From Deltaproteobacteria bacterium (GTDB lineage: Bacteria; Desulfobacterota; Desulfuromonadia; Geobacterales; Pseudopelobacteraceae), in NCBI GenBank assembly GCA_021850095.1, contig JAJZRX010000028.1, positions 1-37,288 on the forward strand: a stretch of DNA of 37,288 nucleotides. The letters run 5' to 3'. Under the pieces are notes generated by a model that was not told the DNA's origin, did not search any database, and saw only the letters and a list, made by a program, of their open reading frames with translations. Of the stretch, positions 1 through 37,288 are shown piece by piece (position 1 is the first letter of the stretch; every line of letters starts with the position of its first letter). A program made the translations under genes and the position numbers.

Positions 1-15
1 CTGTTTAATAAGCAT
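1..15 (-). CDS. 5' end of an unidentified gene, cut by the left edge
   Basis: A Shine-Dalgarno-like GAGAGAGGAACC on the minus strand is followed directly by ATG at 15-13, and the reading begins Met-Leu-Ile-Lys-Gln before the window ends. It lies 89 bases downstream of the binding-protein gene at 105-1145 in the same direction, so it is probably the next gene of that operon. Five codons cannot identify it. By inference only, a permease is the missing partner of the ABC ATPase and binding proteins upstream, and a nitrogenase-like catalytic subunit is the missing partner of the NifH-like protein; either would fit. Confidence 0.5.
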
Positions 16-104
16 GGGTTCCTCTCTCAGATAGAATGGTTGGTCACGCTTCCATAACTACCTGACGGAACTCATGCTTTTCAATTGTTAAAGAGCAAAA
101 TTAC

Positions 105-1145
105 TTACTGATTACTGTGACGAACCTTCTTATAAAAAGTCAGCATCTGCTGATAGACCTTATCTTTAGGATTCTTTTTTATGACCGAATCCAGCGCCTG
201 TTTGTAGATGACGGTATTGATATGCTTGTCGACCGGATAATCCTGGGGAACATATCCGGCCGCCAGAATGTGCTGCCAGAAGTCGAGAATTCCCTTGCGC
301 AGCGGATCCGGGTTTGAGTCGGCCACCTTGTTCACATAAGTTTCATTGCGGATGATATCCTCGTCAATCTTCAATGCTTTGGTATAGACCTTCACGGTTT
401 CATCCGGATTGGTCTTGTAGAATTTGTAAGCCCGGATCAGGGCGGTCAGAAACTTTTTATAGGTTTCAGGATCGGCGTTTACCTTGCCGGTGTGGGCAAA
501 TATACGGCAGCAGGTGTAATCGGGATAAAACTCTTCGATGTAGTGCGAAACCTTGAGCCCGTGATTTTTTTCGGCCAGTGAAAAATGGGGCGGCCAGACC
601 AGGCCGGCGTCAACGGCGCCTTTCTTGACCGCTTCCACCACCGCCGCCGCAGTGCCGAACTCCACGAAGGTCAGGTCCTTTTTCACGTCGATACCGGCCT
701 TCTTGAGGGCGCCCCGGAAAATGACATCACCGGTCGAGAGCTTCACCAGACCGATCTTCTTGCCCTTGTAAACCTTGAGATCCTTGCCGGAAAGCTCCGC
801 CAGCCGTTCCGGCCGGGTGATGATCGCCTGTCCGCCAACCATCATGCCGCCGATGAAGGTGAACTCGCTCCCTTTGCTGATAAAGAGCAGCGGCGCCGTG
901 GTACCGAAGGTGCCGACATCCAGCTTACCGGCCTTGACCGCCGCAACCCCCTCGGCGGCGCTGCCGAACTGGAACAGCTCCACATCCACCCCCTCTTCCT
1001 TGAAATAGCCTTTTTCCTTGGCCAGGAAACACAGGCCGTGAGCCGGTTCCGGAACGTAGCCGACCCGCAGTTTTGGCAGGGCGGCTGCCAGGGCAGCGGA
1101 TGCCAGCAGCGATAAAAACATGGTCAGGGCGATGATTCTTTTCAT
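105..1145 (-). CDS. ABC transporter periplasmic binding protein, NMT1/SsuA type
   Basis: This 346-residue protein opens with a signal peptide (residues 1-20, Lys-Arg then a hydrophobic run ending ALAA). The mature part starts LRVGYVPEPAHGL and continues GYFKEEGVDVEL, the usual first lobe of sulfonate/taurine/nitrate/thiamine-precursor binding proteins, and it has the full two-lobe length of the family. A vicinal pair in YTCCRIF is unusual and could bind metal or form a disulfide. It overlaps the preceding binding-protein gene by 4 bases, so it is translationally coupled in the operon NifX-like, NifH-like, ATPase, short binding protein, this gene. The substrate is not determinable; co-location with sulfur genes suggests a small organosulfur compound (inference). 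Confidence 0.85.
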   Translation of the reverse strand: MKRIIALTMFLSLLASAALAAALPKLRVGYVPEPAHGLCFLAKEKGYFKEEGVDVELFQFGSAAEGVAAVKAGKLDVGTFGTTAPLLFISKGSEFTFIGGMMVGGQAIITRPERLAELSGKDLKVYKGKKIGLVKLSTGDVIFRGALKKAGIDVKKDLTFVEFGTAAAVVEAVKKGAVDAGLVWPPHFSLAEKNHGLKVSHYIEEFYPDYTCCRIFAHTGKVNADPETYKKFLTALIRAYKFYKTNPDETVKVYTKALKIDEDIIRNETYVNKVADSNPDPLRKGILDFWQHILAAGYVPQDYPVDKHINTVIYKQALDSVIKKNPKDKVYQQMLTFYKKVRHSNQ

Positions 1146-1960
1146 TGGTTTTTTCCTCCTGGTGTTTTGTTTTGTGGCACTTTTTTGCCGGTAGCGACCG
1201 GGCAGCAGTCCGGAGTGCAGACCGATTGGCTGGAAAGCTTCTTGAAAACCGGATCATCGGCGGAGCTGTCCAGCAAACGGTCGAGCGCGTCGCAGTAGAT
1301 CTCTTCGTAGACATGATTGGCCAGAAAATCGCGCGGCATGGCGGTGCTCTGCAGACCCAGCGCGCGCCAGACCCGTTCCAGCCGGTAATAATCCGGGTTG
1401 GGGTTGAAGTGCAGTGGATTGCCCAACCGGCTGCCTGGTGCTGCTGATGCGGATTGCAGATCCAGCAAACGGGTGCGATGAGCCCTGATCAATGCAGCCG
1501 TTAACCCGATCATGGTCTGCTTGCCGGTATCCGGCCAGCCCGCTGCGATCAGCACCACGACAGCCCGTCCCTCGATTTCGGCCGGCAGCGTGTCGTCCAG
1601 TTCCGCCAACGGATCGCCGCTGACTGGAGTACCGCCGCCGGCAATGATACGAAATCCCTTGCCGCCGGCAATGGCGCGCAGGCTGTCAGTAATGGCAAAG
1701 GCGCCGGCATCGATCGCACATCTTTCAAGAGCGGCCAATCCCTTGGCCGAGTCAGGGAATGCGACCAGTTCGACCCGCAGCCCCTCCTCGCGGAAATGCC
1801 CCCTTTTCGCGGCAATTCGGCAGAGGGCGCTTCCGGGCTGATCCAGGTAACCAAGGCGGATACTTGGCGTTTCCGACGCTGCAGAGGGGGCGGCAAAGAA
1901 AGACATTGCGGAAGTCATCAGGCAGAGTCCGGCAAGGAGGGCAATCAGCCGCGCCATCAT
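1142..1960 (-). CDS. Short SsuA-like binding protein lacking its second lobe
   Basis: This 272-residue exported protein begins with an N-terminal hydrophobic signal (about residues 1-28). The part SIRLGYLDQPGSALCRIA, then GHFREEGLRVELVAF, closely parallels the start of its neighbour at 105-1145. After about residue 120 it lacks the stretch that forms the second lobe in the neighbour and resumes with C-terminal helices (GLTAALIRAHRTRLLDL, YEEIYCDALDRLL). The tail is Cys- and Lys-rich (CTPDCCP). It overlaps both neighbours by 4 bases (ATGA). I see no frameshift, so it looks like an intact but internally shortened paralogue rather than a decaying gene. It may be a co-receptor, a chaperone or a metal-binding partner; its function is unknown. 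Confidence 0.75.
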   Translation of the reverse strand: MMARLIALLAGLCLMTSAMSFFAAPSAASETPSIRLGYLDQPGSALCRIAAKRGHFREEGLRVELVAFPDSAKGLAALERCAIDAGAFAITDSLRAIAGGKGFRIIAGGGTPVSGDPLAELDDTLPAEIEGRAVVVLIAAGWPDTGKQTMIGLTAALIRAHRTRLLDLQSASAAPGSRLGNPLHFNPNPDYYRLERVWRALGLQSTAMPRDFLANHVYEEIYCDALDRLLDSSADDPVFKKLSSQSVCTPDCCPVATGKKVPQNKTPGGKNQ

Positions 1961-2772
1961 ATCCCCTCTCCTGCCGAGCGTACCGTCTGCCCGCCATCCA
2001 GCTCGGAGAGTATGTTTTCGTGCAGCACGGATACCAGCCTGTCCCGCAGCACCAGGAAAGATTCCTTCAGGTACAGCTCCTGGCGGATGCGGGGGCGCGG
2101 CAGATCCACTTCGAAGACTCCCTTGATACTGCCGGGATTAAGCCCCAGCACCACGATCCGGTTGGCCAGCAGGATTGCTTCCTCGACGTCATGGGTGACG
2201 AAGAAGACTGTTTTGCGTTCGCCCTCTTTCTGCTGCCAGAGTTGTAGCAGCAGATCCTGGATGCGAGCGCGGGTAATGGCATCCAGGGCGCCGAAGGGTT
2301 CGTCCATCAGCAGCACCGGCGAGTTGACCGCAAAAGCCCGGGCAATGGCTGCCCGCTGACGCATGCCGCCCGAAAGCTGACCGGGCAGCTTGTCGCCGGC
2401 ATCCGGCAACCCGACCAGCTCCAGATAACCGGCGGCCGTTTCCCGGTACTCGCTCTTTTTCTTGCCGGGAAAAGCCTGTTCCAGAGCCAGCACAACGTTC
2501 TGGCCGGCCGTCATCCAGGGAAACAGTGAATAATCCTGAAATACGACTCCCCGATCCAGACCGGGCCCGCTGACCGGCTTACCGTCCAGGGTAATACTGC
2601 CGGAGGTCGGGCTGCCCAAGCCAGCCAACAGCCGCAGCAGGGTACTCTTGCCGCAGCCGGAGGGCCCCAGCAGGCAGATGAAATCACCGGCGGCTGCAGT
2701 AAAGGTGATGTCTTGTAAAACCTGACTGGTGCCGTAGGAGTAACCGACATGCTTCAACGCTACTTCATGCAT
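1957..2772 (-). CDS. ABC transporter ATPase, SsuB/TauB type
   Basis: This 271-residue nucleotide-binding subunit has Walker A GPSGCGKST, Q-loop FQDYSLFPW, signature LSGGMRQR, Walker B VLLMDEP and switch THD, all intact. The FPW after the Q-loop is typical of the nitrate/sulfonate/taurine ATPases. I take the ATG at 2772 (protein MHEVALKHVGYSYG) because an AAGGG Shine-Dalgarno precedes it; a longer frame to 2859 would overlap the NifH-like gene. It lies 11 bases after the NifH-like gene and overlaps the next gene by 4. No permease is encoded beside it in the window; it could come from the cut gene at the left edge or be borrowed from the transporter at 6257-8898. Confidence 0.9.
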   Translation of the reverse strand: MHEVALKHVGYSYGTSQVLQDITFTAAAGDFICLLGPSGCGKSTLLRLLAGLGSPTSGSITLDGKPVSGPGLDRGVVFQDYSLFPWMTAGQNVVLALEQAFPGKKKSEYRETAAGYLELVGLPDAGDKLPGQLSGGMRQRAAIARAFAVNSPVLLMDEPFGALDAITRARIQDLLLQLWQQKEGERKTVFFVTHDVEEAILLANRIVVLGLNPGSIKGVFEVDLPRPRIRQELYLKESFLVLRDRLVSVLHENILSELDGGQTVRSAGEGI

Positions 2773-2783
2773 ACATAATCCCT

Positions 2784-3659
2784 TCAAATACTCTGGCCGG
2801 CGCTGCGCACCTCGCCGGTTTCGATCGCCATCAGCTGATCCGACCAGTCGGCCGCCCATTTTCGCAGTTCATGCACATCCAGCGGCTCCGGCACCTTTGA
2901 CTCCCTATGGCCGGCAATGCGGGCCGCCAGGTTCTGGTAGACCCTGGCCTGGTCAGAATCCGGAAAGGCCTCGATGGTGGTCTTGCCCTGCAGCTCGGAC
3001 TGGGTGACCGTAATCGAGCGGGGCACGTATTCGATGACCTGGGTATTGGTACGATCTACGAAATCATCGATGATATGCCGCGCATAGGGAGCGTTGACGG
3101 AGTTGGCTATCACCCCCCCCAGCAGTGCCCCGCCGTTTTTGGAGTACTTTTTGATCCCGGTGAAAAGGTTGTTGGCGGCGTAAATGGCCATAAAATCCGA
3201 TGACGACACCGTAAAAACATGCTCGGCGATCCCTTCCCGGATCGGTACCGCAAATCCGCCGCAGACAACATCGCCCAGCACGTCATAGATCACGTAATCC
3301 AGATCAAGCGCTTCGAAGACCCGCTGCTGCCTGAGCAGTTCCACGGCGGTGATAATGCCGCGCCCGGCGCAGCCAACTCCGGGAGCCGGGCCGCCGGCCT
3401 CCACGCAGTAGACGCCGTTGAAGCCGCTGTAGACCAGATCTTCGGCTTTGGCATTTTTCTTTTCGCGCAAGGTATCCAGGATGGTGGGGATGTATTCGCC
3501 ACCCCGCAGCGTAACGGTGGAATCGCTCTTGGGATCGCAGCCGATCTGCATCACCCGGTAACCGGCCACCGACAGGGCGGCGCTGATGTTGGAGGTGGTG
3601 GTGGACTTGCCGATGCCGCCTTTGCCGTAGATTGCTATCTGTTTTGGTTTCTTTGCCAT
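2784..3659 (-). CDS. NifH-like iron protein (nitrogenase-like reductase component)
   Basis: This 291-residue protein carries every landmark of a NifH-type ATP-dependent electron donor: P-loop GKGGIGKST (residues 12-20), switch GCDPKSDST (40-48), first cluster cysteine in GVGCAGRG (Cys97, with the Arg100 equivalent) and second cluster cysteine in LGDVVCGGF (Cys133). A dimer should therefore hold one [4Fe-4S] cluster and pass electrons to a partner. A C-terminal extension ([13 protein letters not shown]) is shared with the paralogue at 15027-15893 and is unlike the core family. The Shine-Dalgarno is GAGGGG. It sits between a NifX-like gene and ABC transport genes, and no NifD/NifK homologue is in the window. 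It is therefore more likely a group IV type nitrogenase-like reductase (such as methylthio-alkane reductase) than a nitrogen-fixing NifH. This assignment is inference; the fold and ligands are seen. Confidence 0.92.
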
Positions 3660-3683
3660 GGTTCCCCTCGATTTTGGTTGGTA

Positions 3684-4028
3684 TTACTTCAGGTAGCTGA
3701 AGCGCTTGGTTCTGATCAGCGTCCTGATCGCATCATCAATCGTACCGGGCAGCGCAAAACCCATGATCCGCTGCAGCAGCAGAGCATCGATTGCGCCACC
3801 ACCGATCCGGGCCGCCACCACCCCGCGGCAGTCCGCCAAGCTCCGCGCGGTTGTTTCCAGAGCACCGTCATCGTGCGCCTGAAAGGAGCACACTGGCCGG
3901 GTAGTCCTTGTTTCAACAAATTCATGTCCGCCATCCTGCAGCCGGTAAATCTGAAAAACCGTTGAGCGCCCGAAATGCTCGTTGACCGTCACTCCGTCGC
4001 TGCTGGCAAATGCAATTTTTACGTCCAT
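3684..4028 (-). CDS. NifX/NafY-type FeMo-cofactor-binding family protein
   Basis: This 114-residue protein begins MDVKIAFASSDG and has VNEHFGRSTVFQIY, the signature of the dinitrogenase iron-molybdenum cofactor-binding family (NifX, NafY and the NifB C-terminal domain), which carry cofactor precursors. Later parts also match: GVVAARIGGGA and GFALPGTIDDAI. I chose the ATG at 4028, preceded by AAGGAGCC; an upstream in-frame ATG at 4085 lies within a terminator-like hairpin and is not credible. It is the first gene after a strong promoter (4147-4175) and attenuator leader, ahead of the NifH-like gene. Its pairing with a stand-alone NifB-like gene (5271-6137), which lacks this domain, suggests the two split the job done by fused NifB-NifX proteins. 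Confidence 0.88.
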   Translation of the reverse strand: MDVKIAFASSDGVTVNEHFGRSTVFQIYRLQDGGHEFVETRTTRPVCSFQAHDDGALETTARSLADCRGVVAARIGGGAIDALLLQRIMGFALPGTIDDAIRTLIRTKRFSYLK

Positions 4029-4052
4029 GATCCGGCTCCTTGCCGCACAAAC

Positions 4053-4114
4053 AAAAAAAGAGGCCAAGGCAAAGAGCAGCTTCACTCTTTCCTTGACCTC
4101 CAGTTTTCTGGTCA
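4053..4114 (-). promoter_or_regulatory. Attenuator-like leader 1 (two hairpins plus U-run)
   Basis: On the minus strand CTGACCAGAAAACTGGAGG forms a first hairpin (CCAG loop AAAA CTGG, 4100-4111). It is followed immediately by a second one with arms 4091-4099 and 4061-4069 (AGGTCAAGG with CCTTGGCCT, extended by AAAGAG with CTCTTT), then seven U residues at 4053-4059. The second hairpin looks like an intrinsic terminator and lies upstream of the NifX-like start codon, so expression must require read-through. Three similar leaders occur at 6155-6205, 9807-9870 and 15933-15991. Confidence 0.8.
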
Positions 4115-4146
4115 GTCGTGTATGCGGTTTTTATAAACTTTTGGGG

Positions 4147-4175
4147 ATAGTAGCAGCTCCCTGCGGGAGTGTCAA
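4147..4175 (-). promoter_or_regulatory. Promoter of the NifX-like/NifH-like operon
   Basis: The -35 is TTGACA (4170-4175, minus strand) and the -10 is TACTAT (4147-4152), with a 17-base spacer. Transcription should start near 4140 and give a leader of about 110 bases containing the attenuator. The spacer is an inverted repeat, CTCCC-GCA-GGGAG (4157-4169), so a repressor bound there would sit between the two promoter hexamers. No TATCTA-N9-TAGATA box is present here, unlike at the other sulfur promoters. Confidence 0.7.
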
Positions 4176-4180
4176 GATAC

Positions 4181-5269
4181 TTATACTATTTCTATTTGTT
4201 TAATAGACATTACTGGCTCGACGGCCGCCCAACGGCCATACTCCCGGGCAGCCGCCATCAGGGCATGAACATTTTCCGGCGGGGCGTTGATCGGCAGGGC
4301 GCAGCCCAGGCCAAGGATATAACCTTTCGGGCTCCCGACCCCCTTGGCCAGGCATTCGCGCACATTGGCCTGCACGTCATCCGGCGTTCCCAGCACCATG
4401 CTGGCAGTGGGACGGATATTGCCCAGCAGCGCCACCCGCTCACCGACCGCCGCCCGCGCCTCGGCCAGATCAACTTCGTCGTCCAGACTCAATACGCTGG
4501 CGCCGCTGTCAGCCATGTCCTGCCAGATTTTGCCGGTGTTGCCGCAGACGTGCAATGAGGGCGCGGAACCGGCCAGCCCTGCCAGGAGTGAAATCAGTTC
4601 CTTCAGGTACGGCAAGGCGAACTCACGAAACAGGCGCGGGCTGATCAGGGTGCCGGACGCCACCGGCTCCGCCAGGCCGATTCGCCCTCCCCGGGCAATC
4701 GCCTCGCGGGCAAAGGGGATGATGCTGTCGGTGGCAAAGCGTAGCAGGCGATGCACAAAATCGGGATCACGCCGCAGGTCACGCAGGAACTGCTCCGTAC
4801 CACGAAGATTGGCGGCAGTGGTAAAGGGGCCGGCCGTGGTCAGCGATACCGGAACCTGATCCCCAACCTCCTTCAGCACCAGGGCGGTCGCCTCCAGAAA
4901 GAGCGGCAGCCGGCCGGCGCTGTTCGGGTCCGGAATCTTCAGGCGCTCCAGATCCGCTTCGGATTGGACGGCATAGCCGACAACGTATGCCGTATTATCC
5001 GGAAAAGCCAATCGGCTGCCGATCGCCTCGGCAATCCCGGTCAGGCCGGGGCCGGTGTTGATCAGATCCATGCCGTAGCGGCGCCAGGCTGCCAGCTGTC
5101 CGTCCGCCATCAGCCGGGCCGAGGTCTGATAGTCCGCCACGCTGACTCCGATGGTTCGCGCGGCATGGTCGCTGATCAGCAGGTAAACCGGGATGCGGTC
5201 GTAGGGCTTGCCGGACAGGGCCGCCAGCGATCGTTCCCGGGAGCTCATGGTTTCTTTGAATAGATCCAT
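4181..5269 (-). CDS. MtaA/UroD-fold corrinoid methyltransferase
   Basis: This 362-residue protein of the uroporphyrinogen decarboxylase-fold family belongs to the MtaA/MtbA branch, in which a zinc site activates a thiol or another methyl acceptor or donor for exchange with a corrinoid protein. The zinc ligands are visible: HVC (His240, Cys242) and GLGC (Cys323). The start at 5269 follows the NifB-like stop by one base and has GGAGG upstream. It closely resembles the paralogue at 13282-14352 in motif spacing. A true heme-pathway HemE lacks this HxC...C set, so that role is unlikely. Being in the NifB-like transcription unit links methyl transfer to the nitrogenase-like genes. The methylated substrate is unknown. 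Confidence 0.85.
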   Translation of the reverse strand: MDLFKETMSSRERSLAALSGKPYDRIPVYLLISDHAARTIGVSVADYQTSARLMADGQLAAWRRYGMDLINTGPGLTGIAEAIGSRLAFPDNTAYVVGYAVQSEADLERLKIPDPNSAGRLPLFLEATALVLKEVGDQVPVSLTTAGPFTTAANLRGTEQFLRDLRRDPDFVHRLLRFATDSIIPFAREAIARGGRIGLAEPVASGTLISPRLFREFALPYLKELISLLAGLAGSAPSLHVCGNTGKIWQDMADSGASVLSLDDEVDLAEARAAVGERVALLGNIRPTASMVLGTPDDVQANVRECLAKGVGSPKGYILGLGCALPINAPPENVHALMAAAREYGRWAAVEPVMSIKQIEIV

Positions 5270-5270
5270 A

Positions 5271-6137
5271 TCAGGCCGCCTCCCGGTCTTCCCGCATGCT
5301 CACCTCCGCGCAGCCACTACCAATCAATCCAATCGCATCGGCCCGGCATTGGCGGCAGCCCCGGAACTGCCCGATAATCCCTTCATTGGCGATACGCACC
5401 GATTCGAGGTAGTCATCCGCGGGCGCTGCGGCCAAAGCCAGTTCAGCCTGCGGTATCAGCGGCATGATGTTCATCAGATAAGCTCCCAGGCCAGCGATCT
5501 TCTCGGCGATCAAAGGGATCTGGCCGTCATTGATTCCCGGCATCAGCACACTGTTGACCTTGACCACCAATCCCGCTTGCGCAGCCAGCCGCAGCCCTTC
5601 AAGCTGATGCTCAATCAGCAGGGCTGCGCCTTCAATCCCGACCTGGCGATTTCCCTGATAGTTGACCTGTCGGTAAATGCGCGCCCCGACAGCAGGCGAA
5701 AGCGCATTGATGGTTATCGTCAGGCTGTGCAGATTAACATCGATCAATTCATCAATTTTATCCGGCAGCAGAAGACCATTGGTGCTGAGGCAGAACATCA
5801 GCTCGGGGAATTCAGCCCTGATCAGCCGGAATGTCTCGAAGGTTTCATCGTTGGCCAACGGATCTCCCGACCCGGCAATGCCGACCACCTTGATGATCTT
5901 GCCGAGCAGATCATGGTTCATGGCCCCACGCACCTGATCCAGCGCCTGCAGCGGGGTCACTATCCGGCTGGCCACACCCGGGCGGGATTCATTGGCGCAG
6001 TCATGCTTCCTGTCGCAATAGGCACACGTGATATTGCAGCGCGGCGCCACCGCCAGATGGATGCGGCCGTTTTTGTGACGGTCGCCGCCGAAACAGGGAT
6101 GACCGTGCAGAACTTTTGTTGTGTTGGATATGCTCAT
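5271..6137 (-). CDS. NifB-like radical SAM cofactor-assembly protein
   Basis: This 288-residue protein starts with HPC (Cys15), followed by the radical SAM cluster motif CNITCAYC (Cys34, Cys38, Cys41), then DRKHDCANESRPG (Cys47), and ends with CRQCRADAIG (Cys261, Cys264). These are hallmarks of NifB, which fuses two [4Fe-4S] clusters and inserts carbide to make NifB-co, the core of nitrogenase cofactors. It has no NifX-like domain at the C-terminus; that domain is encoded separately at 3684-4028. SAM-binding GSGDP is present. The Shine-Dalgarno is CGGAG. It is preceded by an attenuator leader and followed one base later by a corrinoid methyltransferase gene. A complete NifB beside a NifH-like gene implies a NifB-co-derived cofactor for an enzyme encoded elsewhere. 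Confidence 0.9.
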   Translation of the reverse strand: MSISNTTKVLHGHPCFGGDRHKNGRIHLAVAPRCNITCAYCDRKHDCANESRPGVASRIVTPLQALDQVRGAMNHDLLGKIIKVVGIAGSGDPLANDETFETFRLIRAEFPELMFCLSTNGLLLPDKIDELIDVNLHSLTITINALSPAVGARIYRQVNYQGNRQVGIEGAALLIEHQLEGLRLAAQAGLVVKVNSVLMPGINDGQIPLIAEKIAGLGAYLMNIMPLIPQAELALAAAPADDYLESVRIANEGIIGQFRGCRQCRADAIGLIGSGCAEVSMREDREAA

Positions 6138-6154
6138 GTAGTCACTCCGAATAC

Positions 6155-6205
6155 AAAAAGAGGCCGAAGGATTGATTCCCCCGGCCTCCAGTTTTTCTGG
6201 TCAGC
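6155..6205 (-). promoter_or_regulatory. Attenuator-like leader 2
   Basis: Minus strand: first hairpin CCAG-AAAAA-CTGG (6188-6200) preceded by GCTGA, then hairpin with arms 6182-6188 and 6160-6166 (GAGGCCG with CGGCCTC) and U5 at 6155-6159, just before the Shine-Dalgarno of the NifB-like gene. It lies in the 119-base gap after the ABC ATPase gene. A weak promoter TTGAAT-N17-TTAAAC starting at 6237 is possible, but the leader may equally be read from the upstream transporter operon. Confidence 0.78.
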
Positions 6206-6256
6206 CTGTGTTTAATCGATTATGGAGTTGCTATTCAATTCTTTTCGCCGGCAAAT

Positions 6257-7057
6257 TCAAATGGCGTATGCAAACGGTTTGTCTTCCTGTCTGAAAAACT
6301 CGGCATAGATCGCACTACGCAGCTGGGTAAATTCATAGCTGCCCCGGTCGCGTGGACGGGGCAGATCCACCGGTATGATTTTTTTGATGGTACCAGGCCT
6401 GTTGGACATGATTATCACCTGGTCGCCAAGGAATACCGCCTCGTCGATATCATGGGTAACAAGCAGCATGGTGGCCTTTTCCTTCTGCCAGATACGGAGT
6501 ACCTCCTCCTGCATCTGAATCTTGGTCAGGGCATCCAGCGCCCCGAACGGTTCGTCCAAGAGAAGGGCCCGGGGGCGATTGGCCAGGGCCCGGGCGATGG
6601 ATGCCCGCTGAGCCATACCGCCGGAGAGCTGATGGGGATAGGCATGCTCGAATCCATTCAGACCAACTAGATCGATGTGCTCATCGACCGACTCCCAGTC
6701 ACTTTCCGAGGTACTGTTACCAAGCCCGAAAGCAACATTCTGACGAACCGTCAGCCAGGGAAACAAGCGGTGTTCCTGAAAGACGACGCCACGATCAAGT
6801 CCTGTCCCACGGATCGGCTCACCTTCGAACTGCGCGGTTCCCTGGTAATCGGTCTCCAACCCTGCAATGATGCGCAGCAGGGTACTCTTGCCGCAGCCGC
6901 TGCTGCCGATAATGCTGACAAACTCCCCTTGTCGCACAGTCAGACTGATGTCCTGCAGGGCGGTTACCGTACCGCCATTAACGGAAAACATTTTGGTGAG
7001 TCCCCGAATATCAAGTGCGGTCCTGCCACGATCTGTTACTCCTGCGTGTGTCATCAA
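6257..7057 (-). CDS. ABC transporter ATPase, SsuB/TauB type
   Basis: This 266-residue nucleotide-binding subunit has Walker A GSSGCGKST, FQEHRLFPW, signature LSGGMAQR, Walker B ALLLDEP and switch THD. Together with the permease (7054-7905, overlapping by 4 bases) and the lipoprotein receptor (7918-8898) it makes a complete importer of the nitrate/sulfonate/taurine family. Two tandem ATGs (7057 and 7054) are possible starts. The substrate cannot be assigned from the ATPase. Confidence 0.92.
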   Translation of the reverse strand: MMTHAGVTDRGRTALDIRGLTKMFSVNGGTVTALQDISLTVRQGEFVSIIGSSGCGKSTLLRIIAGLETDYQGTAQFEGEPIRGTGLDRGVVFQEHRLFPWLTVRQNVAFGLGNSTSESDWESVDEHIDLVGLNGFEHAYPHQLSGGMAQRASIARALANRPRALLLDEPFGALDALTKIQMQEEVLRIWQKEKATMLLVTHDIDEAVFLGDQVIIMSNRPGTIKKIIPVDLPRPRDRGSYEFTQLRSAIYAEFFRQEDKPFAYAI

Positions 7058-7905
7058 AGCACCACCCCCCGGTGCCCCAGCAGACGATTTCCCGCCTGCT
7101 CAAGCACCAGATCAGTCAATTTTCCGAACAGGGCAAACAGCACGATGCTGGCGATAATTACTGAGGCCCGACCGGTCATCTGCCCATCGATCATCAGAAA
7201 ACCAAGCCCCCGGCTGGCGCCCATGATCTCGGCGGCTACGACAAACATCCAACCCAATCCAAGACCGCTACGCAACCCCACCAGATACGAAGGCAGAGCA
7301 GCGGGCAGGATTACCCGACGCACCAGCTGCAGCTTGTCGAGCTTGAAAACCTGTCCAACCTCAACCAGCTTGCTGTCTACCGTCAGGATGCCGCTCAACA
7401 GGTTCAGATAGACCGGAAAGAACACACCAACGCTTATCAGGGCAATTTTCGAACTCTCATGAATCCCCATCCAAAGCAGAAACAGCGGCACCCAGGCCAT
7501 GGAAGGGATACTGCGCAAAGCCTGCATGGTCGGGTCGAGCAATCGTCGAACCAGCGGCATTGAACCGGTCACCCCCGCCAACAGGGTGGCTGCCAGCGCC
7601 CCGATCAAAAAGCCGGTCAGGACACGCGCCAGCGTATAGGCTATATGTCGAGCCAGCTCCCCGCCCCGCATAAGTTCCAGCAGCGTGTCAGCAATGGCAA
7701 ACGGCGCCGGAAACCAGTTGGCAGCAAGGATACCGGCCCGTGCCAGCAGTTCCCATACGATTACCAGCAGCACCGGAAGTACAAGCCCCAACAGTTGTCG
7801 AGGAAGTTTGAACCCCGGTGAGGGGGTAGGCCCCCTAACCGCTTCAACATCAGCTGTTGTAAGCGTTACGAGTGACTCCTGAGTCTGTTCGTGACTGTTA
7901 CTCAT
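7054..7905 (-). CDS. ABC transporter permease, SsuC/TauC type
   Basis: This 283-residue inner-membrane protein has a hydrophilic N-terminus of about 35 residues, then about six hydrophobic segments starting LLGLVLPVLLVIVWELLA. The coupling-helix region (EVGQVFKLDKLQLVRRVILPAALP) matches the EAA loop of binding-protein-dependent permeases, and GLGLGWMFVVAAEIMGASRGLG is characteristic of the SsuC/TauC/NrtB group. The 12-base gap to the upstream receptor gene and 4-base overlap with the ATPase gene show one operon. Confidence 0.92.
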   Translation of the reverse strand: MSNSHEQTQESLVTLTTADVEAVRGPTPSPGFKLPRQLLGLVLPVLLVIVWELLARAGILAANWFPAPFAIADTLLELMRGGELARHIAYTLARVLTGFLIGALAATLLAGVTGSMPLVRRLLDPTMQALRSIPSMAWVPLFLLWMGIHESSKIALISVGVFFPVYLNLLSGILTVDSKLVEVGQVFKLDKLQLVRRVILPAALPSYLVGLRSGLGLGWMFVVAAEIMGASRGLGFLMIDGQMTGRASVIIASIVLFALFGKLTDLVLEQAGNRLLGHRGVVL

Positions 7906-7917
7906 TGATATATTTCC

Positions 7918-8898
7918 TTATTTAACAGGATTGCCGTACTGTGGATCGATCAGCGCCTTCACCAAAGCGGTCACATCCACATCTGCTTTAATTACGCCGC
8001 TCTTTTTAAGGACATCCCCGGCCGCCGAAATAGTAGTTATTTGCTTCTCCCCGATTACGGGATCTGAAATATCGGTCCGTTCCAGCACCCTGGTTGCGAC
8101 AGCATCGTTGAGTTTGGCATCACGCGCCAGAATCGCCTTGAACTCGGCCGGATTCTGCTGTGCCCAGACACGGGCTTTCTCGTAGGCGATGATGACTTTA
8201 TTCACATAGGCCGGGTACTGCTTGGCAAACTCTTCTCGCACATTGAGCACACCATAGGTGTTCAGGTTCGCATCACGGTAAAAGAGTTTCGAACCTTTAT
8301 CGACCTCGGTCGTAGCCATGAGCGGATCAAGTCCGGCCCAGGCATCAACATCACCTTTTTCCAGGGCGTTGCGGCCATCGGGATGCTGCAGAGGCACCAG
8401 TTCGATATCCTTTTCAGAAAGGCCTACCTTGTCCAGTGCCCGCAGCAGGAATATGTGCGGATCGGTACCACGGGTCACGGCAACCTTCTTACCCTTCAGA
8501 TCTTCCACTTTGGTAATGGTGCTGTCACTGCGAACCACCAGGGCGGTCCATTCAGGTTTTGAATATACATACACCGATTTGATCGGGTTACCGTTGGCCT
8601 TGCCGATCAGGGCCGCGGCGCCGGCTGTGGAACCGAAATCGGCACTCTTGCTGTTGAGCAGCTCAAGAGACTTGTTGCTCCCCAGGCTATGGATCCATTC
8701 AACTTTGATATTATCCTTGGCCAGATCTTCTTCCAGAAATTTCTTTTCTTTCAGCACCAGGCTGACCGGGTTGTAGTAGGCAAAGTCGACCTTGACGATC
8801 TCGGGCTTGACATCCTTTTTTGTGCATCCGGCAAATAACCCTGCTGCTGTAAGGGTCAGAACCGCCAGTAACACTGTAGTGAATAATCTTCGTTGCAT
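7918..8898 (-). CDS. Sulfonate/taurine-type binding lipoprotein, SsuA family
   Basis: This 326-residue receptor has a lipoprotein signal (MQRRLFTTVLLAVLTLTA, lipobox LFAGC with Cys25), so it is probably anchored at the outer face of the inner membrane. The body shows SsuA features: YYNPVSLVLKEKKFLEEDL, the GSNKSLELLNSKSADFGSTAG region and DAWAGLDPLMA. The Shine-Dalgarno AAGGAGGT is strong. The aliphatic sulfonate receptor family is the best fit by sequence style, but nitrate, taurine and other small anions use the same fold. There is no sulfonate monooxygenase (SsuD) nearby, as expected for an anaerobe, so another desulfonation or methyl-transfer route would be needed. Confidence 0.88.
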   Translation of the reverse strand: MQRRLFTTVLLAVLTLTAAGLFAGCTKKDVKPEIVKVDFAYYNPVSLVLKEKKFLEEDLAKDNIKVEWIHSLGSNKSLELLNSKSADFGSTAGAAALIGKANGNPIKSVYVYSKPEWTALVVRSDSTITKVEDLKGKKVAVTRGTDPHIFLLRALDKVGLSEKDIELVPLQHPDGRNALEKGDVDAWAGLDPLMATTEVDKGSKLFYRDANLNTYGVLNVREEFAKQYPAYVNKVIIAYEKARVWAQQNPAEFKAILARDAKLNDAVATRVLERTDISDPVIGEKQITTISAAGDVLKKSGVIKADVDVTALVKALIDPQYGNPVK

Positions 8899-8945
8899 AA
8901 TCTACCTCCTTGTGGATGCGGCGTACCGCTGTGATATTAATTTTG

Positions 8946-9782
8946 TCAATAAATCCGATTGCCCGAAGAGCCGTGCCGGCGCTGGTGCACCCAACTGCTG
9001 TAGTTTGGGTCTTCGGGGTTTTTATCCAGAGCGTCTTTTTCTTTGAGATACAGGCCGATGTTGGTACTTTCATAGAGCTGGCGATCCTCGCCAACCGGAC
9101 AGACTTTGCAGCATATGCCGCACGGCCAGCGGTTTTCCTTACGCAGTTCCATGTGATAACGGGTACAGGCATCCATATTCATATCGGCGATCAGCGAGTC
9201 CTGCCGGGTAGTGAAGGCTTGCGATGGGCAGAGCTTGCGGCAGACATCGCATTTGGTGCAGATATCTTCGCTGATCACCGGGTCACCTGCCAGTTCGAGG
9301 CTGGTAAAGATAGAGACCAATCTTACCCTGGGACCGTATTCGCGGGTAATCAGATTGTGGCTGTAGGCGATTGTCCCCTGACCGGCGTATTTGGCGGCAA
9401 AAACGTGGCTGAAGCAGCCCTGGTACTTGTTCAGCAGAATTTCCAGATTGCCGTAGCCATCGCGGGGCATAAAGATTGATGAGTGTCCCCGCTCGTTGAG
9501 CCAGACAGACAGACGGAAACCGATTTGATCCAATAAAACATTGCTGGTGTTGTACATCTCCTGATAATTGATGGAGGGGGTACTCTCCAGCACCGGCAGC
9601 AGCATCGGTACACCGATGACAATAACCGTTTTGGTCTTGTCCCAGAGAGCCTTTGGCCGGTATTCCGGCTGAACCTCGCCATACTCATCCCACCGAGCGA
9701 CAGGCGCGAAGTTTACCAGGCTGGCTCCCAGACTTTTCGTTTTCCTGATAATCTTTCCCTTCATCCCTTTTGACGTCGTCAT
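8946..9782 (-). CDS. QueG-like double [4Fe-4S] corrinoid-reductase-family protein
   Basis: This 278-residue protein resembles epoxyqueuosine reductase (QueG) and the reductive dehalogenase core. The N-terminal part has GHSSIFMPRDGYGN and GQGTIAYSHNLITREYGPR, as in the cobalamin-binding region of that family. Then come two ferredoxin-like clusters, CTKCDVCRKLC (Cys175/178/181/185) and CGICCKVC (Cys221/224/228) with Cys206 between. It lacks the HEAT-repeat tail and the length of true QueG (about 380 residues). As first gene of the transporter operon, behind an Rrf2-type operator and an attenuator, it is more likely a dedicated reductase or an electron donor to a corrinoid than a tRNA-modifying enzyme (inference). 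Confidence 0.8.
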   Translation of the reverse strand: MTTSKGMKGKIIRKTKSLGASLVNFAPVARWDEYGEVQPEYRPKALWDKTKTVIVIGVPMLLPVLESTPSINYQEMYNTSNVLLDQIGFRLSVWLNERGHSSIFMPRDGYGNLEILLNKYQGCFSHVFAAKYAGQGTIAYSHNLITREYGPRVRLVSIFTSLELAGDPVISEDICTKCDVCRKLCPSQAFTTRQDSLIADMNMDACTRYHMELRKENRWPCGICCKVCPVGEDRQLYESTNIGLYLKEKDALDKNPEDPNYSSWVHQRRHGSSGNRIY

Positions 9783-9806
9783 CTCTCGTCCCCGATCGCG
9801 CGTATT

Positions 9807-9870
9807 AAAAAACTGGTGCCCGAGCTGTCCTCACGAACGCGATTCCCTGGCTTCCAGTTTTCTGGTCAGC
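9807..9870 (-). promoter_or_regulatory. Attenuator-like leader 3
   Basis: Minus strand: GCTGACCAGAAAACTGGAAG gives the shared hairpin (9854-9865). The downstream part ends ACCAG followed by U6 (9807-9812). Here the 3' arm CTGG of the first hairpin can instead pair with the CCAG just before the U-run, so the two structures are mutually exclusive: a switch-like arrangement clearer than in the other leaders. It lies within about 110 bases of leader before the QueG-like gene. Confidence 0.65.
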
Positions 9871-9880
9871 TTTTATATAT

Positions 9881-9901
9881 AAACTATGTTTTTAGTAGAT
9901 A
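9881..9901. promoter_or_regulatory. Candidate Rrf2 operator at the QueG-like/transporter operon
   Basis: Plus strand AAACTA-N9-TAGATA; minus strand TATCTA-N9-TAGTTT. It belongs to the family of inverted repeats found at cysK, the Rrf2 gene and sbp. The flanking 27 bases (9876-9902) match 10534-10560 at 24 positions. It overlaps the candidate -10 (9897-9902), a repressing position. Confidence 0.65.
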
Positions 9902-9925
9902 TATTAACTTACCCAATATTGTCAA
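9897..9925 (-). promoter_or_regulatory. Promoter of the QueG-like/SsuABC-like operon
   Basis: Minus strand -35 TTGACA (9920-9925), 17-base spacer, -10 ATATCT (9897-9902). The -35 is perfect and the -10 weak. Transcription from about 9890 gives a leader holding attenuator 3. Confidence 0.6.
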
Positions 9926-9970
9926 CAAAAATTCTATGGTCACTGAAAATTACGCATCGGTATTGATGAC

Positions 9971-10510
9971 TCAACCCATCTGGTAGATGGCGGCCACCGC
10001 ATGACTGCGATAGTAGTGGCTGATGCGACGCAAACCATGGGGTGTAAGAAGACCGTCCAACTCCTCATGGGTCAGGGTCTTGGAACATTCGGTACAGGAA
10101 AAGTAATCTCTGCAGGCTGAATCGCAGCTCACCTGAGGCTGGCGGCAGCGCACCTCCATCAGCAGGTAACCACCCGGTTTCAGGTTGGCAACGGCATTAT
10201 CCAGATAGGCATGCCGTTCGGCGCTGTTCATGATGATGTTGAAGACATAGGTGGACAGCACCAGATCCACATTGAGATTGCTTTGGGGCAGTTCGTCGGT
10301 GGCCAGCAGGCGTTCGATGTACATCAGGGCCGGGCAGCCGCGCAGTTTATTTACCTGCTCCGGAAGATCGGCGGCATAGACATTAAACCCTTCCTGCGCC
10401 AGATAAACCGCATTGCGCATGGTGCCGGTGCCGTAATCAAGCACATCCATGGCTTGTTGTGTCTTGAAAAAACGACTGTAACGCTTGATGCTTTCAGCTA
10501 CCGCAGCCAT
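9971..10510 (-). CDS. Class I SAM-dependent methyltransferase with Cys4 insert
   Basis: This 179-residue protein has the SAM-binding motif VLDYGTGTMRNAVYLA (from residue 23), an acidic end of strand two (YAADLP) and the NLKPGGYLLMEV motif, so it is a Rossmann-fold methyltransferase. Near the C-terminus is an unusual insert CDSACRDYFSCTEC (Cys129, Cys133, Cys139, Cys142; CX3CX5CX2C), likely a zinc or Fe-S site. The start at 10510 has GGGGAG upstream. Its promoter region contains a candidate Rrf2 operator nearly identical to that of the transporter operon, so it should be co-regulated with sulfur genes. The methyl acceptor is unknown; a thiol, a metal or a small organosulfur compound are possible. 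Confidence 0.8.
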   Translation of the reverse strand: MAAVAESIKRYSRFFKTQQAMDVLDYGTGTMRNAVYLAQEGFNVYAADLPEQVNKLRGCPALMYIERLLATDELPQSNLNVDLVLSTYVFNIIMNSAERHAYLDNAVANLKPGGYLLMEVRCRQPQVSCDSACRDYFSCTECSKTLTHEELDGLLTPHGLRRISHYYRSHAVAAIYQMG

Positions 10511-10538
10511 AGTGCTCCCCTTTCTTTAAACAATATAT

Positions 10539-10559
10539 TAACTATGTTTTTTATAGATA
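10539..10559. promoter_or_regulatory. Candidate Rrf2 operator at the Cys-rich methyltransferase gene
   Basis: Plus strand TAACTA-N9-TAGATA; minus strand TATCTA-N9-TAGTTA. It sits about 30 bases upstream of the start codon at 10510. A poor promoter TTGATG-N17-TAAATA can be drawn from 10586, with the box overlapping its -10, the same geometry as at 9881-9901. Confidence 0.6.
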
Positions 10560-10601
10560 TTTACCACGTGGAATGAAAAACATCAAGGGTAAATCTCGTC
10601 A

Positions 10602-12263
10602 TCAGAACCCCATTGCCCCCATGAAGACCCGCTCAAATTCCGGGCTCCCAGCCAGATCGACCACCCGCACCTGCTCGACACTCTGCTGCAGCTGCTGCCT
10701 GAGACCCCGGTTCAGCAGCAGCATTTCGGCGCCGCTGCGGGAGGTGTTGCCGACGAAGGCAACTTTTCCGGTCGTCTCGGGGGGAAGCAAGCCCAAAGTC
10801 AGCAGGCTCCGCTCGCGCAGATGATAGCCGAACGATCCGGCGATCAGCACCCGGTCCAGATCGGCGGCACTTCGTCCGGCCTCTTTAAGCAGCAGTTCGA
10901 TCCCGGCCCGGATGGCGCCCTTGGCCAGCTGGACCTGACGGATATCCTTCTGACTGAGCAGCACCTGCCCTTGCAACTGGAAGGCGCTGACACCATCGGT
11001 TTTTATGATACGCTCGGCCAGGGTCTGGTTGATTGCGCCGGACTTGGGAACTGTCAGCCGACCGCTGGGTCCGATGATGCCTCCCTCAACCAGTTCAGCC
11101 ACCAGGTCCATCAGCCCGCTGCCGCAGATCCCGGTCGGTTCCGTGCCGCCGATCACACCCATATCCAGCAGCCCGTGAGGTGAAATATCGACCCGTTCGA
11201 TGGCACCGACCGCCGCCCGCATGCCGCAGGAGATGTTCATCCCCTCGAAGGCCGGGCCGGCGGCCGTGGCGGAGGCGGTCAGGCGGCCATCGCTGGCCAG
11301 CACCAGCTCGCCATTGGTGCCGATGTCTATGAAGAGCGTCGTACCCGGCAGCGCGGCCAGATCGCTGGCCAGAATACCGGCGCTGATGTCGGCTCCGACA
11401 TAGGCCGAAATCACCGGCGGCAGATAGACCAGCCCAGCCGGAGCGATCTTCAGACCGAGATTGGCGGCTTTCAGGTGCTGTCCGCCCCTGATGCCGGGCA
11501 GGAACGGATTTTTCCCCAGGGGGGCGGGATCGACACCGGCCAGCAGATGCAGCATGCAGGTATTGCCGCTCAGAACCGCTTCGTAGATTTTTCCGCTCTC
11601 CATTCCTGTTTCAGCAAACAATTCTTCCAGCAGACGATTAAGTTCGCCCACAATATCCCGCTGCATCAGTTTCAGCCCGTTTTCGTCGGCGGCAAAACGG
11701 ATCCGAGACAATACATCCTGGGCATGCAGGCTCTGGGGATTGAGGGATGAAGCGCTGGCCAGCGTTTTGCCATTGCCGAGATCAACCAGCGCTGCCGCCA
11801 GGGTGGTTGTGCCGATATCCACCACCAGACCGGGATTATTGCCACTGCTGTCTCCGGGTTCAATCGCCAGGAGGCTGTCTCCGGCGAAGATATTGGTCTG
11901 ATCGGCAACACGGTCATATCGCTTCCGGATCAATGGTTCCAATCCAAACTCGACCGCGGCACCGGCGCTGATCACCCGCAGTCCTTCTTCTCTGCATTGA
12001 GGAACTTCTACAGTCACATTGCCGAAAACCTCGGCATGGCAGGCCAAAACGGCACCTTCGCCGTCGTCGGGCGGTGCGTTCATATGAACGACCAGCTTGA
12101 CCAGATCATCGACCGGCAGACGAACCAGGCATTTGCCGCAATGTCCGGCGCCGTTGCAGGGCGCTTCGATCAGCACGCCGGCCCGGCGCGAAGCTTCCAG
12201 AATAGTAGTCCCATTGGGAACATCAACAGTGCGGTTATCGGGTTTAAATGTGACGATCGGCAT
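10602..12263 (-). CDS. RACo-type reductive activator of corrinoid proteins
   Basis: This 553-residue protein has an N-terminal [2Fe-2S] ferredoxin domain (Cys36, Cys42, Cys45, Cys75; CNGAGHCGKC motif), a linker, and a C-terminal ASKHA-fold ATPase region starting VVDIGTTTLAAALVDL, with later nucleotide-binding glycine motifs (TLFIDIGTNGELVL, GICGSGLMDLVAEL, VLIAGSFGYHLRERSL). RACo proteins use ATP to drive one-electron reduction of inactive Co(II) corrinoid to Co(I). It is the last gene of the operon and overlaps the preceding methyltransferase gene by one base (TGATG). The target is presumably the corrinoid protein at 14352-15005. Confidence 0.92.
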   Translation of the reverse strand: MPIVTFKPDNRTVDVPNGTTILEASRRAGVLIEAPCNGAGHCGKCLVRLPVDDLVKLVVHMNAPPDDGEGAVLACHAEVFGNVTVEVPQCREEGLRVISAGAAVEFGLEPLIRKRYDRVADQTNIFAGDSLLAIEPGDSSGNNPGLVVDIGTTTLAAALVDLGNGKTLASASSLNPQSLHAQDVLSRIRFAADENGLKLMQRDIVGELNRLLEELFAETGMESGKIYEAVLSGNTCMLHLLAGVDPAPLGKNPFLPGIRGGQHLKAANLGLKIAPAGLVYLPPVISAYVGADISAGILASDLAALPGTTLFIDIGTNGELVLASDGRLTASATAAGPAFEGMNISCGMRAAVGAIERVDISPHGLLDMGVIGGTEPTGICGSGLMDLVAELVEGGIIGPSGRLTVPKSGAINQTLAERIIKTDGVSAFQLQGQVLLSQKDIRQVQLAKGAIRAGIELLLKEAGRSAADLDRVLIAGSFGYHLRERSLLTLGLLPPETTGKVAFVGNTSRSGAEMLLLNRGLRQQLQQSVEQVRVVDLAGSPEFERVFMGAMGF

Positions 12264-13285
12264 CAGGCTTCCTTTACAGTGTCGGTCATGGCACGGATGG
12301 CCGCAATAGTTGTTGCGGTACTCAGGCCGCAGGCCGGAGAAATGATGTCGATCCGGTCCCGGACCAGCGTCTCGGTGCGGCGAGAGACCTTTTCCGGGTT
12401 CCCGCTCTCCAGCAGAATCGTGCTCAGGTTGCCCATCGTGGTCAGCTGCGGATATTCCTGTTTGAGCAGCTTCAGGTTGACAAAGGCATCGGTACTGATG
12501 GCGTCGGCGTGCAGCAGCGGGATCGACGGCTTGACCGCCTTCATCTCGCCGCAGATATGGACCAGCACCGGCACGCCGGCGGCGTGGATGCCGTCGATGA
12601 CCTTGTTGAGATAGGTGACGGCGTACTCATCGAACATGCGTGGCCCCAGGATCTCGCCGGTGGCGGTCGGGTCGCCGATGCAGATCGCGGTGGCGCCGCT
12701 ATCGACCAGGGTGTGGGCGAAAGCGATCAGGAAGTTGCTGACGTACTCCAGCACGCGGTGGGCGGATTCCCGTTCCTTGCGCAGTTCTTTCAGGAATTGC
12801 ATCGGATCCACCAGTGACGCGGCGGTGCTGATCGGTCCGGTCAGGCTGCCGATGAGCGGCTGGTCAGGATGCAACCGTCCCAGACGCTCTGCGGCGCCGG
12901 CCACCTCGGAAATCCGGCCGCTCTGCAGCATGGAGGGGATATTCCGGAAGACGACCTCTTTGACCGACGGGAACAGCTCCCGGGCGATCTTCGGCTCACA
13001 GGCCAGCGTGCCGAAATCGATCTCGCTCCCCAACACCTCGGCCTCAACAGTCATGCAGAACGGGATGCCGATATTTTCGAAGCCGGTCTCACTATGTATA
13101 TCGCCGGCCAACTCAGCCATACGGCCGGCCTCGAAATGGGCCTCCGGCAAGGTATGGCCACTCCTGGTCATGACATCGACAATCGCGGCGTTCATCATGC
13201 CGCCGGTGCAAATCACCGGCGGGCGATCGACCCGCTTTTTTGCCAGGGTGTCCAGCAGGCGTTGTTTGGGACTGAGGCTGCTCAT
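12263..13285 (-). CDS. MtaA/MtbA-like corrinoid methyltransferase (UroD fold)
   Basis: This 340-residue UroD-fold protein has the zinc-ligand set HIC (His243, Cys245) and SPACG (Cys319). It is more diverged from the other two copies in the window than they are from each other: it lacks the SPKGFIVASGC-type segment and has CTGGMMNAAIVDVM near the N-terminus. It overlaps the upstream methyltransferase gene by 4 bases and the RACo-type gene by 1, with Shine-Dalgarno AAGGAG. In two-component corrinoid systems one such protein takes the methyl from the substrate and another hands it to an acceptor; two different copies beside one corrinoid protein fits that division (inference). Confidence 0.87.
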   Translation of the reverse strand: MSSLSPKQRLLDTLAKKRVDRPPVICTGGMMNAAIVDVMTRSGHTLPEAHFEAGRMAELAGDIHSETGFENIGIPFCMTVEAEVLGSEIDFGTLACEPKIARELFPSVKEVVFRNIPSMLQSGRISEVAGAAERLGRLHPDQPLIGSLTGPISTAASLVDPMQFLKELRKERESAHRVLEYVSNFLIAFAHTLVDSGATAICIGDPTATGEILGPRMFDEYAVTYLNKVIDGIHAAGVPVLVHICGEMKAVKPSIPLLHADAISTDAFVNLKLLKQEYPQLTTMGNLSTILLESGNPEKVSRRTETLVRDRIDIISPACGLSTATTIAAIRAMTDTVKEA

Positions 13286-14352
13286 GAATCACTCCTTGAA
13301 AGTATGTCGGCATCGACCGGCCAACCGATCTCGGCTACCGCGTCAACCATAGCCCGGATGTTGGCAAAAGGGGTTTCGGTCGGCAGGCTGCAGCCGGAGG
13401 CAACGATAAAACCTTTGGGACTGCCGCCGGCCTGGGCGACACAATCCCGCACCGCCCGCCTGACATCCTCGGGGGCCCCCTGCAGCATGATCTCCGAAGG
13501 ATGCACATTGCCCATGATGCGCACCCGGTCGCCCACGGCATGAACGGCGCCGGCCAGGCTGGCGTCGTTGTCGATGCTGATGCAGTCCGCCCCGGCATCG
13601 GCCATCAGCTGCCAAACCTTTTCGGTCTTGCCGCAGATGTGCAGGGTAACCGATCTGCCCTGACCATGGATGAACTCGATCAGGCGCTGCAGGTAGGGGT
13701 AGGAAAATTCCTTGAACTGGCGCGGTCCGATCACGTTGCTGGACGACATCGGGTCGGTCAGGCTGGGGGTGCAGCCGGCGGCAATTATGGCAGCCGAGTA
13801 GCGTATCGCCGATTGTAGTGCCACCTCGCAGAGTCGGTGCACCGCTTCGGGATTTTTGATGGTCAAACGCACCAGGTTCTCGGCGCCGATCAGAAAAGAA
13901 GCGGTCGTGAAGGGGCAGCTGACCGCGCCGGTGACCGGCACTTCGTGCCCCAGCGCCTCAACCGTCCGCTGCATCGCCTCCAGGTGGCTGGGGAGGTTGC
14001 CGTCCCGGCTAGGCTCGACCGGCTGCAGCTTTGAAATATCTTCAATTGAAGTAATAGCCGGAGCCGCCAGGTAGGCGGTTTCGTCCTCCGGGTAATGCAC
14101 CCGCGCCCCCATCGCCTCCGCCAGCGTGTAGAGGTCGGTAAAGACCCGGATCACGTCATAGCCGAATTTTTGGTAGGAAGCGATCTGGGCCTCGGCGATC
14201 AGCTTGCCGTTGCCACGGAATTGCGAAACCTTGGCTCCAATGACCCGAGCAGCAGTGTTGCCAATGATCGGTACGCAGGGCAGACGGTCGATTGGCTCTC
14301 CCTTGGCATAGGCGGCCAGGCGTTGCAGCGGCGTCATCAATGCGAGTGACAT
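13282..14352 (-). CDS. MtaA-like corrinoid methyltransferase (UroD fold)
   Basis: This 356-residue UroD-fold methyltransferase has zinc ligands HIC (His238, Cys240) and SGCSLP (Cys321). Its order of motifs (GNTAARVIGAKVSQFRGN, PFTTASFLIG, SPKGFIVASGC) matches the gene at 4181-5269, with which it is clearly paralogous. It follows the corrinoid protein gene with a one-base overlap (TGATG), indicating tight co-translation. The substrate is unknown. Confidence 0.88.
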   Translation of the reverse strand: MSLALMTPLQRLAAYAKGEPIDRLPCVPIIGNTAARVIGAKVSQFRGNGKLIAEAQIASYQKFGYDVIRVFTDLYTLAEAMGARVHYPEDETAYLAAPAITSIEDISKLQPVEPSRDGNLPSHLEAMQRTVEALGHEVPVTGAVSCPFTTASFLIGAENLVRLTIKNPEAVHRLCEVALQSAIRYSAAIIAAGCTPSLTDPMSSSNVIGPRQFKEFSYPYLQRLIEFIHGQGRSVTLHICGKTEKVWQLMADAGADCISIDNDASLAGAVHAVGDRVRIMGNVHPSEIMLQGAPEDVRRAVRDCVAQAGGSPKGFIVASGCSLPTETPFANIRAMVDAVAEIGWPVDADILSRSDS

Positions 14353-15005
14353 CAGGCGTTACCCACCAGTTCAAGGGCCACTTTGACCGCTTCGGCGGCG
14401 TTGACCGCATAGCCGTCGGCGCCGATCCGCTTGGCGAAACCGGGCGAGATCGGCCCTCCCCCAACCATGACCTTTATACCGTCACGGATGTTGCCCTCGC
14501 TCAACAGTTTTACGACCGTGCCCATGCCATCCATTGTGGTCGTCATCAGCGTCGAAAGGGCGATGATATCGGCCTTGGATTCGCGGGCTGTGTCCACGAA
14601 GCGCTGGGGCGGGACATCGCGCCCCAGATCGATGACCTTGAATCCGCCGGTTTCAAACATGATCCGCACCATGTTCTTGCCGATATCATGGGTATCCCCC
14701 TCGATGACGCCGATCACGATCGTGCCCCGGCTTTCGCCGACCTGCTTCAGGTGCGGCTTGAGTACATCCAGACCTGCGTACATGGCATCTGAACACATCA
14801 ACAGTTCCGGGATGAAATACTCTTCTTCCTCGAACAGTTGCCCGGCCCGCGCCATGCCGTCCGAAAGCCCCTGCTGGATCGCGTCGTAGGCATCCACACC
14901 GGCCTCAAGCGCAGCGTTGGCCGCCGTTACCGTTCGTTCCTCATCCATATCCACTACGGCATCGGACAGATCTATGAAAAATGACTCTTTGCTTTTCAAC
15001 ATCAT
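14352..15005 (-). CDS. Corrinoid (B12-binding) methyl carrier protein, MtbC/MttC type
   Basis: This protein of about 217 residues has the helical cap of methyltransferase cognate corrinoid proteins (residues 20-90, EEEYFIPELLMCSDAM) followed by the B12-binding Rossmann domain with DTHDIGKN (the DxHxxG motif with the cobalt-ligating His near residue 106), then GG-PISP and the C-terminal strand. It carries the methyl group as methyl-Co(III). Three tandem start codons are possible (TTG 15008, ATG 15005, ATG 15002) behind AGGGGG; I favour an ATG. It lies between the pseudo-NifH gene and two methyltransferase genes. Confidence 0.92.
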   Translation of the reverse strand: MMLKSKESFFIDLSDAVVDMDEERTVTAANAALEAGVDAYDAIQQGLSDGMARAGQLFEEEEYFIPELLMCSDAMYAGLDVLKPHLKQVGESRGTIVIGVIEGDTHDIGKNMVRIMFETGGFKVIDLGRDVPPQRFVDTARESKADIIALSTLMTTTMDGMGTVVKLLSEGNIRDGIKVMVGGGPISPGFAKRIGADGYAVNAAEAVKVALELVGNA

Positions 15006-15026
15006 CAACCCCCTCTATATTTTAAT

Positions 15027-15893
15027 TCAAATAGCGGCCCCATCGCTGACCAGTCCGTTTTCCATGGCATACAGCCGGTCGGCCCATTCCCGGGCCCAGT
15101 TTCTCAATTCATCAGCAGTCAGCGTCCGCGGCTGATTTTTGATCTTCAGAGAATTGGCCTGGTCCACAATCTGGTTTGCCAGACGCCGGTAATAATAAGC
15201 CTGGGTGGAAAGCGGCGCCGCTTCGATGACCGTTTTTCCATACAGCTCGCACTGCCGGACCATCAGTGAGCGCGGAACCTGTCCCAGAGTCTGGGTTTTT
15301 GTATGGTGTGCGAAATCATTGACGAACGACTCCTCGAATGAATTGCTGATCCCGTTGGGAATCAGCCCTCCGAACGGAACAGCGGGCCGGGCTTCCCCCA
15401 GATGCTCCAGCGTGGCATAGATCCTGTTGACCGCGCTCAATGACGTGAAATCCGCATTAGTTACGACATAAACCAGCTTGGCTCCCCGTTGACGAATTGG
15501 CTCATGATATGCGCTCAAAGAGTGTTCACCGGACAGGTCATACAGCACATAATCCGGCCGGGCAGCCTCACCAAGTCCTGACAGTTCACTCTGTTCGAAC
15601 AGTTGCTCTAGAGCAGCTTCACCATTGCCCGAATCTCCCAGTTCAAGACACTCAACACCTTTGAAGCCTGTATGGACAGTATCTGCAATCGAGATGCGTC
15701 CATGCTTGCGCAGGTGATCAGCTAGCGTTGGAACCGAAATTCCACCGTTGAGGATACTGGTCGAATCACCCTGGGGAGCGCAGCCGACCTGCATGACCTT
15801 GAAGCCGGTTTCAACTAACGCGGCGCTGATGTTGGATATGAGTGTCGATGTGCCGACACCGCCTTTGCCGTAAAACAGTATATGGTCACTCAC
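15027..15893 (-). CDS. Degenerate NifH homologue without cluster ligands or P-loop Lys
   Basis: This 288-residue protein keeps the NifH fold and length and the same C-terminal extension (ELRNWAREWADRLYAMENG) as the active-looking paralogue at 2784-3659, but its active site is gone. The P-loop reads GKGGVGTST (Thr15 replaces the catalytic Lys), the DPK switch reads GCAPQGDS, the loop with the first cluster cysteine is deleted, and the second is Leu126 (SGEHSLSAY). It cannot bind a standard [4Fe-4S] cluster and probably does not hydrolyse ATP normally. I chose GTG at 15893, with AGAGG six bases upstream; an ATG at 15923 lies beside the terminator U-run without a ribosome site. The frame is long and intact, so it seems selected, perhaps as a regulator or docking subunit. 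It heads the corrinoid operon. Confidence 0.85.
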   Translation of the reverse strand: MSDHILFYGKGGVGTSTLISNISAALVETGFKVMQVGCAPQGDSTSILNGGISVPTLADHLRKHGRISIADTVHTGFKGVECLELGDSGNGEAALEQLFEQSELSGLGEAARPDYVLYDLSGEHSLSAYHEPIRQRGAKLVYVVTNADFTSLSAVNRIYATLEHLGEARPAVPFGGLIPNGISNSFEESFVNDFAHHTKTQTLGQVPRSLMVRQCELYGKTVIEAAPLSTQAYYYRRLANQIVDQANSLKIKNQPRTLTADELRNWAREWADRLYAMENGLVSDGAAI

Positions 15894-15932
15894 GCTAAAC
15901 CTCTGCTGCCAGGCTGCCGGCATTTAATAAAC

Positions 15933-15991
15933 AAAAGGCCGGAGAGCGACCGTACGGTCAGCTGCTCCGGCCTCCGGTTTTTCCGGTCAGC
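15933..15991 (-). promoter_or_regulatory. Attenuator-like leader 4
   Basis: Minus strand GCTGACCGGAAAAACCGG: the first hairpin is CCGG-AAAAA-CCGG (15974-15986), in contrast to CCAG/CTGG in the other copies, a compensatory base-pair change. The second hairpin pairs GGCCGGAG with CTCCGGCC (15965-15972 and 15937-15944), is capped by the palindrome GACCGTACGGTC (15948-15959), and is followed by U4. It lies 27 bases after the yezD stop with no promoter visible between, so it probably gates read-through from cysK-yezD into the corrinoid operon. Confidence 0.78.
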
Positions 15992-16017
15992 ACGGTTGTT
16001 CTGTCTCTTTGGAAGGG

Positions 16018-16200
16018 CTAGATGCCGCTTCCGTCAATGTGTCCCGCCCGGTTCAGGCGGATCTTCTCGTTTTTATCCACTTGTATGACCCTGCCATCCT
16101 GTACAACCAGGGTTACAGTTCCGAAACGGATTGATGTCAGCGCCTCGTGCACCAATCGTTCAAGATCCCGGCTCCAGGGTTCGGGTCTGCCTTGTGACAT
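16018..16200 (-). CDS. yezD: YezD-family small protein (DUF2292)
   Basis: A 60-residue protein whose core FGTVTLVVQDGRVIQVDKNE is the DUF2292/YezD signature, a family of tiny proteins that recurs next to sulfate-assimilation and cysteine genes. Function is unknown. It overlaps the cysK stop by one base (TGATG), so the two are translationally coupled. Confidence 0.85.
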   Translation of the reverse strand: MSQGRPEPWSRDLERLVHEALTSIRFGTVTLVVQDGRVIQVDKNEKIRLNRAGHIDGSGI

Positions 16201-17153
16201 CAGATGCCTTCAAACAGCGCCGTGGAAAGATAGCGCTCGGCTCCGTCGGGCAGTACCACCACAATCGTCTTGCCGGCAAATTCATCCTGCTTGGCAAGTC
16301 TGACTGCGGCAGCCACTGCGGCGCCGCAGGAGATGCCCACCAGCAGGCCTTCTTCCTTGGCCAGACGCTTGGCATAGTCGATGGCTTCGTCGCTTGAAAC
16401 CTGCTCGACCCGGTCTACGATTGAAAGGTCGAGGGTGTCCGGGATGAAGCCGGCCCCGATGCCCTGGATCTTGTGCGGGGCCGGCTGGATCGGCTGGCCG
16501 GCCAGTTTCTGGCTGATGACTGGGCTTTCTTTGGGTTCGACCGCCACCGAGATGATCTTCTTGCCCTTGGTGTTCTTGATGTAGCGCGAGATGCCGGTGA
16601 TGGTGCCGCCGGTGCCGACGCCGGATACCAGCACGTCAATCCCGCCGTCGGTGTCGTTCCAGATCTCCGGGCCGGTGGTTTTTTCGTGAATCTCCGGGTT
16701 GGCCGGGTTTTTGAACTGCTGCGGCAGGAAGTATTTCTCCGGTTCGGCGGCAGCAATCTCCTCGGCCCGGTTGATGGCGCCTTTCATCCCTTCGGCGCCG
16801 GGGGTCAGGATCAGGTTGGCGCCCAGGGCGGCCAGCACCCGGCGCCGTTCGATGCTCATGGTCTCCGGCATGGTCAGGGTCAGCTTATAGCCGCGGGCGG
16901 CGGCGACGTAGGCCAGGGCGATACCGGTGTTGCCGGAGGTTGGCTCAATGATCTCGACACTCGGCTTGAGCACGCCGCGCTTCTCGGCATCCCAGATCAT
17001 GTTGGCACCGATGCGGCATTTGACTGAGTAGGCCGGGTTGCGAGCCTCGATCTTGGCCAGGATGGTCGCTTTGGCGCCTTCCGCAATGCGGTTCAGTTTG
17101 ACCAGCGGGGTATTGCCGATGGATTGGGAGTTGTCTGCGTAGATTGTGCTCAT
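16200..17153 (-). CDS. cysK: Cysteine synthase A (O-acetylserine sulfhydrylase)
   Basis: This 317-residue PLP enzyme joins sulfide to O-acetylserine to form cysteine. Visible motifs are [12 protein letters not shown], the PLP lysine in NPAYSVKCR, the substrate loop [13 protein letters not shown], the phosphate-binding loop [11 protein letters not shown] and a C-terminal [11 protein letters not shown]. The Shine-Dalgarno is AAAGGAGA. Upstream (17181-17201) is a candidate Rrf2 operator overlapping a TATAAT (17199-17204). It is followed by yezD and, past an attenuator, the corrinoid operon. Confidence 0.96.
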
Positions 17154-17180
17154 TACATTCTCCTTTCGGAATTATAATTT

Positions 17181-17201
17181 TATCTACAGATAAAGTAGAT
17201 T
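17181..17201. promoter_or_regulatory. Candidate Rrf2 operator at cysK
   Basis: Plus strand TATCTA-N9-TAGATT (minus AATCTA-N9-TAGATA). A minus-strand -10 TATAAT at 17199-17204 overlaps its upstream half; no good -35 is seen. Within it is a second, tighter palindrome TTATCT-AC-AGATAA (17180-17193). Confidence 0.7.
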
Positions 17202-17217
17202 ATATTGGTAAAAAAAA

Positions 17218-17679
17218 TCAGATGCTGAAATCAACTACATTCTGTTTTTTGAGACGGGCGGTTTCACTTCGTTCAAGCATGTCGGCCAGGGTCAGCGAAT
17301 CCAGAACACCGGAGAGAGCCACATTCACGTCCGCCATGGTCAGGCGGATACCGCAGGTCGCCTCATCCCGGCATTCTTCGCAGCGGGCATAGTTGGTGGT
17401 ACTGAGACACTGTACCGGGGCGATATCGCCTTCCAGGATCCGCACAACCGATCCCAGGGTAATCTTGCTGGGCGGCAGGGCCAGGGTATATCCGCCCCCC
17501 TTTCCAACCCGGCTCTGAAGCAGGCCGCCTTTCCGTAACGACAGCAGGATGAACTCCAGGAACTTCTTGGGAATCTCCTCATCCCGGGCCAGATCGGCAA
17601 TCAGGACCGGTTGAGCGTCGGGAATCCCGGCCAGGTGGATCAGCGCCTTGAAGGCGTATATCGTTTTCTTGGATATCAT
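17218..17679 (-). CDS. Rrf2-family transcriptional regulator (likely sulfur/cysteine)
   Basis: This 153-residue regulator has the Rrf2/IscR N-terminal winged helix (MISKKTIYAFKALIHLA, then the wing RVGKGGGYTLALPPSKITLG) and a Cys-rich effector segment (Cys91, Cys100, Cys103, Cys109) that could hold an Fe-S cluster as in IscR. Regulators of this family that sit beside cysK (CymR in Firmicutes) sense cysteine or O-acetylserine status. Its own promoter contains the best copy of the TATCTA-N9-TAGATA box, overlapping the -10, which implies autoregulation. There is no ribosome-binding site, and the predicted transcript start lies only about 8 bases before the ATG, so the message may be nearly leaderless. 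Confidence 0.9.
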   Translation of the reverse strand: MISKKTIYAFKALIHLAGIPDAQPVLIADLARDEEIPKKFLEFILLSLRKGGLLQSRVGKGGGYTLALPPSKITLGSVVRILEGDIAPVQCLSTTNYARCEECRDEATCGIRLTMADVNVALSGVLDSLTLADMLERSETARLKKQNVVDFSI

Positions 17680-17699
17680 ATCTAGTAAGGCTATAGATA
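17679..17699. promoter_or_regulatory. Candidate Rrf2 operator at the regulator's own gene
   Basis: A perfect inverted repeat TATCTA-N9-TAGATA. One half coincides with the -10 hexamer (17694-17699) and the other touches the start codon (17677-17679), an ideal autorepression site. Confidence 0.75.
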
Positions 17700-17722
17700 A
17701 GCTGCTATTTTGATATTGTCAA
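17694..17722 (-). promoter_or_regulatory. Promoter of the Rrf2 regulator gene
   Basis: Minus strand -35 TTGACA (17717-17722), 17-base spacer, -10 TATCTA (17694-17699). The -35 is perfect. It lies in the 105-base gap after cysN, which shows no clear terminator. Confidence 0.65.
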
Positions 17723-17784
17723 GATTATTTATCTGCCGGCCAGCATTATTCAGCCGGTGAAGAAGCATCGGGTAACGAGTTGTT

Positions 17785-19449
17785 TCATATCCCGATCCCG
17801 TCATCACCGGACAGCTGTTTTTCAGACGCCATGCTTCGCTTGAAGATCAGAATACTGACCCCATCCGCAGTGCGATCGAATTCAAACGACAAGCGGTGTT
17901 CGTAGGCCAGCTGCGCCACCGCTCCAAGGTGCTCCAGATCCCGCAGACGAAACAGAACCCGATTCCCCTTTCCAAGATAGCCGATAAAGCTGGTCGACAG
18001 ATCAAACTCGATTGCTCCCCGCTCTTCCGTCAGATCAATCACATTTACACCGCTGCCGCTGATGGAGGCTTCACTCAGGCTGATCCGACGGTTTTGGCCA
18101 TGGTCGAAACCGGACTCCGGGCTTTCTGTTTTCAGTGATTCCAGGGGCGCGGCCGCGATGATCATGCCGGCTGCCACGGTGGCGTTGCTGAAGCGGTCGA
18201 TCAGGATAAAACTGCCGGTATCCCGGTTCTGGCGATAGCTGTCGAACGCAATCGGACGGTCAAGTTCCAGACGAACCACGCCGATTTCATTCAGCCCCAG
18301 GGTCGGTACCCGTTTCTGCTCCAGGGTGTTGACATCCACCGCATACTGCAGCGCGGTGACCCGGCCGGGGGTCACGGCCGTGGCGGTTTTGACCAGATAA
18401 ATCTGGCCCGGCTGCAGCGGCTGGTCGTGCATCCAGACCAGATTCGCTTCCGGGTGGCGGGCATGGATCGGCGGGGCATCGCTGGCGGTCAGCATGTCAC
18501 CCCGGCTGACGTCGATCTCGTCGGTCAGGGTCAGGGTCACGGCCTGCCCGGCGGTCGCCTCGGGCAAGTCGCCAGCCAGCGTGACAATCCGGGCCACCCG
18601 GCTGGTGCGCCCGGAGGCAGCCACCCGCAGTTCGTCCCCCGGTTGGATCGTACCGGCGGCAATCGTTCCGCAGAAGCCACGGAAGTCGAGATGGGGGCGG
18701 TTGACCCACTGGACCGGCATGCGGAAGGGCTGGTCCCGGTTGTCCCCTGCCACCGGGAGGGTCTCCAGGAAATGCATCAGGGTCGGGCCGCTGTACCAGG
18801 GGGTCTTGGCGCTGGCTTCGATCATGTTGTCGCCGTTCAAGGCCGAAAGCGGGATGGCGGTGATGGAGGCAAATCCCAGCGGGGCGGCAAATTGTTCATA
18901 ATCTTTTACTATGGTCTCGAAGCGCTGCTGGTCGTATTCGATCAGGTCCATTTTGTTGATCGCCAGCACGACGTGGCGGATGCCGACCAGCGAGACCAGA
19001 AAGCTGTGACGGCGGGTCTGGGTCAGTAGCCCTTTGCGGGCGTCCACCAGGATGACCGCCACTTGGGCGGTGGAGGCGCCGGTGACCATGTTGCGGGTGT
19101 ATTGTTCATGGCCGGGGGTGTCGGCGACGATGAATTTGCGTTTGTCGGTGGAGAAGAAGCGGTAGGCCACGTCGATAGTGATGCCCTGTTCGCGTTCCGC
19201 CTGCAGTCCGTCCAGCAGCAGGGCGTAGTCGATGGCGCCCCCCTGGGTGCCGACCTTTTTGCTGTCCGCTTCCAGCGCCGCCAGTTGGTCCTCGAAGACC
19301 ATCTTGGAATCCCACAGCAGACGCCCGATCAGGGTGCTCTTGCCGTCATCCACGCTGCCGCAGGTGATGAAGCGCAACAGTGATTTTTCTTCCTGGCTTC
19401 TGAGATAGGCCAGGATGTCGCTTTCTATTAATTCAGATTGATGTGCCAT
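17785..19449 (-). CDS. cysN: Sulfate adenylyltransferase GTPase subunit
   Basis: This 554-residue EF-Tu-like GTPase couples GTP hydrolysis to adenosine 5'-phosphosulfate formation by CysD. G1 is [10 protein letters not shown]3 DTPGH, G4 NKMD; the N-terminal [19 protein letters not shown] is typical. It is slightly longer than E. coli CysN and has no APS-kinase (CysC) fusion, in keeping with an APS-reducing pathway through the CysH downstream-type enzyme at 20587-21282. It is the last gene of the cys operon, separated from cysD by a repeat-bearing gap. Confidence 0.95.
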
Positions 19450-19467
19450 AAAAAACCTTTCTATTCA

Positions 19468-19565
19468 GCCACAGAGGACACAGAGAGCACAGAGCAAGCA
19501 GAAATCTTCAAACCATTTGAGCCTTGTGGAAGCAGTTCCTCTGTGTACTCTGTGATCTCTGTGGC
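19468..19565. repeat. Inverted repeat with arms made of 9-base tandem units (cysD-cysN gap)
   Basis: The 27-base arms at 19468-19494 and 19539-19565 are inverted copies with 23 of 27 positions matching. Each arm is three tandem units of CACAGAG plus two variable bases. It fills most of the gap between cysD and cysN and would fold as a long hairpin in the operon transcript. Confidence 0.8.
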
Positions 19566-19572
19566 AAATGTT

Positions 19573-20478
19573 TTAAAAGTATCCTTCCTGCTTCTTCTTT
19601 TCCATACTCCCGGCCTGGTCATGGTCGATCAGGCGACCCTGGCGTTCCGAGGTGCGGGTCAGCAGCATCTCCTGGATGATCTCGGGCAGGGTATCGGCCT
19701 CCGATTCTACGGCGCCGGTCAGGGGGTAGCAGCCCAGGGTGCGAAAGCGAACCGACTTGTACTGTACCTGTTCACCCGGTTTCAACTCCAGTCGATCGTC
19801 GTCCACCATGATCAGCATGCCGTCCCGCTCCACCACCGGCCGGACTGCGGCGTAGTACAGCGGCACGATCGGGATCTGCTCCAGGTGGATGTACTGCCAG
19901 ACATCCAGTTCGGTCCAGTTGGAAATCGGGAAGACCCGGATGCTTTCCCCTGGTTTGACCCGGGTGTTATACAGGTTCCAGAGTTCCGGGCGTTGTTCTT
20001 TGGGGTCCCAGCGGTGGTTGGCGCTGCGGAAGGAGAAGATTCGCTCCTTGGCCCGGGACTTTTCCTCGTCCCGCCGGGCTCCGCCGAAGGCGGCATCGAA
20101 CTTGTACTTATCCAGTGCCTGTTTGAGCCCCTCGGTTTTCATGATATCGGTATACAGCGCCGAGCCGTGGGTAAAGGGCGATATGCCCTGGCGGACCCCT
20201 TCTTCGTTGACGTGCACGATCAGATCCATGCCGCATTCGGTCGCCATCCGGTCCCGAAACTGGATCATCTCGCGAAACTTCCAGGTGGTATCCACGTGCA
20301 GCAGCGGAAAGGGCGGCGGGGCCGGGTAAAAGGCCTTGCGGGCCAGGTGCAGCATGACGGCCGAGTCCTTGCCGATCGAGTAGAGCATGACCGGGTTATC
20401 GAATTCGGCCACCACCTCACGGAGGATATGGATGCTTTCGGCTTCCAGCTGCTGAAGATGGGTCAGATTTGTGCTCAT
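19573..20478 (-). CDS. cysD: Sulfate adenylyltransferase small subunit
   Basis: This 301-residue enzyme of the PAPS-reductase/ATP-pyrophosphatase fold makes APS from ATP and sulfate with CysN. Motifs are [18 protein letters not shown] (PP-loop), [33 protein letters not shown] and [15 protein letters not shown]. Length and order are standard. Shine-Dalgarno AGGAG. Confidence 0.96.
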
Positions 20479-20502
20479 ATATTTTCTCCTATGACTCTTT
20501 CA

Positions 20503-20584
20503 TAACTCCCCCTGCCTCCCTCTTAACGTAAGAGGGAGAAGATACGTTCCTCCCCTTACGTTAAGGGGAGGCCAGGAGGGGTTA
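20503..20584. repeat. Long imperfect palindrome (cysH-cysD gap)
   Basis: The two halves, about 35 bases each, are imperfect inverted copies centred near 20543, with the shared core CTTAACGTAAG in both arms. It ends three bases before the cysH stop codon. It is probably an intergenic REP-like element that folds as a hairpin in the operon transcript. Confidence 0.75.
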
Positions 20585-20586
20585 CA

Positions 20587-21282
20587 TCATCTCCGGTGCA
20601 GTCCGCACTCTTTATGTTCCGGGTTTTCCCACCACCAGCGCCCTTCCCGGACCTGATCCCAAGGGCCGATGGCCCGCGTGCAGGGGGCACAGCCGATGGA
20701 GCGGTAGCCCTGCTGGTAAAGCCGGTTGGTCGGCAGGTTGTTTTCCTTGGCGTACTCCATGACCTGGCGTTCGGTCCAGCTTATCAGTGGATTGATCTTA
20801 AGTATGCCGCCGTTGGCACTATCCGGTTCGACGGCCTTCAGATCAGCGCGGGTAACGCTCTGTTCGCGGCGCATGCCGGTCACCCACCCCTTCAGCTCCT
20901 TCAGCGCCCGCGAAAGCGGTTCGACCTTGCGGATATGACAGCATTCATGGCGGTTTTCCAGCGATTCGCGGAAGGAGAAGAGACCTTTCTCCCGTTCCAG
21001 CTGCTCAACCTCTTCATGCCGGGGAAAGTACCAGTCGATCTTGAGGCGGTATCTTTCGGTCAGGGCATCGGCCACTTCGTAGGTTTCTTCATTCAGCCGG
21101 CCGGTGTCAAGGGCGAAGACACCCAGGTTGAGTCCGTTCTTGGTCGCAATGTCGATAATGGCCACATCCTCAAGCGAGAAGGAGCAGGCCAGGGAAACCG
21201 GCCCATTGGCTGCCGCAATACCGGCCTGGAGGATTTCAGTCGGGCTGGCGTCCGGAGATATTTCGGGAATGCTGATTGGCAT
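20587..21282 (-). CDS. cysH: Adenylylsulfate (APS) reductase, [4Fe-4S] type
   Basis: This 231-residue enzyme reduces APS to sulfite with thioredoxin. Motifs are ACSFSLEDVAIIDIA, the cluster cysteine pairs CCHIRK and GCAPC that mark APS-specific (not PAPS) reductases, and the catalytic C-terminal ECGLH. The Shine-Dalgarno AGGAGGT is strong. It sits 9 bases after cysA. Confidence 0.95.
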   Translation of the reverse strand: MPISIPEISPDASPTEILQAGIAAANGPVSLACSFSLEDVAIIDIATKNGLNLGVFALDTGRLNEETYEVADALTERYRLKIDWYFPRHEEVEQLEREKGLFSFRESLENRHECCHIRKVEPLSRALKELKGWVTGMRREQSVTRADLKAVEPDSANGGILKINPLISWTERQVMEYAKENNLPTNRLYQQGYRSIGCAPCTRAIGPWDQVREGRWWWENPEHKECGLHRR

Positions 21283-21291
21283 GCTGACCTC

Positions 21292-22329
21292 CTAAATCTG
21301 GTAATCTTCGACAAACACTCTGACTTGCCGCGGCCTGACATAAACCTGCTCGCCCGGCTGCAGTCCCAGACCCTGAAACACGTCCCGGGTCAGTTCGGCC
21401 TCCACCAGCTCGGGGTTGCCTTCGATGGACAGGGTCACCCGCACCGCCGGACCCAGTTTCTGGATATGCTTGATCTCGGCCTTCAATGCCGTTGAATCCT
21501 GGGGGCTGCGCTCGATCTCGATGTCGTGGGAACGGACGTAGGAGACCGACTTTTCATTTGTATCGTGCTGGACGCCGCCGGCTTGATGAGCCCGACCATG
21601 GAACAGGTTGACGTTGCCCAGGAAGTTCAGCACGAACGGGTTGGCCGGGTGTTCGTAAACCTGGTCGGGGGTGCCGGCCTGTTCGATCCTGCCCTTGTTC
21701 ATAACCACGATCCGGTCGGCCACTTCCAGGGCTTCTTCCTGGTCGTGGGTTACAAAGACGCTGGTGACATGGATCTCGTCGTGCAACCTGCGCAGCCAGC
21801 GGCGCAGTTCGGCCCGCACCTGGGCATCCAGGGCGCCGAAAGGTTCGTCCAAAAGCAGCACCTGCGGCTCCACCGCCAGGGCGCGGGCCAGGGCTATGCG
21901 CTGGCGCTGGCCGCCCGAGAGCTGGCCGGGATAGCGACCAGCCAGACCTTCCAGCTGCACCAGTCGCAGCAATTCGATGACCTTGTCCTTTATTTCCGCT
22001 TTGGAGGGCCGGGCAGCACGGGGGCGAACATTCAGACCGAAAGCCACATTGTCGAAGACGGTCATATGCTTGAACAGTGCGTAGTGCTGGAAGACAAAAC
22101 CAACCCGACGCTCACGCACATGGCTCTGGGTCGTGTCCTGGCCGTTGAACAGGATGCGGCCCTGATCTGCCGTCTCCAGTCCGGCAATGATCCTCAGCAG
22201 GGTCGTCTTGCCGGAGCCGGATGGCCCCAGAAGCGCCACCAGTTCACCGGAAGGGATGGCAAGCGAGACGTCCTGGAGGGCGTTGAAACTGCCGAACTGT
22301 TTGCTTATGTTTTCGATTTCGATACTCAT
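21292..22329 (-). CDS. cysA: Sulfate/thiosulfate import ATPase
   Basis: This 345-residue ABC ATPase has Walker [24 protein letters not shown], signature LSGGQRQR, Walker B VLLLDEP and THD, followed by a regulatory C-terminal domain of about 110 residues. I chose the ATG at 22329 ([13 protein letters not shown]) behind GAAGGG; the frame extends to 22449, but that part lies inside an inverted repeat and is not family-like. Confidence 0.94.
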
Positions 22330-22372
22330 ATTTAACCCTTCATTGGATCTGAATTTCCAAAAGCTATTTATC

Positions 22373-22490
22373 TCACGCGGAGGCACGGAGAGCGCGGAGA
22401 AAGTCAAAAACGAATTGTTTTGTGGTTTAACCCAAAGAACTTTAGACATTTGATCTTGGTTTACTCCGCGTTCTCCGCGACTCCGCGTGA
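22373..22490. repeat. Inverted repeat with CGCGGAG tandem units (cysW-cysA gap)
   Basis: The arms at 22373-22401 and 22461-22490 are inverted copies, each built of three tandem CGCGGAG-type units (one is CACGGAG) with two spacer bases. The architecture is that of the repeat at 19468-19565 (unit CACAGAG), so the two are members of one family that differ by A/G changes. It occupies most of the gap between cysW and cysA. Confidence 0.8.
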
Positions 22491-22499
22491 AAAACGACT

Positions 22500-23369
22500 T
22501 TAATTATTCTCTAGCTGTTGCCGGACCTTCCACTCGGCCACCGTCTTGACCATCAGAGTGATCAACGCCAGAAAAGCCAGGAGCGAGGCCACCGCAAAGG
22601 CGGCGGTGTAGTTGTATTCGTTGTAGAGAATTTCCACATGCAGCGGGACGGTGTTGGTCATGCCCCGGATGTGGCCGGAGACGACCGAAACGGCGCCGAA
22701 CTCGCCCATGGCGCGGGCGTTACAGAGAATCACACCGTAGATGATGCCCCATTTGACGTTGGGCAGGGTTACCCGGAAGAAGGTCTGCAGTCCACTGGCT
22801 CCCAGCACCAGGGCGGCCTCTTCTTCTTCCTTGCCCTGGGCCTCCATCAGCGGGATCAGCTCGCGGGCCACGAAGGGAAAGGTGACAAATATGGTGGCCA
22901 GGATGATACCCGGCACGGCGAAGACGATCCGGATGTCATGCTCCTGCAGCCAGGGTCCCAGCCAGCCCTGCAGACCGAAGATCAGGACATAGATCAGACC
23001 GGAGATGACCGGCGAGACCGAGAACGGCAGGTCGATCAGCGTGATCAGCAGACCTTTGCCCGGAAAGCTGAACTTGGCGATGGCCCAGGCCGCGGTAACA
23101 CCGAAGAAGAGATTGAGTGGTACGGTCACGGCGGCAGTTATCAGCGTCAGTTTGATCGATGAGAGGGTGTCCGGTTCCCGCAGGGCTTCCAGATAGACCG
23201 CAAGTCCTTTGTCGAAGGCCTGGCTGAAGACGGCCGCCAGGGGAAGCAGCAGGAACAGGGCCAGAAAGATCAGCGCCACCGCGATCAGCAGCCAGCGCAC
23301 GGCGGCCGGTTCGGTCTGGGCCCGGCCAGGATTGTTTTTTGCAGCGTATGTTTTGGTTGGTGCAGACAT
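22500..23369 (-). CDS. cysW: Sulfate ABC transporter permease CysW
   Basis: This 289-residue permease has about six membrane segments, an EAA-type loop ([23 protein letters not shown]), and [25 protein letters not shown], which is typical of CysW. It pairs with CysT at 23395-24225. Shine-Dalgarno GAGG. Confidence 0.94.
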
Positions 23370-23394
23370 ATGAACCTCGGACCCTTGCCTTTTG

Positions 23395-24225
23395 TTATTC
23401 CGCGTACTTTCTGCTCCACTTCTGCAGCAGGTTGATGACCAGAAGCATCGAAAACGACGTCAGCAGCATGATACAGGCGATGGCGGTGGCGCCTTGATAA
23501 TCGAACTGTTCCAGTTTGGTGATGATCAGTAGCGGGGTGATTTCCGAGACCATCGGCATGTTGCCGGCGATGAAGATGATCGAACCGTATTCGCCGACTG
23601 CGCGGGCGAATGACAGGGCAAATCCGGTCAGGATCGACGGCAGCAGCATGGGGAAGATCACCCGCCGCAGGGTTTGCCAGCGGCTGGCCCCCAGGCAGAC
23701 GGCGGCCTCTTCCAGTTCGCTGTCGATCTCTTCCACCACCGGTTGAACGGTGCGCACCACAAATGGCAGGCCGATAAAGGTCATGGCCAGTACGATCCCG
23801 AGCGGTGTAAAGGCCACCTTGATGCCGTGCGGCTCCAGAAAGCGCCCGACCCAACCGTTGGGCGAATAGATCGTGGCCAGGGTGATACCGGCCACGGCGG
23901 TCGGCAGGGCAAAGGGAAGATCCACCAGCGCATCCACGATCCGCCGGCCGGGAAAACGGTAGCGCACCAGCACCCAGGCCACCAGTACGCCGAAGATCGA
24001 GTTGATCAGAGCGGCGGCCAGGGCCGCGCCAAAGGTTACTTTGTAGGAAGCCAGCACCCGGGGAGCGGTGACGGTGCTGACAAATTCGCCCCAGCTCAGG
24101 CCGGCGGTTCTGAATACCAGCGCCGAAAGCGGGATCAACACGATCAGGCTCAGGTAGAATATGGTAAATCCCAGAGTCGGCCCAAAGCCGGGTAGTACGT
24201 TGTTGTGCTGTTTAAAGAGTTTCAT
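23395..24225 (-). CDS. cysT: Sulfate ABC transporter permease CysT (CysU)
   Basis: This 276-residue permease opens FKQHNNVLPGFGPTLGFTIF and has the EAA-type loop CLGASRWQTLRRVIFPMLLP and the ending GEYGSIIFIAGNMP. I chose the ATG at 24225, where the family N-terminus begins, 13 bases after sbp; a longer frame to 24318 would overlap sbp. Confidence 0.94.
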   Translation of the reverse strand: MKLFKQHNNVLPGFGPTLGFTIFYLSLIVLIPLSALVFRTAGLSWGEFVSTVTAPRVLASYKVTFGAALAAALINSIFGVLVAWVLVRYRFPGRRIVDALVDLPFALPTAVAGITLATIYSPNGWVGRFLEPHGIKVAFTPLGIVLAMTFIGLPFVVRTVQPVVEEIDSELEEAAVCLGASRWQTLRRVIFPMLLPSILTGFALSFARAVGEYGSIIFIAGNMPMVSEITPLLIITKLEQFDYQGATAIACIMLLTSFSMLLVINLLQKWSRKYAE

Positions 24226-24238
24226 GGGGGTTTCCCGG

Positions 24239-25243
24239 TTACTTTTTTGATCCATAGATCTGGTCAAAAGTACCGCCATCGGCAAAGTGTGTTTTCTGGG
24301 CCTTCTGCCAGCCGCCAAAGGCTTTGTCGTCTATTGTGTAGAGTTTTAATTTGGCCAGCTTGGTCGGAATCTTGGTATTGATCGGGCGATAATAGTGCTT
24401 GGCGGCGATTTTTTGCCCTTCGTCGCTGTAGAGATATTTCAGGTATTCTTCGGCCACACGGCGGGTGCCATGCTTGTCGGCCACCTTGTCGATCACCGTG
24501 ACCGGAGGTTCAGCCAGGATGCTTTCTGAAGGGGTTACAACATCAAACTTGTCCGGCCCCAGTTCGTTGAGCGCCAGAAAGGCTTCGTTTTCCCAGGCCA
24601 GCAGAACATCGCCCAGGCCGCGCTGAACAAAGGTGTTGGTGGAACCGCGTGCACCGGAATCAAGCACCGGTACGTTTTTGAACAGTTTGGCAACAAACTC
24701 CTTGGCCTTGGCATCGTTGCCGCCCGGCTGATGCAGGGCGAATGCCCAGGCAGCCAGGTAGTTCCAGCGGGCTCCGCCGGAGGTCTTGGGGTTGGGAGTA
24801 ATGACCGATACGCCCGGTTTGATCAGGTCGTCCCAGTTTTTGATCTTCTTGGGGTTGCCCTTGCGCACCAGGAATACGATGGTGGAGGTGTAGGGCGAGC
24901 TGTTGTGGGGCAGCTCTTTTTGCCAGCCTGTTTTGATCAGCCCTTTTTCGGCAATGGCGTCGATGTCGTAGGCCAGCGCCAGGGTGACTACGTCCGCCTG
25001 CAGACCGTCAATAACCGAGCGGGCCTGTTTGCCCGAGCCGCCATGGGACTGTTTGACCGTGACCGTATCGCCGGTCTTGCTTTTCCAGTAGGCGGCGAAG
25101 GACTTGTTAAAATCCGTGTACAGCTCGCGGGTCGGGTCATAGGAAACGTTCAGCAGGGTCACGTTGGCGGCCAGGGCTGCAGTTGCTGTGGAAAGGGCCA
25201 TTGCAATCGCTGCCAGGGGTAGTGCGATTTGCTTGAATTTCAT
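24239..25243 (-). CDS. sbp: Periplasmic sulfate-binding protein
   Basis: This 334-residue secreted receptor has a signal peptide ending ALAA and the Sbp/CysP family sequence: [46 protein letters not shown] and [20 protein letters not shown]. It is the first gene of the sbp-cysT-cysW-cysA-cysH-cysD-cysN operon. Two candidate Rrf2 boxes flank its promoter. Confidence 0.95.
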
Positions 25244-25255
25244 TTCACGATCCTC

Positions 25256-25276
25256 TTTCTATAGAATTGGTAGATT
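25256..25276. promoter_or_regulatory. Candidate Rrf2 operator, sbp proximal site
   Basis: Plus strand TTTCTA-N9-TAGATT, an inverted repeat lying between the -10 and the sbp start codon, just upstream of the ribosome site. Binding here would block initiation or early elongation. Confidence 0.6.
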
Positions 25277-25287
25277 TAATTGATCTG

Positions 25288-25316
25288 ATAATTACAAAAT
25301 AAAGCATACCTGTCAA
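25288..25316 (-). promoter_or_regulatory. Promoter of the sbp-cys operon
   Basis: Minus strand -35 TTGACA (25311-25316), 17-base spacer, -10 AATTAT (25288-25293). A candidate Rrf2 box lies on each side. Confidence 0.65.
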
Positions 25317-25331
25317 GAATTATTTTTATAT

Positions 25332-25352
25332 TATCTATAGAGTTGATATATA
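25332..25352. promoter_or_regulatory. Candidate Rrf2 operator, sbp distal site
   Basis: Plus strand TATCTA-N9-TATATA (minus TATATA-N9-TAGATA), 15 bases upstream of the sbp -35. With the proximal site it could support looping or, alone, activation. Confidence 0.65.
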
Positions 25353-25435
25353 ATAAATTTGTCCCGCTGACAGTCATTCGGGCTGCCCCATTCAGGCAAA
25401 CGATCGATTGCAGCCTGTTTATCGTTATTACCAGT

Positions 25436-25464
25436 TTGACCAACCGCCACTGCTCGATTAAGCT
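25436..25464 (+). promoter_or_regulatory. Possible promoter of the transglutaminase gene
   Basis: TTGACC (25436-25441), 17-base spacer, TAAGCT (25459-25464), about 40 bases before the start codon. The -10 is poor. The rest of the 262-base divergent region belongs to sbp control. Confidence 0.35.
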
Positions 25465-25505
25465 ACCGGCCTGTTTGAAACTAATTCCAGACAAGGGAGC
25501 ATCTC

Positions 25506-26531
25506 ATGTACCGCATCAAGTCTTTTCGCATTATTTTTTCTTCACTGCTGATCATGCTTGTTACAGCAAGCATGGTTCTGGCGAAAAGCCATTCCGGAAC
25601 AATCAGCATGGCGGTTGATCTTTCTTCTCACACCAGCGCGGGAGCCACGGAATTATGGATACCCTATCCGGTTTCCGACAAGGACCAGGAGATTACCGAC
25701 ATCACGGTTTCCGGAGATTATATGCGTTCGGCTGTTTATGCCGACAGCACCCACAGCACCCCCATGCTGTACGCGCGCTGGGAAAAGGGAACTGCCAGCC
25801 GCAAGCTGAACTTCACGTTCAAAGCCAAACGCAACGAAGTGCTGCGCCGGGATTTTCCGCTTAAAGAAGTGGCCTGGGATCCGGCCGACTATGCCTTTTA
25901 CCTGCAGCCGACCAAGTTGGGCCCGCTTGATGGCGAGGTGGGAAAGTTGGCCGCCCGGATCACCGCCGGCAAGAAAACAGTACTGGAGAAAGCCAGGGCC
26001 ATTTATGACTGGACCTGCGAAAACACCTATCGTGACCCCAATACCCGTGGCTGCGGCGCCGGAGATGTCTGCGCGCTGCTGGCTAAACCGGGCGGCAAAT
26101 GCGCCGATATACATTCGGTCTTCGTAGCGCTAGCCCGTGCGGCCGGCGTTCCTTCACGGGAGGTATTCGGCATCCGGATGGGCAAAAAGGAACGCGAGGA
26201 TGTGACGACCTGGCAGCACTGTTGGGCGGAGTTTTATCTTCCCGGCTATGGCTGGGTGCCGGTCGACCCCGCAGACGTGCGCAAGGCAATGCTGACCGAG
26301 AAGCTCACGTTGGAATCCGCCAAAACGGCAGAGTATCGGGTTTATTTCTGGGGCGGAATCGACCCCTACCGGGTAAAACTCTCCGCCGGGCGGGATTTGA
26401 TCCTGAATCCCCCGCAACCGGGCGAGACGCTCAATTATCTGATGTATCCCTTTGCCGTTGTGGATGGCAAGATCATCGACTGGCTGGAACCAGCCACTTT
26501 CAAGTACAGCATTATTTATACGGACAAGTAA
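25506..26531 (+). CDS. Exported transglutaminase-like cysteine protease
   Basis: This 341-residue protein has a signal peptide (residues 1-26, ending VLA), a beta-rich N-terminal domain, and a transglutaminase-fold core with the full triad: Cys in GGKCADIHSVFVALAR, His in WQHCWAEFY, Asp in VDPADV. Bacterial members act as periplasmic proteases or amidases, and their substrates are generally unknown. Shine-Dalgarno AAGGGAG. It is transcribed divergently from sbp and appears to stand alone. Confidence 0.88.
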   Translation: MYRIKSFRIIFSSLLIMLVTASMVLAKSHSGTISMAVDLSSHTSAGATELWIPYPVSDKDQEITDITVSGDYMRSAVYADSTHSTPMLYARWEKGTASRKLNFTFKAKRNEVLRRDFPLKEVAWDPADYAFYLQPTKLGPLDGEVGKLAARITAGKKTVLEKARAIYDWTCENTYRDPNTRGCGAGDVCALLAKPGGKCADIHSVFVALARAAGVPSREVFGIRMGKKEREDVTTWQHCWAEFYLPGYGWVPVDPADVRKAMLTEKLTLESAKTAEYRVYFWGGIDPYRVKLSAGRDLILNPPQPGETLNYLMYPFAVVDGKIIDWLEPATFKYSIIYTDK

Positions 26532-26545
26532 GATTGAAAGAGTTT

Positions 26546-26583
26546 GCGCTGTTCACACAGGAAACCGCCCCCTTGAACAGCGC
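26546..26583. repeat. Inverted repeat after the transglutaminase gene
   Basis: Perfect 10-base arms GCGCTGTTCA / TGAACAGCGC with an 18-base loop. There is no U-run, so it is at best a weak terminator. The remaining 145 bases before 26729 show nothing else but a GGGAG ribosome site. Confidence 0.5.
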
Positions 26584-26728
26584 CTTGAAGCAATCAAAGT
26601 GAACGTTAGCTGCTGACAGCACCCCCAACTGTTTGTGATTGACTGATATTCCCGCCGAGGAGTAAAAAGTGAGGTGTGATTCAAATTAAGATCTGCCGAC
26701 GGTAAGTCACTGCAAAACGGGAGCGTTC

Positions 26729-28003
26729 ATGCCGATTACCGCATTCGATGCCATCAGGGGAAACATCAGCTCTTTTTTGGGCGGCGCCGAGGTTGACCTG
26801 CTCCCCGGCGATACAATAAGTGCCGCCGATGAGAATTCAATCAGCGAAAGCATTTCTATCGAAGAGCATCCCTACCGCTTCACGGCCCGGCGGGAAGCGG
26901 TTTCCTTCACCCGCAGCGAGGCAGCCTTCTGCCGTGAGCTGCTGACCGCCTTTTCGGGCCTGTATAACGGTTTTCAGCATGAAGGCTATTCAGCCCAGTT
27001 CCGCACGGCGCTGCTGGCCTCGATCATGGACATCACCGTGGCCCGCGCGCTGCGGGGCGATCACCGCAAAGGCTTCTGGCCGATCCAGCAATTGATCCAG
27101 CTGCTGAAAAACCTTTCTTATCAGCGCTACGAAGGGAAACCGGCCACGACCGGTTTCATCGTGCATCGAACGACACTGCCGCTGCTGCGCAAACTGGTGC
27201 GGGAGCGACGTCACTCCCTGATGCCGCTACAGCCGCACGAGAACATATCCCCGGCCTTTTTCAACAACCCCCTGCCCTACCGCTTCGTTGACGGCACCAA
27301 CCTCTTCTTTGTCGCCAATATCCAGATGCAGGTTACCGGCGTCCTGCGCACCTCCCCGACCGCCATGTACACTGATATAGAGCGACTGACCCAGCGGGAG
27401 ATTTTTTCCATGGTGCGGCGCGCCGGGCGGGGAGCCTTTGCCGTGACGGTCAACGATGCCTCGGAGATCGAAGTGCTGATCAGTCCGGCCAAGCTGCTGG
27501 TACGGCGCAAAGGGACCTGGGCCATTTTTGACCCGGACATCTTCCGCTCGTTTCTGGCCGGGAGCATCGACGCCGAGTCCATCGACGAGTTGCTCTGGAC
27601 GGTCTACGCCCTTTCCAAGGAACGGCACGGCACAGTCATACTGGTCTACGACCAGGGGGCGCGCAAACTGGCGGCACTGAAGAAAGGCTCGGTGGGGGGT
27701 GATGATCCGATCGGAAAGCTCCTGATCGGCCGGGTAAAAAGACGCACCATCAGTGAACTGAAACGAGCCGGAATTCTGCTGCGCATCCTCTCGGCCGACG
27801 GAATGACGGTCTTCAACACCAGCGGCCGACTGATGGAGACCGGCTTCATCTTCGACACCTCCCACGCCCGGGAGGTGGTTACCGGCGGCGGACGAACCAC
27901 GGCCGCCAGCGCGGCCTCGTTCTTCGGCAAGGTCATCAAGGTTTCCCAGGACGGCCCGATCGAGCTGTACCAGGACGGGCGGTCCGTTTATCGTTTCGGC
28001 TAA
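26729..28003 (+). CDS. DisA_N/DAC-like domain protein with altered catalytic motifs
   Basis: This 424-residue cytoplasmic protein has a C-terminal part (about 285-424) that lines up with the diadenylate cyclase fold: LLWTVYALSKERHGTVILVY, then ADGMTVFNTSGRLMETGFIF in place of the DGA segment, then GGGRTTAASAAS in place of GTRHRAA, and a final VSQDGPIELYQDGR. The DGA motif reads DGM and RHR reads RTT, so c-di-AMP synthesis as known is doubtful. The N-terminal 280 residues resemble the DACNV-type domains proposed as sensors (from memory of the family, not verified). It could be a nucleotide sensor or produce another nucleotide. No obvious partner is adjacent. Confidence 0.65.
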   Translation: MPITAFDAIRGNISSFLGGAEVDLLPGDTISAADENSISESISIEEHPYRFTARREAVSFTRSEAAFCRELLTAFSGLYNGFQHEGYSAQFRTALLASIMDITVARALRGDHRKGFWPIQQLIQLLKNLSYQRYEGKPATTGFIVHRTTLPLLRKLVRERRHSLMPLQPHENISPAFFNNPLPYRFVDGTNLFFVANIQMQVTGVLRTSPTAMYTDIERLTQREIFSMVRRAGRGAFAVTVNDASEIEVLISPAKLLVRRKGTWAIFDPDIFRSFLAGSIDAESIDELLWTVYALSKERHGTVILVYDQGARKLAALKKGSVGGDDPIGKLLIGRVKRRTISELKRAGILLRILSADGMTVFNTSGRLMETGFIFDTSHAREVVTGGGRTTAASAASFFGKVIKVSQDGPIELYQDGRSVYRFG

Positions 28004-28032
28004 TCAACGGCACTAAACCACGGGAGGACATT

Positions 28033-28833
28033 ATGAAAACACGCTTCTGGATCGTACTCGGCCTGGCAGTCACACTGTTCATTTCTTCAACCGCAGCAGC
28101 AAAAGTAAGCGGCAGTGAGGTGGAATACAAAGCCGGAGACACGCTTCTGAAAGGGTATCTGGCACAGAACACGTCCTTGAAGGGCAAACGTCCCGCTGTT
28201 CTGGTGGTTCATGAATGGTGGGGACATAACGAATATGCCCGCAAACGGGCCAGAATGCTGGCTGAACAGGGCTATGTCGCCCTTGCGGTAGATATGTTCG
28301 GTGACGGAAAAACCGCCCGGCATCCGGACGATGCCGGCAAATTCGCCGTTGAGGTGATGAAGAACAAACCGGTTGGCGAGGCCCGCTTCAACGCCGCTCT
28401 GGAGTATATCAAAAAACAGCCGGCAGTTGATCCGGAGCGGATCGCCGCCATCGGATACTGCTTCGGCGGCGGCGTTGTTCTGCACATGGCCCGTCAGGGC
28501 GCCGACCTGAAAGGGGTCGTCAGCTTTCACGGCAGCCTGGCAACCGACTCCCCGGCAAAAGAAGGCATGGTGAAAGCCAGGGTTCTGGTCTTCAACGGTG
28601 ATGCGGACACAATGATCCCGGCTGAACAGGTAGCCGCCTTCAAGGAAGAAATGACCAGAGCGGGGGCTTCATTCCGCTACGTGGGATATCCGGGGGTGCA
28701 GCACAGCTTCACCAATCCCGCTGCGGACGCTGTTGCCGTACAGTTCAAACTGCCCCTGGCCTACAACAGGAAAGCCGATCGTGATTCCTGGGCGCAAACG
28801 AGGAAATTCCTAAAGGAGATTTTTTCGAAATAG
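28033..28833 (+). CDS. Exported dienelactone hydrolase-family protein
   Basis: This 266-residue alpha/beta hydrolase has a signal peptide (about residues 1-24, ending AAA). The nucleophile elbow is GYCFGG (Cys), with VFNGDADTMIP (Asp) and GVQHSF (His) completing the triad, as in dienelactone hydrolases. VVHEWWGHNEYARKRARML is the family oxyanion-region motif. Such proteins are common in environmental bacteria and their substrates are seldom known. Start chosen at ATG 28033 behind GGGAGG. Confidence 0.88.
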   Translation: MKTRFWIVLGLAVTLFISSTAAAKVSGSEVEYKAGDTLLKGYLAQNTSLKGKRPAVLVVHEWWGHNEYARKRARMLAEQGYVALAVDMFGDGKTARHPDDAGKFAVEVMKNKPVGEARFNAALEYIKKQPAVDPERIAAIGYCFGGGVVLHMARQGADLKGVVSFHGSLATDSPAKEGMVKARVLVFNGDADTMIPAEQVAAFKEEMTRAGASFRYVGYPGVQHSFTNPAADAVAVQFKLPLAYNRKADRDSWAQTRKFLKEIFSK

Positions 28834-28878
28834 ATGGAGTGGACAAACGAGGAGCCACAGAGGGAGCCAAAAAAGCAA

Positions 28879-28910
28879 CAAAGGGTTAGCTCGCCAGAGC
28901 TAACCCTTTG
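28879..28910 (-). terminator. Intrinsic terminator of tRNA-Cys
   Basis: A 13-base perfect stem, CAAAGGGTTAGCT paired with AGCTAACCCTTTG, and a loop of about 6 bases. On the minus strand it is followed by TTGCTTTTTT. It lies just after the tRNA and also beyond the hydrolase gene on the plus strand, where the U-run is absent. Confidence 0.8.
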
Positions 28911-28917
28911 AATTTAT

Positions 28918-28992
<75 letters not shown>

Positions 28993-29045
28993 GATGAAAT
29001 TACAGGAACGCACTTATATAAAATTATTCGCCATCCTGTCAAGCC

Positions 29046-29411
29046 CTATTTGAATTTAATGGCAACACCGCTGGCACGGTATTCGGTTGAGGGGAGAATA
29101 CCGTAGACCGTGGTGCCGCCGGTTATCTCCAGAAACATGACCGCATCGGCCCCCATTTTTCCAGCTTCCATCCGTACCGCATTACTGCCCCACTCCTTGA
29201 TATCTGGGGTCATGGTGTAGTCGGTGCCGTAGGTTTCGCGGGTGACCTGCACCCGGCCAAGCTTGATATAGGGCCGGATGACCTCATCCTGGGAAAGCAG
29301 CGGCGGCATTTCACCAACGTAGACCGGCTTGAGGGCGCTGCAGCCGGTGATAGACAGTGCTGTCAGAACAATAAGTACAAGACATACCAGGCTGTTGCGT
29401 TGAATGGCCAT
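29046..29411 (-). CDS. Small lipoprotein of unknown function
   Basis: This 121-residue protein has a lipoprotein signal with lipobox SITGC (Cys24). The mature part alternates strand-like and charged stretches (KLGRVQVTRETYGTDY, then KMGADAVMFLEITGGTTVYG), a pattern seen in YbjQ/heavy-metal-binding-like domains that pool conserved Gly-Ala-Asp-Ala. I do not recognise a specific family. It is divergent from yebC, and they share the 162-base gap. Confidence 0.7.
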   Translation of the reverse strand: MAIQRNSLVCLVLIVLTALSITGCSALKPVYVGEMPPLLSQDEVIRPYIKLGRVQVTRETYGTDYTMTPDIKEWGSNAVRMEAGKMGADAVMFLEITGGTTVYGILPSTEYRASGVAIKFK

Positions 29412-29444
29412 GGTCCGGTTCCTTTGCAGACGTCAATTTACCTC

Positions 29445-29473
29445 TGGACAGAGATATGCCCGTATGCTAGTAT
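29445..29473 (+). promoter_or_regulatory. Promoter of yebC
   Basis: TGGACA (29445-29450), 17-base spacer, TAGTAT (29468-29473), about 100 bases before the yebC start. Confidence 0.55.
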
Positions 29474-29573
29474 CTGCCGCTTTTTATGGCAACAAAAAAA
29501 CGATCGTTTTTGTCATTTCCCACAAGTCCCGACAAATATTAATTCATAATGAAACCCAAAAGGAGCGCTCGCG

Positions 29574-30317
29574 ATGTCAGGTCATAATAAATGGAGCACA
29601 ATCAAACACAAAAAGGGCGCGGCCGATGCCAAGCGCGGCAAGGTTTTCACCAAGATCATCAAGGAGATTTCGGTTGCCGCAAAACTTGGCGGTGGAGATC
29701 CGGCCGCCAACCCCCGTTTGAGAACCGCCATTGACAAGGCCAAGGCCGAAAACATGCCCAAGGACAATATCGAGCGGGCCATCAAGAAGGGCGCCGGCGG
29801 CATGGAGGGGGTCACTTACGAGGAGATCGTTTATGAGGGCTACGGCCCCGGCGGCGCGGCCGTTTTGGTGGAAGTCATGACCGACAACCGCAACCGTTCC
29901 GTTTCCGATATCCGCAGCATCTTCACCAAATGCAACGGCAACATGGGCGAGGCCGGCTGTGTGGCCTGGATGTTCGACAAAAAGGGACTGATCGTTTATG
30001 ATAAATCGGTCGATTTTGACCAACTCTTCGAGGCCGCCATCGAAGCCGGCGCCGAAGATGTGGCCGAGCAGGACGAACAGATCGAGGTGACGACCGAGCC
30101 GGGCTCCTTCATCGAAGTTCGCGAGGCGCTGGAAGCCAAGGGTTTCAAGCACCTGAACGCCGAAACCACCATGATTCCCCAGACCCAGGTCGTACTGGAA
30201 GGCAAACAGGCCGAGAACATGCTCAAACTGATGGATCGGCTGGAGGACAACGACGATGTCCAAAACGTTTATTCCAACTTCGACATCTCATCCGAAGAAA
30301 TGGAAAAGATGATGTAA
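29574..30317 (+). CDS. yebC: YebC/PmpR/TACO1-family protein
   Basis: This 247-residue protein begins [21 protein letters not shown], the invariant YebC signature, and continues [17 protein letters not shown] and [19 protein letters not shown]. The family includes transcription regulators and translation factors that help ribosomes through difficult stretches such as proline runs. It heads a conserved neighbourhood with ruvC and ruvA. Shine-Dalgarno AAGGAG. Confidence 0.96.
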
Positions 30318-30323
30318 GCATCC

Positions 30324-30345
30324 AAGGGGCTCTAACGAGCCCCTT
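30324..30345 (+). terminator. Terminator-like hairpin after yebC
   Basis: A 9-base stem AAGGGGCTC / GAGCCCCTT with loop TAAC, followed by TCTGCTT. The U-run is weak, so it may only reduce read-through into msrA. Confidence 0.6.
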
Positions 30346-30364
30346 TCTGCTTGGGGAGGTTTGC

Positions 30365-30835
30365 ATGACTGAAAAAGCCACATTTGCCGCCGGCTGCTTC
30401 TGGGGAGTGGAAGACGCCTTCATGTCGCTTCCCGGTGTGCTGGCCACCCGGGTCGGCTACACCGGCGGGCGCACGGAAAACCCAACCTACCGGGATGTCT
30501 GCGGCCACGGCACCGGTCATGCCGAAGCGCTGGAAATCACCTTCGACCCATCCGCCATATCCTACCCGGAGCTGCTGAAGATTTTCTGGGAGTGCCACGA
30601 CCCGACCCAGCTCAACCGTCAGGGACCCGACATCGGCGACCAGTACCGTTCGGCCATCTTCTATCACTCCGCCGAGCAGCAGCGGATAGCGGAAGAAGCA
30701 CGGGAACAGCTCGACCGTTCCGGCCGCCTGCGCCGCAGGATCGTCACCCAAATCGTTCCGGCCGTCACCTTCTGGGAAGCCGAAGCCTATCATCAGAAAT
30801 ACCACGCCCGAAACGGCGGCGGCTGCGGATTTTAG
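30365..30835 (+). CDS. msrA: Peptide methionine-S-sulfoxide reductase A
   Basis: This 156-residue enzyme repairs oxidised methionine. The catalytic motif [10 protein letters not shown] (Cys11) is present, as are [45 protein letters not shown] and a C-terminal Cys in GGGCGF that can resolve the disulfide. It is directly followed by ruvC, whose ATG adjoins the msrA stop codon. Confidence 0.94.
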
Positions 30836-31372
30836 ATGCGGGTTTTAGGCATCGATCCCGGCTCGCGCATCACCGGCTACGGTATTGTCGACCAATCAGG
30901 AAACCGGCTCGTCCATGTGGACAACGGCGCCATTTTCACCGACAGCGCCGATGATTTCCCCGGCCGGCTGAAGCGGATCTTCGACGGCCTGTCCGAGATT
31001 ATTGCCCAGTACCGACCCGATCAGGTCGCCATCGAAAACATCTTCTTCTCCACCAACGTCCAGAGCGCCCTCAAGCTCGGCCAAGCCCGAGGCGCGGCGA
31101 TTGTTGCTGCGGTGCACGCCAACCTGCCGGTGGCCGAATATTCGGCCCTGCAGGTCAAGCAGGCGGTCGTCGGCCAGGGGCGCGCCGAAAAGGGACAGGT
31201 ACAGAAGATGCTCAAGTCCCTGCTGGGGCTGCCGGAGATCGCACAGGCGGATGCCTCGGATGCCCTGGCCGTGGCGGTCTGCCACATCAATTCCTACGGA
31301 TTGAAACAGAAAACAGGGGGTGTTGTGACGGCGAAGCGCCAAAAAACATCCTGGAGGGATATGAAATTATGA
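30836..31372 (+). CDS. ruvC: Holliday junction resolvase RuvC
   Basis: This 178-residue endonuclease cuts Holliday junctions. Acidic active-site positions are in [11 protein letters not shown] (Asp7), VAIENIFF (Glu) and [13 protein letters not shown] (Asp pair). It overlaps ruvA by 4 bases. Confidence 0.96.
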
Positions 31373-31968
31373 TTGCGCTTTTGACCGGAAAAATCGCCCA
31401 TAAATCGCCCGACCACATCATCCTGGATGTGGGCGGGGTCGGCTATCGGGTGCTGATCCCCTTTTCGACCTATTACGAACTGCCCGAGGAAGGCGGCTTG
31501 GCCTGCCTGCACATCCACACCAGCGTGCGCGAGGACGCCATTCAGCTCTACGGTTTCCGCACCCGGCTGGAGAAATCCTTTTTTCAGCTACTTATTTCCG
31601 TCACCGGTGTCGGCCCAAAACTGGCCCGCGACATCCTTTCCAACATCCAGCCCGGCCCGCTGGCCCAGGCCCTGGCACAGGGCGACATCCACAAGCTGTC
31701 TACCATACCGGGCATCGGCAAGAAAACCGCCGAGCGGTTGGTGCTGGAGCTGAAAGACAAGGCTGGAAAGCTGGATCTGTCCTCGCTGCCGGCCATGGAA
31801 TTGCGACAGATACCGGAGGAAGATGTGACGGAAGATGTCATCTCGGCCCTGCTCAACCTGGGCTACAAGGAACCGCAGGTGCGCAAGGCGCTGGCCGGGC
31901 TGGACGCCAGCGGCGGGGTATCGGTGGAAGGTTTGTTAAAACAGGCCTTGAAGATATTGATGAAGTAG
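31369..31968 (+). CDS. ruvA: Holliday junction-binding protein RuvA
   Basis: This 199-residue tetramer-forming protein brings RuvB to junctions. The N-terminal OB fold ([28 protein letters not shown]) is followed by helix-hairpin-helix motifs ([35 protein letters not shown]) and a C-terminal RuvB-binding domain. The usual ruvB does not follow; the next gene is on the other strand, so ruvB must be elsewhere. Confidence 0.95.
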
Positions 31969-31991
31969 CGCCGTCTGGCACCATCTCAACC

Positions 31992-32291
31992 TCAATCGTT
32001 ATCATTGCCGCCCCACAGATCCAGCCATTGCTGCTGGGGCGAGCGGCTGTCGCCGTACTGGACAACAGTCCCGTCCTCGCGCTGATAGGAGCAGGACCAG
32101 CCCGACTGGTCGGCTCCGGCAAAGGTAGGGTAATCGTGGGGATGATCCAGAGCGTTGTAGGGGGCGGAGTAAGTTCCATCATCCTTGGGGGGTGGACAGC
32201 GCTCGTCGCCCTGATACCAGCTGTTATCTGCAGCATAAACTTGACTCGCGACCAGCATGGCAAGCAATAATACAACCATAGATCGTTTCAT
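31992..32291 (-). CDS. Small exported protein of unknown function
   Basis: This 99-residue protein has a clear signal peptide (residues 1-20, ending VYA). The mature 79 residues are rich in Asp, Tyr, Trp and Pro with two Cys (GDERCPPP and GWSCSYQ) that could form one disulfide. No family recognised. It is convergent with ruvA, 23 bases apart. Confidence 0.6.
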   Translation of the reverse strand: MKRSMVVLLLAMLVASQVYAADNSWYQGDERCPPPKDDGTYSAPYNALDHPHDYPTFAGADQSGWSCSYQREDGTVVQYGDSRSPQQQWLDLWGGNDND

Positions 32292-32395
32292 TCGCTCCTC
32301 CTTGACTGTATTCCAACTACATGATGCCTTCTGAACGGCACGTTAGTCAAGCCGATCCTTCCGTAACAGCTTACCCTTATTCAATCACTCCGATC

Positions 32396-32433
32396 AACAA
32401 AAAGCCTCTTTTTGCAGGCAGTGCAAAAGAGGC
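32396..32433 (-). terminator. Intrinsic terminator downstream of the PstS-like gene
   Basis: Minus strand GCCTCTTTTGCA with its complement at 32404-32416, a 5-base loop, then U5. The hairpin is 143 bases past the PstS-like stop codon. The rest of the 285-base gap (32292-32576) shows nothing recognisable. Confidence 0.7.
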
Positions 32434-32576
32434 CAAATGACAATGAAAGTCTCGAGGGGATTGATTTCAAATCCGCTCCCATTGCAGGCTGCGGATCAGC
32501 AGGGTTTGGTTGTACGTCCAGACATCGAAACACAATCTTATTCGGCCATGATTCCAAAACACTGCTTCAATTATCG

Positions 32577-33353
32577 TCAAGGAAAAATCTTGAGGTATCG
32601 CACTCCCTCGCCTTGGACATAGTCGATAAACTTACGAACTGGCGCTGAAGGCTCACCTTTGGTCAATACCGTAGCAAACTGGGCTATTTCGGGTGATTCC
32701 AGCACCTTGACCGAATCATCCACAAGATCCGTCGGCAAAATGCTGATCGCATAAACATCATCCGACACAAGTTTTCGTGTGCCTTCCCAGTTTCCAGGTG
32801 GAACCATATCAGCTGCATACTTTTCACCATCCATGACCTGGAAACGAAGGGCGCTTCGTACCGTAGACCCCCAGGGCCTGATGATGCGAATGGCTTCGTC
32901 TTTACCGCCCAATTCCTTCCATGACGTTATCTTGCCGGTAAAAACCGATTTCAGCTCCTGCCTGGACAGCCTGACAAAGGGATTCGCTTTGGCAACTACC
33001 ACGGAAACCGGTATCTTTGCAATTTTAGTTGACCGGATTAAACTTTGATCGACTTCCGGGGCAGCTGCGTTAAGCTCCTGAAGCAACTCTTCATCCGGCA
33101 GACTGTTCACGAATGCATCCAGGGAGTGACCCATCAGCTCCCGGAAGGCATCAGGTATCATCACAAGGCGAACCGCCAGGGAAATACCGGTTGCTGACTT
33201 GAATGGCTCTTTCAGCGGCTGCAGTATAAAATCCTCGGTATAATACTCTCCGGCCACCCTGATTTCTTCCGCCCAGACCACAGGAGCAATTACTCCCGGC
33301 CCCGCCAGCAAAAGCAACCCGACAACCAGCTTGCAGATGATCAACCTTTTCAT
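32577..33353 (-). CDS. Phosphate/anion binding protein, PstS-like
   Basis: This 258-residue protein has a signal peptide ending VWA and the PstS-like segment LSRQELKSVFTGKITSWKELGG, followed by IRPWGSTVRSALRFQVM and a C-terminal helix IDYVQGEGVRYL. I chose the ATG at 33353, which has GGAG upstream; two earlier in-frame ATGs lack a site. PstS-like proteins next to multiheme cytochromes may act as generic anion or substrate sensors; no Pst permease is adjacent. It follows the cytochrome gene after 44 bases, in the same direction. Confidence 0.82.
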   Translation of the reverse strand: MKRLIICKLVVGLLLLAGPGVIAPVVWAEEIRVAGEYYTEDFILQPLKEPFKSATGISLAVRLVMIPDAFRELMGHSLDAFVNSLPDEELLQELNAAAPEVDQSLIRSTKIAKIPVSVVVAKANPFVRLSRQELKSVFTGKITSWKELGGKDEAIRIIRPWGSTVRSALRFQVMDGEKYAADMVPPGNWEGTRKLVSDDVYAISILPTDLVDDSVKVLESPEIAQFATVLTKGEPSAPVRKFIDYVQGEGVRYLKIFP

Positions 33354-33397
33354 ACTCATCTCCATTACGAGCCTGTCTCACACAATCATTACCGCTC

Positions 33398-36300
33398 CTA
33401 CCAGGTTGTCTTGGTGTTCCAGAGCTGCAGCGGGTCAGTCGTGCCGTCGCCTCCTGCTCCGGCAACATTATGGCAGGTACGCACATTGGCCGTCGTACTT
33501 TGTGTAGGTGGATTGTTCTTGCTGAAGAACCAGGGGCCCTGGTTTATTTCGTTGGAGCCACTGCCCCCTCCTCCCATGGGGCCACGGCCACCACCGGCAC
33601 CTCTGGTGTCACTATCGGACGTATTGCCAAAAACGCCGCCCGAAGCAACTCGCCCACGATGTTTGGAGTCGAGGCAGTTGGAAACCATCAGCCGCGGCAA
33701 GCGGGCGTTGTGGGGTGCGTGGCATTTGGAACAGGTGTAGGCATGGACCGCGTTACCGGCATTGGCCCCCACCCCGCCCCACCCCTTGACCGTATTGTGA
33801 ATCCGGTCCATGGATTTCCAGGTCGTGGAACTGTTCGGGTTGATAACCGCTTTAGTGTGGCACTGGATACAGAGACCGGCAAAGTTTGTATCGGCAATCG
33901 TCTGGAGCGTATTCCCGTTGGTGAAAGCCCAGTAGGTGCTGCCGGTCTGGAACGTATTCTGATCGATGCGGTATTGCGGTGTGCTGCCGACCGGATGGGT
34001 GTTCGGCCCTCTGCTGCTGGCACCGCCCCTGTTCTCGGTCTTGATTAGCGGTGCCACATCCTCCTTATAGGGAGAGGTGACCCAGGTACCCTTCAGAAGC
34101 GGCACCATGTAGGGCTGATTGGCAGGGGTCATGATGCTGACCCCGTGCGGATCGTGGCAAGGTGTGCAGAGTCCCATGATCTGCTTGGCAGGGGTAGTAT
34201 TCATTGCGGACGATTTGCCGAAGTGCCCACCCATGTTCGCACCATGGAGCGCTTTGTAGGCATAGCGCGATTCTGGACCAAACAACCCGTCGCCGAAATA
34301 GGCCGTATCCCAGTAGCCGTAAACCGGCTTGCCGGCGGTACCGCCGAAGTCGCTGCTATAGCCCCAGGGGACGCTGGCGCTCTTTGTCTGGGTGTTATGG
34401 CAATCAAAGCAAAGGTCGGCTCCAGGATTGTAGGCGTTAAAGTTGGGAGATGCCGCGCTGCCTCCGGCCGTCGGCGTGTAGGTGGCGGTATAGCCCCCCT
34501 TGCCGTTGGTGGTAGTTTTGAGGAGGCCGCCCTTGTTGCGGCCGGTGGCGCTGGAATAGCTGCTCATGATACCGGTGGCTGTGCTGCCGTGTGAATTATG
34601 ACAATCAAAACAGAGGACATTGATCGCACCGCTCGTATTGGTAATGGCACCGTCCACACCGTCGGTGGTATCCCAGCCACGGGCATTACCGGCGGCGTTG
34701 CCATGGGCTGAAAAAGACTTGCTGATGTTCTTCTGGGCAGCGTTGGCGGTTGTTGGATATTTGCCCCAGGTAGTCGTACCAGCCTGGGAATAGCGGGCAT
34801 CAATGCTGGTATTGTCCCAGGCATACTGCTTCGGCGTTTTGCCATCACCGAAGGGCTGATAAGCATCATTAGCCGCTTTGTGGCAGCTGATGCAGTGGGT
34901 ATTTATTTTGACAAGCTGGGCACGGCTGCTGTTGGAAGCTCCACCGGATGTATAAACAACAAACTTACCGGCAGTGTATGCCGCAGGCCGTGAACCGGCA
35001 TCGTGCACAACCAGACTTACCCCGGCCGCCCCGCTCGCCACAGCGGTGCCGCCATGATAGGCCGGGTTGATGTATCCAGTAGCATCATTGGCCTCCCAGT
35101 GGCACTGATAACACTTGCCATCGGTAACTGCCGATCCCTGGATGTGATGCGAAGAACCATCAAAATGATCCTTGACGGCAATCCGGTTGCCCTGCACCAC
35201 GGAATGGCAGCCAAGACAGGAGGTACCACCCCATGCTGCGGTTGTATTACCGTGGCAGGAGATGTTGGTACAGGTGCCGTTGCTGAAGGTAAAGGAAACC
35301 GAAGTGCTTTTGAAGGTTCCCCCCGCTTTTACGTCAATAACTCCGTTGACATGCTTCATTGGTGACACATTACTCAGCTTGTTGGACGTGACACTGTCTA
35401 CCGTCTCGGAATGACAATAGAGACAACCTGTCGTGGTGGTGATATTCAGACGGATTATGTGGATAGCGTGACTGTTGGCAGTGCTGCTGCCGGCGCCACC
35501 GTTGCTGTAATCGGGTTCGCCGGTAGCCTTGAGGGTTCCATGACAAGCATTACAGCCATAACCGGTGACCGATGTCCACGCGGCCGGATTTACATACAAC
35601 AGGTTTCCGGTATTGCCATTACTGTGGCAATAAAAGCTGCTGCATGATTTTGTTTCCTTGTTATAGCTCTTGCTGGCTCGAAGACCGGAATAGTCTTTGA
35701 ATTTGTTGACGTGATTTCGTTTGTCGCCGATCACGGAATTGCTGCTGACGGTCCTGGCGTGGCACTCGACACAACCAAAACCGGTGTTGGTATTAAAGAC
35801 TGCAGCATTGTTGACATGGGCCTGATGTTTACCCGACAAGGTATTGCTGGTTGCAGTGCCGTGGCACACCCCACAGTTTCCGGAAGCGGTATGTGTTGCC
35901 CAACTGACCGCCGCGCCTACCCCACCGTTGCCATTTGAATGGCAATAGGTGCTGTTGCAGACAGCGCTGCCGGTCGACCAGACAAAACCGTTGTCGGCTG
36001 TTCCGGCCGTACCGGTGTAGGTGTAGGTTGGTTTCTTGCCGGGTGAGGTATAACCGAAGAAAACCTGGGCGCGGTAGCTGCCGCTGGCATAGCCGCTGAC
36101 ATGGGCCGTCTGGGCTGGATTGTGGCACGAGGCGCAGCCAAAGCGGTAGGTGGTCGAATTGCCGCTCAAATTACCGGCGGAGTAGTTGCTGTATTTCGAG
36201 GGCAGTGTGCTGCTCTCTTCAATGTGGAGCTTATGGGCGCTAAGCGGCGTAGCACCCCAGTTGTTAACCCCTCCGCCACCGGCAATTCCGGGATTGGCGC

Positions 36301-37288
36301 TATGGCAGGAATTGCAGTAGGTAGCGCCGCCCCAGGCCAGTGACGCGCCGGTTCCATGGCAATAGGTCACCGAACATTTTTTCAGGACATCATCGTAGAC
36401 TCCGCTTGGGCTCAAACCGGACAGGTTGAAGAATACATCGTGGCTGACGCCATCAACATGTTTACTGGGTGTGGTGTTTCTGATAGTCGTATTGTTTTTG
36501 GTGGTCTTTTCATGACATTCAACACAGGCAATTGCGTTGCTTGTCACATGCTTGAGATGACTGTTGGTCGTGGCCGAACCGGCTGCTCCGGCGTTGGCGT
36601 AATCGGGCATGCCGTTGCTGGTGGAGCGGCCATGGCAGGAGTTGCAGGATACTGTACCGTTCCAGGTCTGGCGGGCATAGACTTTGCCGCTGTACACAGC
36701 GGGCAGATCACCGGCGGCAACGCTGGTATTGCCGGTGGAATGACAGTACAGGTTACGGCAGGACTGGGTGGCGCTGGAATAGTTGCCAAACGCGTTGCTG
36801 GCGTCAAACTTGACGTTGCGGGTCTTGTCCACATGGCTGGTCAGGTTGGTGAAGGTCGGAGCGACGGTCGAATCGGCGGTAACCTGGACCTTGCCGCTGT
36901 GGCACTCGGCGCAGGCATAGCGGTATTGATTGGCAGCCCCCATGTGCTTTAGATGCGGAACGGAGGCCGGCGGAGCGGCGGCGCTGACGCCATGGCAGGT
37001 GCCGCAGGCGCCGGAGGCGGGATTGCCCCAGGTTACGGTGGCGTAGGTGGTTGGCGTTGCCTTGCCGTCTGAATGGCAGTAGTTGCTGGAGCAGGAGCCA
37101 TAGCCGTCGCCCGGCTTGGTTGTGCCACTGTAGGCGGCACTGGCACCGAAATAGTTGGGAATACCCACGTTGACCGCGTAGTTGGGATGGCTGGTCTGCA
37201 CGAGGTTGCCGGTGTGACATTGCGAGGAATTGCACGCAGCGGGGGAGAAGCCGGTGAGCGTGTAGGCATGACAGGCCGCGCACTTCTC
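33398..37288 (-). CDS. Giant multiheme c-type cytochrome (CxxCH/CxxxxCH), 5' end cut
   Basis: The frame stays open from the stop at 33398 through the right edge, so at least 1296 residues are present and the start is outside the window (an apparent GTG start at 37201 is just an internal Val). I count 26 heme-attachment motifs: 19 CxxCH and 7 CxxxxCH (for example CSSNYCH, CRNLYCH, CSVTYCH, CTNISCH). The two kinds alternate in a repeating module, as in the Geobacter C4xC/C2xCH cytochromes. The spacers are rich in Gly, Ser, Thr and Asn, typical of secreted or outer-surface proteins. After the last CxxCH (CSKCHAP) comes a Gly-rich tail with NCLDSKHRG and TCHN, which look like degraded motifs. It probably conducts electrons at the cell surface. 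No membrane segment is in the visible part. Confidence 0.93.
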   Translation of the reverse strand, partial: EKCAACHAYTLTGFSPAACNSSQCHTGNLVQTSHPNYAVNVGIPNYFGASAAYSGTTKPGDGYGSCSSNYCHSDGKATPTTYATVTWGNPASGACGTCHGVSAAAPPASVPHLKHMGAANQYRYACAECHSGKVQVTADSTVAPTFTNLTSHVDKTRNVKFDASNAFGNYSSATQSCRNLYCHSTGNTSVAAGDLPAVYSGKVYARQTWNGTVSCNSCHGRSTSNGMPDYANAGAAGSATTNSHLKHVTSNAIACVECHEKTTKNNTTIRNTTPSKHVDGVSHDVFFNLSGLSPSGVYDDVLKKCSVTYCHGTGASLAWGGATYCNSCHSANPGIAGGGGVNNWGATPLSAHKLHIEESSTLPSKYSNYSAGNLSGNSTTYRFGCASCHNPAQTAHVSGYASGSYRAQVFFGYTSPGKKPTYTYTGTAGTADNGFVWSTGSAVCNSTYCHSNGNGGVGAAVSWATHTASGNCGVCHGTATSNTLSGKHQAHVNNAAVFNTNTGFGCVECHARTVSSNSVIGDKRNHVNKFKDYSGLRASKSYNKETKSCSSFYCHSNGNTGNLLYVNPAAWTSVTGYGCNACHGTLKATGEPDYSNGGAGSSTANSHAIHIIRLNITTTTGCLYCHSETVDSVTSNKLSNVSPMKHVNGVIDVKAGGTFKSTSVSFTFSNGTCTNISCHGNTTAAWGGTSCLGCHSVVQGNRIAVKDHFDGSSHHIQGSAVTDGKCYQCHWEANDATGYINPAYHGGTAVASGAAGVSLVVHDAGSRPAAYTAGKFVVYTSGGASNSSRAQLVKINTHCISCHKAANDAYQPFGDGKTPKQYAWDNTSIDARYSQAGTTTWGKYPTTANAAQKNISKSFSAHGNAAGNARGWDTTDGVDGAITNTSGAINVLCFDCHNSHGSTATGIMSSYSSATGRNKGGLLKTTTNGKGGYTATYTPTAGGSAASPNFNAYNPGADLCFDCHNTQTKSASVPWGYSSDFGGTAGKPVYGYWDTAYFGDGLFGPESRYAYKALHGANMGGHFGKSSAMNTTPAKQIMGLCTPCHDPHGVSIMTPANQPYMVPLLKGTWVTSPYKEDVAPLIKTENRGGASSRGPNTHPVGSTPQYRIDQNTFQTGSTYWAFTNGNTLQTIADTNFAGLCIQCHTKAVINPNSSTTWKSMDRIHNTVKGWGGVGANAGNAVHAYTCSKCHAPHNARLPRLMVSNCLDSKHRGRVASGGVFGNTSDSDTRGAGGGRGPMGGGGSGSNEINQGPWFFSKNNPPTQSTTANVRTCHNVAGAGGDGTTDPLQLWNTKTTW

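Follow-up and report, generated by a model that had tools for sequence, protein, structure and literature searches.

A nitrogenase-like gene cluster with corrinoid methyltransferases, Ssu-type importers and repeated hairpin leaders: a candidate sulfur-scavenging island in a relative of Geobacter

The window, the 37,288-nucleotide stretch of DNA analysed here, comes from a bacterium related to Geobacter and carries nitrogenase-like, corrinoid and Ssu-like genes, all on the minus strand and adjoining cysK and the sulfate-assimilation genes (Table 1). Pfam and NCBIfam scans confirm this arrangement, which an earlier note had read from the letters alone. Upstream of the cluster, profile scans identify cysK, an Rrf2 regulator, cysN, a gene with a PAPS-reductase domain and an ABC importer. 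Gene spacing divides the cluster into four transcription units, and each is preceded by a leader with a hairpin, P1, that overlaps a terminator. As the codons before it fall in the leader hairpin and terminator, the start of nifX was placed at the ATG at 4028 and not at the GTG at 4085.

Table 1. Positions of the features in the window
Feature	Position	Strand	Basis
Repeat end of insertion-sequence type, at which the assembly breaks	1..126		recurs at 8 other contig ends, 97-100% identity
SBP1, SsuA/NMT1-type substrate-binding protein; last codons enter the repeat end	105..1145	-	
Degenerate binding-protein paralogue; NMT1_2 match confined to residues 28-101	1142..1960	-	Pfam/NCBIfam scans
ABC ATPase, SsuB/NtrCD type	1957..2859	-	Pfam/NCBIfam scans
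NifH, MarH-type Fe protein; both cluster cysteines, intact P-loop	2784..3659	-	bit scores, motifs
NifX-like cofactor carrier, corrected start	3684..4028	-	
Leader copy 4, P1 hairpin overlapping terminator, before nifX-nifH-ABC	4053..4116	-	
MtaA3, URO-D methyltransferase, zinc ligands His-Cys-Cys	4181..5269	-	
NifB, radical SAM, without NifX domain	5271..6137	-	
Leader copy 3, before nifB-mtaA3	6155..6205	-	
ABC ATPase 2 (SsuB-like)	6257..7057	-	Pfam/NCBIfam scans
SsuC-like permease	7054..7905	-	Pfam/NCBIfam scans
SsuA-family binding protein, above TIGR01728 cut-off	7918..8898	-	
Short iron-sulfur protein, akin to C-terminal part of QueG and reductive dehalogenases	8946..9782	-	
Leader copy 2, before queG-like/ABC-2 operon	9806..9870	-	
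SAM-dependent methyltransferase	9971..10510	-	Pfam/NCBIfam scans
RACo-type corrinoid reductive activase	10602..12263	-	Pfam/NCBIfam scans
MtaA2, URO-D methyltransferase, His-Cys-Cys	12263..13285	-	
MtaA1, URO-D methyltransferase, His-Cys-Cys	13282..14352	-	
Corrinoid carrier protein, DTHDIG motif	14352..15008	-	
NifH-like protein without both 4Fe-4S cysteines and P-loop Lys	15027..15923	-	
Leader copy 1, compensated inner stem (CCGG/CCGG), before nifH-like-corrinoid-mtaA1-mtaA2-RACo	15934..15991	-	
cysK, cysteine synthase	16200..17153	-	Pfam/NCBIfam scans
Rrf2-family regulator; closest named equivalog CymR, below CymR cut-off	17218..17679	-	

In a PDB search the window NifH scores highest against the Fe protein in entry 9fmg, a MAR structure (479 bits, next entry 275 bits), and it also exceeds the NCBIfam nifH cut-off (398.8 vs 394.35). 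The NifH-like protein at the start of the first operon carries Thr at the position of the P-loop Lys; as both iron-sulfur cysteines and this Lys are missing, it is no ordinary Fe protein. Window NifB matches the nifB model TIGR01290 at 299 bits, under the cut-off of 344, and NifEN and another NifB are encoded elsewhere in the genome. Orthologues of SBP1, 81-91% identical, lie near NifDK-like genes of the type described below in Geobacteraceae relatives, in which the degenerate paralogue is kept as well. Ssu-type binding proteins form a broad family.

A NifDK-like catalytic pair is present in the same genome on a separate contig, C30. In relatives this pair comes after the last gene of the window and is thus syntenic with its left edge, from which we infer that C30 lies on the other side of the terminal repeat. 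The expectation of NifDK-like genes to the left of the window is therefore borne out in presence and synteny, while contiguity is lost here to the repeat that breaks the assembly. Because the repeat would separate the importer genes from DK, an opposite-strand ORF (identified by inspection) lies between permease and NifD, and a motif scan of C30 found no P1 leader, expression of the pair in this genome is uncertain. In one relative (G030) genes for two SrpI-type encapsulins and one class-V aminotransferase come after the DK pair; a search for SrpI encapsulins gave no match in the genome studied here, but control genomes were equally silent, so that this result does not demonstrate absence.

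The best PDB matches of C30 NifD and NifK are MarD and MarK (228 and 278 bits), with the best NifD-type entry for NifD at only 118 bits. The window and C30 together share with MAR (MarBHDK of Rhodospirillum rubrum; PMC12552129) the NifH, NifB and NifDK-type parts. Among the C30-type D sequences the P-cluster cysteines, Cys270 and His429 are each kept in 30 of 30 rows, and the three matching cysteines of K in 31, 32 and 32 of 32, the one exception being a gap. In contrast, Arg428, which lies beside His429 and was proposed as the MAR hallmark (PMC12552129), and His194 are found in 0 of 30 rows, positions Cys73/Gln74 are mostly Ala/Met, and identity to MarD is about 31%; rows below 80 bits or 300 aa as well as C116 and G045 were left out of one such comparison. 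In the tree, C30-type D forms a clade separate from R. rubrum MarD with support of 98/98, although the program flagged several long branches, among them the NifE outgroup and L112. Rows were ORFs of 420-700 aa without duplicates or partial and fused frames (D from 64 to 58, K from 66 to 60), and R. rubrum MarD/MarK served as the only reference, with IsrD, NfaD and published Mlp sequences outside the comparison. The clade spans four phyla, and in two genomes (G043, G040) C30-type DK and true MarDK occur side by side. Hence, judged by sequence, the C30 pair is MAR-like but not MAR. A structure prediction for C30 NifD from an 8-row alignment was too poor for use (mean pLDDT 56). At other places in their genomes, relatives encode additional NifDK/NifEN-type domains that score better, one genome reaching 16 PF00148 matches (NifDK/NifEN and fragments counted), and the many nitrogenase-like domains in several relatives suggest a diversified enzyme family.

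Isethionate reductase, IsrBHDK with an SsuCAB importer, likewise combines nitrogenase-like sulfur release with Ssu-type import (PMC11423573), and the binding proteins of the window belong to the SsuA family. The DK pair might accordingly be a sulfonate reductase that forms sulfite from an Ssu-imported sulfonate, with the corrinoid genes as a separate methionine-salvage module that has only the regulon in common; in Oryzomonas japonica (L095), DK and ABC genes are present and no corrinoid or MtaA gene lies within 10 kb on either side. However, IsrD is described as keeping one of the three P-cluster cysteines and as having no equivalents of Cys275 and His442 (PMC11423573), and so lacks most of the ligands that C30-type D retains, and IsrB is not NifB-like, unlike the window protein. 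In loci of Bacillota and Treponema, moreover, an mtaA gene directly precedes nifD. We therefore consider this explanation unlikely, though not far-fetched.

The P1 leaders came to light in a search for DNA operators (k-mers, 5-bp dyads), which gave no convincing palindrome. In leader copy 2, where the scripts scored no terminator, the fold contains a second, competing hairpin with a T run at its end. With the unpaired letters and one outer-stem G fixed by the pattern, the inner stem is fully paired (G-U allowed) in 75 of 77 terminator-bearing frames and both outer pairs are present in 74, while none of 57 reversed-sequence frames has four inner Watson-Crick pairs or a terminator. Covariation is seen in both helices, with paired replacements in the inner stem, and the unselected outer pair is always standard (59 G-C, 6 A-U, 4 G-U), although in a pair count over 32/61 distinct hairpins two measures counting pairs or types were not above shuffles. 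At 70 of the 78 sites with full pairing, P1 and a terminator have a strand in common; the agreement with the far strand of the terminator is partly built in, since sites were kept only if the terminator pairs with the shared strand. The P1 repeats could instead act as DNA, as operators bound by a repressor or an activator, in keeping with the short palindrome of the core and with two sites (G261, G200) at which no terminator was seen in the sequence inspected. The strand shared with the terminator, the standard outer pair and the paired replacements argue against this, and make it quite improbable.

Among the named loci that carry C30-type NifD, P1 is present in only 11 of 34. Among the 78 sites it precedes rhodanese genes (8), metK (4), metY (2), cysK (2) and cbiM (1), metY being named by inspection and metK, rhodanese and cbiM by Pfam; these frequencies are biased because the 128 sources were chosen for cluster or motif. 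Less affected by this choice is an order-wide search with a loose pattern, which recovers just two of the four window leaders; it matches 89 of the 141 genomes of the order (24 of 25 with C30-type NifD, 65 of 116 others), at about 230 sites versus about 35 for the reversed pattern, chance coding matches included. In the host genome, whose sequence beyond the fetched stretches was covered by this loose pattern alone, it matches four times: two matches are leaders of the window and two fall within coding frames. A stricter pattern is found in 6 of 395 genomes of the phylum, at least one of which (L184) looks like a chance coding match. Rfam covariance models, also at permissive thresholds, returned only unrelated sub-threshold matches apart from tRNA, so that P1 matches no family where tried, and no account of such an RNA was found in the open-licence literature, which does not prove its absence from print. 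RAT and ANTAR-target antiterminators are, like P1, small hairpins overlapping a terminator, and differ from it in sequence, loop and target genes. ANTAR-based antitermination acts on Geobacter nif genes; an ANTAR-target reading of P1 is not supported by its hairpin loop, which differs from the ANTAR consensus.

Across the order, C30-type NifD and the corrinoid protein co-occur: of the 25 genomes that encode the former, 22 also encode the latter, as against 5 of the 116 genomes without this NifD; in the remaining three of the 25 no orthologue of the corrinoid protein was found. The 34 named loci contain an ABC importer in 33 cases, MtaA in 27, the corrinoid protein in 18, RACo in 16 and cysK in 18, while seven have neither corrinoid protein nor MtaA, some of them being short contigs. 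In G046, ATPase, binding proteins, permease, NifDK, corrinoid protein, MtaA1, MtaA2 and RACo form one run, and Clostridium polyendosporum encodes MtaA2, RACo, DUF1847, permease, ATPase, NifB, NifX, NifH, SBP, MtaA, NifD and NifK in this order on one strand. The suggestions that the set recurs in other genomes and is linked to sulfur genes thus both held, the latter also through leaders before metK, metY and cysK. The corrinoid protein is likewise found with true MarDK or other DK clades without the C30 type (G037, G045, G100, G084), and its association with DK genes thus extends beyond the C30 clade. Nor is the core idea new: a paper of 2023 already reported that MarHDK-like genes and corrinoid methyltransferase clusters go together (PMC10418091).

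The clusters described there, type I mlp gene clusters (MGCs), similarly hold several His-Cys-Cys URO-D methyltransferases, a corrinoid protein and RACo with nitrogenase-like genes nearby, and the window contains at least two such methyltransferases together with the corrinoid protein and RACo. It differs from them in the two Ssu-type importers, the distinct DK subfamily, the cluster-less NifH homologue and the P1 leaders. The His-Cys-Cys ligands, present in 70 of 73 MtaA rows (repeats of one contig not removed), are tied to S/Se substrates (PMC10418091). Most type I MGCs are associated with selenium, and the corrinoid part could thus serve methyl-selenium recovery, with the nitrogenase-like part unrelated; yet no selenium gene was found among the window proteins scanned, cysK, Rrf2 and sulfate-assimilation genes adjoin the cluster, and MarHDK-like genes belong with non-selenium MGCs (PMC10418091), which leaves this option very unlikely. 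Hardly credible is a nitrogen-fixation set or remnant under nitrogen control, for which the nifH score and the additional NifEN and NifB would speak, given a D subunit far nearer to MarD than to NifD, the better-scoring NifDK/NifEN-type domains elsewhere in relatives, the sulfur genes as neighbours and the leaders before metK and metY in other genomes.

We favour, with moderate confidence, a sulfur-scavenging island that combines reductive cleavage of imported methyl-sulfur compounds, corrinoid demethylation, delivery of sulfide to CysK and transcription attenuation. Gene content, protein families, conserved ligands, synteny, co-occurrence, and hairpin/terminator pairs with covariation form its observed basis; from these we infer the substrate, the order of steps, the action of P1 as an antiterminator in the cell, and methionine/SAM or sulfur status as the signal. 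The two Ssu/NMT1-type importers would take up a small methylated sulfur compound (or sulfonate), whose C-S bond a reductase of window NifH and C30 NifDK would cut reductively at the cost of ATP. NifB would supply an [Fe8S9C]-type cluster, perhaps carried by NifX. The MtaA-type zinc enzymes would demethylate the substrate, or the methanethiol released from it, by loading the methyl group onto the corrinoid protein, kept in its reduced state by RACo, and from there onto another thiol; the freed sulfide would pass to CysK. Transcription would stop when P1 is not stabilised, and the genes would be read when P1 is held by a ligand or an RNA-binding protein. The earlier proposal that methyl transfer and nitrogenase-like reduction jointly free sulfur is thereby partly supported; the NifHDK and corrinoid parts might also work in parallel.

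The C30-type DK subfamily with its importers, and the hairpin leader overlapping a terminator before four operons, appear to be new. A bolder reading, to which we give slightly less than an even chance, is that P1 represents a new class of cis-regulatory RNA, a riboswitch or protein-dependent antiterminator that reports methionine/SAM or sulfur status, and that the [Fe8S9C]-cluster reductases under its control form a new subfamily, separate from both MAR and Isr, and pass their methylated product to a dedicated corrinoid S-demethylase. Since the window NifH passes the nifH cut-off, members of this family could be annotated as nitrogenase. The leader hairpin provides a marker for tracing the regulon and a testable candidate regulatory RNA. 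If the proposed pathway is correct, nitrogenase-type chemistry would reach beyond its known reactions, and anaerobes of several phyla would share a sulfur pathway that links it to methyl transfer by B12.

Pfam and NCBIfam scans of the window, which is the entire contig C25 of a 3.4 Mb draft genome (118 contigs, ~90% complete), bore out the gene list of the earlier note, with NifB, NifX, NifH, three MtaA-type methyltransferases, a corrinoid protein, RACo and a QueG-like protein. The same scans place the QueG-like iron-sulfur protein and two Ssu-type ABC gene sets on the minus strand together with the nif-like and corrinoid genes, and this island lies behind cysK, an Rrf2 regulator and sulfate-assimilation genes. 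A tRNA-Cys gene is located near the sulfur genes, and the window also encodes a multihaem cytochrome whose reading frame contains 19 CxxCH motifs.

The NifDK-like genes sought by the earlier note are present in the genome, on the 7.3 kb contig C30. The four PF00148 domains of the genome belong to this pair and to a fused NifEN on a further contig (C116). C30 starts with a binding protein and a permease, followed by NifD and NifK; in relatives such as G003 and G046, the genes for the ATPase, half binding protein, substrate-binding protein SBP1, C30 substrate-binding protein, C30 permease and NifD form an unbroken series. An insertion-sequence-type repeat end forms the left edge of the window, and eight further contig ends in the assembly carry it as well. 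From the contiguous order in the relatives and this repeat, we infer that C30 continues the window cluster. A search of the ~90% complete genome with the cluster-less NifH homologue as query detected no NifH-family genes apart from the two of the window, and the MarH-type NifH is thus the sole intact Fe protein seen.

Features of the window and of related loci, with their coordinates
Feature	Location	Remark
Repeat end of insertion-sequence type	window 1-126	left end
MarH-type NifH	window 2784-3659	minus strand
NifH homologue without one or both iron-sulfur cysteines	window 15027-15923 (minus strand); L163:3555-4424; L149:1612-2439	recurring behind the same leader
Leader copies	window 15991, 9870, 6205, 4116	
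tRNA-Cys gene	window 28918-28992	
Multihaem cytochrome	window 33398-37201	
Two SrpI-type encapsulins and long class-V aminotransferase	L064:14913-17861; L094:16003-17910	directly behind C30-type DK pair
424-aa protein	L038:12825-14096 and relatives	

The best solved relatives of the C30 pair are MarD and MarK of methylthio-alkane reductase (MAR), with identities of ~31% and ~37%. The nearest named relatives of the C30 NifD are found in Geobacteraceae, such as Oryzomonas. MAR and isethionate reductase are defined in PMC12552129 and PMC11423573, respectively. In an alignment of 58 D subunits, the three P-cluster cysteines, Trp195, Cys270, His375 and His429 are conserved in every one of the 30 C30-type rows, which also all carry Tyr in place of Phe199; the position of His194 is occupied by Ile (29/30) or Val (1/30). 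Arg428, which together with His429 was put forward as a possible MAR hallmark in PMC12552129, is missing in 30/30 rows, corresponding to a one-residue gap. The C30-type clade (98/98), with members in Thermodesulfobacteriota, Bacillota, Spirochaetota and Acidobacteriota, is separated from the MarD rows (100/100) in a tree for which the tool issued a long-branch warning. Two genomes (G043 and G040) hold the C30 type beside MarDK-like genes that are 71-80% identical to those of R. rubrum, which argues for a C30-type substrate different from that of MAR. Counts of 12-16 PF00148 matches per genome in G043, G054, G056 and G055 point to several nitrogenase-like DK pairs besides NifDK and NifEN, and the His429 ligand is replaced by Pro in four D rows from G046, G050 and G056.

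Co-occurrence with the corrinoid system, proposed earlier as a check, was evaluated in 141 genomes of the order. The matches listed for the corrinoid-protein query fall into two groups, with identities of at least 56% or at most 42%, of which the upper was counted; C30-type NifD was called at an identity of at least 73%, split matches included. The corrinoid protein was present in 22 of the 25 genomes with C30-type NifD versus 5 of the 116 without it (Fisher's p = 5e-18, a description rather than a probability, since the genomes are related to each other). Four of these five hold other DK clades, recognised by PF00148 in G037 and G045 and with the NifD query in G100 and G084, hence the corrinoid link is wider than the C30-type clade. 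Among 34 named loci, several of them short and two being contigs of one genome, importer genes were found in 33, MtaA in 27, the corrinoid protein in 18, cysK in 18, RACo in 16 and MarH-type NifH in 13. In the Clostridium polyendosporum and Treponema loci most of these genes share a strand, and MtaA directly precedes NifD. The MtaA zinc ligands His-Cys-Cys are kept in 70/73 rows; of the remaining three, one has HCH, one is truncated and one is an unrelated C116 protein. In G030, the C30-type DK pair stands behind an NlpA lipoprotein-type importer gene and ahead of two SrpI-type encapsulins and a class-V aminotransferase, and a PLP enzyme of Cys/Met metabolism is encoded two genes behind the NifH-like gene.

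Both cluster cysteines are absent from the NifH homologue in the window, G046 and G050 and, by manual reading, in G014; the G030 and G043 copies lack the second and have a Cys aligned at the first position. Among the homologues compared, the P-loop is altered only in the window and G043 copies. The G014 homologue lies behind cysK and the leader in a genome with no C30-type NifD, so the protein is not simply a component of the reductase.

The leader is conserved in the cluster and its relatives as G-[CU]-UGA-CCAG-ANAA(A)-CUGG-A[AG]-GC, and the 3' strand of its hairpin, P1, doubles as the 5' strand of a terminator. In the window, one copy stands before each of the four transcription units that gene spacing suggests for the cluster; no copy was seen ahead of cysK-Rrf2. 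The full-length leaders have folding energies of -20 to -35 kcal/mol, with the terminator as the main structure, compared with -6 to -7 kcal/mol for P1 alone (two copies tested), so that P1 would need help to prevail. For the copy at 9870 the scripts scored no terminator; folding it reveals a competing hairpin with U at its end. In G261 and G200 (loci L185 and L186) P1 lies just ahead of the start codon of a 393-aa ORF and no terminator could be seen, which may reflect another mode of control.

To evaluate the pairing, 157 frames chosen for the same unpaired bases and one outer-stem G were compared, and 77 of them have an overlapping terminator. Within these 77, the inner stem forms four Watson-Crick pairs in 71 and three plus G-U in 4 more, and both outer pairs are present in 74; four inner pairs occur in 8 of the 80 frames without terminator. 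Reversed sequence gave 57 frames, none with four inner pairs and none with a terminator. The inner stem varies as CCAG/CTGG, CCGG/CCGG, CTAG/CTAG, CTGG/CCGG and CCGG/CTGG, and the middle outer pair (n=69) is G-C in 59, A-U in 6 and G-U in 4, with no mismatch. For 32 hairpins the paired cells, double-change cells and covariation score lie above all 500 shuffles, while two measures counting pairs or types do not exceed all of them. Rfam searches, run at gathering score on the window and with permissive thresholds on some stretches, matched no family.

Similarity to the query set assigned 60 of 78 leader sites, with NifX (13), rhodanese (8), NifH-like (5), a 424-aa protein (5), Rrf2 (4), ABC ATPase (4), MetK (4), NifB (3) and others as targets. 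Pfam confirmed MetK at one site (L169), and an N-terminal motif identified it at further sites; MetY is a target by manual reading. The 424-aa protein has closely spaced cysteines and no Pfam match. For Geobacter, PMC545781 reports S-box elements for metIC and metX.

The pairing of MarHDK-like genes with corrinoid systems is itself already reported: PMC10418091 describes such genes within non-selenium corrinoid clusters or close to them and proposes methionine salvage or methyl-sulfide use for them. Judged by literature searches, two elements appear to be new: the C30-type clade, including its residue signature and importers, and the predicted P1 attenuator.
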